In this document: positions 1-64,000 of the stretch, one piece after another
How positions within the stretch are numbered: the first letter of the stretch is position 1
How the letters are laid out: each line of letters begins with the position of its first letter
Source: Halorubrum sp. 2020YC2
GTDB lineage: Archaea; Halobacteriota; Halobacteria; Halobacteriales; Haloferacaceae
Direction: 5' to 3'
Assembly (NCBI RefSeq): GCF_018623055.1
Contig: NZ_CP076019.1
Span: 2,542,001 to 2,606,000 of the forward strand
DNA: 64,000 nt
The notes under the pieces: model-generated
Database searches by the model: none
What the model saw: the letters and a program-made list of their open reading frames with translations, nothing else
Told to the model about the DNA's origin: nothing
Program-made: the position numbers and the translations under genes

Positions 1-589
1 TTGGCGTCCTCAGGGCCGAGGTTGGGCATGAAATCGTGATAGTGATTACTGCCCAATAAATTAGTGGGAAAATTATCGATGAAAATGGACTCGAAGACTT
101 GCTTTTGACTGGCAGAGATGTGAGGTACCTTAGCTTGTGTGGCCTTAGCCACACCCCTAACCGCCAACCGACCCCCCGGTGTCGATTCGGCGTCGACGAG
201 CAGCCCGTCCAGTCCGGATCCGCGCTTGTGTTGCGGTCGATATCGTCGCGAACCTCCCGGTCGAGAGGGTCGATCGAGGCGAAAACGGCCGCAAAAAGAG
301 GATCTGAATAGTGTTGCCACTCACGAGGAGCCGCGCTACCGGAGCGTTTGGCCCTTCCCCCACGCACTCCGCACGAACCGAATCTTCGGTCCTGTCGCGG
401 GAGTACGACGGCGTCGCTTCCGGGGTCGACCACGCCCGTCCCGACCAGTTCCAGTCCGGTTATTTCGTGGTCTGGAATCAATCGATATGCGGCGGTGGGT
501 CGCCGGAATGTTAGAAAACCAGATAGTCCGTCGTCGGTCCTCTCGCGTGGACGACAGGTCTTTAGCCCAGTCAGTTACACGTACCTCGT
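1..589. other. Left-edge non-coding region
   Basis: No reading frame here looks like a real haloarchaeal gene. The frames that stay open lack the usual third-position GC bias, a plausible start and any recognisable motif. The first 130 bases are clearly more AT-rich than what follows, which is common for intergenic or insertion-border DNA. No transposase fragment, tRNA or copy of the tRNA-Arg 3' end (found at 27.4 kb) was seen. The region ends in the promoter of the first cluster gene. Confidence 0.5.
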
Positions 590-590
590 A
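559..590 (+). promoter_or_regulatory. TATA-like box, probably leaderless promoter of the first cluster gene
   Basis: The box tttag at 561-565 lies about 27 nt before the ATG at 590, the spacing expected for a haloarchaeal leaderless transcript. No Shine-Dalgarno sequence precedes the ATG, which fits. Confidence 0.45.
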
Positions 591-2278
591 TGGACGTGGA
601 CCGCTTCGAGGGAGTTCAGTCGGGGATTGCCGAGCGGACTGAGCTGGCTTCCGAACCGGGGACGACCGCGGTCCCTCCCGAGGGCGTCCCGAGCGTTGAA
701 TCCGTCGAGAGCGTCGTCGGCGTTACGGGCGGATACACCCTGCTCGCCGCCGTCAGCGCCGCGGTGCTTCTCGTAGTCGCGGTCGGTGCGCTGGTCGTGT
801 ACCGCCGCCGGGCCGCTGACACGTCCGGCGGCCGCTCGGCGTCTCCGACGAGCGGCGGCGCCTCGGGCGGTGGCGGCGCGACCGTCGACCGAGACGGAGG
901 AACAAGCGGTGCGACCGAGCCGGATGTCAGCGAGTCGAACCGGTCGGACGGTAGCGGCGCGAACACGGGCGGCGCGAGCACGGCGTTCGACGACCGGATC
1001 GGCGATCGGACGCTCGACCGGCTCGAACCGGTTGCGCCGGACGCGGTCTCGCGAGTCCGTGACCGGCTCCCGCTTGGTCGGAACGCGGCGCCGAGCGCAG
1101 TCGACGCCATAGAGCGTGACCTCCGGGAGGCTGTCGAGGACGCGCTCGACGAGGGGCTGTTCGACCCGACCGTGACCTCGCCGCTGGGCGGGACCTACGA
1201 CGTAGTGAACCTGCCGAGCCGATTCCGCGAACTGACGGTTCCTCCCGAGGGCGAGACGGTCCACGTGGCGGATCTGGAGGGAGTCGTCCGCGACGCGCTC
1301 TCCGGCCGGGACCTCCACGAGGCCGCTCGAACCATCGCGGCGGTCCACGAGCACTGTCAAGAGATCGAGTCGCACATCCGGCGCCGCGAGGGATCGTACC
1401 TCGAAACGCGACGAGAGGCGGAGCGGACGCTCGAGGACATCCAAGAGATGACCGACCGATTCGACGGCGCCCTCGCCGACCGGGTTCGAGAGTTCGTCGT
1501 CGACGGGCGGCACGAAGCCCTCTCGGGTGTCCGCGACATCGAGCGACAGATCGACACCGCGGACCGGTCGCTCCACGCCTGCGCGTTCGACGATGCCGAA
1601 CGGACGATCCGCGACGCCGAACGAGCGGGCGACGACCTGCTGATGGCGGTCGATTTTCTCGGCGGTGTCACCGGAACGATCGACCACGGAAGCGGCCGGG
1701 TCAAGCTTCCGGAGAGAGTGGACGACGCGTTCGTCGCCGATCTCGTGCCGATCCTCGAACGACAGTACACCGTCGGCGTCGAGCTCGACGGCGACGAGAT
1801 CGTCGTCAGCGGCGGCGAGTCGTCGCAGTCCGAAGGGCGCGGCTCCGTACGCTCCGGCGGCGGGGGCGGGTCGCGTCCCGGCGGCAGCGGATCCGGTTCC
1901 GAGCCCGGGGCTTCCGGTTCCCCTTCGTCCGGTGATTCGACAGGGGGATCGAAGCGGGAGAGAAGCGGTGGACGTGAACAGCTCACGCCGGACGCGGTCG
2001 CGGACGAGATTCTCTTCGTGCTCCGAGAACTCGACGATCGGGGCGGGAACGGCGCCGTCGAGTGTCAGACAGAGCTGCTTCCCGACGCGGTAGCGCGCCG
2101 CGAAGTGCTCGAACCGCTGGCGACGTTCTGCCGGCGACAGACGGACCTCGTGGCGTCCGTGACGCTCCAAGAGAACGCACCCCCGGGCTTCTTCGAAATC
2201 GAGTTCACGGAGGGGACCACCGCGTCCGCCGGGCTTAATTCGCTCCGGAAGCGGTTTACTGAGCGACACGGAGGGTGA
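590..2278 (+). CDS. Single-pass membrane protein with long cytoplasmic helical domain, tubulin cluster
   Basis: The 562-residue protein has no cleavable signal peptide. It has one hydrophobic segment at about residues 49-71, followed by arginines, which predicts N-terminus outside and the bulk inside. A Gly/Ser/Asp-rich linker (about 76-130) leads to an acidic, mostly helical domain (about 135-400). A second Gly/Ser-rich linker (about 408-462) leads to a compact C-terminal domain of about 95 residues with mixed helix and strand. That last domain loosely resembles the C-terminus of the protein encoded at 8991 (a VLR-type helix, then a hydrophobic strand near the end), but this needs a profile search. 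It is the first gene of the plus-strand arm and lies directly upstream of the first tubulin-like gene. No family is recognised. A role as a membrane tether for a cytoplasmic filament is inferred only from topology and neighbours. Confidence 0.85.
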   Translation: MDVDRFEGVQSGIAERTELASEPGTTAVPPEGVPSVESVESVVGVTGGYTLLAAVSAAVLLVVAVGALVVYRRRAADTSGGRSASPTSGGASGGGGATVDRDGGTSGATEPDVSESNRSDGSGANTGGASTAFDDRIGDRTLDRLEPVAPDAVSRVRDRLPLGRNAAPSAVDAIERDLREAVEDALDEGLFDPTVTSPLGGTYDVVNLPSRFRELTVPPEGETVHVADLEGVVRDALSGRDLHEAARTIAAVHEHCQEIESHIRRREGSYLETRREAERTLEDIQEMTDRFDGALADRVREFVVDGRHEALSGVRDIERQIDTADRSLHACAFDDAERTIRDAERAGDDLLMAVDFLGGVTGTIDHGSGRVKLPERVDDAFVADLVPILERQYTVGVELDGDEIVVSGGESSQSEGRGSVRSGGGGGSRPGGSGSGSEPGASGSPSSGDSTGGSKRERSGGREQLTPDAVADEILFVLRELDDRGGNGAVECQTELLPDAVARREVLEPLATFCRRQTDLVASVTLQENAPPGFFEIEFTEGTTASAGLNSLRKRFTERHGG

Positions 2279-2390
2279 GCAGTCTGGAACGCTGTCGAAG
2301 TTCTGTCAACTGCCGGTAACAAAATCGGGGGAACCAACCGCGTCCGTAATGTTTTATGTATCTCCGTGACCGCTCATACGTTATCCTAAC

Positions 2391-4019
2391 ATGACCGACA
2401 TCTGTAAGATCTGTATGCAGCGCTCGGACAAGTGGGCGGGCGAGTCGCTCGTCGAGCACTTGGCCCGAGCCCACGCGGACGAGCCCGCATCGGTCGAGCA
2501 GGTGTATCCGGACCGCAAGGAGGCGGCGCTGTCCGGGGACGGTCCCGCCGCAGACGATCAGGACAACGCGACCGATTCGACGGACACCGGCGAGTTCGGG
2601 CGGGCGGCGACGCCAGCGCCCTCGGGAACCGAGACGCCGAGCGACGATCTGATGGACGATGCCTACGGGAAAAAGTGGTACCTCGTCGGCGTTGGAGGCG
2701 CGGGCAACAACATCCTCGACGCGATTCTGCTGCGACGCGCGACGCTTGAGGAGAACAACGAGCGTCGCGCTCGGATCTGGCAGGGCGGGTTAGCGGGGTA
2801 CGGGCTGTTGAACACTAACGTCAGCGAGCTCGAACAGACCTACTACGCCCAAGAGGAGAAGGGGTACAGCCGTAACGACCTCCTCCCCAACTGTATCATC
2901 GGCTTCGGCGAACACGACTACGCCGGCGCCGGCTACCGGTGGGACCTCGGACGCGACCTGATTGAGGCCGACTTCGCCGCCGACGCCGACCCCTTTCGGG
3001 AGCGGTGGGACCTCAAGGGCGAGCGGCTCCGTGACTCACAGGCGGTGATGTTCGTCCACAGCGTGACCAAAGGCACCGGCTGTGGCGCGACCCCGGTCCT
3101 CGCCGAGAAGCTCCGCGAGAAAGTGCTCGACGATGGAATCGTCTCGAAGCCGCTGTTCAGCAGCGTCGTGATCCCCTCGGAGGGGACCCAGTACTCGGAG
3201 TTTGGTGGCCGCGCGAAGGTGAACGGCGTCGTCGGTCTCGCCCGCACCTCCCGGACCGTCGACGCGATCATCCCGTTCGATAACAAGCGGCTGGAAGACG
3301 TGGGCGCCGATATCCGCCCGCGGGTCGACCGGCTCGGCGAGTACAACCCACCACAGTACGTCGAGGTGAACAAGCCGCTCGTGGCCTTCTTGGAGGCGTT
3401 CACGATGTCGTCGGTGCCGCAGTTCCTTGACCGCGACGCGACGATGTCGATCAAGGGAGACGTGTTCGACCCGGCCGACAGCTTCCGCCCGGTTCAAGAC
3501 AAGTACCAGCGCGACCCAGACCGGGACTTCTCACCCGCGGTAGTGCTCGCGCCGGTACTCGGCCGATCGCGAGCGAACACGTTCGACAAGTCGAAGCTGG
3601 AGCTGCTCGTTCGGAACGCGCTGTTCCAGAACAAGCTTGCCGAGTTCGATCCGACGACGGCGTGGGGCGGTACCTTCCTCGTGTACGGTCCCGAAGGGAA
3701 GATGCAGGAGGTCTCCGAGCTGATAGGTGACGGCACTCTCGCGGGCATTATCGGCGACGAGGAGTTCCTCGACGCCGGTCGCTCGACCGGGATCGAGTCG
3801 GTGGACATCCACATCAAACAGCTCGTGACGCCGTACCTCGACGACGTGTACCTGTGGGGGACGCTGTGGAACCCGGAGATGCCGTCGATCGAGACGATGT
3901 ACGACCACGCGCTGACACTCAAACAGGAGGGGAACAGCGAGCAGGCCGAGAACGTCCGCGAGGTGTGGGACGAGGTCGAGGCGCTGTTCTCCTGTCTCGG
4001 CCGGGAAAATATGGCGTGA
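2391..4019 (+). CDS. Divergent tubulin/FtsZ-superfamily GTPase with N-terminal C2H2-type zinc finger
   Basis: The 542-residue protein begins with a zinc-finger-like motif: Cys5-x2-Cys8-x14-His23-x4-His28. An acidic disordered linker runs to about residue 92. The GTPase fold follows, with the nucleotide loop GVGGAGNN at 100-107, an NTN strand end at 141-143, and a tubulin-signature-like KGTGCGA at 227-233, where the usual first Gly-Gly are Thr/Lys. FDNKR (296-300) sits where FtsZ contacts the base, and Asp357-x2-Asp360 matches the T7 loop that completes the active site of the next subunit. These features place it in the tubulin superfamily, probably near the Tubulin_2-type families rather than canonical FtsZ or CetZ. 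The zinc finger could bind a partner or nucleic acid. The T4 deviation may change GTP hydrolysis. A TATA-like gttttatg lies at 2349-2356, so it may also be transcribed on its own. Confidence 0.88.
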   Translation: MTDICKICMQRSDKWAGESLVEHLARAHADEPASVEQVYPDRKEAALSGDGPAADDQDNATDSTDTGEFGRAATPAPSGTETPSDDLMDDAYGKKWYLVGVGGAGNNILDAILLRRATLEENNERRARIWQGGLAGYGLLNTNVSELEQTYYAQEEKGYSRNDLLPNCIIGFGEHDYAGAGYRWDLGRDLIEADFAADADPFRERWDLKGERLRDSQAVMFVHSVTKGTGCGATPVLAEKLREKVLDDGIVSKPLFSSVVIPSEGTQYSEFGGRAKVNGVVGLARTSRTVDAIIPFDNKRLEDVGADIRPRVDRLGEYNPPQYVEVNKPLVAFLEAFTMSSVPQFLDRDATMSIKGDVFDPADSFRPVQDKYQRDPDRDFSPAVVLAPVLGRSRANTFDKSKLELLVRNALFQNKLAEFDPTTAWGGTFLVYGPEGKMQEVSELIGDGTLAGIIGDEEFLDAGRSTGIESVDIHIKQLVTPYLDDVYLWGTLWNPEMPSIETMYDHALTLKQEGNSEQAENVREVWDEVEALFSCLGRENMA

Positions 4020-4093
4020 CCGGAAAGTCGGCCCGCGGGTAGTCTCTCCGGTGTCGCTTTCGTCTCTTCTTTTCCCTCGCCGCAGATATCTGA

Positions 4094-4142
4094 ATATTTA
4101 TGAAAAGTATTAGGGTTACTTACCAGACAAGTGACAACGATG
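4094..4142 (+). promoter_or_regulatory. Promoter upstream of the small ORF and the PH-domain gene
   Basis: An AT-rich stretch with atattta at 4094-4100 lies in the gap after the first tubulin gene. It is about 40 nt before an ATG at 4140 and well placed to start a new transcript. A pyrimidine-rich tract just before it (about 4060-4076) could end transcription of the preceding gene. Confidence 0.4.
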
Positions 4143-4316
4143 AAGAGGGATATTGTGGTACAAACGACGGTCATGCCGTCAGGGGAGGGCGTCTGTCGTC
4201 GCGGAGATCGAGCGGCGGACCTCGGAGACGCTACCAGTACGCACGAGTGGTCCGATATCGAAAAATCGATCTCGGCCGCTGAACCGGCCGCTCGCGCCTC
4301 GCGGGTGAGGAGGTAG
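4140..4316 (+). CDS. Possible small protein upstream of the PH-domain gene
   Basis: This is a 58-residue open frame from ATG 4140; an in-frame GTG lies at 4131. It ends 3 bases before the next ATG, and its last codons contain the GGAGGT ribosome-binding site for the next gene. That arrangement is typical of real overlapping haloarchaeal genes. The third-position GC bias is only moderate, and the peptide has no recognised motif: one Cys, many Arg and Ala, a short acidic middle. It could instead be a leader region. A competing frame from 4100 overlaps it and looks less protein-like. Confidence 0.35.
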   Translation: MKRDIVVQTTVMPSGEGVCRRGDRAADLGDATSTHEWSDIEKSISAAEPAARASRVRR

Positions 4317-4319
4317 CCC

Positions 4320-6284
4320 ATGTCCGAGGAGACGGGTCACGAGGCGAGTACGGCCGGGATCAATCCGCTCGACGGGGAGTCGGTGCTCAAGAACGTCCAT
4401 CCGTCTTGGATCAACTGGAAAGGACGGCTGTTCTTTGCCTTCTTTTTCGCGGTTATCGGGCTAATGATCGGAGGTGACGTCGGCGCGTTCTTCATTTTCC
4501 TTGGACTGCTTCAAGTTTTGAGTACCTTCCTTTCGCGCCGGGCGAGTCGGTACATCGTCACGAATCAGCGGGTGAAAGTAAAAATCGGCCTGTTGGGCTC
4601 GTCGACTCAGGAGGCCAGGCTGGACACCCTCAACGGCATCTCGACCAACTCCGGGTTCATCGAGGGGATCTTCGGGAAGGGCACCGTTTCCGTTACGGAC
4701 GCCGCCCGTGAGACGCTGGCGATCAAGGGTGTCGGGAACTATCAAGACCTTGCGCGGACGCTCCGCGAGCAGCAGCGACAGGCGTCACAGCCCGGCCGCG
4801 CCGGCCATCAACAGCAGCCGCCGGGCGGTCAGCAGTCGCAGCCCCCACAGTCGCAGTCAACGAGCGGCTCGGCCGCGAGCGGAGGTGACCCGCCCGCGAG
4901 CGATTCGGAAGCCGAGACCGACGAGGGGACCTCCCGCGAACGCTGCCTGAGCTGCGGCTCGCTGATCGACGACTCCGTGGGCTTCTGTCCGGAGTGCGGG
5001 ACGGAAGAACCGTTCTCTCCGTCCGCGGTGTCGGCGTCGGACGACGACGAGTCGGGATCCGCGGTTGACGACGCGTCGAGCGACCCGGAACCGGAGTTCC
5101 GCGACCACCCGGTCGTCGAGGCCGCGGACGCGATCGCAAGTCAAGAGCGTCCCGACGACGACGCGGCCCGGGAGCTCTGTCGGGTGCTCGCAGATCCCGA
5201 CACCGACAGGCACTCGGTCAAGTCGGCTCTGAGAGACGCTGTCGGTGCCATCGAAGAGGCGGAAGAGGGAGAGACGGAGACGGAGAGAAGCGTCCCCGAC
5301 GGGCTTGCCCGCCTCGGGGAGTCGCCGACCGCGAATCAGCTCGAATCCGCCCGCGGACGGCTGTTGCGCTCTAATCATCCCGCCGCGACCGCGACACTCC
5401 CCGTCGTGGATCGCGCGCTCCAGCTCGAGGCCGACCGCGACCAGGCAGCGACCGAACGGGACCACTACCGAGAGTCGGTCGAGTCGATCTGCGACGCGGC
5501 CGCCCGTAGCGGCGCCGTGAGCTTCACGGCTAGCGACCCCGACGCGCGCGCCGAAGAACTCGTCAAGGCCGTCGAGCGCGGTGACGCGGTCATCGAGTCC
5601 CCCGGAACCGCGTGGGAGTCCGTGGCCGCGGATATCGAGCGCTCGCAGCGACCGCAGACCGCCGAGGCGCGGGACCTCCTCAACGCGTTCGAGACGAACG
5701 ACACCGAGGAGATAACCGCCTCCCTCGGCGCCGCCGTGGAGGGGCTCGAAGAACTTGGCGAGCTCCGGTCCGGGATCATGGACATCGAGAAACGTGACAT
5801 CCGACGGCGGATCGATTCCCTAGAGGAGGAACTTGGCCGCACCGACGGCAGCGTCTACCGTCACCTCGCGGACCGGGTCCGCGAGCTGGAGGCGATGGCG
5901 AACGAGCCGGACGTCGACGAGGTACAGCTGTACGCCATCTACCAGGAGTGTACCTTCTACGATCGGACGCTCGTCCCGCGGCTCTCGCGGTCCGACGGCT
6001 CCTCGGAGAGCGTCGACGTCGCCCGACGGGCACGCGACATCGAGGATCGGATCGCGTCGATCAACGACGAGTACGTCTCGGTCCGCGCCGACCACAACCA
6101 CACCATCCCGAAGCACTTCCTCGACCTCGCCGACGCGCTCTGTGACCGGGCGCGGCGCATGGGCGATGAACAGCCCCATCAGGCGGCCGGGCAGCTCGCC
6201 GCCGCGAGCGATCTCCTCGACCACGTCGAAGAACTGTACGAGCGCAACGAGTACAGCGTGATGCTCCGTCGGCTGCGCGGCTGA
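4320..6284 (+). CDS. Bacterial-PH-like membrane protein with zinc ribbon and long helical C-terminal rod
   Basis: The 654-residue protein starts with a YdbS-like bacterial PH domain (bPH_2 type). Two adjacent membrane segments (about 36-51 and 54-70) are followed by the typical strand pattern and the end of the fold at about residue 140. A Gln/Pro/Ser-rich linker (about 151-205) leads to a zinc ribbon with Cys209-x2-Cys212 and Cys223-x2-Cys226. The remaining 420 residues are acidic and almost entirely helical, with repeated short helices ending in heptad-rich segments. bPH_2 domains sit at membranes, so this is probably a membrane anchor holding a long cytoplasmic rod. A strong ribosome-binding site (GAGGAGGT) precedes ATG 4320. 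The gene lies between two tubulin-like genes. The domain assignments are good; the role as a cytoskeletal adaptor is inference. Confidence 0.87.
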   Translation: MSEETGHEASTAGINPLDGESVLKNVHPSWINWKGRLFFAFFFAVIGLMIGGDVGAFFIFLGLLQVLSTFLSRRASRYIVTNQRVKVKIGLLGSSTQEARLDTLNGISTNSGFIEGIFGKGTVSVTDAARETLAIKGVGNYQDLARTLREQQRQASQPGRAGHQQQPPGGQQSQPPQSQSTSGSAASGGDPPASDSEAETDEGTSRERCLSCGSLIDDSVGFCPECGTEEPFSPSAVSASDDDESGSAVDDASSDPEPEFRDHPVVEAADAIASQERPDDDAARELCRVLADPDTDRHSVKSALRDAVGAIEEAEEGETETERSVPDGLARLGESPTANQLESARGRLLRSNHPAATATLPVVDRALQLEADRDQAATERDHYRESVESICDAAARSGAVSFTASDPDARAEELVKAVERGDAVIESPGTAWESVAADIERSQRPQTAEARDLLNAFETNDTEEITASLGAAVEGLEELGELRSGIMDIEKRDIRRRIDSLEEELGRTDGSVYRHLADRVRELEAMANEPDVDEVQLYAIYQECTFYDRTLVPRLSRSDGSSESVDVARRARDIEDRIASINDEYVSVRADHNHTIPKHFLDLADALCDRARRMGDEQPHQAAGQLAAASDLLDHVEELYERNEYSVMLRRLRG

Positions 6285-6312
6285 CGCCTGTCCGCGTACT
6301 GGTACGTCCACC

Positions 6313-6322
6313 ATCTTTATAA
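6313..6322 (+). promoter_or_regulatory. TATA-like box of the eight-gene operon starting at 6411
   Basis: The sequence atctttataat at about 6313-6323 is a good haloarchaeal TATA box. Initiation about 27 nt downstream would give a transcript starting near 6345, just before the short upstream ORF at 6355. From 6411 to 18556 no further intergenic gap is large enough for an obvious promoter. Confidence 0.5.
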
Positions 6323-6354
6323 TCTGATGTCTCAGTAATATCTGCTGTAGAGAC

Positions 6355-6414
6355 ATGTACGGTCCGATAACTACTTTCCCGAGCGGGCGTACGAACGAAT
6401 CACCAACTAAATGA
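6355..6414 (+). CDS. Possible 19-residue upstream ORF overlapping the second tubulin gene
   Basis: ATG at 6355 opens a 19-codon frame whose TGA (6412-6414) overlaps the start codon of the tubulin gene at 6411. It starts about 10 nt after the predicted transcription start. It could allow translational coupling or control of the operon. There is no independent evidence that it is translated, and such a frame can arise by chance. Confidence 0.25.
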   Translation: MYGPITTFPSGRTNESPTK

Positions 6415-7691
6415 CGTATCTATTTATCGGCGCGGGGCAAGCGGGGGGCGCTATCGTCGACGCGATCTTCGAGTACACCGACGATTCGATGCTCAGCCTG
6501 TTCGAGTCCACGGACATCTCGACGTTGGGTCGACCGTTGGTGTTCAACTCGACGATGCGGGACTTACAGAACCTCTCGAACGTTCCCGCGGAGGACCAGT
6601 ACGGGGTCGCACAGCAGCACGGGCTGGTACAGGGGATCGAGCCCGGCTTCGAGGAGATGGTGACGGGCGGGTTCGGCCGGAACCCGGTCGACGCCGATGA
6701 GGTGATGGGAGACCACGCCGACGAACTCCAGACGATCCTCGAATCGAAGTTCGGGGGGCGGACGTCTCCCGCCGCGGACGAGGAAGAGGTACCAGCGACC
6801 GACACCGACGCCATCCAGTTCGCGTTCCTGTTCGTCGGGCTTGGCGGCGGCACCGGGTGCGGGATCAGCCCGCACATCGCCCGCGGTATCAAGGAGTTCA
6901 CCGACGACCGGACGAAAGTCGTCGCCGTGGCCGTTCTCCCGAACACCCGCGGCGGGGTCGAGGACGACGAGACTGACGGCGAGGTCAGCGCGGGTCGACA
7001 GGCGTGGAACGCCCGGTACGGGCTCGACCGGCTGGAAGACGAGGTCGACGGCATCGTCCTCGTCGACAACCAGCGGATCTCGTACCTCGACTCGGCGGGA
7101 GGCGAGTTCGGCGAGTACAACGAGTACGTCGCTGCCGCGTTCCACGACATCGTCGTCGGACCGATGCTGAGCAACGTCGACGCCAGCGAGGTCGACGGCG
7201 TCGACACGCCCGACATCGACGTTCGCGACATCGTCACGTCGCTGTCGTTCGGCGTCGCCGGCGAGGAGTCCCGTGCGGGCTACGGCGCTATCGGTCGCTC
7301 CGTCACGATGACCCGGTCGCTGTCGGGGTACCTGCTGCCATTCGTCGGCCGCCGCGACATCGACAGCGCGGCGTTGGCGCGGCTCTCGGCGTCGAAGCAG
7401 TCGCTCGCCAAGGCCGACCCGAACGACGCCCAGAAGGCGATTGCGCTGGTCCGGGCGCCGAGCGCAAACATCGGGCCGGGCTCGCACAGTATCGAGACCG
7501 GGACGATCAAGGAGTACTTGGAGCGGAGCTGTCGGCTCAACGAGGTGAACCTCGGCGTCGCGCTCAGCGGCCGCAACCTCGCGTCGGTCGTGACGCTGTT
7601 AACGTACCGACGCGAGGACCTCGACCGGCTCGACGAGATCGAAGCCGCGGCCGACGCCTACGAACAGGAGACGGAGGAGCTGTTCGCATGA
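6411..7691 (+). CDS. Second tubulin-superfamily GTPase, CetZ/FtsZ-like N-terminus
   Basis: The 426-residue protein opens directly with the nucleotide loop GAGQAGG (residues 7-13), very like the start of CetZ and FtsZ. The tubulin signature GLGGGTGCG at 143-151 is intact. DNQR (219-222) corresponds to the base-contact region, and Asp268-x-Asp270-x2-Asp273 matches the T7 catalytic loop. An extra insertion of roughly 80 residues, acidic in part, separates the first two motifs compared with FtsZ. It is shorter and more divergent than haloarchaeal CetZ1/2 and lacks the usual FtsZ C-terminal tail. GTP binding and head-to-tail polymerisation are expected from the retained motifs. It is the first full gene of an eight-gene operon and overlaps the next gene by 4 nt (ATGA). 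Confidence 0.9.
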   Translation: MTYLFIGAGQAGGAIVDAIFEYTDDSMLSLFESTDISTLGRPLVFNSTMRDLQNLSNVPAEDQYGVAQQHGLVQGIEPGFEEMVTGGFGRNPVDADEVMGDHADELQTILESKFGGRTSPAADEEEVPATDTDAIQFAFLFVGLGGGTGCGISPHIARGIKEFTDDRTKVVAVAVLPNTRGGVEDDETDGEVSAGRQAWNARYGLDRLEDEVDGIVLVDNQRISYLDSAGGEFGEYNEYVAAAFHDIVVGPMLSNVDASEVDGVDTPDIDVRDIVTSLSFGVAGEESRAGYGAIGRSVTMTRSLSGYLLPFVGRRDIDSAALARLSASKQSLAKADPNDAQKAIALVRAPSANIGPGSHSIETGTIKEYLERSCRLNEVNLGVALSGRNLASVVTLLTYRREDLDRLDEIEAAADAYEQETEELFA

Positions 7692-7963
7692 CGCGGGCGA
7701 CGAAATCGCGGATCGCGGGCAGCGCGCTCGTCGCGGCGGCCGCGCTGATCGGGTTCGTCGGCGTCGTCGTCGGCGACGGCGGAAATCCGGTCAATCCCGC
7801 GGTGGATGCGTTAGAGACGGTAGAGATCGCCGCCACGCTCACCAGTCAGGTCCCGTTCCTCGCGGCCGGCGGCGCGCTGATAGGGCTCGGCGTCGGCGCC
7901 GTGATCGCGAGCGGCGCCACGTACTGGTACCAGAACAAACAGATCGGGGGGCGCCTCGAATGA
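7688..7963 (+). CDS. Small two-pass membrane protein
   Basis: ATG 7688 overlaps the stop of the second tubulin gene (ATGA), and its own stop overlaps the next start in the same way, so the start is well fixed. The 91-residue product has two hydrophobic segments, about 10-28 and 56-77, joined by a short acidic extracellular loop. It ends in a short cytoplasmic tail with Tyr, Trp, Lys and Arg. No family is recognised. The tight coupling to the tubulin gene suggests a stoichiometric partner, perhaps a membrane anchor for that filament. This is inference. Confidence 0.8.
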   Translation: MTRATKSRIAGSALVAAAALIGFVGVVVGDGGNPVNPAVDALETVEIAATLTSQVPFLAAGGALIGLGVGAVIASGATYWYQNKQIGGRLE

Positions 7964-8994
7964 CCGGGCGAGCGGGACGCTACCTGCTCGCGTCGCTGTG
8001 CTGCGTCGCCCTGCTCGCCGTCGTCGCGACCGGCGGCGCGGCCGGTGCCGGCCCGGAGAACTACTGCGAGGGGGTCGGTGAGAACGAAAGCGCCATCATT
8101 GGCGGCGTTGGCGACACCACCTACACCGACGACGTGACGCTCTACCCCGGATCGACCCTGACCGTCGGCTACTGCTCGTTCGGCGAGCCGGCCGACCGCG
8201 ACTGGCTGTCCAACGCCTCCGGGTTCGAGGTCGGGGAACGCGACGGCCACACCTACCACGTCACGATCACCGGCGAGACCGGCACCGTCGACTTCGCGGA
8301 CCACCTCGCCGACGGGGATCAGCCGTCGTTCGAAACGCGGCTCGTCGTTACCGTCGCCGGGGGCGGAGACGAGGCGGCCGTCCCCGACCTCGCTACCGGT
8401 GACGGGAATCTCACCGACACGTACCGGGGGTACCGCAGCGCGGTGCGTGAGACGGAGAACGCGACGGCGGCGCTGAACGAGACGACGAGCGCCATCAACG
8501 CGGGGGAGAGCGAGCCCAGTGACGCGAACAAAACGGTATACTCGCTGGAGGAGGAGTACAGGACAATGAATAGGACACGGGCAGAGCTGCTCGATCAACT
8601 CGGGTCGGCCGGTGAGGAGGGGAACGCGGCGGGCACCGTCTCGACCGCCGAGGCGGTCGACGACGAGTACGGACAGACGAAATCGAACGTGACGGCGGCG
8701 GCGAACGCGTACACCGGCGCCGTCGAGACGACGACGCAGGGGCTCCGCTCGACGGTGCGGCTCTCGGTGCTCGGGTCGCTGGGCGTCGGCGCGGTGCTCG
8801 GCCTCGTCGCCGGCGCGGCAGTCCCGCTGGTCGCCGCACGCCGCGTCAAAGAGAAGATGAAGCTGAGCCGCGACGTGAGCTACGACCGGAAGACGGCACT
8901 GATCCCGATCCTGCTCGGGGTCGTCGCCGCGGTCGGCGGGGCGGCGATCCTCGCCATGGTCGGGATCGACGACCTGCTCCGGGTGATAGTATGA
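7960..8994 (+). CDS. Secreted-domain membrane protein with extracellular helical region and two C-terminal TM segments
   Basis: The 344-residue protein begins with a signal peptide (about 1-31). A small extracellular beta-rich domain follows (to about residue 145, with Cys38 and Cys72 as possible partners), then an extracellular helical or coiled-coil region rich in N-glycosylation sequons (several N-x-S/T between about 150 and 250). Two membrane segments (about 265-290 and 308-333) flank a short Lys/Arg-rich cytoplasmic loop. It overlaps both neighbours by 4 nt. The topology puts most of the protein outside the cell, so the tubulin operon encodes surface as well as cytoplasmic components. 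Family not recognised. Confidence 0.83.
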   Translation: MTGRAGRYLLASLCCVALLAVVATGGAAGAGPENYCEGVGENESAIIGGVGDTTYTDDVTLYPGSTLTVGYCSFGEPADRDWLSNASGFEVGERDGHTYHVTITGETGTVDFADHLADGDQPSFETRLVVTVAGGGDEAAVPDLATGDGNLTDTYRGYRSAVRETENATAALNETTSAINAGESEPSDANKTVYSLEEEYRTMNRTRAELLDQLGSAGEEGNAAGTVSTAEAVDDEYGQTKSNVTAAANAYTGAVETTTQGLRSTVRLSVLGSLGVGAVLGLVAGAAVPLVAARRVKEKMKLSRDVSYDRKTALIPILLGVVAAVGGAAILAMVGIDDLLRVIV

Positions 8995-11087
8995 ACGCGA
9001 ATCGGCGGACCGCGCTCGGGATCGGCGCATTAGTCGTGTTGGCGGCGGCGATCGGCGCCGGGATATTCGTCTGGTCTGGGTCGCAGGCGGCGACGTGGTT
9101 CGTCCTCGTCGGCGTTCCGCTGTTCGTCGTGCTCGGTATCGGGCTGTACGTCCGCGGTGTGATCACTCGCAGCGGGACGAGCGAACAGCAGTTCGTCCGC
9201 ACCCGCGCCCGGTCGACCGCCGAAGAGTTCCAGACGCTCCTCCGACAGAGACAGGAGCTACAAACTGCCTACCCGGACTGGGATCCGGGAATCGGCGCGC
9301 AGATCGAGTCCGCGGTCGGCGACTTCGAGACGCAGGGCATCACCGTCGACCGTGAGACTGGCGCGTTCGACCTCGGGAAGGGGGTGAAGTCGGCCGACCT
9401 CCAGGAGTTCGAACGGCTCTCGAACGAGACCGAACGGCTCAGAGGCGAGGTCGAGTCGTCGTTCCGTGAGTTCGTCGCCGGCGATCTCTCTCGACGCGAG
9501 CGCGTGCTTGACCGGCTGTCGGAGGTCGATCTCGCAGAGCCGAGCGAGTCGTTCCCGGCGCCCGATTCGAGCGCCTCCGTCGCCGAGTGTCGCGACGTAC
9601 TCGACGGCTCGCGCGAGGCGACGCGCGAGACGATCGGGGCGGCGATCGAGACCGTCCGCGAGATGCGGCGCGGCGGGCAGCGCGCGGACGACGGCGGCGC
9701 CATCGAGGCCGACCTCGACGACGCAGAGGCGGCGTTGGACCGCGGGGAGTTCGAGTCGGCCGTCGAGTCCGTGCTCGAAGCGCGTGACCGGCTCCGCGAT
9801 GAGTTCTCCGGCTCGTTCAACGAGGAGCTGGACGCGATCCGCGACCTCGTCGATGCGGTCGACCGGGCCGACGTCGACGCGCACGTCGAGGCGAGCTCGA
9901 TCGACGAAGTCGACCGCATCGACGCGGCGGTGTCTGATCTCGACTCGGCGCTTGACCTCTCCGAGGCGAGCCGCCATCGCTCCGACCTCCGGCAGGTTTG
10001 CCTCGACATGATCCGGACGATGGAGCGGCGCCTCGTCGACCACGCCGAGACGCTGCGGGCGGCCGACCTGCCGCCGGGGTACTACACGGAGCCCGACGCG
10101 GTCGACGAGCGCTTCGCGGCCGAGCTCGAAGAGATCGACGACCTCGAGCTGTTCGCCGAGCGGTGGGAGGCTGCGGCGACCGACCTGCGCGACGCGGTCG
10201 AGACGGCGAGCACCAAGGCCGCGGTTGTCGAGGCGTACGACGACGTTTCCGAGACGATCGAGACGGCGCTGGCGGAGCGTGGTGAGGTCGTCGGCGACGA
10301 TCTCCCGATGCGACACGCGGACCAGTTCCTCGGGCTCTACTACCGGCGGAACGAGGGGCTGGAGTTCGACCCGAGCGTCCCTGTGCTCCGGCGCGGCGAC
10401 GTGGAGACGCACGACCTCACCGTGGAAGTGGCGTACGAACACGGAAGCGAACAACCGCGCACGGCGACGGTCGCACTCGACGGCGGCGGCTACTCGGAGA
10501 CCGTCACCGTGGAGACGCGTGTCGCCGGCACGGCGGCGTTCGAGAACGTGCCAGCGGGCACCCATGAACTCACAGCCGACCCCGGCGACGATGCGTTCGC
10601 CGCGATCGAGCGCGACCTGACCGTCGACGGCGACGCGTCGGTGTCCGTGGAGTTTCTCGAACGGGAGCTCCGCGAACAGCTTTGTGCGGACGTTGAGGTG
10701 GACATGACAGATGTCCTGCCGGACATGCGGCCCCGTCTCGAGTCGTCGTTCGCCGAGGAGGGGTACGTGTCGACGGAGATGGACCTCCCCGTACAGGACA
10801 CCCACGCGGCCTGCCTGCTCGCTGTCTGGAGCGACGAAGCGGGGTACGGAATCTGCCGGAGCGACGGCGACGTCGTCGTGTACGACCACGATCAGATCGA
10901 ACGCGAGGTGGCCAACGTTCTGCGGTACAACGTCGACCCGGGCGACCGGGTGAGCTTTGCCGAGCTGCGGCAGAACTTCCTCTCAGCGCCGGTTCCGGAC
11001 TCCGTAATCCGGGACGTGGTCGGTGGGATTGACGGCGAGCACAGCGTGACGATGACCGAAACGGGACTCGAGACCAACGAACACTAA
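8991..11087 (+). CDS. Membrane-anchored coiled-coil protein with cytoplasmic Ig-like domain
   Basis: The 698-residue protein has two closely spaced membrane segments (about 8-28 and 34-54). The rest is predicted inside the cell. A long acidic helical rod runs from about 65 to 440, including a repeat of the A-x-x-A-L-x-x-G-E-F-E-x-A type seen in TPR-like or spectrin-like rods. A beta-sandwich of the CnaB/carboxypeptidase-regulatory kind follows at about 459-558, then a C-terminal mixed domain (about 560-698) with two Cys. An Ig-like domain on the cytoplasmic side is unusual, as such domains are normally extracellular. The gene overlaps its upstream neighbour by 4 nt and lies 3 nt before the third tubulin gene. 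Family not recognised; a filament-to-membrane linker is one possibility. Confidence 0.84.
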   Translation: MNANRRTALGIGALVVLAAAIGAGIFVWSGSQAATWFVLVGVPLFVVLGIGLYVRGVITRSGTSEQQFVRTRARSTAEEFQTLLRQRQELQTAYPDWDPGIGAQIESAVGDFETQGITVDRETGAFDLGKGVKSADLQEFERLSNETERLRGEVESSFREFVAGDLSRRERVLDRLSEVDLAEPSESFPAPDSSASVAECRDVLDGSREATRETIGAAIETVREMRRGGQRADDGGAIEADLDDAEAALDRGEFESAVESVLEARDRLRDEFSGSFNEELDAIRDLVDAVDRADVDAHVEASSIDEVDRIDAAVSDLDSALDLSEASRHRSDLRQVCLDMIRTMERRLVDHAETLRAADLPPGYYTEPDAVDERFAAELEEIDDLELFAERWEAAATDLRDAVETASTKAAVVEAYDDVSETIETALAERGEVVGDDLPMRHADQFLGLYYRRNEGLEFDPSVPVLRRGDVETHDLTVEVAYEHGSEQPRTATVALDGGGYSETVTVETRVAGTAAFENVPAGTHELTADPGDDAFAAIERDLTVDGDASVSVEFLERELREQLCADVEVDMTDVLPDMRPRLESSFAEEGYVSTEMDLPVQDTHAACLLAVWSDEAGYGICRSDGDVVVYDHDQIEREVANVLRYNVDPGDRVSFAELRQNFLSAPVPDSVIRDVVGGIDGEHSVTMTETGLETNEH

Positions 11088-11090
11088 CCA

Positions 11091-12320
11091 ATGGCACAAG
11101 CGGACACATTTACGAGATGGAGCGTTATCGCGTCGGGGGAGGGCGGCGGCCGCATCGCGTCGCAGTTCTTCGATCGGGCGGAGAACCCCGGCATCGACGA
11201 CCGGGTACTTGTAATGAACACGAACCGGGCCGATCTCCGGAACACGATCGACCGGATGCGTGGGACCTTACAGGACGAGCGAGGCGAGGAGGAGACAATG
11301 GAGTCGCACGCGCTGGAGTTCGGCTCTCAGCAGGGCGCGGGGAACTTTTTCCCGAACGGTGAGGCGTGCGCGCGGGAGGACCTCGACCGCATTGTCTCTC
11401 GGATCAAGGACTTCGGAACCTCAGACGCGTTCATGCACGTCGCGACGCTCGGCGGAGGCACCGGAAACGGATCGATCCCGTACACGATAGAGCAGTTCAA
11501 GACCGGACTCGCCGACCTCGAAGACGCCGGCGCAACGGAGGAGTGGATGGCCAGCGTGATCCATACCGCGTTCGGTGTATGGCCCTACTACTACGAGCAG
11601 CCGCAGCGGCACTTCAACGCGGTGTGCGGGCTCTCACGACTGCTGCGAACCGCGGACGACACGCAGAACGCGGATATGGTGTTGCTCGCCTCGAACTCCC
11701 AACTCGATGACGAGGAGAACGGGAACGGTCGCCACTACGACTCGATCAACGACGCAATCATCACGGCCATCGACCTGATGATCGGCGCCGGGCGAGAGAC
11801 CCGGAGCGTCATCGACGTGAAAGACTACGTGACCATCCCCTCGCAGATGGACGCGTACCATTTCACGCCGGCCGTCGCGACCGAGATGAACGGACAGGTG
11901 TATGAGCTTGAGTACATGCTCGATCAGGCCGCGGAGAACACGTACGTGCCGATGGACGTGGGTACGACGACCGCCGCATACGCCATCGTCCGCGCCCCGG
12001 AGAGCATGATCGACGACGGCGAGATCAGCGAGCCCGAGGTGTACGGCGCGTTCCGCGACTGGACGACCAAACACGACATCAACGTCGCCGGGCAGGCGAG
12101 CCTCACCCCGAAACGCGGGCGGGGTAACGACGTCGACGTGCTCCTGCTTCTGGGCGGGTTCGACCTGAACCCGCTCCTCGACCACTCGTGGGACGAGTTC
12201 GAGATGCTCGGGGACAGCCTCGCCGGGACCGGCGGCGGGACCGGCGGCGAGCTGACGAAGGCCCAGCTCGACCGGATCGTCGACAACCTCGAGACGTACG
12301 TCGAACAGAACGCGGAGTGA
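11091..12320 (+). CDS. Third, most divergent tubulin-superfamily GTPase
   Basis: In this 409-residue protein the first glycine loop is reduced to a GEGGG-type motif at 16-20. NTN at 43-45 ends the next strand. The tubulin signature GGGTGNG at 121-127 is well kept, SNSQLDD at 201-207 lies at the base-contact position, and Asp242-x2-Asp245 corresponds to the T7 loop. The order and spacing of all four elements match the superfamily, so the assignment is firm despite low overall similarity to FtsZ, CetZ or tubulin. The motifs predict GTP binding and possibly hydrolysis. It sits in the middle of the operon, 3 nt after the coiled-coil Ig-like protein and 9 nt before the large membrane protein. Differences among the three GTPases suggest a heteropolymer or three separate filaments; sequence cannot decide. 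Confidence 0.88.
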   Translation: MAQADTFTRWSVIASGEGGGRIASQFFDRAENPGIDDRVLVMNTNRADLRNTIDRMRGTLQDERGEEETMESHALEFGSQQGAGNFFPNGEACAREDLDRIVSRIKDFGTSDAFMHVATLGGGTGNGSIPYTIEQFKTGLADLEDAGATEEWMASVIHTAFGVWPYYYEQPQRHFNAVCGLSRLLRTADDTQNADMVLLASNSQLDDEENGNGRHYDSINDAIITAIDLMIGAGRETRSVIDVKDYVTIPSQMDAYHFTPAVATEMNGQVYELEYMLDQAAENTYVPMDVGTTTAAYAIVRAPESMIDDGEISEPEVYGAFRDWTTKHDINVAGQASLTPKRGRGNDVDVLLLLGGFDLNPLLDHSWDEFEMLGDSLAGTGGGTGGELTKAQLDRIVDNLETYVEQNAE

Positions 12321-12329
12321 TCCAGTAAG

Positions 12330-15254
12330 ATGAGCCCACACGAACCATCGGCCGGCGCGGCGTCCGAGTCCCGACGCCGAGCCGCCGTCGTGGCTATCTC
12401 GCTGGTCCTCGTCGGCCTCGTCGCGATCGGGTTCGCCCCCGGCGTCGCCTCGGCCGACGACACCCTCGAACGCGATGGGAGCGACCTCGTCGTCAACGTC
12501 TCCAGCGTCGACGACCCGGAGACGGTCACCGTCGCGGTGACTGACCCGGCCGACACCGGAATCACCTACACGGCTGACGCGACGAATGTAGAGGACGGAA
12601 AGGTCCGGATCGACGTGGCGGTGCCCGACGAGGGGACGGTCAACGGGACCGACCTACGGACCGCGAACGTGACCGTCACCGTCGATCCGGCGGGAGAGAA
12701 CGCCACGGCCGTACAGCTGGCGAACGAGACGGCAGTACCTCTCCACGCGGTTGCGCTCGCAGAGCCGGCGTGGATCGGTGACGGCGAGGGCGACAACGCG
12801 ACCGACCGGCTCTACGTCCCGCTGGATCCGGCCGGGACGGTCGGCGTCTCGGCGGGGACCGATTTCGATGTCGGTCTCGACCTCAACGGGAACGAGACTG
12901 CAGACGTGGAGGGGACGATCCGAGGGAACGGCACCCAGCTCGTCGTTGACCGCGACGAACTCGCCAATGAGGCCGGAGACTCGCGAGAAACGCTCGATCT
13001 CCGGGTGCTGTCGAGCGCCGGCCCGGTAAGCGATAGGGCGCCGATTGACCCGGAGCTGCGCTCTTGGGAAGACGGACTCGCGCTCTGGCACCCGCTGTTC
13101 GAGCCCGGTGAGACCTACGCGGTCGATGCGAGTGTAGTCGGTGAAAACGCCAATTACACTGACACAGACGCCGAGACCGACCGGGGATACCTCGAACTTC
13201 CGGCACAGTTGAGGGGCGAGACCGAGATCCGCGTATCGACCGCCGACGGGACCGAACTCGCCAACTACACCAAGAGTAACCCGCTTACGTACGCCGGGGC
13301 GTCTCGGGTCGACGCGACCGTCGACGACGGGAGCCTCCGCTTCGACCGGTCGCTCGCAGGGCTCGCGGTCGACGGCGCCCTCGTCGGCAGCGGCGACGGC
13401 TCGACGTACGCCGGTATCACCGGTACCGCCGACGACGAGGGGCGCTTGGCCCTCGGCGACGCCGACCTGAACGGCGCGGAGACGCTGCTGCTGTCGACCG
13501 CTGCCGGCGATATGGCCGTGACGCTCGAGACGGGTGGCGATAGCGCGGGGACCGGCACAGGAGGCGGGCTCGACAGCATACTCCCCGTGCTTCTCGCGTT
13601 CCTCGTCCCGTTCGGTGTCGGCGTGTTACCCGGAGCCGTGATCGGTCACCGAAGCCAGAGCGATCCGGACCCCGTGAACACGTTGCTCATCGGCGTAATC
13701 AGCTTCGGGCTGGCGGGGATCGCGGCGGTGGGGGTGCTCGTGGTGTTGGCCCCGGACCTGTTCGGAACCGATCTCGTCAATCTCGTCAGCTACGCCGGAG
13801 TCATTCTCGGGACGGTCGGCACCGCTGCCGGACACCAGCTGCTGGCCGAGAGCGGGGTCGCTGCCGCGTCCAGACCGTTCGCCGCCAAGGTGACCGTCAC
13901 CGACGGCTCCGACCCCTTCCGCGGCGACGTCACCGTCCACTATCGCGAGCCCGGGGAGCAGGAGCGGTACGACCCCGTGACGGTGCGGGGCGGTCGCGAG
14001 ACGGTCCAGCTGCCCGGCGCCGGAACCTGGGAGATGTACGCGCGGCACGGCTCCGCGCACTCGGACGTCGAGACGGTCGACGCGAACGAGCCGTCGGTGA
14101 CGCTGACAATCCCGGTCGAAGCGACGCTCACCGTGGTTGACGCGGTCGACGGGGAACCCGTCACGGACGCGGCGATCAGCGGCGAGGGCGGAATATCGGG
14201 GACGACGGACCGGAACGGCGCGGTCACGCTCGACCCGCCGGAGGACGCGACCGACGCGGAGATCGAGGTGTCCCACGACCGCTACGCGGACGCGACGGAG
14301 CGCGTCCGCTTCCAACAGAACGCGAGCCACACCGTCGAACTCGAGCGTCGGACCGGACGGCTTCGGGGGTCGGCCACCGTCGACGGCACGGCCGCTGGGG
14401 CGGTTCCGTTCCGGATCGTCCCCGACGACGAGTTCCTCTCCGACCGCTTCGACGTCGAGACGGTCACCACCGACGCCGACGGAACGCTCGACGAACGGAC
14501 GTTGCCGATCGGCCAGTACCGCGTCGAAGTCACCCTCACAAACGGGAACGTGGCGTACGAGGGAGCCGAAACGACGGTCACCGTGAACGAGTCCGGGACC
14601 GCGCGGGCGACCGTCGACGCCCGGTTCACGTGGCGGCTCGACGCCGACCGCCGGGACCGGATCGACCGCGTCCGGAGCGACGTTCGGTCGGTCTTGGAGG
14701 GCGGCGGCCGCGACGGGAAAATTCCGCGGTACTACGCCTCAGTCGTCGAGTCGATGCTTGACGCCGCCGAGTCGGTGCCCGACGCCGGCCACGAGTTCGT
14801 CGGCCGCGAAGTCGATCCCAGCGAGGCCGTCGACGGGATCCTCGGGGCGGCCGAGCGAGCGACGGACGCCATCTCCGAGGCGATGACGACGAAGCGTAAC
14901 GTCGACCTGTTCGCGGCCTGCGCGGACATGCCCGACGCGGACGTTCGGTGGAGTGGTTCCTTCGAACTCGGGGAGCTGCTCGACCGGCTCGAGTCCGACT
15001 CGAGCGCACAGCGCCGCGAGGTGAAACAGCGCTACGAGGCGGTCGACGGCCTCATCGAGGACCGGCGCGGCGAGCTCTCGGAGATCGCGCCGGCAAGAGA
15101 GATGCAACAGCGCGCGTGGGAGCTGACGCGCGAGGCCGACCGCGGTCCCGAGGCGGTCGCGATCGGTTACACGTCCCTGCTGCTGCTCGACGCGGTCGAG
15201 GAGCTGTTCGAGCACGACGCCCTCCGCGAGCGGCTCACACGAACGGTGTTCTGA
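12330..15254 (+). CDS. Large membrane protein with Ig-like domains on both sides of the membrane
   Basis: The 974-residue protein begins with a signal peptide (about 1-42). An extracellular region of about 370 residues is rich in N-glycosylation sequons and predicted beta-sandwich. Three membrane segments follow (about 414-437, 451-473, 480-503). The cytoplasmic part holds two or three carboxypeptidase-regulatory/CnaB-like repeats (about 510-765), then a helical domain of about 200 residues similar in style to the rods of the other cluster proteins. With a cleaved signal and three passes the C-terminus is inside. It is the longest product of the plus-strand arm and would connect the cell surface with the cytoplasm. 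No family is recognised as a whole. It starts 9 nt after the third tubulin gene. Confidence 0.82.
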   Translation: MSPHEPSAGAASESRRRAAVVAISLVLVGLVAIGFAPGVASADDTLERDGSDLVVNVSSVDDPETVTVAVTDPADTGITYTADATNVEDGKVRIDVAVPDEGTVNGTDLRTANVTVTVDPAGENATAVQLANETAVPLHAVALAEPAWIGDGEGDNATDRLYVPLDPAGTVGVSAGTDFDVGLDLNGNETADVEGTIRGNGTQLVVDRDELANEAGDSRETLDLRVLSSAGPVSDRAPIDPELRSWEDGLALWHPLFEPGETYAVDASVVGENANYTDTDAETDRGYLELPAQLRGETEIRVSTADGTELANYTKSNPLTYAGASRVDATVDDGSLRFDRSLAGLAVDGALVGSGDGSTYAGITGTADDEGRLALGDADLNGAETLLLSTAAGDMAVTLETGGDSAGTGTGGGLDSILPVLLAFLVPFGVGVLPGAVIGHRSQSDPDPVNTLLIGVISFGLAGIAAVGVLVVLAPDLFGTDLVNLVSYAGVILGTVGTAAGHQLLAESGVAAASRPFAAKVTVTDGSDPFRGDVTVHYREPGEQERYDPVTVRGGRETVQLPGAGTWEMYARHGSAHSDVETVDANEPSVTLTIPVEATLTVVDAVDGEPVTDAAISGEGGISGTTDRNGAVTLDPPEDATDAEIEVSHDRYADATERVRFQQNASHTVELERRTGRLRGSATVDGTAAGAVPFRIVPDDEFLSDRFDVETVTTDADGTLDERTLPIGQYRVEVTLTNGNVAYEGAETTVTVNESGTARATVDARFTWRLDADRRDRIDRVRSDVRSVLEGGGRDGKIPRYYASVVESMLDAAESVPDAGHEFVGREVDPSEAVDGILGAAERATDAISEAMTTKRNVDLFAACADMPDADVRWSGSFELGELLDRLESDSSAQRREVKQRYEAVDGLIEDRRGELSEIAPAREMQQRAWELTREADRGPEAVAIGYTSLLLLDAVEELFEHDALRERLTRTVF

Positions 15255-15255
15255 A

Positions 15256-16281
15256 ATGACAGAAACACGCACAACACGCACACGGACGACTCGGACGGCG
15301 GCCGCCTGCGCGCTCGCCGCCTTACTCGTCCTCGCGACGATCGCGGCGGGGGGCGTCGGGACGGCTGCCGCACAGGAGGACCCCGAGACCGCGAACGAGT
15401 ACTTCGAGACGTTCCGTGCGATGGAGGGGACCGAAGCATATCAGGAGTACGAGGAGTTCGAGACGATGCGCACGTTCGCCGTCTCTCGGGCACAGGAGGT
15501 GGGAACGCTCGACGACGCGGACCGTGCCGAGTTCGCCGCGGTGCTCGACACGATGGTGGCGTTCGAACGCGCGTACGAGCGCGCCGGCGCCGGCGAGTAC
15601 GAGGCGAGTCTCGCCGCGGCTGAGGAGGCCGAGGCCGAGATCGACGAGCTGGAGTCGTACGAGGAGACTCAAGCGACGCTCGCGAATCTCGCGGTGACTC
15701 GCTTCTACGCGAGCCTCGGCGACGGCCTCCGTGATCAGGCGTCGTCCGCCGAGCGGACGCCGGACCGGATCGAGCTGCTCTCTATGACCGCGACCGCTTA
15801 CGAGCGTGCGAACCGGCCGAACGAGGCCGCGGAGTTCAACCTACAGGCCGAACAGCTCTCGGCCGAGTACGATGCCGCGGTGGAGCGGATGGACGAGGCG
15901 GAGGCGACCGCCGGGGCCCTCCTGGATCAGTGCCTCAACTGCGACACCGTCGCCGGCGCGGTCGGCGGCAGCGCCAACCCCGTTCGAACCTTCGAGCGCT
16001 ATCAGGAATCTCAGGAGGCGCTCTCGGATGTACAGGCAGCGCAGGCGGACGCGAGTGAGAACGGCCTCGACGACCGTACGGCCGACCTGAGGGCGCTCGC
16101 AAGCGACGTGGGTGACACACAGTTCTCTCTCGCGGCTGCGTCCGTCTCGATCCTCGTCGGATACGGGCTCGTCGTCGGGCTGATCGGCACGGCAGTACTC
16201 AGCCGGATCTTCCTCTGGCGACGGACCTACGAGATGGCCCAGATCGGGTCGATCGTCTCCGGAGGTGAAAACGATGTCTAA
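15256..16281 (+). CDS. Type-I membrane protein with extracellular TPR-like helical domain
   Basis: The 341-residue protein has a long basic Thr/Arg-rich n-region and a signal peptide ending near residue 38. An extracellular all-helical domain (about 40-275) has TPR-like alternation and a close Cys pair (C-x2-C). One membrane segment (about 285-308) precedes a short cytoplasmic tail with aromatic and basic residues. The layout matches the C-terminal half of the next gene product, and the two may be distant paralogues. The gene starts one base after the preceding stop and overlaps the next by 8 nt. Function unknown. Confidence 0.8.
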   Translation: MTETRTTRTRTTRTAAACALAALLVLATIAAGGVGTAAAQEDPETANEYFETFRAMEGTEAYQEYEEFETMRTFAVSRAQEVGTLDDADRAEFAAVLDTMVAFERAYERAGAGEYEASLAAAEEAEAEIDELESYEETQATLANLAVTRFYASLGDGLRDQASSAERTPDRIELLSMTATAYERANRPNEAAEFNLQAEQLSAEYDAAVERMDEAEATAGALLDQCLNCDTVAGAVGGSANPVRTFERYQESQEALSDVQAAQADASENGLDDRTADLRALASDVGDTQFSLAAASVSILVGYGLVVGLIGTAVLSRIFLWRRTYEMAQIGSIVSGGENDV

Positions 16282-18556
16282 GCGGCTCTCTGCCGCCCTC
16301 GTTGTGGCAGTCGCGCTCGGCCTACTCGCCGCGCCTGCCGTCGGCGCGGCCAACGTCTCGGATGTACAGGCGAGCGACTACACGATGGACGTCCAGACGG
16401 ACGGCCAGACGGACACCCACGACATTCAGGTGACTAACAGCGGCCAGAACGAGACGAGCGCCGACGTGACGATCACGGGCGAGCCGTCCGGTGTGTCGGT
16501 CTCGGGCGCGGACACGGACCTCGAATCGGGGACGACCACCGATGTCCCGCTCGAAATCACCGCCGGCTTCGACGCCGAGAGCGGGACCGTCTCCGGGAAC
16601 GTCAACGGCGAGCCGTTCGAGTTCTACTTGACGGTTAACACCCCGCCGCTCGCCGGCTTCGAGGACGAGCCGCTCGATCTCGGCAACGTGCTCGTCGGCG
16701 AGGGTGGCTCCGGCGAGGTCACCGTCGAGGAGGTTAGCGGCGACGGGTCGCTCGACGGAGTCGAAATAACCGAAGTGCGCGGCGATCAGGACGCGACGCT
16801 CGACTTCTCCGGCGGCTTCTCCGTCAGCGGAAGCAGCGGGACCGTCGACTGGACGGTGACTCCGGACTCGAACGCGCCGCAACACGAGGACCTCGAGTGG
16901 ACCGTCGAGCTGTCGGACTCGCGGTACCCCGACGCGACCCGCGAGGTCGACGTCGAGGCCCGTGTCATCTACCCCGGCTACTTCGGCGAGCCGTCGCTCG
17001 ACGACGACGAGTTCACGTTCGACGAGCCGCGGGACGAGGGCGACACGCTGACCCGAACGATCGATCTAGAGATCCCCAACGACGGGGACACCCCAATCGA
17101 GGTCGGTAGCGTCTCGGCGTCCTCATCCGACCCGGGCGTCTCCGTGACGGCCTCGAGTACGCCGAACGAAATCGACGGGCAGTCGACCGAGGAGGCCGCC
17201 CTCCGAGTCACTGCCGACCGAGACCTTCCGGAGGGGTCGTACGACATCTCCGCGACCGTGGACACGCCGGGATTCGACGGTGACGATGCGAGTCTCGACG
17301 AGAGCTTCGAAATCGTCCACGAGACGCGCCTCATTGCCGACGACACCGACATCGGCGACGTGGCGATCGGCGAGGCCAACAGCCGGACCGTAACGATCAG
17401 CGAGGAACTCGGCTACAACGATGTCAACGACATCGAAACGACGCTCACTAACGGACCGGAGGAGTGGCTCACGCTGGAGAGCGCACCGAGTTCGGTGAGT
17501 GCGGGCGGCAGCGAAGACGCCTCGTTCTCGCTGGAGTTCGACACGAGCGCGGAGCTCGGCGAGAGCTACGAGTGGGAGTACGACGTCGACGGTGACAGCG
17601 GTGACGCGACGATCACGGTCACGGCCTCACCGGTCCCGCTCGATCTCGAACCGATCCAGAACGAGCTTTCCGAGTACGACACGGCCGTCGCCGACAGTAC
17701 CCTCGAGCTCGTCAACACGATGGACGAGCGCCTCCGGAGCGGAGAGAGCGCCAATCAGGAGATATCTACCGTCTTGACTTTCGGCGAGGCGGCAACACTG
17801 TACTCCGAGGCGATCGAGGATGGCGACAGTCACCTAGAGAACGGCGAGCACACCGAGGCCCAGTCCGCGATCATCCGCGCGGCCGCTGCGTACAACACGA
17901 TGGGTCTTCAGGCCGAACGGCTCGAAAACGACGAGCTGCGCGGGCTCGCGAATACTGCCCGGTCCGACGCGGAGGGCGACCTCGACCGACTCATTCAGGA
18001 ACAACGGGCCCACTACGAGGACCGGCTCGAATCGGGCGAGATGTCGCTGATCGAGGAGGCGACCACGCAGCGCCAGCTCGCGCGGATCGCGCTCCTACAG
18101 GGCGACGAGCAGCGCGCAAACCAGCTCGAAAACGACGCGGAAGAGGCGTTCAACAGCTACTCCGACTCCGTCTCGACCGGCGAACAGGCGGTACAGGAGG
18201 CCGAGAGTGCGTGGAGCGAGATGGAAAGCGACCAGTTCGTCGTCGTTCTCGGCCAGCCGCTCCTGTTGAACCCCGCGGATTACGACGCGTTCGTGGCGGG
18301 CACGGCGTCGATCGACGACGCCTACCAAGAGGCGATCAGCGCGTTTGAGAGCGCCGGCGAGACCACTCGCGCCGAGGAGGTCACGGCAGAGTACGAGTCG
18401 CGGACCGCCGCGCTCGGGATCGCACGATACTCGCTCTTCGGCGCGATCGGGGCCTACGCGCTGGTCGCGGTCGGACTGACCGTCCGAACCGCGAGGCGGA
18501 TGTTCTGGTACGTCCGCGACACGCAGGAATCGGTAAGCGGCGACTTCCTCGTGTAG
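16274..18556 (+). CDS. Type-I surface protein with Ig-like repeats, helical stalk and C-terminal TM
   Basis: The start is placed at ATG 16274 because GGAGGTGA (16261-16268) is correctly spaced for it; the in-frame GTG at 16265 lies inside that site. The 760-residue product has a signal peptide (about 1-25), about four Ig-like/CARDB-type beta repeats (about 27-455), a helical domain (about 456-705) and one membrane segment (about 712-735). A short tail rich in Arg, Trp and Tyr ends it. The last part parallels the protein encoded at 15256. It closes the plus-strand arm and is predicted to project from the surface. No enzymatic motif is visible. Confidence 0.82.
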   Translation: MSKRLSAALVVAVALGLLAAPAVGAANVSDVQASDYTMDVQTDGQTDTHDIQVTNSGQNETSADVTITGEPSGVSVSGADTDLESGTTTDVPLEITAGFDAESGTVSGNVNGEPFEFYLTVNTPPLAGFEDEPLDLGNVLVGEGGSGEVTVEEVSGDGSLDGVEITEVRGDQDATLDFSGGFSVSGSSGTVDWTVTPDSNAPQHEDLEWTVELSDSRYPDATREVDVEARVIYPGYFGEPSLDDDEFTFDEPRDEGDTLTRTIDLEIPNDGDTPIEVGSVSASSSDPGVSVTASSTPNEIDGQSTEEAALRVTADRDLPEGSYDISATVDTPGFDGDDASLDESFEIVHETRLIADDTDIGDVAIGEANSRTVTISEELGYNDVNDIETTLTNGPEEWLTLESAPSSVSAGGSEDASFSLEFDTSAELGESYEWEYDVDGDSGDATITVTASPVPLDLEPIQNELSEYDTAVADSTLELVNTMDERLRSGESANQEISTVLTFGEAATLYSEAIEDGDSHLENGEHTEAQSAIIRAAAAYNTMGLQAERLENDELRGLANTARSDAEGDLDRLIQEQRAHYEDRLESGEMSLIEEATTQRQLARIALLQGDEQRANQLENDAEEAFNSYSDSVSTGEQAVQEAESAWSEMESDQFVVVLGQPLLLNPADYDAFVAGTASIDDAYQEAISAFESAGETTRAEEVTAEYESRTAALGIARYSLFGAIGAYALVAVGLTVRTARRMFWYVRDTQESVSGDFLV

Positions 18557-18606
18557 TTCAGGAGAAATATCCGAGGACTTTTTACCAGACTGCCTTCGCG
18601 ACGCCG
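18557..18606. terminator. Convergent junction of the two arms with T-tract
   Basis: Only 50 bases separate the stop of the last plus-strand gene from the stop of the last minus-strand gene. A run of five T at 18579-18583 is a plausible archaeal U-tract terminator for the plus arm. No stable hairpin was seen. Confidence 0.4.
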
Positions 18607-21600
18607 TCAGTTCTCGCTCCGCGGCGGCGTCGAGACCCGCGAGGGGAACTCGAGCGACGGCGTTGCGGCGTCGATCCGGTCGATCGACCACGCGGCGAGG
18701 AGGTCGGCGGTCCACGCGGACTCGTCGTCCACGGCGGGCCCGGCGGCGCGGGCGACGTACTCCTGCTCGGTCCCGTCGACCGCGTACGAGACGGTGGCCT
18801 CGAAGCCGGGCTCCGTGTACCCGGACTCGAGGTCGACGTAGTGCTCGATCCGATCGCCCGGCTCGACGCGCTCACGGCGGGCGGGCGAGTAGAACATCGA
18901 GTCGATCGGGTCCCCGTCGGCGACTACCGAGACGTCCGTCAGCGGTTCGTCGCCGTCGTTCTCGAACACGAGCACGACAGAGCTGTACTCGCCCGCGACC
19001 TGGGTGTCCGAGCTGATACCGGGTGTCAGCGCCGGCTCGCCGCCGTCACTAGCACCCGCCGCGTCGCCGTCGGCCGCCGCCAACACGTCGATCCGACGCT
19101 CCTCGCCGTCCGACTCGATCCAGAAGGAAACGGGGACGGCGTCGCCGGGCGCGGGACGTTCGCCGACCGTCGCCGAGACGGTTCCGCTCGCGCCGGCGTC
19201 GACCGCGGTCGAGAGCGACGCTCGACCGCCGTCCGGTCCGGGGTCGACGCCGGTCACGCGACACTGCCGGTCGGTGCCGTTCTCGACCACGGCCGTGAGT
19301 GCCCCGTCGTCCGGATCGACTGTTGCCAGCACCCCGATCGCGTCGTCGCTCACCGAGAGCTGCCGGGCGTCGACCTCGCTGACGACCTTCCCGCTCACCT
19401 CAACCGCAGCCGATGGGAGGGTGAGTTCACCCGCCTCGCCCGCGGCGACGAACCGGTCGACGGACGCGGCCGCACCGCGGTCAAGGCGGCCGAGAGAGAG
19501 GTTATCACCGTCGTCGAAGGCGATCTCGACTGACTCGACCGGCTCGCCATCGTTCTCGACAACGATCCGATCGCGGACCGCGTGGCCGACCCCGGGGGCG
19601 CGCTCCGGAGCGCGTCGCGTCGCCGACAGGGACGGTTCACCCCCGGTCCCGCTCTCCGACCGACCTTCGGTCGGGCCTCCGACCGAGGACTCCGTTCTGT
19701 CCTCGGCGGTTTCCTCCGAATCACGGCTCGACTCCCTCTCGGCCCGATTCGTCGTTGATGACGACTGTCGGTTCCGGTCACTCGTCCGCTCGTTGGATCG
19801 ATTTCGGCTGTCCGCCGCGTCTGCCGAGCGATTCCGACTCTCCGCCACCTCGTCCGACCCGCTCCGCTCCGAGTCACGAGCAGGGGATGAACCGGTCTCC
19901 GACGGATCACCCGTCGAAGCGGTCGACCGGTGGGGGGTCGTCGACTCGCCCGACTCGGACGAGTTCGGCGACCGCCTCGTCCCTCCGGTTTCGCGGGACG
20001 ACCGCGACCGGTCGCGGTCGCGACCGCCGGCCGACGAGGACGTTGTGAACGTCCCGTTCCCGGGGACTCGGACGCGCTTCTCGGCGTCGAGTGCGTCGAG
20101 CGCGATCCGGGCGACCCCCGACTCGTACTGCGGGACGAGGAGCAGCAGTTCGTCGCCGTCGATCGTCACCGGGGACCGCACACGACCGGCGCCCGGCATC
20201 TCTACCACGAGCCGGTCTTCGACCGGAACGCCGTCAGCGACGGCCACGGTCGCCCGCAGTGCGTCGCGCTCGACCGCCGCGTCGATTGTCGGCCGAGACG
20301 GGAGCGTACACGTGGGGGCGTACTCCCGGCGGCGGTCGCCGCGTGTCACCTCAAGCCCGACAGAGACCCGGGTTTCAGGCTCGTACGGCCGGGTGACCGT
20401 ACCCTCCCACGCGTCGCCCGGCGCGATGTCGGTCGCCTCGGTGCCGGCCTCCAGCAGCCGGACCGCGTCGAGTGGGACGCCCCCGACGTTCTCGACCGTC
20501 ACACCGATCTCGGCGACGCCATCGTCGATCCGCGCCGCGTGTAGGACCGTCTCGACTGCCAGCCCGCCGCTCGCCGCGTCTTCGACCTCGACGGTCCCGC
20601 GCCCGACCTCGTCGCCATCGGCCGCAACGATCGCGTCTGCCCGCCCCTCCCGTCGCACCGACGCGACGGGGAAGTCGGCAACCGTAGAGTCCTCGCCGTC
20701 GATCGTCACAGTTCGCTCGGCGGGCGAGAGCGAGCAGCCGTCCACATCGAGCGAGAGATCGACCGTCTGCTCCTGCTCGGTCGGATTCGACACCTCCACG
20801 TCGACCGTGCCGCCGACCCCGACGGAGTCGGTGAGGACCGCCACGTCGATCCGATCGCGGTCGAGGACGTACGTCGCGATCGTTCCGTCGCGTACCGAGC
20901 AGACGACCGCCCCGTCGCCCGAAGCGTACACGTCGCCGGTCGAGAGGTCGGGGACCGTCTTGGTCACCCCGTCGGCCGTCACGTCGAGTACGCCGTCGGC
21001 CGCGCTGACCAGCACCGAGCCCTTCCCGACCGGTGCGACCTGTCGGGCGTCCAGCTCCGTGCGCCAGCGGTCCTCACCGCTTCCGCGGTCGAGACCGACG
21101 AGGCGGTCGCTCTGGAGCGCCGCGACCACGGTCCCGTCGCAGACGCCGACGCTCCGAACGACCGCCGAGAGATCCCGGTCGAAAGCGACCTCGCCATCGC
21201 CGTCCACCGCGGTGAGGAAAGACCACGTCGCGATCACGAAGCCGGTCGGCGTCGCGAGGAAGGCGTCGTCAGGCGTCCCCGGCCGGGTCCGGTCGACCGC
21301 GAACCGCTCGCGGCCGCCCGCGACCTCGACGACCCGGAGGGTATCGGCGTCGAGGATCCCGCAACACTCCCGGGACTCGGCACCGGCCACAGCGTACGCG
21401 TCTCCCGCGTCGTGGCTCCACACTTGGTCTCCGTCGAGCGAGTACGCCGTGAGCGTCTCCGGCGAGAGGACGAGCAGGCGGTCCGCCACCGCCAGATCGA
21501 GGATCGGATCGTCGTGGTCGATCGCGGTCCGCTCCCGACCGGAGACCAGCGTGACCCGGTCGTCAAGTCCGAACGCGATCACGTCGCGTCCGACCCCGAC

Positions 21601-21654
21601 CGCGGACGGGGGATCGCTTTCGAAGGAGCCGACCTGTCGGTAGCCGTCACTCAC
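18607..21654 (-). CDS. Cytoplasmic beta-propeller and Ig-like scaffold protein
   Basis: The start is GTG 21654, which overlaps the stop of the AAA+ gene and follows a GGAGGTGA site with 5 nt spacing. The 1015-residue protein has no signal peptide or membrane segment. Residues about 1-290 form PQQ-like propeller blades. One or more CARDB/Ig-like domains follow (about 290-530), then a disordered Ser/Arg/Glu/Thr-rich linker (about 531-680), then further Ig-like domains to the end. Such propeller plus Ig-like combinations are usually extracellular, so a cytoplasmic copy is odd and points to a protein-interaction scaffold. It is the last gene of the minus-strand arm and is translationally coupled to the AAA+ ATPase, a likely partner. 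Confidence 0.82.
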   Translation of the reverse strand: MSDGYRQVGSFESDPPSAVGVGRDVIAFGLDDRVTLVSGRERTAIDHDDPILDLAVADRLLVLSPETLTAYSLDGDQVWSHDAGDAYAVAGAESRECCGILDADTLRVVEVAGGRERFAVDRTRPGTPDDAFLATPTGFVIATWSFLTAVDGDGEVAFDRDLSAVVRSVGVCDGTVVAALQSDRLVGLDRGSGEDRWRTELDARQVAPVGKGSVLVSAADGVLDVTADGVTKTVPDLSTGDVYASGDGAVVCSVRDGTIATYVLDRDRIDVAVLTDSVGVGGTVDVEVSNPTEQEQTVDLSLDVDGCSLSPAERTVTIDGEDSTVADFPVASVRREGRADAIVAADGDEVGRGTVEVEDAASGGLAVETVLHAARIDDGVAEIGVTVENVGGVPLDAVRLLEAGTEATDIAPGDAWEGTVTRPYEPETRVSVGLEVTRGDRRREYAPTCTLPSRPTIDAAVERDALRATVAVADGVPVEDRLVVEMPGAGRVRSPVTIDGDELLLLVPQYESGVARIALDALDAEKRVRVPGNGTFTTSSSAGGRDRDRSRSSRETGGTRRSPNSSESGESTTPHRSTASTGDPSETGSSPARDSERSGSDEVAESRNRSADAADSRNRSNERTSDRNRQSSSTTNRAERESSRDSEETAEDRTESSVGGPTEGRSESGTGGEPSLSATRRAPERAPGVGHAVRDRIVVENDGEPVESVEIAFDDGDNLSLGRLDRGAAASVDRFVAAGEAGELTLPSAAVEVSGKVVSEVDARQLSVSDDAIGVLATVDPDDGALTAVVENGTDRQCRVTGVDPGPDGGRASLSTAVDAGASGTVSATVGERPAPGDAVPVSFWIESDGEERRIDVLAAADGDAAGASDGGEPALTPGISSDTQVAGEYSSVVLVFENDGDEPLTDVSVVADGDPIDSMFYSPARRERVEPGDRIEHYVDLESGYTEPGFEATVSYAVDGTEQEYVARAAGPAVDDESAWTADLLAAWSIDRIDAATPSLEFPSRVSTPPRSEN

Positions 21655-23398
21655 GGCCGTCACCTCCGATCTCCGCCTCGGCGGGGCCTTCGGGCGTGGG
21701 TTCATCCCCGGCGCGCTCACCTCCGGGCGTCGGTCCGCCGTCGCCGCTTCCCGTGCCGCCATCGCCACTACTGCCGTCCCCGCTCCCGCCGCTTCCGTCG
21801 TCTCCCTCTTCGGCGCTTCCGTCTCCGTCCCCGCCGAAGAGCTGTTCGAGCGACGAGGGTTCGTTGCCCAGCCGCATCTCCAGCCGCTCGGCCTGCTCTT
21901 CGACGTACCGCCGCAGCTCCGGGTACCCTTCGAGGTCGTCGATCTGGGTCCGGACGCTGGCGACGTACTGCCGGACCGTCTTGGGTTCGGTCTCTCCAAG
22001 CCGGTCTGCGAAGTAGTCGGTCGTCGGCTCGATCGGCTCCCGATCTGGGAGGTGGACGCTCTCGACGAACTCGCGCTGGAGCTCGCTTCCCAGCACGCGG
22101 TCGGCGATCTCCGCCGGGGTGTACCCGGTCGATAGCTCGCCGAGCCGGTCGTAGTCGATCCCGTCGGTCCCGTGCATCGACGCGAGGTGTTTCCGCCACA
22201 CCTGTGCCATCACCTCCGTCTCCGGCTGCGGGATGAACTGCTGGATAGGGAACCGGCGGGTGGCGGCCGGGTCGATGGTGAACGGCATGTTCGTCGCGCC
22301 GATCACCAGCAGGTTGTCCTCGATCTCGTTCATCTCTTGGAGGAACGCGTTGGTCAGCGAGCGCTCGTGGCGCTGGAGCGAGTCGTCGCCGCGGTCGGGG
22401 ATCAGCGTGTCGACCTCGTCGAAGAAGAGGACGGCGAACCCGTCCTGCGCGATCCCGTGTGCCTTCTCGAAGATCGCCTCCACGCGCTTCTCCGACTCCC
22501 CGGAGTACTTCGAGAGCACGTCGCTGCCCTTGATCTCGAGGAACTTCACCTCGCCGTAGCTCTCCTCGATGTTCGAGTTGTACTTCGCCTCGTAGGCGAT
22601 AGCCTCCGAGACGAGCGTCTTCCCGCAGCCGGGGGGCCCGTACAGCAGCATGCTGTTGCCGCGCGAGGCGAACTCGTCGCCGTAGCGGTCGACCACCTCG
22701 TCGCGCACGTCGGGGTCGAACAGCGCGAGCAGGTTCTCCGCCGTGCGCTTCACCTCTGGCAGCCCGGCCACGTCCTCCTCGAAGCTGACCGTCGGCTTCT
22801 TCGGTTCGAGCGACACCTGAACCGCCTCGTCGTCCCCCTTCTGCCCGCCGCGACCCTGTCCCCCCGTTCCCGGTCCCCTCGGTCGGGAGTCGGACATCGC
22901 CTTCTGCTCTCGGTACTCGCCGGTGTCGACGAACTCGATCTCGGTCTCGTCTGTCACGCGAACGGTGTTGTAGCCGGAGGGTTCGATCTCAACCGGCTCA
23001 AACCGACTCGGTCCCTCGTCGCGAGAGACGACCTCCTCGATGGGGTGGAGTAGGTAGTTGCTCTCACGGAGGAACGCCGCGATCTGTGACTCGTCCATCG
23101 CGGTGTGAATCGACACCGACTTACAGTCGGGAATCTCGGCCGGGTTGACATCCGTGTCAACGAGACAGTCCCGACCGCGGTGGAACCCACCGAACAGCTT
23201 CTCAACGTTTTCGTGGATCCGGAGATCGGTACCGATGTCGTCGACCAGCCGGTCGTCGACGGGTTTTACGTAGAAGTGGGCGCTTCGGTTTGCGTGTTTT
23301 ACCCGCACGAGCTCGGTCGACTCTCCGACTTTCGAGGCCCCGATCTTGACGTGTGAGGTAGGCTGGCCCGAGAGGACAACCGGCTTGAGATTAAGCAC
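21647..23398 (-). CDS. AAA+ ATPase with CDC48/VCP-like N domain
   Basis: GTG 23398 is chosen as start because it overlaps the upstream stop; GTGs at 23404 and 23407 are alternatives. The 583-residue protein has an N-terminal region (about 1-160) whose pattern, a double-psi-barrel-like half then a strand-rich half ending in an acidic D-E-T-E-I motif, resembles the CDC48/VCP substrate-binding N domain. After a Gly-rich linker a single AAA+ module carries Walker A GPPGCGKT (254-261), Walker B FFDEVD (325-330), sensor ATN (368-370) and arginine fingers Arg381/Arg382. The tail from about 495 is acidic and Gly-rich. CDC48-type enzymes have two AAA rings; this has one, as in ESCRT-associated Vps4 or proteasomal ATPases. 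It is probably the remodelling engine of the cluster, for example disassembling filaments. This last step is inference. Confidence 0.9.
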   Translation of the reverse strand: MLNLKPVVLSGQPTSHVKIGASKVGESTELVRVKHANRSAHFYVKPVDDRLVDDIGTDLRIHENVEKLFGGFHRGRDCLVDTDVNPAEIPDCKSVSIHTAMDESQIAAFLRESNYLLHPIEEVVSRDEGPSRFEPVEIEPSGYNTVRVTDETEIEFVDTGEYREQKAMSDSRPRGPGTGGQGRGGQKGDDEAVQVSLEPKKPTVSFEEDVAGLPEVKRTAENLLALFDPDVRDEVVDRYGDEFASRGNSMLLYGPPGCGKTLVSEAIAYEAKYNSNIEESYGEVKFLEIKGSDVLSKYSGESEKRVEAIFEKAHGIAQDGFAVLFFDEVDTLIPDRGDDSLQRHERSLTNAFLQEMNEIEDNLLVIGATNMPFTIDPAATRRFPIQQFIPQPETEVMAQVWRKHLASMHGTDGIDYDRLGELSTGYTPAEIADRVLGSELQREFVESVHLPDREPIEPTTDYFADRLGETEPKTVRQYVASVRTQIDDLEGYPELRRYVEEQAERLEMRLGNEPSSLEQLFGGDGDGSAEEGDDGSGGSGDGSSGDGGTGSGDGGPTPGGERAGDEPTPEGPAEAEIGGDGRE

Positions 23399-24026
23399 TG
23401 TCACCACCCGCGACCGCGGTCGCGAGCGTCTCGACGCCGCCGAGCAGTGTCGCGGCCCCCTGGTTAGACATCCGTCGGGTATACCGCCCGACGACGAGCG
23501 CCGACGAGAGGGCGTCTTCGAGGGCGGCCAGCCGTTCTGCCACCGTCCAGAACATCGTCTCAACCAAGTCGGGCCCGTCGACACGGGCTCGGCGGTGAAC
23601 GCGTCGGAACCCGTCTCGAACGCGTTCCAGTCGTGAACACAACAGGTCTGCGAGCAGCCACCAGTTTCGGAGCGCTGGCATCTCCACGCCGACCGGGACT
23701 ATCACTCGGCCGTCGACCTCCGTGATTCGGTCCGCCTCACGCGCGTGCTCCAGCACGTCATCGTCGATCTCCGAGCCGAGTCCCGACTCCAGCCGATCGG
23801 CCAGTATCGTCCGCACGGCTTCGTCGCCCGCGGTCCGCTCCATGCTCTCGGCGCTGACGCGCGGCAACGCCACGGATGAGAGTTCACCGATGTCCTCAAC
23901 GGCGTCGACCGCATTGCCGGCGATTCGGAGTGCGGGTCCCGGGTTCCGAAACGTCTCGATCGCCAGCGCCCTGTCGAGGACCTCCTCAACCCGGTCGAGC
24001 GTCAGTACGAACGAGGTGGCGTACAT
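23391..24026 (-). CDS. Helical protein of unknown function next to the AAA+ gene
   Basis: ATG 24026 starts one base after the upstream stop. The 211-residue product is predicted all-helical, with no membrane segment, signal or recognised motif. Ala/Leu/Arg/Asp-rich amphipathic helices run throughout, and a Trp-Trp pair sits in the middle. Its stop overlaps the AAA+ start, so the two are probably made together. It may be an adaptor or substrate of the ATPase. Confidence 0.75.
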   Translation of the reverse strand: MYATSFVLTLDRVEEVLDRALAIETFRNPGPALRIAGNAVDAVEDIGELSSVALPRVSAESMERTAGDEAVRTILADRLESGLGSEIDDDVLEHAREADRITEVDGRVIVPVGVEMPALRNWWLLADLLCSRLERVRDGFRRVHRRARVDGPDLVETMFWTVAERLAALEDALSSALVVGRYTRRMSNQGAATLLGGVETLATAVAGGDSA

Positions 24027-24027
24027 G

Positions 24028-25059
24028 TTAAATCTGGATGTTCTCTTCCCCAGCCGCCCGCTCGGCGGTTTCGGCGACCTCGGAGAGTGCGCTCGCTTGG
24101 TCTTGGACCGTCTCGCCAAGATCTTCTTCGATCATCGCCTCGAGGTCGTCGCTGTCGACATCCTCTTCGTTTTCGGCCTCGACGCCGGCGAGGTCGTTGA
24201 TGAGGCTCCCCGCGTTGTCGACGAAGTTGAGCGCCTCCTCTGGGAACACGTTGTTCTGTACCGCCGCCTTGCGGGTATTGCGGTGGAACATGTCGTACGC
24301 CTCACGAGCGGCCTCCAGCCGGTCGATCGCCATTCCCATCTGGTCGAGACCGACGTTGACGTTCTCGAAGAGGTTCTCTTCCTTCGCCTTCTCGATGTTG
24401 CGCAGGTAGAGGTAGTGGCTCTTGAGTTGGTTAAACTGCTGGCGCTCCTCGTTACTGAGGGTTTCCGGGTCGGGAATCCCCTGCCCGGGGCCGAGATTCT
24501 GGAGGCGCTGTGCCGTTTTCGAGAGCCGCTCGTTGGAATCGGTCCGCTCGGTCTCCAGCTCGTCGATCGTCTCCTTGAACCGTTTTTTGGCGTCTTCAAC
24601 CCGTTCGAGGTGCTCGTCGATGCTCTCTATCACCGCCCCCATTAGTGCGGCCCAGTTCATCAGCGCCGCCCCGCCGAGATCCTCCTCATCGGGGTCGCGG
24701 AACAACACCAACTGGTCCCCCTCGATCCCAAGCACGTCCTCTTTCGCGAGATACTCGACCAACACGTCCGCCTGCTGTTCGCTAGACACGACCGTTTCGC
24801 CGTCGACGGTCGCACCGGCAAGCGCCTCGACCGCCTTTCGCCGACTGATCCCACCGTTGCCGTTGGCGATATCGATCTGGTTTATCGTCTCTGGCTGGAC
24901 GATCTGTTTGATCAGGTCCTCCCACTTCCCCTCCATGTCGTCGCTCTCGATCCAGTCGGCTCGGACGCGGATCGGTTCGGAGGACTGGCCGCGCCCCTCC
25001 GCGATAACGAACTGCTGGCCGTTGATCGTTTTCGTTTCGAAGGAATATTTGCGAGTCAT
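24028..25059 (-). CDS. Coiled-coil protein with small N-terminal domain
   Basis: The 343-residue acidic protein lacks membrane segments. The first about 120 residues form a mixed strand/helix domain, perhaps winged-helix-like. A long helical hairpin or coiled coil follows (about 130-275), then an acidic C-terminal tail with short amphipathic helices (about 285-343). This layout superficially recalls ESCRT-III/PspA-like proteins, but charge and motifs give no proof. It lies one base upstream of the helical protein gene in the minus-strand arm. A polymerising or AAA+-substrate role is possible; function unknown. Confidence 0.78.
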   Translation of the reverse strand: MTRKYSFETKTINGQQFVIAEGRGQSSEPIRVRADWIESDDMEGKWEDLIKQIVQPETINQIDIANGNGGISRRKAVEALAGATVDGETVVSSEQQADVLVEYLAKEDVLGIEGDQLVLFRDPDEEDLGGAALMNWAALMGAVIESIDEHLERVEDAKKRFKETIDELETERTDSNERLSKTAQRLQNLGPGQGIPDPETLSNEERQQFNQLKSHYLYLRNIEKAKEENLFENVNVGLDQMGMAIDRLEAAREAYDMFHRNTRKAAVQNNVFPEEALNFVDNAGSLINDLAGVEAENEEDVDSDDLEAMIEEDLGETVQDQASALSEVAETAERAAGEENIQI

Positions 25060-25113
25060 TCGATAGTCGTTGAGTTTATATCAATCAGCCAATCCACATT
25101 ATTCCATCGGCTT

Positions 25114-26214
25114 TCAGAACTCCTCGTCGGCGACGATGGTTTCGTACCGGTCGATCACGGCCTCGCGGACGTGCTCGTTGACGCGGTTGTCGTGAGCGAC
25201 TTGGAGCTCCTCGAACTGTTCCTCGGCACGCTCGGTGAACTCCGACGGAGAGGCGAACACGTCGTACTCCCCTTTCACCTCGCCGAGGATCCGGCGCGCC
25301 CGCTCATCGACGAGCCGGTCGAAGGGCTCTTCGACCGTGACGATCTCCGGTCCCTCGGCGAGCCCCAAGCGGTCGACGAGCGTCGACCGCGTCTCCCTGA
25401 GGATATCCGTCCGGACGCTCCGCGCCGCCGACAGCACGTCGAACCGGGAGTCGATCGCGTTCTCCACGACCTGTTCAAACTCCCCGACGCGCAGCGCGTG
25501 GTTCGACTCCTCGAACTCCGTTTCAACGGTCTCCTCGATCTCGTCCGCGAGGAACTCCGCGTACTCGTCTATCGCCTCCTCAACGAGGTACTCGCCGTTG
25601 AGATCGACGATGTAACCCTCCCGGTCGAGGTACCGGATCACGTCAGAGGTGGCGTTCACGTCGATGACGCTCTCGAGGTCGCTGTGGGCGATCTTCCCGT
25701 TCGACGCCTCGCGTTCGAGCCGCGCGTCGAGCCCCACGTCGTCGGCGTGCTCCTTGAGCTTCGGGCCGATCGTGTAGTAGTCTCGCTTGCCCGCTGTGAT
25801 GCGGCGGAGGTAGTCGCGCTCGGTAAGCTCGTCGACAAAGAATTCAAGATCGTCGATCGCCAGCGAGAACCGCGAGCGGAGTGTCTCCCCAGTGACCACC
25901 AGTCGCTGGCCGAACAGGTTCGTCAACTCTCGCGTAATGTTCATATTCCCCTTCACGCCGAAGGGATCGACATAGTACACTCCGTCTCGAAGCTGGTCGA
26001 GGTCGACGAACTCGTCGGCTGACATCTCTGAGAGCGCCTTTCGCATATCGCTTGCGGCGAGCGATCCCGCGTTAAGCGTTCCAACGTCCGCGTTCTCGTA
26101 GCCGGACTTAATATCCGACTTCTGGTCCGCGACGTACACGAACCCGTAGTTGTCTTGGGCAATATCTCGACAGACGTCCTCGAGGACGTCCATATCCACC
26201 GGCAAAATCGTCAT
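25114..26214 (-). CDS. Tandem winged-helix-like protein, first gene of the minus-strand arm
   Basis: ATG 26214 is preceded by tttag about 27-31 nt upstream on the same strand, fitting leaderless initiation; longer starts lack this. The 366-residue acidic protein appears to contain several successive winged-helix units (about 40-230), judged from repeated helix-helix-helix-strand patterns such as D-L-x-F-F-V-D-E-L-x-x-R-x-Y-L followed by Y-Y-T. A helical C-terminal part (about 230-366) follows. No membrane segment. Tandem winged helices can bind DNA but are also common in protein-assembly scaffolds. No regulator family is recognised. Confidence 0.78.
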   Translation of the reverse strand: MTILPVDMDVLEDVCRDIAQDNYGFVYVADQKSDIKSGYENADVGTLNAGSLAASDMRKALSEMSADEFVDLDQLRDGVYYVDPFGVKGNMNITRELTNLFGQRLVVTGETLRSRFSLAIDDLEFFVDELTERDYLRRITAGKRDYYTIGPKLKEHADDVGLDARLEREASNGKIAHSDLESVIDVNATSDVIRYLDREGYIVDLNGEYLVEEAIDEYAEFLADEIEETVETEFEESNHALRVGEFEQVVENAIDSRFDVLSAARSVRTDILRETRSTLVDRLGLAEGPEIVTVEEPFDRLVDERARRILGEVKGEYDVFASPSEFTERAEEQFEELQVAHDNRVNEHVREAVIDRYETIVADEEF

Positions 26215-26260
26215 TACCGCATACGTGACAGGCTCCCATACTAAAGCTTGCGAACAGGAT
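26215..26260 (-). promoter_or_regulatory. TATA-like box of the minus-strand arm
   Basis: On the minus strand the sequence around 26241-26250 reads agctttag, about 27-31 nt before ATG 26214. It resembles the tttag box of the first plus-strand gene, so the two outer promoters of the cluster may be alike. Confidence 0.4.
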
Positions 26261-26432
26261 AATTGGCGGCCGACCCGCATTTCGCGCCACCGCAGTTTTC
26301 AGCGCTCAGTCCGCGGGTGTTCCGTTGACTTCGCGCGGTTCGCGGAAGCATCCGGAATCACATCTCAGTATCAGATCACTTGAACAAAGGCCTAACTCTG
26401 GAATGACAAGTTCCGTATTAGGATTCGCCCAT

Positions 26433-26801
26433 TTAAACGGATTGAGAAGTATGATTCTCCGCGGTTAATACACAGTCTTCAGCGAACAGCTGATTCAGGC
26501 GATGATCTGTCCGAAAATAGGGACTCAACAGAGCCAGCGAAGAGGGCCGGTAAGTCCATATGGCGATATTCCGTGAGGAATCCCTCGAGTTGCTCCATCG
26601 GTTCGATATGCGTAAGAGTACCAGCTTTTCTCGACCGTTTTGGTTGGTTTGGACGCAGCCGTAGGCTTCTAATTCGGTGATGATGCGTGAGGCGTGACTA
26701 GTGCTCCACTCGAGCTGATCAGCGAGCGTACTGACACTCAGTTCCGGATCACCCCCATTTATCAGATGAGATATCACCTAGAAGTGGCTCTTTGACATCA
26801 T
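26433..26801 (-). pseudogene. Decayed winged-helix transcriptional regulator
   Basis: On the minus strand a good TATA box (tttataaa, 26830-26823) precedes ATG 26801, but codon 8 is TAG (26780-26778). The frame then encodes a MarR-like winged-helix segment (L-S-V-S-T-L-A-D-Q-L, recognition helix with S-x-A-S-R-I-I-T-E-L). After about 26620 the protein-like reading continues in another frame, where an E-P-M-E-Q-L-x-x-F-L-T-E-Y and D-L-P-A-L pattern typical of haloarchaeal regulators appears, so a frameshift lies there. Both frames end soon after. One premature stop, one frameshift and a missing C-terminus make this a clear pseudogene, probably recent because the promoter is intact. Confidence 0.72.
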
Positions 26802-26998
26802 ATTGTCTCAAATAACGCAAACTATTTATAAAAAGCTTTCGTGATTTGAGATGAAAAGTAGAATTTCTAACTTGATGACCACTATATCTGATTGGTCTCG
26901 GATCATTCTAATTTTGCTTTGGTTGAATTCTCAGTCGATGATAGTTCCAGAATATGATTATTCAGAATATTTTATCTCGCACCCGCTAACTCGGCGCC

Positions 26999-27229
26999 AT
27001 GACAGACTTCGTGAACCGCTCGGAGGAGTTAGATCGGCTTCACGGCCTGTTCGACTCGGAGAACGCGGATCTCGCGGTCGTATACGGGCGGTGACGGCTG
27101 GGAAAGACGAGACTCGTTAAGGAGGCGCTTGAGGGACGAGAGAACGTCCGGCGGGAACTGGTTCGGCGGGTCGCGGCGGACGACCGCAATGCGAACCGAG
27201 ATGTCTACGACGCTCTCGAAGACGAGTAG
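26999..27229 (+). pseudogene. Remnant of an archaeal AAA-type ATPase with stop in Walker A
   Basis: Reading from ATG 26999, the start matches the N-terminus of archaeal ATPase-family proteins: F-V-N-R-S-E-E-L-D-R-L, then V-V-Y-G-R immediately before the P-loop. TGA (27092-27094) replaces the expected Arg codon, after which the frame continues R-L-G-K-T-R-L-V-K-E-A-L, the rest of the Walker A motif. Only about 45 more codons remain before TAG (27227-27229), so most of the usual 400-500 residue protein is gone. It carries one nonsense mutation and a large deletion. These ATPases are common on mobile or island DNA in haloarchaea. Confidence 0.75.
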
Positions 27230-27287
27230 CCGGCGCTGTGACGATTTTACGAGCCCACCTGTTGCTATCTGTCGGAGAGAGCGATAC

Positions 27288-27300
27288 GGCGCGACGGGAT
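27288..27300. repeat. 13-bp direct copy of the tRNA-Arg 3' end
   Basis: The 13 bases at 27288-27300 equal those at 27370-27382 inside the 3' end of the tRNA gene, in direct orientation. A short tRNA-end duplication near decayed genes is what an integrase att site or its remnant looks like. At 13 bp it could also be chance in GC-rich DNA. Confidence 0.35.
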
Positions 27301-27336
27301 CCACGCGAGCGACCGAAGGGAACGAGCGTGGAGCCA

Positions 27337-27377
27337 GTCGCGCCCGTGACTGAGCGAAGCGAAGGAACGGGCGCGAC
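27337..27377. repeat. Perfect 11-bp inverted repeat at the tRNA 3' end
   Basis: The 11 bases at 27337-27347 are the exact reverse complement of 27367-27377, with 19 bases between. The right arm is the end of the tRNA acceptor and T stem. Downstream of the tRNA the transcript could form a hairpin competing with the acceptor stem, or the repeat could be a recombination or termination site. Confidence 0.6.
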
Positions 27378-27440
27378 GGGATTTGAACCCGCGGCATCTT
27401 GGTCCGGAACCAAGTGCTCTGTCCGCTGAGCTACGCGCCC
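27368..27440 (-). tRNA. tRNA-Arg (anticodon CCG)
   Basis: On the minus strand the 73 bases fold as a complete cloverleaf. The acceptor is GGGCGCG pairing with CGCGCCC, the D stem is GCTC/GAGC, and the anticodon stem CTTGG/CCAAG encloses the loop TTCCGGA, giving anticodon CCG for codon CGG. The T stem/loop is GCGGG-TTCAAAT-CCCGT. CCA is not encoded and no intron is present. It reads codirectionally with the exporter operon upstream, with 27 bases between. Confidence 0.95.
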
Positions 27441-27467
27441 TCACGACCGGGTATCCGCGGCGAGCTT

Positions 27468-30077
27468 TTAACGCTTCTGACTCGGGTCGTTTGCGGGCGG
27501 CTGCGGGTCGGTCTGCCACTCGAAGGCGTCGGCGTCCTCGTCGGGGTCGACCGGCTCGTTTGTCCCCCCGTCGGTCCGCGGCCCCTCGGGCGCACCGCTC
27601 CCGCCGTCGACGTCGATCGCACCGGCGGCGTCGAGCAGGCGGCCGACGAACAGCAGTCCGGGGCGGCGCTCGACGACGGCGACCCAGACGACGAGCGCCG
27701 GGGGTAAGACGATCAGCGACGCGAGGTAGGCGAGCGTGATGCTGGCGGCGGTGAGCAGCCCGAACTGGCCGAGGATCGGCGTGATGGCTAAGACGAGCAC
27801 GCCCGTGCCGAGCGCGGTCGTCGCCCACGTGCCGGTGAGCGCGCCGCCGGTCCCGCGGAGCGTGGTGACCACCGCGGCGTCGACGTCGCCGCCGCGGGCG
27901 TACTCGTCGTGGAAGCGGTGCGCGACGTGGACGGTGTAGTCGACGCCGAGTCCGATGGATATCGAGAGGATCGTCGCGGTGATCGCGTTGAACGGGATCC
28001 CCCCGAGCCGCATCGTGGCGGTGAGCGTCGCGACGGAGACCGTCACCGGGACGAGCGTGACGAGCCCGAGCGTCGGACTGCCGAGGAGGAGCCAGAACAG
28101 GACGACGAGGAACACCGCCGAGAGGCCGAGCGCGGCCGCCAGCGAGACGAGCGCCGACTCGAAGATCGTGTCCGCGACCGCCTGAAACACGACAATCTGG
28201 CCGGTCGCGGTCGCGTCGCCGCGGTAGCGGTCGGCCACGCGCCGGGCGTCCGCGGTGATCTCGGCGTCGCTGGCGTCGGACTCGACGGCGTATACGATTC
28301 GCGTCGAGCGGTCGTCGTCAGCGAGGTACTCGCCCGTGAAGTCGTCGTACGGCGAGTCGCGCAGTTCGGCGTAGATCCGGTCGAGGTTCCGGTTCGGGCG
28401 CCCGTCGTCGAGCGCGGACGCCTCGACCAGCCGCTCGAACTCGGGGTCCTCCGCCGCGTAGGCGTCGATCGCGCCCTGAACGCTGTCGACGCTGGCCCGG
28501 CCGTCGACGGTGACGAACGTGTCGGGCGGGTCGCGCTCGGCGCGCGCGAGGCTGCGCAGGGCCGCGTCGCTGGTCATGCGCCGCTCCACGTAGATCGTGA
28601 CGGTGTCGTCCTCGCTCGTGGCGAAGTTGTCGGAGAGGAAGTTGATCGTCTCCGTCGCGGTGTACTCGCCGGGCTGGAGCGGACCGGGGAGGTAGTCGAC
28701 GTACGCCGGCTGCTCGCTCGGCGGGAGGAAGTCGTCGTCCTCGAAGGTGGTGTCGACGCCCGCGCCGTAGCCCGCGGCGCCGGCCGTGAGCAGGAGGACG
28801 ACGACGAGGAAGACGGCGGGCGCGGGCCGCGAGATGGCGGACAGCTTGGGGAGGAGCCGCCCGAGGGCGGAGTCCTCGGAGCCGAGCGGGCGCGAGCCGA
28901 ACTCGGGCAGCGAGCGCTCGGCGCGCCAGCGGTCGACGACCAGCTTCGCGGCCGGGAGGAAGCCGACGAAGATGACGAGGGTGAAACAGATCCCGAGCCC
29001 GGCGACCAGCCCGAACTCCCGGAGCGGGGCTAGCGAGCTGGTGAGGTTCGCGAGGAAGCCGATGATCGTCGTCCCGGCGATGATCGAGTACGCCACCACG
29101 AGCTGGCCGAGCGCGCCGCGCATCGCGGTCTCCGGCGGCGCGCCCGCGGCGCGGTCCTCGCGGTAGCGGTTCACCGTGTGGATCCCGAAGTCGATCCCGA
29201 TGGCTAAGAGGAGGACGGGCACCGCGATCAGCACCTCCGAGAAGGCGATCCCGGCGTAGCCGGTGAAGCCGAACGTCCACACCACCGTCATCAGGAGCGC
29301 GACGCCCCCGAGCACGAAGTCGAACGGGTCGCGGTAGGCGTACGCCAGCAGCCCGAGGATGACCGCGAGCGCCGCGGGCACGACGATCGACAGCGAGTCG
29401 AAGATGACGCGCTCGAACTCGTCGTCGACGATGCCGCCGCCGAACGCGGTGACGTCGCCGGGGGCCTCCTCGGCTATCGTCTGCGCCTCGCTCTGGATCG
29501 CCTGCGTGTCCGCCGACGCCGGGAACGAGTGGGAGACGACGCCGAGCGCCGCGGAGGCCGTCCCCGACTCGCGGTTGAAGTCGTCGGAGAGCAGCGTCGC
29601 GAACCCGGGGTCCTCGGCCGCGGCCGCGACCGCGTCGTCGATTTCGCCGTCGCTCGCGCGCTCGATCGCGTCGCGGGCCGCCTCGGGGGTGTCGGCGTCC
29701 GCGTCGAGTTCGGCCGCGACGTCCATCGCGGGCGCGGAGACGTCCGTCACCCGCAGCCCGTCGCGGTCGGAGAGCCGCTCGGCGGTCGCCAGCATGTCGA
29801 GGAGGCCGCGTCGGTCGAGCACGTTGACGTCGCGCTGGATCAGCTGCGTGGTCGGGTCGTCACCCCCGAACGCCGGCTCGAACTTCTCGTTCACGCGGTC
29901 GAGCGCGTCCGACTCCTCGATCCCGTCGGTGAACTGGTCGCTGCCGGCGCTGGCCTCTAACAGCGCCATGCCGGGCGCGAACAGGGCGGTGACGACCAGA
30001 CAGGCGATCACGACCCGGCGCGGCTGCTCGATGACCCGGTCGGTGATCGCGCCGAACAGCCGGGTGACGGGGTCCAT
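27468..30077 (-). CDS. RND/MMPL superfamily exporter (COG1033 type)
   Basis: The 869-residue protein has the RND arrangement. One membrane segment near the N-terminus is followed by a large extracellular domain (about 45-225), a block of five or more membrane segments, a second TM-domain-TM repeat, and a soluble acidic C-terminal tail. Both halves carry the family motif: A-I-G-I-D-F-G-I-H (about 292-300) and, in the second half, G-L-G-V-D-Y-T-V-H. Archaeal members use the ion gradient to move lipids or hydrophobic molecules. Its ATG directly follows the stop of the COG1361-type partner gene, so the two form an operon. Confidence 0.9.
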   Translation of the reverse strand: MDPVTRLFGAITDRVIEQPRRVVIACLVVTALFAPGMALLEASAGSDQFTDGIEESDALDRVNEKFEPAFGGDDPTTQLIQRDVNVLDRRGLLDMLATAERLSDRDGLRVTDVSAPAMDVAAELDADADTPEAARDAIERASDGEIDDAVAAAAEDPGFATLLSDDFNRESGTASAALGVVSHSFPASADTQAIQSEAQTIAEEAPGDVTAFGGGIVDDEFERVIFDSLSIVVPAALAVILGLLAYAYRDPFDFVLGGVALLMTVVWTFGFTGYAGIAFSEVLIAVPVLLLAIGIDFGIHTVNRYREDRAAGAPPETAMRGALGQLVVAYSIIAGTTIIGFLANLTSSLAPLREFGLVAGLGICFTLVIFVGFLPAAKLVVDRWRAERSLPEFGSRPLGSEDSALGRLLPKLSAISRPAPAVFLVVVLLLTAGAAGYGAGVDTTFEDDDFLPPSEQPAYVDYLPGPLQPGEYTATETINFLSDNFATSEDDTVTIYVERRMTSDAALRSLARAERDPPDTFVTVDGRASVDSVQGAIDAYAAEDPEFERLVEASALDDGRPNRNLDRIYAELRDSPYDDFTGEYLADDDRSTRIVYAVESDASDAEITADARRVADRYRGDATATGQIVVFQAVADTIFESALVSLAAALGLSAVFLVVLFWLLLGSPTLGLVTLVPVTVSVATLTATMRLGGIPFNAITATILSISIGLGVDYTVHVAHRFHDEYARGGDVDAAVVTTLRGTGGALTGTWATTALGTGVLVLAITPILGQFGLLTAASITLAYLASLIVLPPALVVWVAVVERRPGLLFVGRLLDAAGAIDVDGGSGAPEGPRTDGGTNEPVDPDEDADAFEWQTDPQPPANDPSQKR

Positions 30078-31880
30078 CTATCGGGAGCGGAGTCGACGGC
30101 GGAACTCGGACATCGCCCGACTCACCCGACCGCGCTGCCAGACCAAGGCGCCGCCGACCGCGACGACGCCGAGCAGGGCGACGATCCCGAGCGGCGAGGA
30201 GAGCGCTCCGCTGTCGTCTTCGGTGACCACCTCGACCGGGAGCCGGTAGGTGTCGGAGAGCTGTTCGTCGCCGTCGGCGTCGTCGTAGCGGAAGTCGACC
30301 GCGGCCGCGTACGTCTTCGGCGTCGCGCCGCCGTCGACCGCGACCTCGAAGGTGACGGTCCTCGCCTCGCCCGGGTCGAGCGAGGTGACGAACGCCTCGT
30401 CGTCGGACGAGGAGAGCGGCGAGTCGACGAACAGCTTCGCTTGGACGTCCGTGATCGGCTCGGGGCCGGTGTTGCGGACGACCGCGTCGTACCGGACCGT
30501 CGACCCCGGCGTGACCGTCGACGGCTCGGTCGCGTTCGGCTCCGCCGGCGACACCGAGAACACGTCGGCCTCGGGCGCGACGTCGACGACGACATCGAGC
30601 GTGTCGGAGACGATGACGTCGCCGGCCGACCCCGTCGACACCAGCGAGACGGTGCCGTCGTCCTCCGGGTTCGCGCTCACGCCCTCGTCGGTGCCGAGCC
30701 CGCGGTAGCGGACCGCCACGTTGACCGTCCGCTCGCCGGGGTTCGCGTCGGTTCGGAGGCCGGCGTCGAACGTGGCGGTGGCCGTCTCGCCGACCGCGAG
30801 GTCGCCCACCGTGTCCCGCGTCGAGCGGGGGACGATGTTCGGGTCCGACTGGACCGTCTCCTGCCCGACCCCGTCCGGGGCGGGCGCCTCGTTGCTGAAC
30901 ACGACGACCGCGTTCTCGACCTCGCGGGGGCCGCGGTTGCGGACCTCGACGGTGAAGGAGCCGTCCTCACCGACGCGCAGCGTGCTGTTCAACCCCTCGG
31001 CGGTGAACGCCTGCCGCGAGAGCGGCGTCACGCCCGTCCGGACAGTTCTCGCGGCCGCGTTCGCGCGCTCGGCGTCGCGGTAGTCGACGTCGAACTCCAG
31101 CGTCGACGCCCGCGCGGTCGCCTCGCCTGCGGCGGCGAGCCGGTAGGTGAACGTGCGGTCCTCGCCCGGTTCCCACGACCCGACGTACGTCTCGGTCGTG
31201 CCCGCGTCGGTGGCGAACGAGAGGTCGGGGTCGATCGGGTTCGCGGCGACGGAGGCCTCGCGGGCGGTCTCGTTTCGCACGTTCCGCAGCGTCACGTCGA
31301 CGAGCCCGTTGTCGCCCGCCTGGACGGCGCCGTCGACGTCGACGACCGCGAACTGCGCGCGGTCGGTGATCTCCACGGAGACGTACACGGTCTCCGTCAC
31401 GACCTCATCGTCGCGGACGGTGGAACCGTCGTCGACCTCGGCGCGCTCGACGTTCCGGTACTCCAGTCGGATCGGGACGCGGTAGACGCCCGGCTCCGCG
31501 TCCTCGTCGGGGACGACGGTGAACTCGATCGGTCCGGTGACGCCGCGCGTGACGTCCCCGACCGTCTGCTCGCCGGTCCGCACGTCGAAGGGGACCTCGC
31601 GGTTCGCCGCGTCGCCGGTGAGGATCCGCGCCGTCGTCTCGTGGGCGGTCACCACCTCGCTCTCGAGGTTGTCGGCGCCCTGCGCGTCGATGTCGCCGCG
31701 GTTGTTCAGGCTCACCTGGAGCGTCGACTCCTCGCCGGGGACGAACGCCGTCTCCGGCGCGAACGCCTCGATGTCGGGGTCGCCGCGCACGGTGTCGTTG
31801 GCCTGCTGCGCGACCACCGTTCCGGTCGCGAGGAGCGACGCGACGAGGAGAAGGACGGCGGCCGTCCGGATTCGACTCAT
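30078..31880 (-). CDS. COG1361/CARDB-type secreted membrane protein, exporter partner
   Basis: ATG 31880 is preferred because a signal peptide (about 1-23) begins there; upstream in-frame codons would add a non-hydrophobic leader. The 600-residue product has four or five extracellular Ig-like/CARDB repeats (about 30-545), a C-terminal membrane segment (about 560-580) and a basic tail. Genes of this kind commonly sit before RND/MMPL exporters in archaea and are thought to be periplasm-facing adaptors. It abuts the exporter and diverges from the TrmB-like regulator. Confidence 0.87.
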   Translation of the reverse strand: MSRIRTAAVLLLVASLLATGTVVAQQANDTVRGDPDIEAFAPETAFVPGEESTLQVSLNNRGDIDAQGADNLESEVVTAHETTARILTGDAANREVPFDVRTGEQTVGDVTRGVTGPIEFTVVPDEDAEPGVYRVPIRLEYRNVERAEVDDGSTVRDDEVVTETVYVSVEITDRAQFAVVDVDGAVQAGDNGLVDVTLRNVRNETAREASVAANPIDPDLSFATDAGTTETYVGSWEPGEDRTFTYRLAAAGEATARASTLEFDVDYRDAERANAAARTVRTGVTPLSRQAFTAEGLNSTLRVGEDGSFTVEVRNRGPREVENAVVVFSNEAPAPDGVGQETVQSDPNIVPRSTRDTVGDLAVGETATATFDAGLRTDANPGERTVNVAVRYRGLGTDEGVSANPEDDGTVSLVSTGSAGDVIVSDTLDVVVDVAPEADVFSVSPAEPNATEPSTVTPGSTVRYDAVVRNTGPEPITDVQAKLFVDSPLSSSDDEAFVTSLDPGEARTVTFEVAVDGGATPKTYAAAVDFRYDDADGDEQLSDTYRLPVEVVTEDDSGALSSPLGIVALLGVVAVGGALVWQRGRVSRAMSEFRRRLRSR

Positions 31881-32163
31881 GTTGACTGCGTCCGAGTACG
31901 GGGCTGCGACGTAATACCCTTCGGGAACCCGCGACAACAACGTATATGTTTTCGTATGAGACCGGGCGGAGCGATCGGCGGGGGCAATCGGACGGAGCTC
32001 CGATTTTATGGGATACTGACGGCGTAGGACGGCCTAAGTTCGGATCGGAGGAGCGCGAGCGACGAACGAGTCGCGAAACCGACGGCGGTTGTTCACGAAC
32101 CTTTTATATATCTCGGCGGCGCCGAACGCCGAGGCTTTGTGGGGGACGCGCGTAGGGCGCGGC
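31881..32163. promoter_or_regulatory. Divergent promoter region between exporter operon and TrmB-like gene
   Basis: The 283-bp gap holds a plus-strand TATA box (tttatata, about 32102-32109) serving the regulator at 32164. On the minus strand an AT-rich box around 31938-31950 serves the exporter operon. No gene is seen. The divergent layout suggests that the regulator controls the exporter. Confidence 0.5.
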
Positions 32164-32970
32164 ATGGAGTCGCTTCGCGACCTCGGCCTGTCGAGCTACG
32201 AGGACCGGGCGTACCGCGCGCTGCTCGCCTTGGGTACCGGGACCGCCGCGGCCGTCGCGGAGGAGAGCGGCGTGCCGAAGGGGCGCATCTACGACGCGCT
32301 CGGCGGCCTCGAGTCCCGCGGGCTGGTCCGCGTCCAGACCGACCGCGAGCCGAAGCGGTACGCGCCCGTCGAGCCGGCCGTCGCCGTCGACCGGCTGGTT
32401 GAGGCGAAGCGGCGGGAGCTACGCCAGCGGATCGAGACGTACGAGTCGGGCAAGTCGGAGCTGATAGACCGCCTGGCCGACGCCGAGACGACCGACGACC
32501 GGTTCTGGACCGCCGCGGTCGGCGCCGACGACTCGCTCGAACTGCTGTTCGAACGGATCGACGCCGCCGAGGAGTCGATCGTCGTCGTCGCGACCGACGT
32601 CTCCGCGCAGTTCGACGTCGACCGCGAGGGCCCGGAGCTGCTCGACCGGCTCCTCGGCGTCATCCGGAGCGGCGTCGACGTCTCCGTGCTGCTCTCGCCG
32701 GGCGTGTTCGACGACGCGCGCGCGGCGGTCGACGAGGACCGGGCGACGCTGACGATCGCGCAGGGGCCATTCGAACTGCGGATCACGGAGGACGCGTACG
32801 GGAACTTCTACCTCATCGACGGCGAGGAGGTGTGTCTGGAGGTCGCTGACCCCCTCGCGCCCGACCGGCTGTTCGGCATACTCGACCTGCGTGACCGCGG
32901 CTTCGCGACCCGCGTGAGCGACGGCTTCGAGGCCGCGTGGGCCGACGCAACCGTCGTCGACGAGGTGTGA
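32164..32970 (+). CDS. TrmB-family transcriptional regulator
   Basis: The 268-residue protein starts M-E-S-L-R-D-L-G-L-S-S-Y-E-D-R-A-Y, the typical TrmB opening. A winged helix (about 10-75) is followed by a coiled linker and a C-terminal sensor domain of the phospholipase-D-like fold (about 110-268). TrmB proteins regulate sugar or other operons in archaea. An upstream in-frame start at 32089 would add a non-conserved leader. The gene diverges from the RND exporter operon, its likely target. The ligand is unknown. Confidence 0.88.
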   Translation: MESLRDLGLSSYEDRAYRALLALGTGTAAAVAEESGVPKGRIYDALGGLESRGLVRVQTDREPKRYAPVEPAVAVDRLVEAKRRELRQRIETYESGKSELIDRLADAETTDDRFWTAAVGADDSLELLFERIDAAEESIVVVATDVSAQFDVDREGPELLDRLLGVIRSGVDVSVLLSPGVFDDARAAVDEDRATLTIAQGPFELRITEDAYGNFYLIDGEEVCLEVADPLAPDRLFGILDLRDRGFATRVSDGFEAAWADATVVDEV

Positions 32971-33072
32971 GGTCCCGCGACGCTGGCGTTGCGCGGCACC
33001 CCGATTATCCGTTTTGATATCTCCGGCGCGCAGCTTTATCACTCCCCGTCCGTACGGTCGGTCGAACTGACC

Positions 33073-34802
33073 GTGACCCTCCGTCCATCCGACACGTCGA
33101 CGTCCGGCCGCGGCGCCGCCGAGGGCGACGCCCCCGACGCCGCCGACCGGGACGCGGCCGACGCGCCGACAGAGGTTCGAGAGGGGTCGACCCGCCCGCC
33201 GGCCCGCGCCGAGACCGGGCCGCGGTCGAGCGACTCCGGCGACGGGGCGTCCGGGCGCGTCGACGCGACGCCCGCCGAGGGCGCGTCCCGCCCCCGCGAG
33301 GCCGACCGCTTCCTCCTCGCCGTCGCCGTGGACGGCGAGGTGCTGTTCGCCGGACCGTCGGTGCCCGACGTCGTCGGCGTCGAGCGCGACGCGCTCGTCG
33401 GGAGCGACCTCCTCGGCCGCGTCCACCCGAGCGACCGCGACCCGGTAGCCGACGCGCTGTCGGCGGTGGCGGCGACCCGGACGGTCACCCACCGGATCCG
33501 ACGCGCGAGCGGCGGCTACGCGTGGGTCGAGTCCGTCGTCGACGACGAGTTGGCCCCGCAGTTCGGCGGCCGGATCGTCACCGTCCGGCGGGTCGACGCC
33601 GACCGGACCTTCCCGGAGCGCTACCGCGCCTTCCTGGAGTACGGCAGCGACCTCGTCACCGTCGTCGACGGCGACGGCCTCGTCGTCTACGAGAGCCCCT
33701 CCGTCGAGGAGGTGCTCGGCTACGAGCAGGGGTCGACGGTCGGCCGCTCCCCGCTGGGGTACGTCCACCCGGACGACCGCGAGCGGATGACCGAGCGGTT
33801 CTACCGGGCGCTCAGCGAGCCGGACGCGGCGCCGACGCTGGAGTACCGCTACCGCACCGCTGACGGCGACTGGGTCTGGCTGGAGTCGCGGACCCGGTCG
33901 CTGCCCGCCGACAGCCCCGTGGGCGAACTGCTCATCAACTCCCGCGACGTCAGCGAGCGGAAGGCGCGCGAGCGCCGGCTCACCGACCGGAACGAGCGGC
34001 TCGACCGCTTCGCGAGCATCGTCTCGCACGACCTGCGGAACCCGTTGTCCGTGATCCGCGGATCCATGGAGATGGCGCGGCTGCGCGGCGAGGCGGAGCC
34101 GCTCGAACGCGGCGAGCGCGCCGTCGACCGGATCGACCAGCTCGTCTCGGAGCTGCTCATCCTCGCGCGGCAGGGGACCGGGATGGACGAGCCGACCGAG
34201 TTCGCGCTCGCGAGCGTCGCGCGCGACGCCTGGGAGACCGCCGCCGAGGGCGACGACGACGCGGAGCTGGTCGTCGCGTGCGACGCCCGGGTGTGCGGCG
34301 ACCGCGGCCGGGTCCGACAGGCCTTGGAGAACCTGTTCCGCAACGCGACCGAACACGCGAAGCCGGAGGAGGCCGCGAGCGACGAGGCCGGGAGCGACGA
34401 CACCGGGGGCGACGGGACCGAGAGCACCGCCGCCGGTGGAGGCGGGGTCGAGGCGGGCGAGGCCGAGGCGGACCCGACCGACGACGCGCTCACCGTCCTC
34501 GTCACCGCGACCGACGGGGGGTTCCTCGTCGCGGACGACGGGACCGGGGTCGACCCGGACGACCGCGAGTCCGTCTTCGACTCGGGGTTCACCACCCGCG
34601 CGGACGGGACGGGGTACGGGTTAGACATCGTCCGCGAGGTGGTGGAGTCGCACGGCTGGAGCGTCGAGCTCCGCCGCGAGTCCGAGGGCCCCGTCGGCCT
34701 CCCGGACGGACGGCGGCTCCGGCCCCCGAGGGCGCCTGCTTCGAGGTGTGCGCCCCCGGCCCGGCGGCGGCGGACGCGGACGAGCCGTGGATCGACGGGT
34801 AA
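33073..34802 (+). CDS. PAS-PAS histidine kinase with apparent frameshift near the C-terminus
   Basis: GTG 33073 is preceded by a TATA box (ctttatc, about 33034-33040) at leaderless spacing. The soluble kinase has two PAS domains (roughly 75-175 and 180-300), a HisKA helix with phospho-acceptor His319 in S-H-D-L-R-N-P-L, and HATPase N, G1 and G2 boxes. The frame stays intact through the G2 box. Between about 34690 and 34735, in a GC-rich run, the protein-like reading changes frame. The expected ending (E-G-A-C-F-E-V and an acidic tail to TAA 34800-34802) lies in the other frame. In the original frame the ORF would run through the rimI gene, which is implausible. It is either a sequencing error or a genuine C-terminal frameshift; the catalytic core is unaffected. 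Confidence 0.75.
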
Positions 34803-34840
34803 CCCGGCGCGTTTATTCCTCGCGGCCCGCAACGCGACCC

Positions 34841-35320
34841 GTGAGCGCCGCAGACGTGACGGTCCGACGGGCCGAGCGCGCCGACCTCCTCGCGGTGGTC
34901 CGGATCGAGCGCGCCTGCTTCTCGGACCCGTGGCCGCACGACGCCTTCGAGCGACTGCTGGACGAGCCGGCGTTCCTCGTGGCGGAGCGGGATGGCGCGG
35001 TCGCGGGGTTCGTCGTCGCGGACCGAACGCCGAACCACGGCCGCGACATCGGCCATATCAAGGACCTCGCCGTCCACCCGGACGCCCGCGGTCGGGGGAT
35101 CGGCCGGACGCTCCTCCGGTCGGCGCTGGCCCGGCTCCGCGCGACGGGAGTGGCCGTCGCCCGGCTGGAGGTGCGCGAGGGCAACGACCCCGCCCGGTCG
35201 CTGTACGCCGACGAGGGGTTCGACCCGATCCGGCGGGTCGGCGGCTACTACCGCGACGGCGAGGACGCGCTCGTTCTCGTCGTCGACCTCGCAGCGTGGG
35301 CCGGGGGAGAAGCCGAGTAG
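34841..35320 (+). CDS. rimI: Ribosomal-protein-alanine N-acetyltransferase type GNAT
   Basis: GTG 34841 follows a TATA box (gtttatt, 34811-34817) at leaderless distance. The 159-residue protein is a single GNAT domain with the RimI opening (R-R-A-x-R-A-D-L, then F-S-D-P-W), the acetyl-CoA loop R-G-R-G-I-G and a C-terminal G-Y-Y. Archaeal RimI acetylates protein N-termini. It lies just after the histidine kinase. Confidence 0.88.
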   Translation: MSAADVTVRRAERADLLAVVRIERACFSDPWPHDAFERLLDEPAFLVAERDGAVAGFVVADRTPNHGRDIGHIKDLAVHPDARGRGIGRTLLRSALARLRATGVAVARLEVREGNDPARSLYADEGFDPIRRVGGYYRDGEDALVLVVDLAAWAGGEAE

Positions 35321-35457
35321 AGAGGCGTCGGACCGCGGGCGGTGACGAGTGAAATGAGCCACGTTGACACGCGTCGTTTGTCGGTGGTCCCCACGCCTAT
35401 CGGCTCGCCGCGCGGGGTTTGCCAAGGCTTAGTGTGCGGGAGACCGACTCGATCGGT

Positions 35458-37257
35458 ATGAGTTCGGTTCCCGAGCGATCCGAGATCGACGCCGAGTACA
35501 AGTGGGACCTCGACGGCATCTACGCCGACGACGAGGCGTGGGAGGCGGCCCGCGAGACGGTCGAAGACCGGATCGACGAGCTTCGCGACTACGAGGGGCG
35601 CGTCACCGACGACGCCGCGACCCTGCTCGAACTGCTCGAACTGCGCGAGGAGATCTTCCGCGAGCTACAGCAGGTGACCACGTACGCCCGGCTCCGCAGC
35701 GCCGAGGACACGCGGAACCAGGAGTATCAGGCGATGTCCGCGCGGGCGTCCTCGCTCGGCTCCGAGGCGTCGAGCGCGATCTCGTACCTCGAACCTGAGC
35801 TACAGACGCTCACGGAGTCGGACGTCGAGGCGTTCGTCGACGACGAGCCGGAGCTCGCGACCTACGAGCACTACCTCGACGACGTGTTGCGGAAGAAGCC
35901 GCACACGCGGTCGAGCGAGGTCGAGGAGGTGCTCGCGGACCTCTCCGAGGTCACCGACGCGCCGAGCGAGATCTACTCGATGCTGACGAACGCCGACATG
36001 ACCTACGGCGTCGTCGAGGACCCCGACGGCGAGGAGGTTGAGATCACGCAGGCGAACTTCACGAAGCTCCAGACGAACCCGGACCGCGAGTTCCGCGAGC
36101 GCGTCCATGAGACGTTCTACGACGAGTGGGCGGACGTCCGCAACACGGTCGGCACGTCGCTTGAGAAGGCCGTCCGCGAACACGTCACGAGCGCCGAGAT
36201 CCGCGACTACGACTCCGCGCGCGCCGCCGCGCTCGACGGCTCGAACGTCCCCGTCGAGGTGTACGACACCCTCGTCGACACCGTCGACGACAACCTCGAC
36301 GTGCTCCACCGCCACGCCGACCTGAAGGCCGAGGCCCTCGGCGTCGACCAGCTACAGAGCCACGATCTCTACATGTCGCTGACGGGCGACCAGGGTCCCG
36401 ACGTGGAGTACGAGCAGGCCCGCGAGTGGGTGATCGAGGCGGTCGCGCCGCTGGGCGACGCGTATCAGGAGCGGCTGGCCGAGGGGTTAGACTCGCGGTG
36501 GGTCGACGTGTACGAGAACCGCGGGAAGCGCTCGGGCGCGTTCTCCTCGGGCACCTACGACACCCAGCCGTACATCATGATGAACTACCAGGACGACATC
36601 GCCTCGATGTACACGCTGGCCCACGAGCTCGGCCACTCGATGCACTCCGAACTCGCGGGCGACGCCCAGCCGTGGCACGACGCGAGCTACGAGATCTTCG
36701 TCGCTGAGATCGCCTCCACGGTCAACGAGACGCTGCTCACCCACCACCTGCTCGATACCGTCGAGGACGACGAGCTCCGCACCCACGTCCTCGACGAGTA
36801 CCTCGAACGCTTCCGCTCGACCCTCTTCCGACAGACGATGTTCGCCGCCTTCGAGCAGGAGATCCACGAGCGCGTGGAGGCCGGCGACGCGCTCACGCCC
36901 GACGCGTTCGACGAGGCCTACGCCGACCTGAAGGGCGACTACTACGCGCCCGCAGAGCTGACGGGCGGCATCGAGCGCGAGTGGCAGCGCATCCCGCACT
37001 TCTACTACGACTTCTACGTCTACCAGTACGCGACGGGCATCTCCGCCGCGGCCGCCATCGTCGAGCGCGTCTTAGAAGAGGGCGAGTCCGCGGCCGCCGA
37101 CTACCGCGAGATGCTGAAGGCTGGCGGCTCGAAGTACCCCCTCGACGTCGTCGAACTCGCCGGCATCGACATGGCCTCGCCCGACCCGATCGAGTCCGCG
37201 GTCGGCGTCTACGACGAGTACCTCGACGAGATCGCGACGCTGCTCGACTTGGAGTGA
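35458..37257 (+). CDS. pepF: Oligoendopeptidase F, M3 family metallopeptidase
   Basis: ATG 35458 has a TATA-like box about 27 nt upstream and begins at a conserved-length N-terminus; the longer frame from 35419 adds nothing. The 599-residue cytoplasmic enzyme has the helical M3 fold with zinc motif His389-Glu390-x2-His393 in A-H-E-L-G-H-S-M-H. The third ligand Glu follows about 25 residues later (Y-E-I-F-V-A-E-I-A). It hydrolyses short peptides. Length and motifs are complete. Confidence 0.95.
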   Translation: MSSVPERSEIDAEYKWDLDGIYADDEAWEAARETVEDRIDELRDYEGRVTDDAATLLELLELREEIFRELQQVTTYARLRSAEDTRNQEYQAMSARASSLGSEASSAISYLEPELQTLTESDVEAFVDDEPELATYEHYLDDVLRKKPHTRSSEVEEVLADLSEVTDAPSEIYSMLTNADMTYGVVEDPDGEEVEITQANFTKLQTNPDREFRERVHETFYDEWADVRNTVGTSLEKAVREHVTSAEIRDYDSARAAALDGSNVPVEVYDTLVDTVDDNLDVLHRHADLKAEALGVDQLQSHDLYMSLTGDQGPDVEYEQAREWVIEAVAPLGDAYQERLAEGLDSRWVDVYENRGKRSGAFSSGTYDTQPYIMMNYQDDIASMYTLAHELGHSMHSELAGDAQPWHDASYEIFVAEIASTVNETLLTHHLLDTVEDDELRTHVLDEYLERFRSTLFRQTMFAAFEQEIHERVEAGDALTPDAFDEAYADLKGDYYAPAELTGGIEREWQRIPHFYYDFYVYQYATGISAAAAIVERVLEEGESAAADYREMLKAGGSKYPLDVVELAGIDMASPDPIESAVGVYDEYLDEIATLLDLE

Positions 37258-37339
37258 GGCGCCGCGGTCGGCCTCCCCGCGACCGTCGGCCGGGAGGCGA
37301 ACGACGCACCGACCGGCGGGGGCGAGCGTAGCCGCCGAC

Positions 37340-37777
37340 CTACACGCCTTGATCCCGGAACCGACGAACGTCGACTGCGACGGGTAGTTCGTCGAAGTCG
37401 TCGTCCGCGCCGGCGACAAGCGTCGCGTCCCGCTCGCTCGCGAGCGCGACGGCGTGGGCGTCGGCAAGCGAGATGTCCCCGTGAGCCTTCACCTCGGCCG
37501 CCAGCCGCCAGTCGGCCGATTCGATCGCCAGCCCTCGCCGTTCGAGCGCGCGGAGGTCCCGGTCCGCCTCCCGAAGCGAGGCGTCGGTCGGGGCGTCGTC
37601 GACACCCACGAACCGGGCGACGAGATAGAAGACCTCGCCGGCGTTCGTCTCGGCGAGCGCCCCCGCCGACTCGCCGGCGAACACCTCGTCGAGGAGCCCG
37701 GCGACCGCCTCGTGGCCGGGTTCCCCGTAGAGGTACGCGACGATCGCCTCGGTGTCGAAGACGTACCTCCCGCTCAT
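37340..37777 (-). CDS. VapC-like PIN-domain ribonuclease toxin
   Basis: The 145-residue PIN domain has the usual acidic residues: Asp8 in V-F-D-T-E, Glu48 in N-A-G-E-V-F-Y, Asp106 in S-L-A-D-A-H, and an Asp cluster near 125-127. VapC toxins cleave RNA, often tRNA. Its ATG overlaps the stop of the AbrB-type antitoxin gene (ATGA), the classical antitoxin-toxin order. Confidence 0.9.
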   Translation of the reverse strand: MSGRYVFDTEAIVAYLYGEPGHEAVAGLLDEVFAGESAGALAETNAGEVFYLVARFVGVDDAPTDASLREADRDLRALERRGLAIESADWRLAAEVKAHGDISLADAHAVALASERDATLVAGADDDFDELPVAVDVRRFRDQGV

Positions 37778-38070
37778 TCGTCCTCGGACGGGCGGAGCCG
37801 GTCCGCCCGCTCCGTTTCCCGACGCTTCTCGTCGTCTCTCAGTTCCCGTACGCGCTCCAGCGCCTCGCCGCGCTCGTGCTCGTCGGCGTGGATCCCGTGG
37901 AGTTCGTCCGGCGAGGGGACCGGTTCGACGACGATCCGCCCCTCGTCCTCGTAAATGAACACCTCGCCGGGCGCCTCGATCCCGAACTTCTCGCGGAGCC
38001 CCTTCGGGATCGTGGCCTGTCCCTTCTGCGAGACGCGTACTACGGTCGGTTCGTTTGTACTACTCACCAT
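37774..38070 (-). CDS. AbrB/SpoVT-type antitoxin
   Basis: Start at ATG 38070, with an AT-rich promoter (tttagtaata on the minus strand, about 38098-38106). The 98-residue protein has an N-terminal swapped-hairpin AbrB domain (about 10-50: V-S-Q-K-G-Q-A-T-I-P-K) and a charged helical tail (about 60-98) that would occlude the toxin. It is coupled to the PIN toxin gene by a 4-nt overlap. As in other such pairs it probably represses its own promoter. Confidence 0.9.
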   Translation of the reverse strand: MVSSTNEPTVVRVSQKGQATIPKGLREKFGIEAPGEVFIYEDEGRIVVEPVPSPDELHGIHADEHERGEALERVRELRDDEKRRETERADRLRPSEDE

Positions 38071-38136
38071 TATTAGTTGTACTTGAAATTCTCGTATTAC
38101 TAAATCCACCGCCGATCGAGTAGCGTGCGCTCCCGC

Positions 38137-38541
38137 TCAGCGGTCGGCGTCCTCGCTTCCGGACGCGTCGAATCTCCGCTCGACCAGCCAGTACGCGACG
38201 GGGAGACAGCAGGCGAACGCGACTGGCCACGTGGTCAACTGCGAGACCGGATCGGGCGGCGATACGAGGCCCCCGGCGACCAATCCACCGAGACCGGCGA
38301 GGACGACGACGGCGGTGGCTCTCTCCAACCGAGACGGCGAGTACTCGCGAGGGCGTCCGCGACGCCACCAGAGGAGGTAGTAGGAGATGACGACCCCCGT
38401 GAGCGGCGCGAAGACGCCCCAAACGGCCGGATAGTCGCTCCCGCGAGCGTGCGCGTCGAAGTTCACCCAGACGCCGGACGCGAGCCAGACGAACAGGATG
38501 AGGGCGGCGCCGAACGCGACGGCGGGCGTGAGGAGGGACAC
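38137..38541 (-). CDS. Small multi-pass membrane protein of unknown function
   Basis: The 134-residue protein starts at GTG 38541. It has about four hydrophobic segments (5-24, 42-60, 73-92, 103-121) and an acidic C-terminus. A conserved-looking [10 protein letters not shown] motif occurs in the first loop. No family name can be given. Confidence 0.68.
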
Positions 38542-38671
38542 GATCGGGTTCTCAGCCCGATCGGTAATCGGTCTTCTCCCCGTGAGGGAACGCCCGCGCG
38601 GGACCGATTTTCGTCGCTGTCGCGTGCCTAGCCGCGCCGCTCAAGTGTCTCGCCGCCCAACGACGCGTATC

Positions 38672-40726
38672 GTGAGCGACGCCGACTCCCCCCTCTCCGA
38701 GGACCGCCCGACCGTCGACCGCCCCCTCCGCGTCGACGCCCCGTTCGAGCCGGCGGGCGACCAGCCCGAGGCGATCGAGGGGCTGGTCGAGGGGTTCGAG
38801 TCGGGCGCGGACAAGCAGACGCTGCTCGGCGTGACGGGGTCCGGGAAGACCAACACCGTCTCGTGGGTCGCGGAGGAGTTAGACCAGCCCACCCTCGTTC
38901 TCGCCCACAACAAGACGCTCGCGGCCCAGTTATACGAGGAGTTCCGCGAGCTGTTCCCCGACAACGCCGTCGAGTACTTCGTCTCCTACTACGACTACTA
39001 CCAGCCGGAGGCGTACGTCGAGCAGACGGACACGTTCATCGACAAGGAGATGTCGATAAACGAGGAGATCGACCGCCTGCGCCACTCCGCGACGCGCTCG
39101 CTCCTCACCCGCGACGACGTGATCGTCGTCGCCTCGGTCTCGGCCATCTACGGGCTGGGCGACCCGGGGAACTACCGCGATATGGCGCTCCGCTTAGAGG
39201 TGGGCGAGGCGGTCGGCCGCGAGGAGCTTCTCACCCGCCTCGTCGACCTGAACTACGAGCGCAACGACGTGGACTTCACGCAGGGCACCTTCCGCGTCCG
39301 GGGCGACACCGTCGAGATCTACCCGATGTACGGGCGCTACGCGGTGCGCGTCGAACTGTGGGGCGAGGAGATCGACCGGATGCTCAAGGTCGACCCGATG
39401 CACGGCGAGGTCGTGAGCGAGGAGCCGGCGGTAATGTTACACCCGGCGGAGCACTACTCGATCCCCGACGACCAACTGGAACAGGCGATCGCGGAGATAG
39501 AGGACCTGATGGAGAAGCGGGTGAGCTACTTCGAGCGGCAGGGCGACCTCGTCGCCGCCCAGCGAATCGAGGAGCGCACCACCTTCGACGTCGAGATGCT
39601 CCGCGAGGCGGGCTACTGCTCGGGGATAGAGAACTACTCCGTCCACATGGACGACCGCGAGTCGGGCGACGCCCCCTACACCCTGCTCGACTACTTCCCG
39701 GACGACTTCCTCACCGTCGTCGACGAGTCCCACCAGACGATCCCCCAGATCAAAGGCCAGTACGAGGGGGACAAGTCGCGGAAGGACTCGCTGGTCGAGA
39801 ACGGGTTCCGGCTGCCGACCGCCTACGACAACCGCCCCCTCACCTTCGAGGAGTTCGAGGAGAAGACGGACCGCACACTCTACGTCTCCGCGACGCCCGG
39901 CGACTACGAGCGCGAGACCTCCGACCGCATCGTCGAGCAGATCGTCCGCCCGACGCACCTCGTCGACCCGAAGGTGGAGGTGACGGGCGCGACCGGGCAG
40001 GTCGACGACCTCCTCGAACGCGTCGACGAGCGGATCGAGCGCGACGAGCGCGTCCTCGTCACCACGCTCACGAAGCGCATGGCCGAGGACCTCACCGAGT
40101 ACTTCGAGGAGGCGGGCGTCGACGTGGCGTACATGCACGACGAGACGGACACCCTCGAACGCCACGAGATCATCCGCGACCTCCGGCTCGGCAACATCGA
40201 CGTGCTCGTCGGGATCAACCTGCTCCGCGAGGGGCTCGACATCCCGGAGGTGAGCCTCGTCGCCATCCTCGACGCCGACCAGGAGGGGTTCCTCCGCTCC
40301 ACCACCACCCTCGTCCAGACGATGGGGCGGGCCGCCCGCAACGTCAACGGCGAGGTCGTGCTCTACGCCGACGAGGTGACCGACTCGATGGAGGCGGCCA
40401 TCGAGGAGACCCAGCGCCGCCGCGAGATCCAGTTGGAGTACAACGAGGAGCACGGTTACGAGGCGACCACCATCGACAAGCCGGTGAGCGAGACGAACCT
40501 CCCCGGCTCGAAGACGGACACCTCGAGCGTGAGCGTGGGCGACGTCGAGAGCGAGGACGAGGCGAAAGCGCAGATCGAGGCGCTCGAAGACCGGATGGAC
40601 GAGGCCGCGAGCAACCTGGAGTTCGAGCTGGCGGCCGACATCCGCGACCGGATCGCGGAGCTTCGGCGCGCCTTCGAGATCGACGCGGGCGACGAGGGCG
40701 TCCCTGCGCCGGCGATAGACGAGTAG
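38672..40726 (+). CDS. uvrB: UvrABC excinuclease subunit B
   Basis: GTG 38672 fits the family's length. The 684-residue protein has Walker A G-V-T-G-S-G-K-T (53-60), the damage-binding beta-hairpin with Y-Y-D-Y-Y-Q-P-E, the D-E-S-H helicase box, helicase motif VI (Q-x-M-G-R-A-A-R) and a C-terminal UVR motif. It acts in nucleotide excision repair with UvrA and UvrC, which are not in the window. Confidence 0.97.
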
Positions 40727-40796
40727 CCGCGTCCGATTCTCACGCCGCGTCACCGTGGCGACGGGGTTTTTACCTCGCTGGGTTACAGTCGGGCAC

Positions 40797-41324
40797 ATGT
40801 ACCGTCGCGCGGCCGTCGCCGGCGCGCTCGCCGTCGCCACCGCCGGGTGCGTCGACCGCCTCCACGACGTCGCCGCCTCGACGCCGCGCGACCTCGGCGT
40901 GCGGAGCCGGTACGTCGACGGCAACCCGATGGTCGACAGCCGCAGCGTCCTCGCGCGCCCCGAGGAACTGCTGACGCACGCGGCCTCGTTCCGGTCCGCC
41001 GCGGCGGCCCGCGGCGCCCTCAAGCCCGACGCGACCGAGTCGCGGGCGTTCGTCGAGCGCACCGACTTCGTCGACGACGGCGACGCGATCCTCGTGATCG
41101 CACAGCGGCTCACCGTTCCGGAGGTCCAACTCCGGCTCGGCGGGATCAGCCGCACGGGCGACCACTCGCTCCGGATCGCGGTCGACCAGGGCGGCGTCCG
41201 CGGCGATGTCGAGACCGACGAGCCGGTCGTCAAGACGCTCCTGTTGCGGCTCACCGACGAGCGCGGCCCGCCGGAGCGCGTGATGGTGGTTATCGGAGAC
41301 GGACGCGCCGGCATCACGGTGTGA
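40797..41324 (+). CDS. Tat-type lipoprotein of unknown function
   Basis: The 175-residue protein starts at ATG 40797, about 30 nt after a TATA-like gtttttacc. Twin arginines (3-4) and the lipobox A-T-A-G-C18 predict Tat export and lipid anchoring, the usual haloarchaeal route. The mature domain is a small mixed alpha/beta fold without recognised motif. Confidence 0.75.
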   Translation: MYRRAAVAGALAVATAGCVDRLHDVAASTPRDLGVRSRYVDGNPMVDSRSVLARPEELLTHAASFRSAAAARGALKPDATESRAFVERTDFVDDGDAILVIAQRLTVPEVQLRLGGISRTGDHSLRIAVDQGGVRGDVETDEPVVKTLLLRLTDERGPPERVMVVIGDGRAGITV

Positions 41325-41417
41325 CCGGCGGTACAGTGCGACCGGCGGGACGGTCGAGCCGTCCGACTCCGATTCCGTCCCGCGGTCGTTTTGTGGCCGG
41401 ACCGCATCCCACCGTCC

Positions 41418-42011
41418 ATGTCACTCAGCAGTCGCCTTGTCGGATCGGCCCTCCTCGTCGTCGGCGTCGCCGCGCTCGGGTTCGCCGGAACGGTCTCCAC
41501 CGGACTCGTCCCCTCCTCGTCTGCGCCCGACGGAATCGCGTTCGTCACCCCCTCGCCCGTCTCGTTGCTCGCCACTCCGGCGCTCCTCGCCGCCGGTTCG
41601 GTCCTGCTCGTCGGCGGTACGGCCGCCGCGGGCGGCACCGACGCCTCCGCCCGCGCCGCGCTGGTCGCGCCCGCACTCAGCGTCGTGGCCGCGCTCGCGT
41701 TCGGCGCTGGTCTCTTTCTTGCGCCCGCATCCGTTCCCGAAACGGTGACCAACCCGGCGGCACAGACGGCGCTCCTCTCCGAATTTCCTGCTCTCCACGT
41801 CGCCGGCGCGGTCGTCGGTAGCGCCGTCGCGCCGGTGGTTCAGGCGACGGTCACCGAGGACACTCCGGCGCTACTCGCGGGATCGGTTCTGCTCCTCGCG
41901 GCGCTCGCGGCCGGAGCGTCCAACCCCCTCTCACTAGTCGCCGGCGGTCTCGGCGGCGTGGCCGCCGTCGTCGTCCTCTGGGCGGTCGACCCCGAGCGCT
42001 GGCGGCCCTGA
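41418..42011 (+). CDS. Multi-pass membrane protein of unknown function
   Basis: The 197-residue Ala/Val/Leu-rich protein has five or six hydrophobic segments and short loops, and ends in an acidic then basic tail. ATG 41418 is chosen because it begins the first hydrophobic segment. No family recognised. Confidence 0.65.
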   Translation: MSLSSRLVGSALLVVGVAALGFAGTVSTGLVPSSSAPDGIAFVTPSPVSLLATPALLAAGSVLLVGGTAAAGGTDASARAALVAPALSVVAALAFGAGLFLAPASVPETVTNPAAQTALLSEFPALHVAGAVVGSAVAPVVQATVTEDTPALLAGSVLLLAALAAGASNPLSLVAGGLGGVAAVVVLWAVDPERWRP

Positions 42012-42471
42012 GCCGGGGGCTCTCTCGCTCGCCTCCCGCGCCGTCGACCGATTCGAACGCGCGGTCGCCCCGCCGACCGGTCGCCCGGCTCCGGGTCGCG
42101 CTTCTCGTCGGACCGCTCGGCGGAGCCCTCGCAGTTGGACCGGCGTGGAGGCTTGACGCCGCCAGTTGGTCACCGTCGCGACCGCCCGTAACCGGAGATC
42201 ACTACTCAGTCCCCGTCTCGGTACCGTTCGTTCGTGGAACGGTGGAACGAGTCCGCCCTCCAGTTATGAAAGTGAGCTTGCTGTACTACAATTCTATTGG
42301 TAATACTTATGTCGGTGGAGTCTGTGTGGTCCGATACGGTTCACGCGGCCAAACGCACGCGACGCTGTGAGACCGTCTCTCAAGGACACGACGCGGTCGG
42401 ACTCACCGGACCGACGCTAGACAGGAGGAGAGGCAATCCAACGCGAGCGGTCACGTTCGAGATGACCAACG
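42012..42471. promoter_or_regulatory. Intergenic region upstream of the ribonucleotide reductase operon
   Basis: No convincing gene is present. The first part is GC-rich. A perfect 7-bp inverted repeat (42223-42229 with 42237-42243) could be a hairpin. From about 42265 the DNA becomes AT-rich (ctgtactacaattctattgg), where the promoter of the reductase pair should lie. A 56-codon frame from ATG 42309 overlaps the nrdB start but has no coding signature. No NrdR-type box was found. Confidence 0.5.
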
Positions 42472-43494
42472 ATGAGTGAAAGCGAAAACGGAAACGCGAG
42501 CACAGGCGCGGACACAGAGAAGGACATCTTCTCGGAGCGAAAACAGCTGAAGCCCTACGAGTACAGCGATTTCCTCGACTACGTCGAGGCGATCCGGAAC
42601 AGCTACTGGGTGCATACGGAGTTTAATTTCGACGGAGACGTCCAAGACTTCAAGGTCAACACGACACCTGCCGAGCAGACCGTTATCAAGCGGACGATGC
42701 TGGCTATCGCGCAGATCGAGGTCCAGGTGAAGACGTTCTGGTCGGACATCTACGAGGAGATGCCCAAAGCCGAGGTCGGGAACGTGGGTATGACCTTCGC
42801 GGAAAGCGAGGTGCGGCACATGGACGCCTACAGTCACCTTCTCGACGTCTTAGGCATCACGGACGACTTCGAGCAGGTGACTGAGGAGCCGGCGATCAGA
42901 GAGCGGATCGAGTATCTCGACGAGTACTTGGAGAAGAGCGAGAGCGACGACGACCGGGAGTACGTGATGAGCATCCTGCTTTTCAGCACGTTCGTCGAAC
43001 ACGTCTCGCTGTTCAGCCAGTTCCTCATAATGACGAGCTTCGACAAACACGAGAAGAAGTTCACGGGGATAGCGAACGCCGTCGAAGCGACCAGCAAAGA
43101 GGAGCAGATTCACGGGCTGTTCGGGGTCGAGCTGGTGGAGACGATCAGAGAGGAGAACCCGGACCTCTTCGACGACGACTTTGAGGAAGACGTCCAAGAA
43201 GCCTGTCGGCAGGCCTACGAGGCAGAGACGGAGATCCTAGACTGGATATTCGCCGACGGCGAGCTGGAGTTTCTCCCCAGAGCGCACGTCGACGCGTTTC
43301 TGCGAGACCGGTTCAATCAGAGCCTCGAAAACGTCGGGGTGGAACCGGTGTTCGAGACGGACGACGACCTGCTCGAGGAGACGCGCTGGTTCGACGAGGA
43401 CATCATGATGACGAAGGATAACGACTTCTTCAGCAAGCGGTCGACCACGTACAACAAACACACGCAGAGCGTTACCGCGGAGGACATGTTCTAA
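42472..43494 (+). CDS. nrdB: Class I ribonucleotide reductase, small (radical) subunit
   Basis: The 340-residue protein carries the dimetal ligands Glu83, Glu113, His116, Glu176, Glu211 and His214. The radical tyrosine Tyr120 sits four residues after His116, exactly as Tyr122 in E. coli NrdB. It makes the tyrosyl radical that the large subunit needs to reduce ribonucleotides. The following gene begins two bases after its stop. Many Arg codons are AGA/AGG and many Ser codons AGC, unlike the flanking genes, which suggests recent transfer, possibly from a virus. Confidence 0.95.
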   Translation: MSESENGNASTGADTEKDIFSERKQLKPYEYSDFLDYVEAIRNSYWVHTEFNFDGDVQDFKVNTTPAEQTVIKRTMLAIAQIEVQVKTFWSDIYEEMPKAEVGNVGMTFAESEVRHMDAYSHLLDVLGITDDFEQVTEEPAIRERIEYLDEYLEKSESDDDREYVMSILLFSTFVEHVSLFSQFLIMTSFDKHEKKFTGIANAVEATSKEEQIHGLFGVELVETIREENPDLFDDDFEEDVQEACRQAYEAETEILDWIFADGELEFLPRAHVDAFLRDRFNQSLENVGVEPVFETDDDLLEETRWFDEDIMMTKDNDFFSKRSTTYNKHTQSVTAEDMF

Positions 43495-43495
43495 A

Positions 43496-45184
43496 ATGGC
43501 ACAAACAGAACTCGACAGCGTTGCGGAACAACATACAGAACCGTTCTACTGGCTGAACGAGGACAGCAGAGAGTTTCTCAGAGAGGGGTACCTGCTTGAG
43601 GGCGTCGAAGCGGAAGAGAGGGTCAGACAGATAGCGGAGCGCGCCGAAGAGATCCTGGGTGAGGAGGGGTTCGCGGACAAGTTCTACGAGTACATGAGCC
43701 GCGGCTTCTACAGCCTCGCCAGCCCGATATGGTCCAACTTCGGACTGGACAGAGGCCTCCCTATCAGTTGCTTCGGCAGCTACATGGAGGATACCATCGA
43801 GAGTATTCTCTACACCCAAGCGGAGGTGGGTGAGATGACCAAGCAGGGCGGAGGCACGAGCGGGTACTTCGGTGAGCTGCGGCCGCGGGGCAGTCCGATA
43901 ACGGACAACGGCAAGAGCAACGGGAGTTACAGCTTCACAGAGCTGTTCGACACGATCATCAACGTCATCAGTCAGGGCGAAACCCGGCGGGGGCAGTTCG
44001 CCGGCTACATCGACGTCGAACACGACGACTTGGAAGAATGGCTCAACATCAAAACCGAGGGAGACCCGGTACAGGACATCTACTACGGCGTCATCGTCGG
44101 TGACGACTGGTTTCAGGCGATGATCGACGGCGACGAGGAGAAGCGAGAGACATGGGCGGATATCATCGAGACCCGGATCAACATCGGCGTTCCGTATATC
44201 ATTTTCCGGGGGAACATGAACGAGGGGAAGCCGCAGGTGTACAAGGACAAGGAGTACCAGATAAACGCGTCCAACCTGTGTACGGAGATAGCGCTGCCGG
44301 CCACCGCGGACGAGAGCTTCGTCTGCTGTCTCTCGAGCATGAACGCTCTCCACTACGACGAGTGGAAGGACACCGATGCGGTGGAGACGCTGACTCGGTT
44401 CCTGGACGCGGTGATGGAGGAGTTCATCCAGCGCACGGAGGGAGTCCGGTTCATGGAGCGGGCCGTGCGGTTCGCGAAACGGCACAGGGCGATAGGGATC
44501 GGCGTCCTCGGGTGGCACAGCTACCTCCAGAGCAACATGATCCCCTTCGACAGCATGGAGGCGATGGAGAGGAACGAAGAGATATTCCGAACCATCAGAG
44601 AGCGGAGTTACGAGGCGAGCGAAGCGCTTGCCGATAAGTTCGGGGAGCCGGAGGTTCTCGAGGGGTACGGCAGACGAAACACGACGACGATGAGCGTGGC
44701 GCCGACGAAATCGAGCAGCGTCATTCTGGGTCAGGTCAGTCCGAGCATCGAGCCGCTGAAATCGAACTACTTCGTGCGAGACGGTGCGAAGCTGAAGTCG
44801 ACGCAGAAGAACAGATTCCTTCAGGCGCTACTGGCGGAGCGGGGCAAAGACACCCGCGAAGTCTGGGACAGCATCGCGAACAAAGACGGGAGCGTCCAAC
44901 ATCTCGAGTGTCTGACGGACGAAGAGAAAGAGGTGTTCAAGACCTTCGCAGAGATACCGCAGATGGCGATCATCAACCAGGCGGCACAGAGACAGAAGCA
45001 CATCGACCAGGCGCAGAGCGTGAACGTCTCGATCGATCCGAGCGAAGTGAGCGTCAAAGAGATCAATCAGCTCTACATCGAAGCGTGGAAGAAAGGGGTC
45101 AAGAGCCTCTACTATCAGCACAGCGTGAACGCCGCACAGAAGTTCAGTCGAGATATCCTCGAGTGTAAGGCCTGTGAGAGCTGA
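43496..45184 (+). CDS. nrdA: Class I ribonucleotide reductase, large (catalytic) subunit, compact form
   Basis: The 562-residue protein has all catalytic parts: Cys92 in P-I-S-C-F-G-S, the N-L-C-T-E loop with Asn260, Cys262 (thiyl radical) and Glu264, a Cys277/Cys278 partner for Cys92, and a Tyr-Tyr pair for radical transfer near the C-terminus. It ends in C-K-A-C-E-S for re-reduction. It lacks the N-terminal ATP cone, so dATP feedback at that site is absent, and it is some 200 residues shorter than cellular NrdA. Compactness and AGA/AGG/ATA-rich codon use resemble virus-borne reductases. It is coupled to nrdB. Confidence 0.95.
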   Translation: MAQTELDSVAEQHTEPFYWLNEDSREFLREGYLLEGVEAEERVRQIAERAEEILGEEGFADKFYEYMSRGFYSLASPIWSNFGLDRGLPISCFGSYMEDTIESILYTQAEVGEMTKQGGGTSGYFGELRPRGSPITDNGKSNGSYSFTELFDTIINVISQGETRRGQFAGYIDVEHDDLEEWLNIKTEGDPVQDIYYGVIVGDDWFQAMIDGDEEKRETWADIIETRINIGVPYIIFRGNMNEGKPQVYKDKEYQINASNLCTEIALPATADESFVCCLSSMNALHYDEWKDTDAVETLTRFLDAVMEEFIQRTEGVRFMERAVRFAKRHRAIGIGVLGWHSYLQSNMIPFDSMEAMERNEEIFRTIRERSYEASEALADKFGEPEVLEGYGRRNTTTMSVAPTKSSSVILGQVSPSIEPLKSNYFVRDGAKLKSTQKNRFLQALLAERGKDTREVWDSIANKDGSVQHLECLTDEEKEVFKTFAEIPQMAIINQAAQRQKHIDQAQSVNVSIDPSEVSVKEINQLYIEAWKKGVKSLYYQHSVNAAQKFSRDILECKACES

Positions 45185-45359
45185 CCGCCGCTCGTAGTCG
45201 GCTCGCCCGTCGTCCCGGTCGCTCGCCTTCGACTCCGGGTCGACGTCCCGGTCCGCCTCGTGGTCGACGGCTTCGGATCCGAGAACGTCGGCGACCCGAG
45301 CGGCGACGCGGTCGCGGCGGTTTTCCCCGTCGACGACGTGTGGCGGCCGTGAGTCGGGA
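45185..45359. other. Gap after nrdA with coding-like minus-strand stretch
   Basis: No gene is called. On the minus strand about 50 codons read like an acidic haloarchaeal protein (R-V-A-A-R-V-A-D-V-L-G-S-E-A-V-D), with high third-position GC and no usable start. This could be the remains of a gene cut when the reductase pair was inserted, or chance. Confidence 0.3.
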
Positions 45360-46586
45360 TTACGTCCCCGGCCGCTCGCTCTCCGTCTCCAGTTCGATGT
45401 CGCGGTCGGCCTCGCGGGTCGCCTCCTGCCGGGCGAGGTCGACGTCGCGGGCCGTGTCCGAGTCCCGGGTCTCGTCGGTCCGGAGATCGCTGTCGGCCAC
45501 GGTGTCAAGCTGTTCGAGAGCGCTCTCGATGTCCTCTAACCCGAGCAGCTTCTCCGTCTCCTCGTCGAACTCCTTGCTCTCTAATCCCTCCATGTCTTGG
45601 ACGTCGGAGCCGGAGAGGGCCTTGCCGTAGCGACCCACCAGACTCGTGAGCTCCTGCGGGAGGACGAAGGTGGTGGACTCGCCTTTCCCGATCTCTTCGA
45701 GGGTCTCCATGCCACGCTCGATGATGGCGCGCTCGCCCATCGACTCGGCGGAGCGCGCGCGGAGGACGGTCGAGATGGCGTCCCCCTGCGCTTCGAGGAT
45801 CTGGCTCTGTTTCTCCCCCTGCGCGCGGATGATGTTGGACTGCTTGTCACCCTCGGCCTGCTCGACCGCGGAGCGGCGTTCCCCCTGCGCTTCGAGGATC
45901 ATCGCGCGGCGGCGGCGCTCGGCGCCGGTCTGTTGCTCCATCGCGCGCTGGACCTCCTGCGAGGGGCTCACCTCGCGGACCTCGACGGCCTCGACGCGGA
46001 TCCCCCACTCGTCGGTCGGCTCGTCTAGCTCCTCGTTGATCCGGTCGTTGATCAGCTCCCGCTGCGAGAGCGTGTCGTCGAGTTCCATGTCGCCGATGAC
46101 GGCGCGGAGGGTGGTCTGCGCGAGGTTCGAGACGGCGTTCTTGTAGTCGTCGACCTCCAGATACGCCTTCTTCGCGTCCATCACCTTGATGTAGACGACC
46201 GCGTCGGCGGTCACGGGGGAGTTGTCCCGGGTGATGGCCGACTGGCTCGGCACGTCGATCGTCTGGGTCCGCATGTCGAACGCGTGCGTCCGCGAGACGA
46301 ACGGCGGGATGAGGTGGACGCCCGGTTCGAGCAGCTCCCGGTACTCTCCGAAAACGGTGAGCGCCTCCTTGTCGTAGGCGTCGACGATCTCGACGGCGCT
46401 GACGATCGTGACGGCCGCCAGAAGCACCGCGAGCGCCGCGACGCCGAAGACGAGGCTCTGCCCGAGGAGGGCGACGCCGACGAGGAGGGCGACGCCGAGC
46501 GCGAGGTACTGCCAGACCCCGTCCGGGATCTCTCCCAGCAGATCCTCTAGCTCGGCGGGCTCGCCGCGCGGACCTTGTGTTCCCAT
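45360..46586 (-). CDS. SPFH/Band 7 (stomatin/prohibitin-like) membrane protein
   Basis: The 408-residue protein has two N-terminal hydrophobic segments (about 27-60). A Band 7 domain follows (about 60-220; V-F-G-E-Y-R-E-L-L-E-P-G-V-H-L-I-P-P-F is its usual start), then a long Glu/Ala/Arg/Gln-rich coiled coil (about 215-290) and an acidic tail. SPFH proteins form ring- or cage-like scaffolds in membrane microdomains. No NfeD or protease gene is adjacent. Confidence 0.92.
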   Translation of the reverse strand: MGTQGPRGEPAELEDLLGEIPDGVWQYLALGVALLVGVALLGQSLVFGVAALAVLLAAVTIVSAVEIVDAYDKEALTVFGEYRELLEPGVHLIPPFVSRTHAFDMRTQTIDVPSQSAITRDNSPVTADAVVYIKVMDAKKAYLEVDDYKNAVSNLAQTTLRAVIGDMELDDTLSQRELINDRINEELDEPTDEWGIRVEAVEVREVSPSQEVQRAMEQQTGAERRRRAMILEAQGERRSAVEQAEGDKQSNIIRAQGEKQSQILEAQGDAISTVLRARSAESMGERAIIERGMETLEEIGKGESTTFVLPQELTSLVGRYGKALSGSDVQDMEGLESKEFDEETEKLLGLEDIESALEQLDTVADSDLRTDETRDSDTARDVDLARQEATREADRDIELETESERPGT

Positions 46587-46785
46587 AAGGGAAGTTACGG
46601 CCCGACGCTGTTAACGGTTGGCACGAGTTCGGCTTTCGGCCGGGTCGCGCCCGCGGATCCGCCTGTCGGCGGCGCGACGGCGGCCCCCGAGGCTCGCGCC
46701 CGAACCGGTTCGGCGATGTCGGCGGTACCGGAAACGCCGGTACAGGCCGGTCGTTTTTAACTACACAGCGGGGGAATACGGACCT

Positions 46786-48090
46786 ATGCCATCCGACGAC
46801 GGCGACGACGGCCGAAAGTTCAGCACGCGAAGCGTCCACGCCGGCTCCGACCCCGACCCGACGACCGGCGCCCGCGCGACGCCCATCTACCAGACGACCG
46901 CGTACCAGTTCGACGACGCCGACCACGCGGCGGACCTCTTCGCCTTGGAGGAGCCCGGGAACGTCTACTCCCGGCTGATGAACCCGACCAACGCCGCCCT
47001 CGAAGAGCGGATCGCCTCGCTGGAGGGCGGCGTCGGCGCGGTCGCGACCGCCTCGGGCATGGCCGCGCTCGACGTGACGACGTTCCTGCTCGCCTCCGCG
47101 GGCGACAACATCGTCACCTCGTCGGCGCTGTACGGCGGCACCTACACCTACCTCACCCACTCCGTCGAGCGCCGCGGCGTCTCGACGCGGTTCGTCGACC
47201 CGCTCGACTACGAGGGGTACGCCGAGGCCATCGACGAGGACACCGCCTACGTCCACCTCGAGACCATCGGTAACCCCGCCTTAGTCACGCCCGACATCCA
47301 GCGGATCGCCGACATCGCCCACGAGCACGGCGCCCCGCTGTTCGTCGACAACACGTTCGCGACGCCGGCCCTCTGCCGCCCGCTCGAACACGGCGCCGAC
47401 CTGATCTGGGAGTCGACGACGAAGTGGCTCACCGGCAACGGCACCACGGTCGGCGGCGTCGTCGTCGACGGCGGGTCGTTCCCGTGGGCCGAGCACGCCG
47501 AGAAGTACCCCGAGATCGCCCGGGACAACCCCGCGTACCACGGGATCAACTTCGCGGAGCGGTTCGGGGACGCGGCGTTCACCTTCGCGGCGGTCACCCG
47601 CGGCCTGCGCGACTTGGGCGACCAGCAGTCACCGTTCGACGCGTGGAACACGCTCCAGCAGACGGAGTCGCTCCCGCTGCGGATGGACCGCCACTGCGAG
47701 AACGCCGGGATCGTGGCCGAGTACCTCGACGAGCACGACGAGGTCGCGTGGGTGAACTACCCCGGGCTGGAGAGCCACGAGACCCACGAAGAGGCCAGCG
47801 AGTACTTAGACGGCGGCTACGGCGGGATGCTCACCTTCGGGCTGGAGGCGGGCTACGAGGCGGCGCGGGCGACCGTCGAGGAGGCGGACCTCGCCTCGCT
47901 CGTCGCCAACGTCGGCGACGCGAAGACGCTCGTGATCCACCCGGCGTCGACGACCCACCAGCAGCTGACGGACGCGGAGAAGGAGGCCGCGGGCGTCACC
48001 GACGACATGGTGCGCCTGTCGGTCGGCATCGAGGACCCCGCGGACATCGTCGCCGACCTTGAGGACGCCATCGAGGCGGCGACCGCCTAA
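46786..48090 (+). CDS. metY: O-acetylhomoserine sulfhydrylase / Cys-Met metabolism PLP enzyme
   Basis: ATG 46786 follows a TATA-like tttttaac (46754-46761). The 434-residue enzyme has the family's N-terminal T-R-S-V-H-A-G, the Y-S-R-x-M-N-P-T motif, and the PLP lysine Lys213 in S-T-T-K-W. Length and the H-P-A-S-T-T-H-Q-Q motif fit the O-acetylhomoserine (thiol)-lyase branch, which makes homocysteine directly from sulfide. Cystathionine gamma-synthase is the main alternative. No partner acetyltransferase (metX) is adjacent here. Confidence 0.9.
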   Translation: MPSDDGDDGRKFSTRSVHAGSDPDPTTGARATPIYQTTAYQFDDADHAADLFALEEPGNVYSRLMNPTNAALEERIASLEGGVGAVATASGMAALDVTTFLLASAGDNIVTSSALYGGTYTYLTHSVERRGVSTRFVDPLDYEGYAEAIDEDTAYVHLETIGNPALVTPDIQRIADIAHEHGAPLFVDNTFATPALCRPLEHGADLIWESTTKWLTGNGTTVGGVVVDGGSFPWAEHAEKYPEIARDNPAYHGINFAERFGDAAFTFAAVTRGLRDLGDQQSPFDAWNTLQQTESLPLRMDRHCENAGIVAEYLDEHDEVAWVNYPGLESHETHEEASEYLDGGYGGMLTFGLEAGYEAARATVEEADLASLVANVGDAKTLVIHPASTTHQQLTDAEKEAAGVTDDMVRLSVGIEDPADIVADLEDAIEAATA

Positions 48091-48150
48091 CCGCGATCCG
48101 CCCGTTTCCGACGGTGTCGGCTCCCTTGAAATCCTCGGGGACTGGTAGAA

Positions 48151-48171
48151 CCTCTGTGCGAGATACAGAGG
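48151..48171. repeat. 7-bp perfect hairpin after metY
   Basis: cctctgt (48151-48157) and acagagg (48165-48171) can pair around a 7-nt loop, about 60 bases after the metY stop. It may act in termination or mRNA stability. The surrounding 200 bp hold no gene, are less GC-rich than the flanks, and contain the promoter of the HTH gene (tactatagtag, about 48278-48288). Confidence 0.4.
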
Positions 48172-48299
48172 CTGTACTTGTTAGAAGCTGGTAATCGGTT
48201 CAGAAATCGAGTCACTCTCTGATTGGGACGTGTGATGACCGTGGACCTCGTTTTGCTATCAGATGGTATCTAAAGTGGTACTATAGTAGAACAACGGTA

Positions 48300-48740
48300 A
48301 TGACACCTGAGATTAGTTCCCTGTTAGGGGATTCTGTGCCGACTTACGAAAAGAAGCGAGATGTTGATAGGACGGAATTGTCAGAAGAGACCGTATTCAC
48401 GTTGCTCTCGGCACGGCGCAGGCGAGAGATGCTCCGTATCCTCACACAGTCGGGTGGTGAGGCGACCGTCGCCGATATGGTGGCGGAAGTTGCCCATAGA
48501 GAGCACGGCAGGGATGTTAATGCGGCCAAACGAAAGGCGATATACGTATCCCTACATCAAATACATATCCCGAAATTCGTGGAGGCGGGAGTGTTAGAGC
48601 ACGACGTGGCGAATCGGACTATTCGCCCCATCGGTCTTTGGAAGCAACTGTACGCCTATCTTGAATTCGACCCGCTGGAAACAAAACAGGGGCTGTTATC
48701 TCGGATGTTTCGACCGAAGACCGGTAGAGCGACGGACTAA
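48300..48740 (+). CDS. Winged-helix protein of haloarchaeal DUF7344 type
   Basis: The 146-residue protein has the pattern of a haloarchaeal winged-helix family: E-E-T-V-F-T-L-L-S-A-R-R-R-R-E-M-L, then T-V-A-D-M-V-x-E-V-A and the wing. It probably acts as a transcriptional regulator or partner of the membrane protein downstream. Codon use is less GC-biased than in neighbours, so this small region may be accessory. The family name is from memory. Confidence 0.75.
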   Translation: MTPEISSLLGDSVPTYEKKRDVDRTELSEETVFTLLSARRRREMLRILTQSGGEATVADMVAEVAHREHGRDVNAAKRKAIYVSLHQIHIPKFVEAGVLEHDVANRTIRPIGLWKQLYAYLEFDPLETKQGLLSRMFRPKTGRATD

Positions 48741-48880
48741 CTTGTTCTCGGAGCCGTGCTGAATCCAGAGCGCGAGTCGGTCAGCGCCATCAGCACCGTT
48801 TCACGATCACGCGATACTTGCCTCAGCGGCGGGTACGCAAACCCCGCAGTATTTCAACGTCGCCGGAGACGACACGCTCG

Positions 48881-49177
48881 ATGCCCTCCATTATCGATGA
48901 GACCGTGTTCGGCGAGCCCTCCAGAGGGCTTGGACTGGTTTTTCTCTGTGGCGCACTTCTGATAGCCGGGCAGCAAGCGTACTACGTCCTTTTAAAAGGT
49001 GCGACGTCTTACTATACTACAATATTTATTGGTGCCGGGATGGCCCTCTCCGGCATTGCCGAGTCCTTGCCGAGATCTCGACGACTGGCTTCTGGTGCCC
49101 TGCGACTCACAGCGATCGCTGTACTGGCGAGTATTCTCGTGATCGGCTTCGTCAGGCCCGAGTTCCTCTTAGTGTGA
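48881..49177 (+). CDS. Small three-pass membrane protein
   Basis: ATG 48881 is chosen; the frame is open upstream, but that part is basic and unlike a protein. The 98-residue product has three hydrophobic segments (about 16-32, 44-60, 72-90). It follows the HTH gene by about 140 bp, in which I see nothing else. Function unknown. Confidence 0.6.
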   Translation: MPSIIDETVFGEPSRGLGLVFLCGALLIAGQQAYYVLLKGATSYYTTIFIGAGMALSGIAESLPRSRRLASGALRLTAIAVLASILVIGFVRPEFLLV

Positions 49178-49375
49178 TTGAGCCGGTCGGGTTGAGTTCA
49201 CCGCTCTTGTAAGGAGTCCATTCGCACGGAGGACTCATTGGGAGTGACCGAAAAGCCGAGAGGTGAAGCTGCTACACGCACCCTCTGTATCTCGCACGCC
49301 GATTCTACCAGATCTTAAGGATTCCAACAGAGCCGACAGTCCCGCTTTCTCTCACCAAGCTATCGTCCTCCCGAT

Positions 49376-50554
49376 TTACTCCTCGAACCCCTCTTCCCAC
49401 CGGAACGTCCCGTTCCGCTGGACGACCTCGCCGTCGACTTCCATCCGGGAGTCCGCGCTCACGTCCGATATCATGTCGACGTGGACCGCGCTGTCGTTAC
49501 CGGACTCGCCGTCGGGCAGGCAGGCGTCGTAGGCGCGGCCGACCGCGAGGTGGACGGTGTCGCCCATCTTCTCGTCGAAGAGGATCGAGTCGGTGAAGCG
49601 GTCGATGCCGCGGTTCATCCCGATACCGAGTTCGCCCAGCCGCCGCGCGCCCGCGTCGGTGTCGAGGATGTCCGCGAGCGCCCCCTCGCCGGCCTCGGCG
49701 GAGAAGTCGACGACTTCCCCCTCCTCGAACGAGAGGTGAACGTTCCGGACGCGGGTCGCGTCGATGGTCATCGGCACGTCGAAGAAGACCTCGCCGTCGG
49801 TGTCGTAGGGGGCGGTGAACACCTCGCCGCTCGGGAGGTTGTGCGAGTCGTACGCGACGGAGGCCGCGGAGTTGACCGCGGTCCGACCCGCGATCGACAT
49901 CTGAACGTCGGTGTCGGGGGCGCCGTCGCGCTCGGTGACGATCCGGACCGTCTCGCCCGCGTCCAGGACGTCTTTCATCTTCGCCATCTCGTCGGCCAGC
50001 GACTCCCAGTCGCGGAGGACGGCGTCGTAGATGAACTCTTGATACTCCTCGTAGGCCATCCCGGCCTGCTGGGCGAGGCTCCGCGTCGGGTGGACCGTCG
50101 ACACCCAGTCGGTGTCCATCCGCGCCTCGCGGACGCCCTGCCGGGCCTTCGCGTACGCCTGCCGCGTCGGCCGGTCGACGTCGGCGGTCGCGGTGGTGTT
50201 GCGCCCGCCGCCGATCCGGAGGTAGGCGTCGGCGGCTTCGAACATCGCGCGGTCGACGGCGGGGTCGGAATCGAAGTCGTCGGTCTCGACCGCGGCATCG
50301 GCGTCGTCGTTCTCATCGCCGCCGTCGCCCTCGCCCTCGACCCTCGCCTCGACGCCCTTCAGGTAGGCCCGGGAGACCTCGTCGGACCCGTACAGCGTCG
50401 TGACGTTCGCCCCGCGCTCGCCGAGCGCCTCGGCGACCGCGACGCCCAGTTCGTGGGCGTCCTCCGCGACGCTGACGACCACGTCGTCCCCGGCCTCGAC
50501 CCGCGCGCTCCAGTCGACGAGCACCGCGGCGTGCTCGCGTACGCGTTCGTCCAT
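49376..50554 (-). CDS. M29-family aminopeptidase
   Basis: The start ATG 50554 follows the family (M-D-E-R-V-R-E-H-A-x-x-L-V). The 392-residue enzyme shows aminopeptidase T features: G-E-V-F-T-A-P in the metal-binding region, E-L-G-I-G-M-N, and conserved Glu, His and Asp ligands near the C-terminus (H-L-A-V-G, H-V-D-M). It removes N-terminal amino acids with a dinuclear metal site. An acidic insertion (about 85-112) is halophile-specific. It diverges from hisG. The 49178-49375 gap shows nothing. Confidence 0.88.
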   Translation of the reverse strand: MDERVREHAAVLVDWSARVEAGDDVVVSVAEDAHELGVAVAEALGERGANVTTLYGSDEVSRAYLKGVEARVEGEGDGGDENDDADAAVETDDFDSDPAVDRAMFEAADAYLRIGGGRNTTATADVDRPTRQAYAKARQGVREARMDTDWVSTVHPTRSLAQQAGMAYEEYQEFIYDAVLRDWESLADEMAKMKDVLDAGETVRIVTERDGAPDTDVQMSIAGRTAVNSAASVAYDSHNLPSGEVFTAPYDTDGEVFFDVPMTIDATRVRNVHLSFEEGEVVDFSAEAGEGALADILDTDAGARRLGELGIGMNRGIDRFTDSILFDEKMGDTVHLAVGRAYDACLPDGESGNDSAVHVDMISDVSADSRMEVDGEVVQRNGTFRWEEGFEE

Positions 50555-50662
50555 CGTACTCGGTGCGTCGTGGGGGAGCGGTAAATCGGTGCCGGGACCG
50601 GGAGCGCCAACCCCCGCTCGGCGGACGAAAACGTTTCCCCCCGTCCCCGCGACGCTCCGCGT

Positions 50663-51553
50663 ATGCGCATCGCCGTCCCCAACAAGGGCCGCCTGCACGA
50701 GCCGACGCTCTCGCTGTTAGAGCGCGCGGGGCTCCACGTCGAGGAGACCGCCGACCGACAGCTGTACGCCGACACCGTCGACGAGGACGTGACGGTGCTT
50801 TTCGCGCGGGCGGCCGACATCCCCGAGTACGTCCGCGACGGCGCGGCCGACCTCGGGGTCACCGGCCTCGATCAGGCGGCCGAGTCGGGCGGCGTCGTCG
50901 ACGCCGCGGGGGAGGCGGCCGACGGCGACCTCGTCGACCTGCTCGATTTGGGGTACGGCTCCTGTAAGCTCGTTCTCGCCGCGCCCGAGGACGGCGACGT
51001 CTCGGCCGTCGAGGACCTGACCGGGGAGACGGTCGCCACCGAGTTCCCGAACGTCACCCGCGAGTACCTCGACCGCGTGGACGTCGACGCCGACGTGGTC
51101 ACCGTGACGGGCGCGACGGAGCTGACCCCCCACGTCGACATGGCCGACGCCATCGTCGACATCACCTCGACCGGGACGACGCTGAAGGTGAACCGGCTGG
51201 CGGTGATCGACGACGTGCTCGACTCCTCGGTGCGGCTGTTCGCCCGTCCGGACGTGGTCGACGACGCGAAGGTCGAGCAGGTCGTGACCGCCTTCGAGTC
51301 CGTCCTCGCGGCGGACGGCCGGCGCTACCTGATGATGAACGCGCCGAAGGACCGGCTCGACGAGGTGAAAGACGTGATCCCCGGGCTGGGCGGCCCGACC
51401 GTGATGGACGTGGAGGCCGACGCGGACGGCAACGGGATGGTGGCGGTCCACGCCGTCGTCGACGAGCGCGACGTGTTCGAGACCATCTCGGAACTGCGGT
51501 CGGTCGGCGCGACCGGCATCCTCGTCACCGAGATCGAACGGCTCGTGGAGTGA
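50663..51553 (+). CDS. hisG: ATP phosphoribosyltransferase (long form)
   Basis: The 296-residue protein opens [11 protein letters not shown] as HisG does, with the PRPP-binding loop D-I-T-S-T-G-T-T-L (about 170-178). A C-terminal regulatory domain of about 80 residues allows histidine feedback inhibition. It catalyses the first step of histidine biosynthesis. No other his genes lie beside it, as is usual in haloarchaea. Confidence 0.96.
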
Positions 51554-51567
51554 GAAAAGCGAGGCGC

Positions 51568-51837
51568 TCAGCTTTCGTCGCCGTCCTCGGGGTCGTCTTC
51601 GACCAACCGCTCCTTCTCGGCGCGCGACAGCGACTTTATCGCGTACTCCCTCGACATCGCCGCCGACTTCGAGTCGAACGACTCGACGTGACGCAGGGTG
51701 ACCGGGGTCCGGCCGCGGGTGTACTTCGCGCCCTCCCCGGCGTCGTGTTCCGCGACGCGTCGCTCCACGTCGGTCGTGTACCCGGTGTAGAGGGTGCCGT
51801 CGGCGCACTCGATCACGTACACGTGGTGGTCGGCCAC
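51568..51837 (-). CDS. GIY-YIG nuclease-domain protein
   Basis: The 89-residue domain has [16 protein letters not shown], the GIY-YIG signature of the UPF0213/YhbQ kind, with a downstream R-R-V-x-E-H. Such stand-alone proteins are thought to act in DNA or RNA repair. It is convergent with hisG. Confidence 0.9.
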
Positions 51838-51945
51838 GGGAGTCGTCCGAGCGCGAGGGTGAAGTGCGTGCGGATGCGCCTGAGTCGGGGGCGGGACGGA
51901 GCGGCCGCTCTCCGTGCGCTCGGTCTCCGATCGGCGTTTCGCCGG

Positions 51946-52098
51946 TCAGTCCCCGGTTCGAGTCCGCTCGCGGGACACCTCTGCGATGCCCGCGTTCGCG
52001 GAGCACTTCGGGCACGCGTTCAGGTCGCCGCGCTCGTCCGCGAAGACGCGCGCGAAGCGGTCCGAGACGTGCGACCCGCAGTGGTCACAGCGTGGCAT
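51946..52098 (-). CDS. Small zinc-ribbon protein
   Basis: This 50-residue haloarchaeal micro-protein has two CxxC pairs: C-D-H-C at the N-terminus and C-P-K-C after residue 29. ATG 52098 begins M-P-R-C-D-H-C-G. Such proteins are widespread in haloarchaea and poorly characterised. No membrane segment. Confidence 0.8.
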   Translation of the reverse strand: MPRCDHCGSHVSDRFARVFADERGDLNACPKCSANAGIAEVSRERTRTGD

Positions 52099-52289
52099 GA
52101 GATACCGACGTGCGTCGGTAACTACCATACGGACTCGACGAACAAATACCCTTTTTCGACCCGGGGGACTGCCGGTATTCGCGCGGTTAAACGGATCCCG
52201 ACTCCCGCCGGTCGCGGCGGGCTCGACGGGGTCGGTCCGGGCCGCCGGTCGCGGCGGTCGGGGCGGTCAGTCGGGCCCGTCCGGACCGG

Positions 52290-53051
52290 TCACTCCGGCC
52301 GCGCCGCGTCGACCGCGCGGGCTATCAGCCCGGCCTGCGCGCCGGCGACGAACCCGGCGTCGACGTTGACCGTCGTGAGCACCGAACACGACTGGAGCGC
52401 GCCCTCAAGCGCCGCGACGCCCTCGCCGCCGACGCCGTACCCGGTCGAGACGGGGAGCGCGATCACGGGCGCGTCGACGAGCCCGGCGACGACGGTCGGG
52501 AGCGCGCCCTCGCGGCCCGCCGCGACGATCACGGCGTCGGCCTCGCGGACCCGGTCGACCTGGTCTAAGATTCGGTCGAGGTTGGCGACGCCGACGTCGT
52601 CGACCCGGTCGACCGCCGCCCCGATTTCGCGGGCGACGACCGCCGCCTCGCCGGCGACGGGCGCGTCCGCGGTGCCGGCGGCCACGACCGCGACCGCGGC
52701 GTCGAGCGACGGCGGCTCGAAGTCGGCGGCGCGCGCGACGACGGTCCCCGTGCGGTCGTCGCGGTCGACCGTCGCGTCCCCGTCGCCTGCCGCCGACGCG
52801 ACCGCCGCCGCCGTCGCCTCGTCCGCGCGCGTCACCAGCGCCCGCCCGGTGGTTTCGAGCGCGGTCGTCGCCAGCGCGGCGACCTCCGCGGGCGTCTTCC
52901 CCTCCGCGAGGATCGCCTCCGGGATCCCGCGCCGCCGCTCGCGGGCGGCGTCGAACCGCCCCGCGTCCGTGGTCGCGTAGCCCGCGAGCCGCGACTCCGC
53001 CTCCTCGACGCCTATCTCGCCCGCTTCGAGCGCCGCTAACGTCTCTCGCAT
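52290..53051 (-). CDS. larB: Nickel pincer cofactor biosynthesis protein LarB (AIR-carboxylase family)
   Basis: The 253-residue protein has the LarB N-terminal helical part (L-x-x-G-x-I-x-V-E-E-A-E) and a PurE-like C-terminal domain. The latter shows A-A-G-T-A-D-x-P-V-A-x-E-A, A-A-G-R-E-G-A-L-P-T-V-V-A-G-L and S-T-G-Y-G-V-G. LarB carboxylates nicotinic acid adenine dinucleotide in cofactor synthesis for lactate racemase-type enzymes. No larC or larE is adjacent. Confidence 0.9.
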   Translation of the reverse strand: MRETLAALEAGEIGVEEAESRLAGYATTDAGRFDAARERRRGIPEAILAEGKTPAEVAALATTALETTGRALVTRADEATAAAVASAAGDGDATVDRDDRTGTVVARAADFEPPSLDAAVAVVAAGTADAPVAGEAAVVAREIGAAVDRVDDVGVANLDRILDQVDRVREADAVIVAAGREGALPTVVAGLVDAPVIALPVSTGYGVGGEGVAALEGALQSCSVLTTVNVDAGFVAGAQAGLIARAVDAARPE

Positions 53052-53363
53052 GAACGGCCGTGAGGGCCGGACCCGGTCGAACCTGTCGATCCGCCGTCCG
53101 GCGCCCGGGCGCGCGTCACGCGCTCGTCGCGGGAAGCGGCGGCGGCGGCGGAACGGCGACCGCGAGCGACACGCGCGTCGCACGCGGCCCGATCGAGCCG
53201 GGGGACGACCGGATTCGGACCGGGGTCGCGTCGCCTCGGGGACGAAAATCTCACAAGATTTATAACCACTTGCGTTCGCCGCCCCCCGCGAACCGGCTTC
53301 ACGGCGCCCCTCGCGGGCGAATTCAGGAACTCTTATTAACCACCACCGGGTAGGCCCGATCGC
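53052..53363. promoter_or_regulatory. Leader region of the DUF1931 gene, two TATA boxes and a hairpin
   Basis: In this 312-bp gap a first TATA box (gatttata, 53258-53265) lies about 100 nt before the gene and a second (cttattaa, about 53331-53339) about 28 nt before it. Between them a 7-bp inverted repeat (53285-53291 with 53311-53317) could fold. No gene is seen. The distal start would give a structured leader of about 75 nt. Confidence 0.45.
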
Positions 53364-53531
53364 ATGGCAGACCTCATTGTCAAAGCGGCCGTCAAGGAAG
53401 CCCTGGACGACAAGAACGTCGCTTCGGACTTCTACGACGCGCTGGACGACGAAGTGGACGAGCTGCTCGAAGACGCCGCGCGCCGCGCCGAGGCCAACGA
53501 CCGGAAGACGGTCCAGCCGCGCGACCTCTAA
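53364..53531 (+). CDS. DUF1931 histone-fold-like small protein
   Basis: This is a complete 55-residue frame, M-A-D-L-I-V-K-A-A-V-K-E-A-L to Q-P-R-D-L. It matches the haloarchaeal DUF1931 proteins, which carry half of a histone-like fold. Two helices and a short strand are visible, and the protein is acidic except near the C-terminus. Strong codon bias and a good promoter support it. It may act as a nucleoid or DNA-binding component. It is easily missed because of its length. Confidence 0.88.
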   Translation: MADLIVKAAVKEALDDKNVASDFYDALDDEVDELLEDAARRAEANDRKTVQPRDL

Positions 53532-53638
53532 GACGGAACTCGTTTCCGTACCGCATTTTATTCGGACGCCGACCGCCGAGCGGCGGCGCCGTCGATCGAC
53601 CCGCCACGCCGTGTCGACCGATCGCCGCGACGGCCCGG

Positions 53639-54373
53639 TCAGACCTCGTCCACCCGAACGCCCGACTCCGTCCCGACGTGGACCTCGTCAGCGAGCCCGA
53701 CGAAGAGCCCGTGTTCGACGGCGCCCGGAACCGCGGACAGCGCCGTCGACAGGGCGGCGGGGTCGGCTATCTCCCCGAACGCGCAGTCGAGGACGAGGTT
53801 CCCGTTGTCGGTCACGACCGGTCCGTCCTTCCGCTCTGCGCGCCGCAGCGTCGGCTCGCCGCCCGCCTCCCGGACCGCCGCGGCGACGGCGGTCCGCCCC
53901 GCGGGGAGCGCCTCGACCGGGATCGGCCGGTCGAGCCGGGGCGACTCCTTCGAGGGGTCCGCGACGACGAGGAACCGGTCCGCCGCGGCGTCGACGAGCT
54001 TCTCGCGGGCGTGGGCCGCGCCGCCGCCCTTTATCAGCGCGCCGCCGGCCTCGCGGGCGTCGCCTCCCTCGACGCCCGTCGCCACCTGATCCGCCCCGTC
54101 GATGGCGAGGTCGATCCCCGGGCCGTCCGGGCCGACCGCCTCGTCGAGGTCGAGCAGGGGGATCCCGCGGTCGGCGGCGAGTTCGCGGCTCGCGAAGGAG
54201 GTGGAAACCCCCCGAATATCGAGACCGGCGTCGGCCCGGTCCCCGAGCCGCCGGATCGCGTGCGCCGCCGTCGACCCGGTCCCCAGTCCGACCACGTCGC
54301 CGTCGGAGACGGCCTCGGCCGCCGACTCGCCGGCGCGTCGCTTCATCGCGTCGCTCCCGCCGCTCGTCTTCAT
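53639..54373 (-). CDS. rpiA: Ribose-5-phosphate isomerase A
   Basis: The 244-residue enzyme has the RpiA motifs G-L-G-T-G-S-T (substrate loop), D-L-A-I-D-G-A-D (catalytic Asp) and L-I-K-G-G-G-A-A (catalytic Lys). It interconverts ribose-5-phosphate and ribulose-5-phosphate. A shorter start at Met10 is possible. Confidence 0.95.
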   Translation of the reverse strand: MKTSGGSDAMKRRAGESAAEAVSDGDVVGLGTGSTAAHAIRRLGDRADAGLDIRGVSTSFASRELAADRGIPLLDLDEAVGPDGPGIDLAIDGADQVATGVEGGDAREAGGALIKGGGAAHAREKLVDAAADRFLVVADPSKESPRLDRPIPVEALPAGRTAVAAAVREAGGEPTLRRAERKDGPVVTDNGNLVLDCAFGEIADPAALSTALSAVPGAVEHGLFVGLADEVHVGTESGVRVDEV

Positions 54374-54476
54374 GCGAGCGACTGCGTCCGGGGGCGTTGA
54401 AAAGGCGTCGGGGAGGGCGGGGGAGTCGAGGCGGAGCGGCGCGGGGGCGTGAGGGCGCGCACGGCCGGCGTCGCCG

Positions 54477-55601
54477 TCACTCCAGTCGGTCCAACACCGC
54501 CTCGGCGTCGTACGCTAAGGAGAGCTCGCGCGAGCGGCCGCGGCCGTCGACGTCGGCGTACTCGGCGTCGATCACGCCGAGCTGGTCGAGCTTGTTGATG
54601 ATCTCGGAGTAGCGGGTGTAGCCGAGGTCGGTCTCGTCGTTGAACGCGTCGTACACCGCGCCGGCGCGCTCGCCGTCGTGTTCGGCGAGGACGCGGACGA
54701 GGTCGCGCTCGGACTCCGAGAGGCCGCGGAGCGACCGCGAGAGGTGGACGTGTTTCGACTTGTCGTACGCGTCCTCGACGTCCTCCTCGGAGACGGTCTT
54801 CGAGGCGCGCATCTCGGCGTTCAGCCCCGCCCGGCGCAGGAGGTCGATCCCGACCCGGAGGTCGCCGCTCTCGGCGGTGAGGTCCGCGACGCGCTCCAGT
54901 TCGGCGTCACCGATGACGCCCTCGTGGAAGCCGCGCTTGGCGCGCTCGGCGAGGATGTCGTATATCTCGGTGGCGTCGTAGACGGGGAAGTACACCTCCT
55001 CCGGGCGGAAGACGGACTGGACCCGGGTGTCGAGGTCGTCGATCACGTCGAGTCCGAGGTCGGAGGAGACGACGATGACGCCGATCTTCGCACCGGAGTG
55101 CGCCTCGTGGGCGCGGAGCAGCGAGTACAGGGTGTCGGACGCCTCGTTGTCGTAGAAGAGGTAGTTCACGTCGTCTAAGGCGACGACCAAGACTTCGTCC
55201 TCCTCGACGAGCCGGTCGGTGATCTGGCCGAACAGCTTCTTGAAGGAGATGCCCGAGGAGGGGGGTTCGTACTCGAAGATCCCCTCGAACAGCCGGGAGA
55301 ACACCGCGTAGCGCGTCGAGTCGACCTGACAGTTGACCCGGACCGTCCGCACCTCGGTCCGGGCGCCCAGCTCCCCGAACAGCTTCTGGACGGCGGTGGT
55401 CTTGCCGGTCCCGGGCGGGCCGCGGACCATCGTGTTGAGCGGGCGGGAGCCGCGGACCGCGGGGCGGAGCGCGTACTTGAGGTTCTCAAGCTGGCTCTCG
55501 CGGTGGCGGAACGTCTCGGGGACGTGGTCGATCTCGAACACCGACTCGTCGCGGAACACCGACTCGTCCCACGAGAGCATGTCCCCGCCGTCCCCGGTCA
55601 T
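54477..55601 (-). CDS. orc: Orc1/Cdc6 replication initiator-like protein
   Basis: The 374-residue AAA+ protein has Walker A G-P-P-G-T-G-K-T (61-68), a Walker B A-L-D-D-V-N with Asp in place of the usual Glu, a sensor-1 region and a C-terminal winged helix (about 290-374). Haloarchaea encode many Orc1/Cdc6 paralogues. This one has no AT-rich flank or ORB-like repeats in the adjacent gaps (54374-54476 and 55602-55706), so it is probably not at an origin. Met8 is an alternative start. Confidence 0.9.
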   Translation of the reverse strand: MTGDGGDMLSWDESVFRDESVFEIDHVPETFRHRESQLENLKYALRPAVRGSRPLNTMVRGPPGTGKTTAVQKLFGELGARTEVRTVRVNCQVDSTRYAVFSRLFEGIFEYEPPSSGISFKKLFGQITDRLVEEDEVLVVALDDVNYLFYDNEASDTLYSLLRAHEAHSGAKIGVIVVSSDLGLDVIDDLDTRVQSVFRPEEVYFPVYDATEIYDILAERAKRGFHEGVIGDAELERVADLTAESGDLRVGIDLLRRAGLNAEMRASKTVSEEDVEDAYDKSKHVHLSRSLRGLSESERDLVRVLAEHDGERAGAVYDAFNDETDLGYTRYSEIINKLDQLGVIDAEYADVDGRGRSRELSLAYDAEAVLDRLE

Positions 55602-55706
55602 GCGAGTACCACGAGAGGCCGCGCACTTAACCGTTGCCCGGCGGCGAGGCGAAACTGAAACTTGTCGCGCGAGCGCCCGACCGGAGCGATTCCGGCGATC
55701 GGTCGT

Positions 55707-56819
55707 TCACTCTCGGTCCGCCGAGAGACCGGTCGCGGCGGCCTCGATCCTGGTCGCGTCCCCTCGGATTCCCCTCGCGTCCCCCCGGCGCAACACCAGC
55801 ACGTGTCGCGTCAGCGACCGGTGGACGCGGCGCTCGAACGCGGCGTCGACGGTCCAGCCGGCGTCGCGGGCGGGGCCGCGCCAGTCGCGGTCCGCGACGA
55901 TCACCGCGCGCGGCGCGACCCGGGCTGCCTCGGAGAGCGCGCCCGCGACGAGGTCCGCCAGCTCGTGGCGGGCGATCTTCGACTGCCGGCCATAGGGGGC
56001 GTCGAACGCGACCCCGTCGACCGCGTTGTCCGGAAAGGGGAGGGCGGTCGCGTCGCCGCGCGCGACGTGCCAGTCGGGCGAGTCGTCGGTTCCGGGGATA
56101 CCGAGGTACTCCCGGAGGTTCTCCCGCGCGCCGCGGACCATCTTCGCCTGCGCGTCGCAGGCGACGGCGTCGGCGCCGACGAGGCCCGCTTCGAGGGGAA
56201 GGCCGCCGGTGCCGCACATCGGGTCGAGCAGGGTCCGCCCGGGGGCGGCGCCCGCGAGGTTGGCGTAGGCGCGGGCGTCCGCCGGGGCCATGCTCCCCGG
56301 CTGGAAGAAGGGGCGGTCCGTGGGCTTGGGGGCGAAGTCGCGGGCGCCCTCGACCGCGACCCACCCGAGCGCGCAGCGATCCGCGTCGCCGCCGTCGGCG
56401 CCGGCCACGGCATCGTGGTCGGCGCGCTCCCCGGCCGAGAAGAGCGCACGGAGGACGTGGTCGGGGTCGTCGAGGTCGACGTCGAACCCGCGGTCGACGA
56501 GGACGCCGCCGAGTTCGCGCTCGGCCCGCTCCGTCGAGACGCCGGACGTGCCCCGGACGTCCCGGGCGCGGACCGCGACGCTCCCGGCGCGGTCGAGCGG
56601 CGCGGCCCGGAGCGCGGCGACCGCGGCGTCGACGTCGGCGTCGGTCCACGCGACCGCCTCGTGCGCGGCGCGGGTGTACGCGAGCCTGCGGACGTGGGCG
56701 GCGTCGATACCGCCGGTGCGCGCGATGCCCGGCGCGAGGAGTTCGACGCCGGTGGCCGCGGTCGCGGCCTCGCGCGCGGCGAAGGCGTCGGTCTCGCCGG
56801 CGAGTTCGAGCCAGTACAC
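55707..56819 (-). CDS. TrmG10-type tRNA guanosine N2-methyltransferase
   Basis: GTG 56819 begins V-Y-W-L-E-L-A-G-E, the usual family start; longer readings run into the tbp promoter. The 370-residue protein has an N-terminal THUMP-like part (about 1-170) and a Rossmann methyltransferase domain. The latter shows D-P-M-C-G-T-G-G (SAM loop) and F-D-A-P-Y-G, the D-P-P-Y-type catalytic motif with Ala in place of the first Pro. It should methylate G10 of tRNA. It diverges from tbp. Confidence 0.85.
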   Translation of the reverse strand: MYWLELAGETDAFAAREAATAATGVELLAPGIARTGGIDAAHVRRLAYTRAAHEAVAWTDADVDAAVAALRAAPLDRAGSVAVRARDVRGTSGVSTERAERELGGVLVDRGFDVDLDDPDHVLRALFSAGERADHDAVAGADGGDADRCALGWVAVEGARDFAPKPTDRPFFQPGSMAPADARAYANLAGAAPGRTLLDPMCGTGGLPLEAGLVGADAVACDAQAKMVRGARENLREYLGIPGTDDSPDWHVARGDATALPFPDNAVDGVAFDAPYGRQSKIARHELADLVAGALSEAARVAPRAVIVADRDWRGPARDAGWTVDAAFERRVHRSLTRHVLVLRRGDARGIRGDATRIEAAATGLSADRE

Positions 56820-56867
56820 GCCGACGGATCCGCGCGGGGGCGGCAATAGCGTGGCGGTTCCGACCAG

Positions 56868-56904
56868 CCACCTTTTTACGCCGTTCGGGCGAGAAAAGAG
56901 GTAA
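56868..56904 (+). promoter_or_regulatory. tbp promoter
   Basis: cctttttacg at 56869-56878 lies about 27-30 nt before ATG 56904, giving a leaderless or very short-leader transcript. Confidence 0.5.
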
Positions 56905-57464
56905 TGACGGCCGATCCGAAGGAGACGATCACCGTAGAGAACGTCGTTGCCTCCACGGGGATCGGACAGGAGCTCGATCTCCAGAGCGTCGCGATGGACC
57001 TCGAGGGCGCCGACTACGACCCCGAGCAGTTCCCCGGACTCGTCTACCGCACCACCGACCCGAAGTCGGCCGCGCTGATCTTTCGGTCCGGGAAGATCGT
57101 CTGCACCGGCGCGAGCTCGATCGAGGCGGTCCACGGGAGCCTCGACATCGTGTTCGAGGAGCTCCGCGCGCTCCAGATCCCGATCGAGGACCCGGAGGTC
57201 ACGGTCCAGAACATCGTCACCTCCGCTGACTTAGGCGAGAGCCTGAACCTGAACGCGATCGCGATCGGGCTGGGCTTAGAGCACATCGAGTACGAGCCGG
57301 AGCAGTTCCCGGGGCTCGTCTACCGCCTCGACGAACCGGAGGTCGTCGCGCTGCTGTTCGGCAGCGGCAAGGTGGTCGTCACCGGCGGGACGAGCCCCGA
57401 GGACGCCGCGGCCGCCGTCGACGTGATAGTCGAGGAGCTGAACGGGCTGGGTCTGCTGAACTGA
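56904..57464 (+). CDS. tbp: TATA-box-binding protein
   Basis: The 186-residue protein contains the two direct TBP repeats, each with the F-P-G-L-V-Y-R motif and a K-x-V-x-T-G strand. It is highly acidic outside the DNA-binding saddle, as usual in haloarchaea. It recruits TFB to promoters such as those marked here. Haloarchaea carry several tbp paralogues; which one this is cannot be told. Confidence 0.97.
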   Translation: MTADPKETITVENVVASTGIGQELDLQSVAMDLEGADYDPEQFPGLVYRTTDPKSAALIFRSGKIVCTGASSIEAVHGSLDIVFEELRALQIPIEDPEVTVQNIVTSADLGESLNLNAIAIGLGLEHIEYEPEQFPGLVYRLDEPEVVALLFGSGKVVVTGGTSPEDAAAAVDVIVEELNGLGLLN

Positions 57465-57600
57465 CGGCGCGGAGCCGGAACGGCGGCGACGAGAACCGAA
57501 ACGGTGACGCGCGGTCGAAGCGGCGGCGACGCGAACCCGGAACGGCGCCGTCGCGGCCGCGTTCCGCGGCCACTTTTATCCCCCGCCCCGTAGGGCGAGT

Positions 57601-57960
57601 ATGCTCTTACAGACGGTGACGCCGGTCTCCGTGCTCGGGACGACCGTCCTGTTGGCGCTGTTCCTCTCCGTGACCGCGCACATCGCGGCCCGGAACGTCC
57701 TCGGGGACGTCGACCCGCGCCGCGCCCTCTACGTCGGTCCGCTCCCGGCGGTGATAAGCGTCGTCGGGAACGCGTTCGAACTCCCCGCGGCGCTCATCCT
57801 CCTCGCCGCGCTCCTCGTCGACGGGACGATGTTCTGGTGGAGCTACGAGCAGCCGCGGCGGGCCGTGGCCGTGATGACGCTGATCCACGTCGTGGTCACG
57901 ACGCTGCTCAGCGGGCTCCTGCTCGTGGTCTCGATCCTGCTCGCGTCGATGCCGGGGTAG
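57601..57960 (+). CDS. Small membrane protein of unknown function
   Basis: The 119-residue protein has four hydrophobic segments (about 7-26, 44-60, 61-77, 90-115). A TATA box (acttttatcc, about 57571-57580) lies 28 nt before ATG 57601, so it is probably leaderless. It is a haloarchaeal membrane family I cannot name with certainty. Confidence 0.75.
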   Translation: MLLQTVTPVSVLGTTVLLALFLSVTAHIAARNVLGDVDPRRALYVGPLPAVISVVGNAFELPAALILLAALLVDGTMFWWSYEQPRRAVAVMTLIHVVVTTLLSGLLLVVSILLASMPG

Positions 57961-58029
57961 GGCCGTCGGGGCCCGTCCACCCGGGCGGCCGCGTCACGGC
58001 GACGGCGGCCGTCGTCGCGCGCGACTGCC

Positions 58030-60258
58030 TCACGGCGACGGCGGCGGCCCGTCGTACGCGTCGTGGTCCTGATAGAAGTTCAGGGTCGCGAACTTCAGCT
58101 TCTCGGGGTCGACGTCGAGCAGTTCCTCGCGCTCCTCCGGCGGGAACGCGGAACGGACCGAGTACTTCCCCATGTCGGCGGTCGTGTAGCGGCGGTCCGC
58201 GAGGATCCGGACGCCGAAGTCGTCGGGGCCGCGTATCACCCGCCCGAGCGCCTGCCGCGTCTTGCGGATCGTCGGGATCTCGACGGCGTACATCCACCCC
58301 GGGTCGCGGGACCCGTCGCGGTCAGCGAACGCCCGGTCGTACGCGTCCTGAACCGCCTCGGTGCGGTCCGAGAGGTGCGGGTACGGGACGCCCACGACGA
58401 CGACCGTGCGGGCGTCGTCGCCGTCGAAGCTCACCCCCTCTCCGAGCGTCCCCCACAAGGAGGTGAACAGGGCGGCGCCGTCGCTCTCGACAAACTCGCT
58501 GCGGAGCCGCTCCTCGTCTTCGCCCGGGCCGTCGAGGTAGATCGGACCGAGGTCGGCGTCGTCGCCCCCGCCCGGCTCGCGTCTCGCGTCGCCACCACCG
58601 CTCGGCCCGCTTCCCCCGCTCGCGCCGGTGAGCCGCTCGTGGTAGCGCTCCGCCTCCGCGTACGACGGGAAGAAGGCGAGCGTGTTGCCGGGCGTGAACC
58701 GGATCGCGTCGCGCAGCAGCGACGACACCGCCTCCTGGGTCTCCGGGTCGTTGCGGTCGGAGGCGAAGAGCGGCGGGACGTCGGCCGCGAAGGTCCGGCG
58801 GTTCTCCTCGGGGTAGCCCATCCCGTAGGCCATCGACGCGACGTCTTCGAGCCCCAGCACGTCCTCGGTCACGTCGAACGGGCGCAGCGTCGCGCTCATC
58901 AGGACGGAGGCGGCCACCTCGTCGAACAGTTCGCTCGTGACGCTCCGCGGAATACAGGTGTACAGCTCCGCGCGACCGTACACCTCGTCGGTGCCGGCGT
59001 CGCGTCGGACGGAGACCACCGGGTACTGGCCGAACTCCGCGCCCTCGTCCATCCACGTCGCGACGAACCGGGCGGCCGCGAGCGTCTGCGACTCCGACCG
59101 GGTCGTCGCCTCCCCGTCGCGGTAGCGGCGCTCGTACTCCTCGTCTATCGCCTGCCCGAGCTGTACGGCGAGCTCGGTCTCGGCGTCGATGCCGTTCCCC
59201 TCGTAGTTGCGGAGGAACGCAAGCGTGAGGTCGTCGCGGCGGTCGTCGTTGGCGACCGAGAGGTCCTCCCAGTTCTCGTCGACCCCGCCGAACCCGAGCG
59301 CGTCCTCGTACGTCTCGACCAAGGCGTCGCGGAACGCCCGGATGACGTTCTCGGCGGGCGCCGCGCGGGAGTCGTCGCTGTCGGCCAGCTCGTCGAGCGC
59401 GGCGTCGAGCGTGTTCTCGGTCAGCGTCCGGGTGGCGTGGTCGCGCGCGGCGTCCTCGATGTTGTGCGCCTCGTCGAAGACGGTGATTATCTCGCTCGGG
59501 TCGCGGTCGATCCACCGGAAGAACTGCTCGCGGATGTTCGGGTCGAGCAGGTGGTGGTAGTTACAGACCACCAGATCGACGCCCTCCATCCCCTCCTTCA
59601 ACAGCTCGTAGCCGCACAGCTCGCGCTCGTCGGCGTACTCGTACACGTCGTCGGGGGTCCGGACGTCCTCGAAGAGCCAGCCGAAGAACTCCTCGGTGTC
59701 GCGGGTGAGGTTGTTGCGGTAGTGCTCGCAGACGTTGGCGGCCTCGTACTCGTCGATCTCCTCCTCCAGCTCGTCTAGCTCCTCCATGATCGCCTCGCGG
59801 GCCTCGGCGGCGCCCGCGTCGCCCTCGCGGCTCTCCGCCAGCAGTTCGCGCTGGCGCGACTCCAGCTCGCGCACCTCGCTCTCCGTCTCCACCATCTCGC
59901 GGGTGGTGTCCCGGAGGGTCTGACACTCCTGGTAGTCGACGTCGATGTGGCACATCGACGACTTTCCTTTAAATACGACCGCGCGGATCGGCTCCTCGCG
60001 GGTGATCGCGCGGGCGTCCTCGACGAACTGCCGCATCTGCTGGTGGACGTTGGTCGTGATGACGACCGTCCGGTCGTGCTCGCGGGCGTGTTCCAAGGCG
60101 GGCACGAGCGCGGAGAGGGTCTTCCCCGTCCCGGGCGCGCCCTCGAACAGCACGTCCTGCCCGCGGTCCAGCGCGTTGGCGACCCTGTCCATCGCCTCGC
60201 GCTGATTCGGGTACGGCTCCTCGTACGGGAAGAACCGCAGGTGCGGCGACTCTGACAC
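58030..60258 (-). CDS. XPD/DinG-like superfamily 2 DNA helicase with Fe-S cysteines
   Basis: GTG 60258 is preceded by ccttttag about 25-30 nt upstream on the minus strand. The 742-residue protein has Walker A G-A-P-G-T-G-K-T (40-47), D-E-A-H (262-265) and a terminal helicase motif (Q-A-L-G-R-V-I-R-G). Four Cys (103, 112, 177, 215) in the first lobe would hold a 4Fe-4S cluster. It fits archaeal XPD/Rad3, which unwinds DNA 5'-3' in repair. Longer in-frame readings upstream are not protein-like. Confidence 0.92.
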   Translation of the reverse strand: MSESPHLRFFPYEEPYPNQREAMDRVANALDRGQDVLFEGAPGTGKTLSALVPALEHAREHDRTVVITTNVHQQMRQFVEDARAITREEPIRAVVFKGKSSMCHIDVDYQECQTLRDTTREMVETESEVRELESRQRELLAESREGDAGAAEAREAIMEELDELEEEIDEYEAANVCEHYRNNLTRDTEEFFGWLFEDVRTPDDVYEYADERELCGYELLKEGMEGVDLVVCNYHHLLDPNIREQFFRWIDRDPSEIITVFDEAHNIEDAARDHATRTLTENTLDAALDELADSDDSRAAPAENVIRAFRDALVETYEDALGFGGVDENWEDLSVANDDRRDDLTLAFLRNYEGNGIDAETELAVQLGQAIDEEYERRYRDGEATTRSESQTLAAARFVATWMDEGAEFGQYPVVSVRRDAGTDEVYGRAELYTCIPRSVTSELFDEVAASVLMSATLRPFDVTEDVLGLEDVASMAYGMGYPEENRRTFAADVPPLFASDRNDPETQEAVSSLLRDAIRFTPGNTLAFFPSYAEAERYHERLTGASGGSGPSGGGDARREPGGGDDADLGPIYLDGPGEDEERLRSEFVESDGAALFTSLWGTLGEGVSFDGDDARTVVVVGVPYPHLSDRTEAVQDAYDRAFADRDGSRDPGWMYAVEIPTIRKTRQALGRVIRGPDDFGVRILADRRYTTADMGKYSVRSAFPPEEREELLDVDPEKLKFATLNFYQDHDAYDGPPPSP

Positions 60259-60404
60259 GGGGCGGGGTTCGGCGGCGTCGGCTAAAAGGAGTCGGGTGGC
60301 GGGGCGGAAGTGGTTCGGGCCCGCAACGGTCGCGAACGGCCGCGACGCGTCCGCCCGCGGCGCACCCGCCAATTTAACAGCGCGCAGCGAGCATCGGGAG
60401 ACGA

Positions 60405-60905
60405 ATGTTCGACGAGATCCTCGAGAAGTTCGAGGGGTCACCCAGCCAGCAGGCCGTCATCCGACTGTTCTTGGAACGCGGGTTCTCCGTCAACGAGGAG
60501 GGGCGGGTCGTCTCCGGCGGGATCGAGATCCCGTACACCGGCATCGCGCGCGAGCTCGACGTCGACCGGCGGGTGGTCGACTCGACGACCGACGCGATCC
60601 TCGACGACCCCGAGCTGAAGCGCATCTTCACCAACATCTCGTCGGTCCCGAGCCTGATGGACCTCGCGCCGGTGTTGGACCTCACGGTGCTCACCATCGA
60701 GGTCGCGGCCGCCGACGAGGCCGGGATCGTCGCCGAGGTGACCGAAATCTTGGCCGACCGCGGCGTCTCGATCCGGCAGGTGTTGAGCGAGGACCCCGAG
60801 TTCACCGACGACCCGAAGCTGTACGTGATCACCGACGCCGAGCTGTCGGGCGATCTCCTCGTGGAGATCCGCGACCTCGACTACGTCCGCCGCGTCGGCT
60901 TCTGA
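60405..60905 (+). CDS. HTH and ACT-domain regulator (COG2150 type)
   Basis: The 166-residue protein has an N-terminal winged-helix-like part (about 10-75: I-A-R-E-L-D-V-D-R-R-V-V-D) and a C-terminal ACT domain (about 95-166: A-A-D-E-A-G-I-V-A-E-V-T). ACT domains bind amino acids, so it is probably an amino-acid-responsive regulator. It diverges from the XPD-like gene with a TATA box (aatttaac, 60371-60378). Confidence 0.85.
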   Translation: MFDEILEKFEGSPSQQAVIRLFLERGFSVNEEGRVVSGGIEIPYTGIARELDVDRRVVDSTTDAILDDPELKRIFTNISSVPSLMDLAPVLDLTVLTIEVAAADEAGIVAEVTEILADRGVSIRQVLSEDPEFTDDPKLYVITDAELSGDLLVEIRDLDYVRRVGF

Positions 60906-61045
60906 CGGCTCGACGGCCGGTTCCCGGGAGCGCGACCAGTTTCACCGCTCTAGAGAACGAGGTGTCCCGGCGAGCGCTTTCGAGAGATGGCGAACCACGA
61001 CCGAGGGACGGCGCCGCTCGGATTTCACTTTCACTAGGGTGTAAA

Positions 61046-61084
61046 CCAGTCTTTATACCCGATGGCGAACAAGGGTCGGGTACA
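61046..61084 (+). promoter_or_regulatory. radA promoter
   Basis: gtctttatac at about 61050-61059 lies roughly 27-33 nt before ATG 61084. A short leader is likely. Confidence 0.5.
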
Positions 61085-62115
61085 TGCCTGAAGACGAACT
61101 CGAAGATCTCCCCGGCGTCGGCCCGGCGACCGCGGACAAGCTCGTCGACAACGGATTCGAGAGCTACCAATCGATCGCGGTCGCGAGCCCCGGCGAGATG
61201 TCGAACACCGCCGACATCGGCGAGTCGTCCGCCAGCGACATCATCAACGCCGCCCGCGAGGCCGCCGACGTCGGCGGCTTCGAGACGGGCGCGACCGTGC
61301 TCGAACGCCGTCAGGAGATCGGCAAGCTCTCCTGGCAGATCGACGAGGTCGACGACCTGCTCGGCGGCGGCATCGAGACTCAGTCGATCACGGAAGTGTA
61401 CGGCGAGTTCGGCTCCGGCAAGTCGCAGGTCACCCACCAGATGGCCGTCAACGTCCAGCTCTCGAAGGAGAACGGGGGGCTGGAGGGCGGCTGTATCTTC
61501 GTCGACTCCGAGGACACGTTCCGGCCGGAGCGGATCGACGACATGGTCCGCGGGCTGGACGACGAGATCCTCGCGGACGAGATGGAGCGCCGCGAGATCG
61601 AGGGCACGCCGAGCGACGAGGAGGCCTTGGAGGACCTCGTCGACGCCTTCTTAGACCAGATTCACGTCGCGAAGGCGTTCAACTCCAACCACCAGATCCT
61701 GCTCGCGGAGAAGGCGAAGGAGCTGGCGGGCGAACACGAGGAGACGGAGTGGCCGATCCGGATCGTCTGCGTCGACTCGCTCACCGCGCACTTCCGCGCG
61801 GAGTACGTCGGTCGGGGCGAGCTCGCGGAGCGACAGCAGAAGCTCAACAAACACCTCCACGACCTGATGCGGCTCGGGGACCTGTACAACACCGCCATCC
61901 TCGTCACGAATCAGGTGGCGTCGAACCCGGACTCCTACTTCGGTGACCCGACGCAGGCGATCGGCGGCAACATCCTCGGCCACGCCTCCACGTTCCGGAT
62001 CTACCTCCGGAAGTCGAAGGGCGACAAGCGGATCGTCCGGCTCGTCGACGCGCCGAACCTCGCGGACGGCGAGGCCGTGATGCGCGTCCAGAACGAGGGT
62101 CTAAAGCCCGAATAA
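61084..62115 (+). CDS. radA: DNA recombinase RadA
   Basis: The 343-residue protein has a helix-hairpin-helix N-domain ([13 protein letters not shown]), Walker A G-E-F-G-S-G-K-S (107-114), Walker B I-V-C-V-D-S (about 229-234), and the L1/L2 regions ending in T-N-Q-V. No intein is present. It performs strand exchange in homologous recombination. Confidence 0.97.
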
Positions 62116-62610
62116 GCGGATTCTCTGCGGTATCGGTCGACAATATCGCGTCGACCCACCGTCGGCCGACCGATCCGACTGGGCGACCGCGATGCCGGTT
62201 GACAAACGTTAATTTCTGTCGACGAAGCCCGAGCCTCCCGAATTCGAGACCGACAGGCCGTGCCGCGTTCAATCGCGGGACGGCTGGGTGGCAATACTCG
62301 CCAGAAGCGGTCGCGCACGGTCTCGGAACGGCCGTCGACAGGGAATCGCGCCGAAGTAGTTAGTCATTTTACACAACGATCGTTGGCTTCGAGCGCAACG
62401 ATTGCCGCGAAACACCCGAGGAAACGTCCTTATATTCCATAGCCACGTGCTTATATCGGACGACCGCAGTATTATCAAGTCTGTTTTTTGTGAAACTCAA
62501 CTCTAACGTTTATGTATGGTCGTTCCCGGAAGACAAAACGTGATTCAACGCATGAACACGGTTGAAACGCGGTGCGAACCAAACGAGCGTTCAGTAGAGG
62601 TGGCGGAATC
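62116..62610. promoter_or_regulatory. Intergenic region between radA and amt
   Basis: The 495 bp contain no convincing gene. Two similar TATA-like boxes (cttatatt at about 62430 and cttatatc at about 62451) and a third (gtttatgtat, 62508-62517) precede amt. A T6 run at 62482-62487 could end an upstream transcript. From 62552 a 20-codon upstream ORF ends at 62614 and overlaps the amt start. Confidence 0.5.
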
Positions 62611-64000
62611 GTGACGGGTGGCGTCCTCGCCACGATCGATCCGAGCACGTTCGCGTCCGCAATGAACGGGACGTGGATCCTCGTCGTGACGTTCCTCATC
62701 TTCTTCATGCACGCCGGCTTCGCGATGCTCGAAGCCGGGCAGGTGCGGTCGAAGAACGTCGCCAACCAGCTGACGAAGAACCTCCTGACGTGGAGCGTCG
62801 GGGTGACGGTGTTCTTCCTCATTGGCACGGCGTTCACGAGCCTCGTGAACGGGTCGCCGGGAATCGCCTCCGCCGCCGGCTCGCTGTTCACCGGCGGCGA
62901 GCTCGCCGTCGAGTCGGGCGCGGTCGGTCCGTACGTCAACTGGCTCTACGGCGCGGTGTTCGCGATGACCGCCGCGACGATCGTCTCCGGGGCGGTCGCC
63001 GGTCGCGCGAAGCTCCGCGCGTACGTCACGTACACGTTCCTCCTCGCCGCGGTCATCTACCCGATGGTCATCGCGTTCACCTGGTCGGCGTCGGGCGACG
63101 GGCTCGTCGCGCAGCTGACCGGCGTCGCGTTCCACGACTTCGCCGGCGGCATGATCGTCCACGGGATGGGGGGGATCGCGGGCCTCACGGCCGCGGCCGT
63201 CCTCGGTCCGCGGATGGACCGCTACGCCGAGGACGGGTCGACGAACGTCATTCCCGGCCACTCGCTAACGTTCGCCGTCCTCGGGACGCTCGTCCTCGCG
63301 TTCGGCTGGTACGGGTTCAACGTCGGCACGGCCTCTGTCGTCAGCGGCGGGGTGTTCAACACGATGACCATCAACCTCGTCGCGATGGGGACGACCATCG
63401 CGATGGCGGCCGGCGGGATCGGCGCCGCGCTGGTCGTGTGGCTCCGCACCGGGAAAGTCGACACGCTCTACGTCGCCAACGGGCTCCTCGCGGGGCTCGT
63501 CGGCATCACTGCCATCCCGGACACCACGGCGTGGTGGGGCGCGCTGGTCGTCGGCCTCCTCGCCGGCGGACAGCTCCCGCTCGTCTTCGAGTTCGTCTCG
63601 GACACGCTCAAGATTGACGACGTCTGCGCGGTGTTCCCGGTCCACGGCAGCGCGGGCGTCCTGGGGACGCTCCTCTTCCCCTTCGTCGCCGCGCCGGGGC
63701 AGCTCAGCGCGGGCATCGGTGCGCACTTCATCGCCCAGCTGACCGGCGTCGTCATCATCGGTGGCTGGACGCTCACCGCGACCGCCGCCGTCTGGTACGT
63801 CCTCAAGGTGAGCGGCGAGGCGCGCGTCACGGCGGAACACGAGCAGGAAGGGCTCGACATCTCCGAGCACGGCGTCGAGACCTACCCCGAGTTCGGCGGC
63901 GACCGCGTCGCCACCGACGGCGGTCCCTCCGTCGTAGACACCACGGAGGAGTCCCCGCGCGCCGACGGCGGGGAGGAGGCCGGCTCGCAGATCAAGATGG
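62611..64000 (+). CDS. amt: Ammonium transporter, 3' end beyond the window
   Basis: GTG 62611 has an AGAGGTGG ribosome-binding site about 8 nt upstream. The visible 463 codons show the Amt/MEP fold with about 11 membrane segments. Motifs are F-M-H-A-G-F-A-M-L-E-A-G-Q near the N-terminus, D-F-A-G-G-x-x-V-H with the pore His, and V-H-G-S-A-G-V-L-G with the twin His. The cytoplasmic C-terminal tail is reached but no stop is seen before the right edge. It moves ammonium/ammonia, and a GlnK gene usually follows. The frame is open to the end, so this is a boundary truncation, not a defect. Confidence 0.95.
   Translation, partial: MTGGVLATIDPSTFASAMNGTWILVVTFLIFFMHAGFAMLEAGQVRSKNVANQLTKNLLTWSVGVTVFFLIGTAFTSLVNGSPGIASAAGSLFTGGELAVESGAVGPYVNWLYGAVFAMTAATIVSGAVAGRAKLRAYVTYTFLLAAVIYPMVIAFTWSASGDGLVAQLTGVAFHDFAGGMIVHGMGGIAGLTAAAVLGPRMDRYAEDGSTNVIPGHSLTFAVLGTLVLAFGWYGFNVGTASVVSGGVFNTMTINLVAMGTTIAMAAGGIGAALVVWLRTGKVDTLYVANGLLAGLVGITAIPDTTAWWGALVVGLLAGGQLPLVFEFVSDTLKIDDVCAVFPVHGSAGVLGTLLFPFVAAPGQLSAGIGAHFIAQLTGVVIIGGWTLTATAAVWYVLKVSGEARVTAEHEQEGLDISEHGVETYPEFGGDRVATDGGPSVVDTTEESPRADGGEEAGSQIKM

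Follow-up and report, generated by a model that had tools for sequence, protein, structure and literature searches.

Genes at the locus

The window, the whole stretch of 64,000 nucleotides that was analysed, belongs to a 3.06-Mb single-contig haloarchaeal genome and carries at positions 590-26214 a module of 16 genes in two convergent arms (Table 1), 11 genes on the plus strand (590-18556) and five on the minus strand (26214-18607). The original prediction had described 17 tightly packed genes in two convergent arms. The cluster is real, as its order recurs in relatives, and its arms do meet at 18556/18607, but the conserved set is 16 genes. The spacing is tight, -17 to +9 nt, across 7688-18556 and 18607-24028, but this does not hold for the first four plus-strand genes, which are separated by gaps of 112-300 nt, nor for cc and wh, which are 54 nt apart. 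The sixteenth gene, 7688-7963, was absent from the first ORF list; it overlaps each neighbour by 4 nt, and a small membrane gene is found at this position in 14 of 20 relatives and in two annotated plasmids (H. salinarum and Natrinema). The AAA gene starts near 23407 and not at 23584, and no support was found for a possible 59-aa frame upstream of 4320. Comparison of relatives places the HTH gene at 26433 and the MMPL gene at 27468 outside the module.

Membrane topology was assigned by hydropathy, which gave eight membrane proteins, seven of them larger and one small, in agreement with the membrane proteins predicted earlier; the one described as bPH-like indeed has a bPH_2 domain. Several of these proteins have large outside domains and several have cytoplasmic coiled coils. 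The vWA and OmpA partners that had been said to be absent were likewise not found in the module proteins by a Pfam domain search. Directly to the left of the module (L009:4206-8320, reaching into window positions 1-320) are genes for a Dam-type methylase, an Mrr-like endonuclease, HNH and AIPR, which make up a restriction/abortive-infection cassette. A tRNA-Arg(CCG) gene at 27368-27440 adjoins the right end. Integration at this tRNA was considered and rejected: the 3' end of the tRNA is not repeated on the left and the module ends have no flanking repeat.

Table 1. The 16 genes of the module with their positions in the window
Gene	Position	Strand	Features
A_coil	590-2278	+	single TM helix (42-73) followed by an acidic, helical part in the cytoplasm; ortholog at same place in 18/20 relatives
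TubA	2391-4019	+	tubulin-superfamily GTPase; N-terminal C2H2-like Zn motif; SVTKGTGCG; T7 Asp D360/D363; PF00091 46.7 bits; alignment A5
bPH protein	4320-6284	+	TM region, bacterial PH domain, zinc ribbon, helical rods; PF03703 29.1 bits
TubB	6411-7691	+	tubulin-superfamily GTPase; GLGGGTGCG; T7 Asp D270/D273; PF00091 55.3 bits; alignment A4
Small membrane protein	7688-7963	+	two helices, 91 aa; position conserved, overlaps
TM7960	7960-8994	+	signal-like helix, external domain, coil, two C-terminal TM helices; HMM matches in divergent relatives
rod	8991-11087	+	two TM helices at the N terminus, a long helical rod of acidic character, a weak Ig-like domain and a C-terminal domain; 20/20 relatives
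TubC	11091-12320	+	tubulin-superfamily GTPase; TLGGGTGNG; T7 Asp D242/D245; PF00091 36.6 bits; alignment A3
Ig12330	12330-15254	+	signal-like helix, external part with Ig-like fold, a pair of TM helices, prealbumin-like Ig domains in the cytoplasm, helices; 20/20 relatives
mem15256	15256-16281	+	N- and C-terminal TM helices, external helical domain; 20/20 relatives
surf16265	16265-18556	+	signal-like helix, Ig-like repeats, helical part, C-terminal TM; 20/20 relatives
BP	18607-21654	-	N-terminal beta-propeller and Ig-like domains, soluble, no TM; H. salinarum ortholog annotated PQQ-like beta-propeller
AAA+ ATPase	21647-23407	-	one AAA domain behind ~200-aa N-terminal domain; Vps4/Cdc48-like; PF00004 111 bits
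g	23391-24026	-	small helical protein encoded immediately upstream of the ATPase gene, the position of the Halo_adaptin ESCRT-III/PspA-like gene; alignment A11
cc	24028-25059	-	beta/winged-helix N-terminal part, long coiled coil; AF2 model pLDDT 79
wh	25114-26214	-	tandem winged-helix array; AF2 model pLDDT 88.8

The three tubulin-superfamily GTPases

TubA, TubB and TubC all scored above the curated cut-off of PF00091, and in a joint alignment the T7-loop Asp pair of all three aligned with the catalytic pair of FtsZ1 (NLDFAD). The pair is invariant over all rows of alignments A3-A5 and is E/D in the distant TubC of G431. The altered TubA signature KGTGCG is invariant in 19 rows, and the N-terminal C2H2-like motif of TubA is kept by most rows. 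Judged from their sequences, the three are true tubulin-superfamily proteins, as had been claimed for them. A profile search against structures, a check suggested with the original prediction, gave matches to FtsZ, CetZ, TubZ and tubulin structures, those of TubA being only weak ones; the best matches of TubB and TubC were archaeal CetZ and tubulin-family structures (4b46 and 4b45, which are Haloferax CetZ). TubB and TubC are thus like CetZ in their best profile matches and in the conserved T7 acidic pair, whereas in the tree none of the three groups fell inside the CetZ clade: TubA, TubB and TubC are three separate clades, each on a long and well-supported stem, distinct from FtsZ1, FtsZ2 and CetZ, and unlike CetZ they lie within a 16-gene operon pair. 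The tree is silent on whether the three arose from one another because long branches meet. In the FtsZ equivalog test (TIGR00065, cut-off 295 bits) they reached 34, 34 and 18 bits. Tubulin_2 (PF13809) had no match in the window's own genome, with TubB at 14.8 of 27 bits. Five other tubulin-family genes are present elsewhere in this genome. G047 has a TubC-like paralog that stands alone, is degenerate and lacks the GGGTG signature (L116:10241-11440).

The AAA arm

The minus-strand arm has the order wh-cc-g-AAA-BP. The earlier identification of an AAA+ ATPase was confirmed by its PF00004 match and by profile scores of 124 bits for CDC48 and 114 bits for CdvC. It has a single PF00004 domain and no MIT match in a Pfam search; its N-terminal domain resembles CDC48_2 weakly (E 0.18) and had no useful match in a PDB profile search. 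There was no Pfam match for BP or for the 23391-24026 protein, and PDB profile searches with cc and wh gave nothing useful. The wh model matched UFL1 (2.5e-7), SelB (1.9e-5) and ESCRT-II (1.2e-2) in Foldseek, and the UFL1 match is read as a common winged-helix array and not as a common function. A weak similarity of cc to PspA was found (8.6e-4). Assignment of cc to ESCRT-III by its fold was rejected: Foldseek gave no significant match and the VIA rows were generic long helices. No component reached the family threshold for ESCRT-III, PspA, Vps4_C or the MIT domain.

Distribution and transfer of the module

The same gene order was found in 20 fetched 40-kb regions of relatives; the order is thus shared by about 20 haloarchaea from several families, and this is not chance. 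This was the outcome of the proposed synteny search for the three GTPases with the AAA+ protein, and the neighbours, instead of occurring independently of the GTPases, as the original prediction had allowed might prove to be the case, travel with them. A clear TubB ortholog was present in 21 of 194 Halobacteria genomes besides the window's own. It was present in none of 21 other sampled genomes of the same genus, and three same-genus cases appeared later in the full family set. TubC was found in 20 of the 21 family genomes that have wh; for G062 there was TubB adjacency only. The mean identity of the window copies to those of other families was 0.71 for TubB and 0.76 for TubC, and to those of their own family 0.50 and 0.52. 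The distances of all components of both arms were correlated (r 0.77-0.97). The higher identity to other families together with the correlated distances indicates that the unit moves as a whole, and this movement is horizontal and partly on plasmids. Among plasmid records, TubC and wh occur together in Natrinema, Halobaculum and Halobacterium salinarum R1 (PHS2); the PHS2 copy has every component and the Natrinema plasmid copy has the same layout. A virus origin was rejected, since neither phage records nor viral contigs contained a relative. Just upstream of A_coil, five genomes of another family have a Hel308-like helicase gene (L040:13111-15477, L045:13020-15377 and three more), and G449 and G532 each have wh and TubC in two copies.

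Separable arms and pairing with FtsZl1

In three genomes of genus g3 (G017, G060 and G097) the AAA arm is kept though it is 75-260 kb away or on another contig, and in G017 the full relocated set wh-cc-g-AAA-BP was read. Adjoining this relocated arm are two CetZ-related genes in tandem (L117:1159-3489). Two of the 20 genomes, G041 and G047, keep TubB/TubC and have no TubA, A_coil, bPH or AAA arm. Beside TubB-TubC they have a 1157-aa protein above the cut-off of Tubulin_2, the FtsZl1 family, accompanied by membrane proteins with P-loop motifs, like the GTPase partner of FtsZl1. In G080, A_coil-TubA-bPH is convergent with FtsZl1, a membrane GTPase and a propeller protein, and the AAA arm is absent. 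The FtsZl1 swap rests on these three genomes; most haloarchaeal FtsZl1 loci examined have FtsZl1 and the GTPase only. G431, a genome that does not belong to the class, carries rod-TubC-Ig together with surf, mem and an AAA of the Cdc48 type. That the AAA arm is separable and is still kept when elsewhere on the chromosome is apparently new, and so, apparently, is the pairing of tubulin sub-modules with FtsZl1 and a membrane GTPase, which links two predicted membrane-remodelling systems.

Relation to previously predicted systems

The original prediction held that the system was separate and probably undescribed, and this has to be given up. Makarova et al. (2024, mBio, PMC10936438) predicted an ESCRT-like system, 'Halo_adaptin', with a vesicle or protein-sorting role, typified by Haloquadratum walsbyi (published example WP_014555335.1). 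As described there, it has an MIT-less Vps4-like AAA whose N-terminal domain is VAT/Cdc48-like, two winged-helix genes, one of them with a coiled coil, a PspA/ESCRT-III-like gene immediately upstream of that for the ATPase, two propeller-Ig adaptin-like proteins, more Ig proteins, a membrane protein and a CetZ-like protein. This description is matched by the AAA arm of the window together with the Ig, propeller and CetZ-like proteins that accompany it: the MIT-less Vps4-like AAA, the winged-helix genes (wh and cc), a gene upstream of the ATPase, a propeller-Ig protein, other Ig proteins, a membrane protein and a CetZ-like protein are common to both, and the order wh-cc-g-AAA-BP fits. The H. 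walsbyi C23 locus (G014) has orthologs in order through both arms, including all three tubulins. From this component match and orthology the locus is, on the sequences and the published description, the Halo_adaptin-type system gene for gene, and the system was therefore already predicted. The differences are that one CetZ-like protein is named in the main text of that paper whereas three tubulins are found here, that two propeller-Ig proteins are described and one (BP) was found in the module, and that for the PspA/ESCRT-III-like gene the window has a gene at that position (23391-24026) but the weak PspA similarity is only in cc. On the Natrinema plasmid another propeller gene lies close to the module (L205:37108-38847) and is possibly the second propeller protein of Halo_adaptin. 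Relative to the prediction as published, the additions made here are apparently the number of tubulins, three, arms that can be separated and exchanged, the swap with FtsZl1, the transfer of the module as one unit and a tractable host.

The FtsZl1 (Tubulin_2, PF13809) membrane-remodelling system of Makarova and Koonin (2010, PMC2875224) likewise has a tubulin-superfamily GTPase with membrane partners, and an FtsZl1 arm is found beside the sub-modules in the three genomes above, so that separateness from FtsZl1 does not hold either; the window, in contrast, has no PF13809 protein, vWA, OmpA, kinase or P-loop GTPase partner. The Halo.Tub group of Santana-Molina et al. (2023, PMC9871819), described as a Halobacterota tubulin-like group with several quasi-tandem copies, is likened to TubA, TubB and TubC by that description, the likeness being in tubulin-like copies beside coiled-coil genes. 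Literature searches, supplements aside, found no experimental work on any member of the locus.

Proposed function and alternatives

A membrane-linked cytoskeletal or membrane-remodelling role, as originally suggested, appears to be the best reading of the sequences. What we consider reasonably probable is a Halo_adaptin-type ESCRT-like system with three tubulin-superfamily GTPases, in which a membrane-anchored tubulin scaffold and AAA+-driven turnover would serve membrane remodelling or surface-protein sorting. Held in place by the bPH, A_coil and rod proteins, TubA, TubB and TubC would assemble into GTP-dependent filaments beneath the membrane, and the Ig, mem and surf proteins would couple them to outside cargo or structure. 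The winged-helix and coiled-coil proteins would nucleate an ESCRT-III-like assembly which the AAA+ ATPase would disassemble, with the propeller-Ig protein as adaptor, and the cytoplasmic membrane would as a net effect be remodelled locally (budding or surface-protein sorting). The ESCRT-III step is the weakest part of this proposal because no component reaches the ESCRT-III/PspA family threshold. The proposal is supported by the tubulin fold and active-site conservation, the strict gene order in about 20 genomes, the occurrence of TubC in 20 of the 21 family genomes with wh, the AAA arm kept at a distance in the three g3 genomes, the correlated arm distances, the Halo_adaptin component match, the orthology to the H. 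walsbyi locus, the wh fold like that of UFL1/SelB/ESCRT-II and the weak cc-PspA similarity. Against it, the AAA arm is missing from two of the 20 genomes although TubB/TubC are kept there, and also from one more genome that keeps TubA and has FtsZl1 in place of the arm; the cc model, too, had no significant fold match.

A somewhat unlikely alternative is a machine for cell shape or a surface structure, in which a stable tubulin scaffold positions external Ig-like proteins for adhesion, cell contact or mating bridges and the AAA+ protein only recycles parts, with no fission or sorting. CetZ1 controls cell shape, and the nearness of TubB and TubC to the CetZ structures by profile, the outside Ig-like proteins with a C-terminal TM and the patchy accessory distribution would agree with this; however, TubA is clearly apart from CetZ in the tree, and the soluble arm of winged-helix, coiled-coil, AAA+ and propeller proteins fits the ESCRT-like plan as described in 2024 (PMC10936438). 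That the module is a mobile defence or conflict gene set assembling on infection is very improbable. It is mobile and patchy, it abuts the Dam/Mrr/HNH/AIPR cassette in the window, and GTPase-tubulin conflict systems that include vWA and FNIII parts have been described in bacteria (PMC7159879), but elsewhere the genes that flank it are ordinary ones for housekeeping or transport, the only PADLOC matches among its components were generic AAA ones, and it has no nuclease, protease or toxin. Least probable of all is plasmid or DNA segregation of the TubZ kind, for which the copies on five haloarchaeal plasmid records would speak, but most copies are chromosomal, the module has eight membrane proteins, and no ParB- or TubR-like gene was found alongside.

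A wider version of the ESCRT-like proposal, which we hold only tentatively, is that of a haloarchaeal modular multi-tubulin family in which the sub-modules A_coil-TubA-bPH and TubB-rod-TubC-Ig-mem-surf plug into an exchangeable arm, either the ESCRT-like AAA+ one or FtsZl1 with its membrane GTPase, with the propeller-Ig protein as common adaptor. If true, TubA, TubB and TubC would be co-assembling tubulins that work with ESCRT-like membrane remodelling in a prokaryote. The origin of the joint action of tubulin and ESCRT-like ATPases on membranes is an open question in how eukaryotic cell biology arose, and the module unites an ESCRT-like arm with three tubulins in a single gene set that can be transferred and is linked to the separate FtsZl1 prediction. 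Halobacterium salinarum R1 is genetically tractable, and since its plasmid PHS2 has the complete set, the module is genetically testable.

Follow-up and report, generated by a model that had tools for sequence, protein, structure and literature searches.

What does a single-ring AAA+ ATPase with a Cdc48-like N domain do in a gene cluster that also encodes three tubulin-superfamily proteins? The question is raised by gene L of the 64,000-nucleotide stretch of DNA analysed here (the window), which belongs to a 3.06-Mb archaeal chromosome assigned to the class Halobacteria from its relatives. Gene L is read on the minus strand from a GTG start at 23398 to a TGA stop at 21647, and the plus-strand frame over 21647-23398 is interrupted by stops. 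A sequence-only reading of this DNA had claimed that gene L overlaps both of its neighbours, and the overlaps are real, with 8 nt shared with gene K (K start 21654) and 8 nt with gene M (M end 23391). The gene and the segments of its predicted product are as follows.

21647-23398, minus strand: gene L, predicted Vps4-like AAA+ ATPase with a Cdc48-type N domain, 583 aa
22913-23398, minus strand: N domain, residues 1-162; the match to the CDC48_2 portion of Cdc48 N domains spans about 83-160
21959-22801, minus strand: single AAA+ module, residues 200-480, with Walker A GPPGCGKT, pore-loop Tyr298 and Walker B D327/E328
22169-22321, minus strand: second region of homology (SRH) segment, residues 360-410, carrying the adjacent pair Arg381-Arg382; closest among solved structures are Vps4B/SKD1
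21650-21880, minus strand: low-confidence Gly/Asp/Glu-rich tail, residues 507-583

An hhalign comparison of residues 1-162, using a profile of 20 orthologues, with 22 haloarchaeal Cdc48 N domains gave a match at Prob 89.7 and E 1.8e-6, in which columns 86-164 fell in register on columns 78-161, within the CDC48_2 half. Against these 22 domains, the profiles built from genes N and O, used as unrelated controls, reached E 0.41 and 0.53. As single sequences, 9/20 orthologues contained Pfam CDC48_2 (best E 2.7e-5). The CDC48/VCP-like N domain proposed in the earlier reading, a proposal that depended on a match of the N-terminal region to CDC48_N/CDC48_2, is thus borne out by a profile-profile match at E 1.8e-6 against 0.4-0.5 for the controls, with CDC48_2 as the family matched. 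Judged by sequence, the match to Cdc48-type N domains covers the second (CDC48_2) half only. The first half has the predicted strand-helix order E-E-H-E-E-E-H-E-E, which is the order expected for a double-psi barrel, and it is from this predicted order that a double-psi half may be proposed. The N-domain profile had no relative among PDB sequences (best E 0.69), and a Pfam scan of the full-length product at E 0.5 detected no MIT family. Outside Halobacteria, the N-domain profile was found in 6/392 genomes of the phylum, and these six belong to a single order.

Pfam detected one AAA module in the gene L product (E 6.6e-32, residues 250-390) and no second AAA ring in its 583 aa, in agreement with the single AAA+ module first read from the letters; the same genome encodes three ordinary two-ring Cdc48 proteins besides gene L. 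The pore-loop tyrosine, Y298, was invariant across the 20 orthologues of the whole-length alignment. The nearest solved structure to the whole module was the D2 ring of p97/Cdc48 (183 bits), with VAT D2 also among the best, and Vps4 fell short of E 1e-30 in this comparison. NCBIfam models produced a near tie between CDC48 (124 bits) and CdvC (114 bits). When residues 360-410 alone were compared with solved structures, Vps4B/SKD1 matched without gaps at E 8.4e-8 and Cdc48 at 2.6e-6, and the next matches after Vps4B included fidgetin-like proteins. The SRH begins ATNMPF and carries an adjacent, ungapped RRF in 22/22 orthologues, a tally that includes L044 and the G017 copy, both of which were left out of the ATPase alignment A1. 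RRF was present in 0/8 captured SRH segments from other AAA modules of the same genome, which have a longer R-x-G-R form instead. An extra arginine immediately preceding the arginine finger has been described as the hallmark of the meiotic clade, which comprises Vps4, katanin, fidgetin and spastin and whose members disassemble protein polymers (PMC5039278). The AAA module therefore reads as a hybrid in sequence, p97/Cdc48 D2-like overall with a Vps4-type SRH, and the analogy to Vps4 drawn earlier stands through that region (RRF 22/22, ungapped on Vps4B).

Gene L shares its single ring and a double arginine lacking the two-residue insertion with Vps4/CdvC (ESCRT-IV) and the meiotic clade, but has a predicted Cdc48-type N domain where Vps4 has MIT, and its module lies nearer to p97 D2. 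Its N domain and overall AAA sequence resemble those of Cdc48/p97/VAT, although it has one ring rather than two and a different SRH. AlphaFold2 modelled the N domain well (block means 67-93 pLDDT across residues 1-160) and the AAA part poorly, with a mean pLDDT of 64.7 and a pTM of 0.39 for the whole model. All 50 Foldseek matches listed for this model were Cdc48/p97, over 503-561 alignment columns with TM (query) of 0.21-0.25; these values are low because the domains are placed unreliably in the model, and the matches are taken only as consistent with the assignment. The VIA-align rows span just residues 190-378 and are therefore silent on the N domain. In the tail, residues 507-583 include 20 D/E, 3 K/R and 25 G and were modelled with low confidence, where a disordered acidic tail had been read earlier; its length varies from 10 to 106 residues among the 20 orthologues.

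The cluster comprises 15 genes in two operons, with O-N-M-L-K on the minus strand convergent to the ten genes A-J on the plus strand.

590-2278, plus strand: gene A, 562 aa, one TM-like segment
2391-4019, plus strand: gene B, tubulin/FtsZ-superfamily protein, 542 aa
4320-6284, plus strand: gene C, bacterial-PH-domain (bPH_2) protein with a zinc-ribbon-like stretch, 654 aa
6411-7691, plus strand: gene D, tubulin/FtsZ-superfamily protein, 426 aa
7960-8994, plus strand: gene E, predicted membrane protein, 344 aa
8991-11087, plus strand: gene F, predicted membrane protein, 698 aa
11091-12320, plus strand: gene G, tubulin/FtsZ-superfamily protein, 409 aa
12330-15254, plus strand: gene H, predicted membrane protein with a weak carboxypeptidase-regulatory-like stretch, 974 aa
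15256-16281, plus strand: gene I, predicted membrane protein, 341 aa
16265-18556, plus strand: gene J, predicted surface/membrane protein, 763 aa (760 aa from the ATG at 16274)
18607-21654, minus strand: gene K, propeller-type protein with a long C-terminal half, overlapping L
23391-24026, minus strand: gene M, 211-aa protein, helical by first reading, overlapping L
24028-25059, minus strand: gene N, 343 aa, with a winged-helix-like N part, long helices at 130-188 and 203-271 and an acidic end; ESCRT-III/PspA-like candidate
25114-26214, minus strand: gene O, 366 aa, likely winged-helix (arCOG11740/11741-type) component

Pfam tubulin/FtsZ families matched B at E 5.7e-12, D at 1.4e-14 and G at 7.1e-9. 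In a tree of 26 rows, B, D and G each formed an orthologous family of their own (100/100 in every case), and four other tubulin-family proteins of the genome fell outside all three; the fifth such protein, own_L170, was read in the wrong frame. TM-like segments were present in A, C, E, F, H, I and J. K was the one propeller protein recognised at the locus, with a weak BamB-type match (E 2.9e-4), and the counterpart position in H. salinarum is annotated as a PQQ-binding-like beta-propeller. No family match was found for the gene M product, Pfam matches to gene O were weak, and named-record relatives of gene N come from Halorubrum salsamenti and H. persicum (77-78% identical), which makes Halorubrum the likely genus of the window.

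In a first draw of 194 Halobacteria genomes, the ATPase was found in 20, gene N in the same 20 and tubulin G in 22. A larger draw of 391 contained the ATPase in 38 genomes and tubulin G in 40; all 38 were within the 40, and two of the 391 had tubulin G without the ATPase. Search thresholds were 1e-60 for the ATPase and 1e-20 for tubulin G, with the best few candidates per genome scored. The tie to a tubulin-family cluster proposed earlier is therefore upheld by tubulin G in 38/38 ATPase-bearing genomes, and all 19 first-draw relatives with the ATPase also carry B, D and G. Genome co-occurrence gave a Fisher value of 8e-51, which ignores kinship. Distance correlations with the ATPase, uncorrected for shared ancestry and computed without L043 and L044, were 0.84 for G, 0.86 for D, 0.87 for F, 0.76 for N and 0.54 for O, the O set holding mis-started rows. 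Gene order was mapped in the 19 first-draw relatives, leaving out 18 genomes found only in the 391-genome draw. Both operons occurred together and in the same order in 16/19 (in G161 across a contig break), and were apart but both present in the other three (G017, G060, G097). The map was made by tblastn at E 1e-3, which left M undetected in 7/19, E in six, K in two, and H and N in one each; N was unseen by tblastn in G017, yet found there in the genome search.

Within the genus the system is patchy, with three genomes in the 391-genome draw including the window's own, and five records are plasmid copies, including pHS2 of Halobacterium salinarum R1. GC3 is 0.85 in the cluster and 0.95 in ten flanking genes that we selected. 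Since the cluster is patchy in the genus, found on plasmids and lower in GC3 than its flanks, it looks horizontally transferred. In one relative, G014, the ATPase is 54% identical and the locus stretch has 47% GC. No relative of tubulin G was found among 50,697 phage records. A tRNA-Arg(CCG) gene (27368-27440, minus strand) borders the lower-GC3 cluster some 1.1 kb past gene O; with regard to its use as an integration site, no repeat of it of at least 14 nt was found in the window plus 40 kb upstream. Immediately left of the window, at 16200-17132 and 18539-19972 of L174, are genes for a D12-class adenine methyltransferase and an AIPR protein with GC3 of 0.44-0.45, likely an island adjoining the cluster. 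Further right, outside the conserved cluster, the minus strand encodes an MMPL/Patched-type membrane protein and then a CARDB/Ig-repeat surface protein (27468-31940), and a PIN-domain gene with a MazE/AbrB-type partner, a probable toxin-antitoxin pair (37340-38109). Adjacent genes for the small and large chains of ribonucleotide reductase (42472-45184, plus strand) have GC3 below their neighbours, and the large chain, at 562 aa, is short and matched in several pieces. An SPFH/Band 7 protein is encoded 19 kb away from the cluster (45360-46586, minus strand); SPFH proteins are described as parts of Meth_adaptin ESCRT loci (PMC10936438).

In the two genomes with tubulin G and no ATPase, G041 and G047, the cluster genes present are D, F to J and K. 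Neither whole genome had a match to the ATPase, its N domain, gene O or gene N; tubulin B was likewise not found, the lone weak match in G041 falling in gene D, and the 40 kb mapped yielded no A, C or M. Beside the core (L140-L143), each of the two encodes a protein, 1139-1157 aa in length, that matches Tubulin_2 (E 4.5e-9 and 7.6e-9); membrane proteins bearing Walker A motifs (GPARGGKT, GPKRSGKS) are encoded there as well. We take the Tubulin_2 Pfam family to be FtsZl1 of Makarova and Koonin 2010. Tubulin_2 proteins are treated as FtsZ-like in the text of PMC9871819, and P-loop GTPases are described as belonging to FtsZl1 operons (PMC2875224); the Walker-A membrane proteins of G041 and G047 are candidates for these GTPases. 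The two loci resemble the FtsZl1 (Tubulin_2) membrane-remodelling systems described in PMC2875224 in that an FtsZl1-type gene adjoins the D-K core; unlike the gene L cluster, they lack the ATPase, N, O and tubulin B. This arrangement suggests two interchangeable modules around one D-K core. Because G041 and G047 keep D and G without the ATPase, we argue that D and G are independent of it, which points to N and/or tubulin B as its partners.

A system of this kind has already appeared in print. Makarova et al. 2024 (mBio, PMC10936438) predicted a Halo_adaptin type of ESCRT locus in Halobacteria, for which a role in vesicle formation was proposed. According to that paper, the ATPase of such a locus is Vps4-like, lacks MIT and has a VAT-type N domain. 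A PspA-like protein is encoded upstream of it, and the locus also includes winged-helix and propeller-Ig proteins (two of each), additional Ig proteins, one CetZ-related protein and a membrane protein (PMC10936438). The present locus matches this type, sharing an ATPase with a VAT/Cdc48-like N domain (here at hhalign E 1.8e-6) and no MIT, and tubulin/FtsZ-family membership at the locus, here threefold (B, D, G). The likeness to the Halo_adaptin ATPase, WP_014555335.1, was drawn by description rather than sequence to sequence. Whereas the published text has one CetZ-related protein and two propeller-Ig proteins, we recognised three tubulins and one propeller protein, and in addition several other membrane proteins and one with a bPH domain; the supplement of that paper may list more components. 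The term Halo_adaptin was found only in PMC10936438, and the literature consulted, supplementary gene lists aside, contained no experiment on it, no three tubulins and no FtsZl1 exchange. The cluster tubulins may be identical with the Halo.Tub proteins of PMC9871819, which are described there as occurring in quasi-tandem copies beside coiled-coil proteins.

Protein N, encoded two genes upstream of the ATPase, is the candidate for the polymer-forming partner. Its match to PspA was slight (E 8.6e-4), Snf7 and PspA were absent from the best 25 of the 75 Pfam families matched, and no PDB sequence matched below E 0.04. The model places residues 46-120 in a winged-helix-like order, followed by two long helices in a hairpin-like arrangement. 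Structural matches were to generic coiled coils and BAR-like proteins with Z of at most 11.4, the noise range for helical models; a BAR-domain identity was considered and rejected, the SNX1, FAM92A, Bin1 and Arfaptin rows (Z 8.5-9.2) lying within that range. The PspA match and the modelled winged-helix-like and long-helix parts weakly suggest that protein N is an ESCRT-III relative, the weakest link in our best explanation.

According to that explanation, gene L probably encodes the Vps4-like ATPase of an archaeal ESCRT system of the Halo_adaptin type, which would disassemble a membrane-bound polymer. Its sequence shows all catalytic motifs in a single AAA+ ring module, the invariant pore-loop tyrosine and the double arginine of Vps4 type; the N domain is of Cdc48 type, and the gene is always inherited along with the cluster. 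Its product would form a hexamer whose N domain may dock on a cluster partner, either a winged-helix protein or the propeller protein K, while the pore would thread one end of a polymer built most likely from the ESCRT-III/PspA-like protein N and possibly from tubulin B. Threading would pull subunits out and take the membrane-bound polymer apart, allowing membrane remodelling or vesicle budding to proceed, organised with the tubulins and with the cluster's membrane proteins A, C, E, F and H to J.

The same features bear on other roles. A specialised Cdc48/VAT-like unfoldase, which would extract or unfold cluster tubulins or membrane proteins for turnover, would account for the Cdc48-type N domain and for a whole AAA module that best matches p97/VAT D2. 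We regard it as unlikely given the missing second ring, the double arginine of Vps4 type and the C terminus: the HbYX proteasome-docking motif of proteasome-activating ATPases was present in 0/20 orthologues, whereas own1874, a 314-aa AAA protein of the same genome, ends in NYQY. It is more doubtful still that gene L encodes a katanin-like factor severing or recycling the cluster tubulin filaments directly. Three tubulin-superfamily proteins do occur with the ATPase in 19/19 mapped relatives, tubulin G accompanies the ATPase in 38/38 genomes, and fidgetin-like proteins are among the next SRH matches, but the tubulin genes sit in the other operon, Pfam found no MIT domain in the gene L product, and G041 and G047 keep tubulins D and G without the ATPase. 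The dedicated filament or assembly remodeller proposed earlier is retained in its analogy to Vps4, through the SRH, with filaments as a possible target only.

A patchy distribution, plasmid copies, GC3 below that of the flanks and the DNA methylase and AIPR genes immediately upstream of the window might instead indicate part of an anti-phage or conflict system on a genomic island. We give this very little credence, as gene order is kept over deep divergence and Pfam found no nuclease, deaminase or other effector domain in the cluster. The PADLOC matches (IetA, TRIP13) cover the generic AAA fold only, and a defence-system identity based on them was rejected.

Beyond the preferred reading of gene L as an ESCRT-type disassembly ATPase, we consider it possible, with the balance tilting somewhat against, that the locus is a composite tubulin-ESCRT machine of exchangeable parts. 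Its D-K core, a membrane core containing two tubulins, would be driven either by L/M/N/O and A/B/C or by Walker-A membrane proteins together with a tubulin of FtsZl1 type. If this is true, one kind of membrane event could draw its energy from either the Vps4-like ATPase or the P-loop proteins, and the separately described archaeal ESCRT and FtsZl1 systems would be variants of one machinery.

The three tubulins, strict nested co-inheritance, separable operons and two module-replaced genomes go beyond the published text on Halo_adaptin. Vps4 has been argued to descend from Cdc48 by loss of one ring (PMC10936438), and a single-ring ATPase with a predicted Cdc48 N domain and a Vps4-type arginine pair would offer a living intermediate for biochemical tests of that descent. 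The copy on pHS2 of H. salinarum R1, a laboratory strain, makes the system accessible, and the obligate tie to three tubulins, with the two module-swapped relatives, would provide a handle on the joint work of tubulin and ESCRT polymers in archaea.
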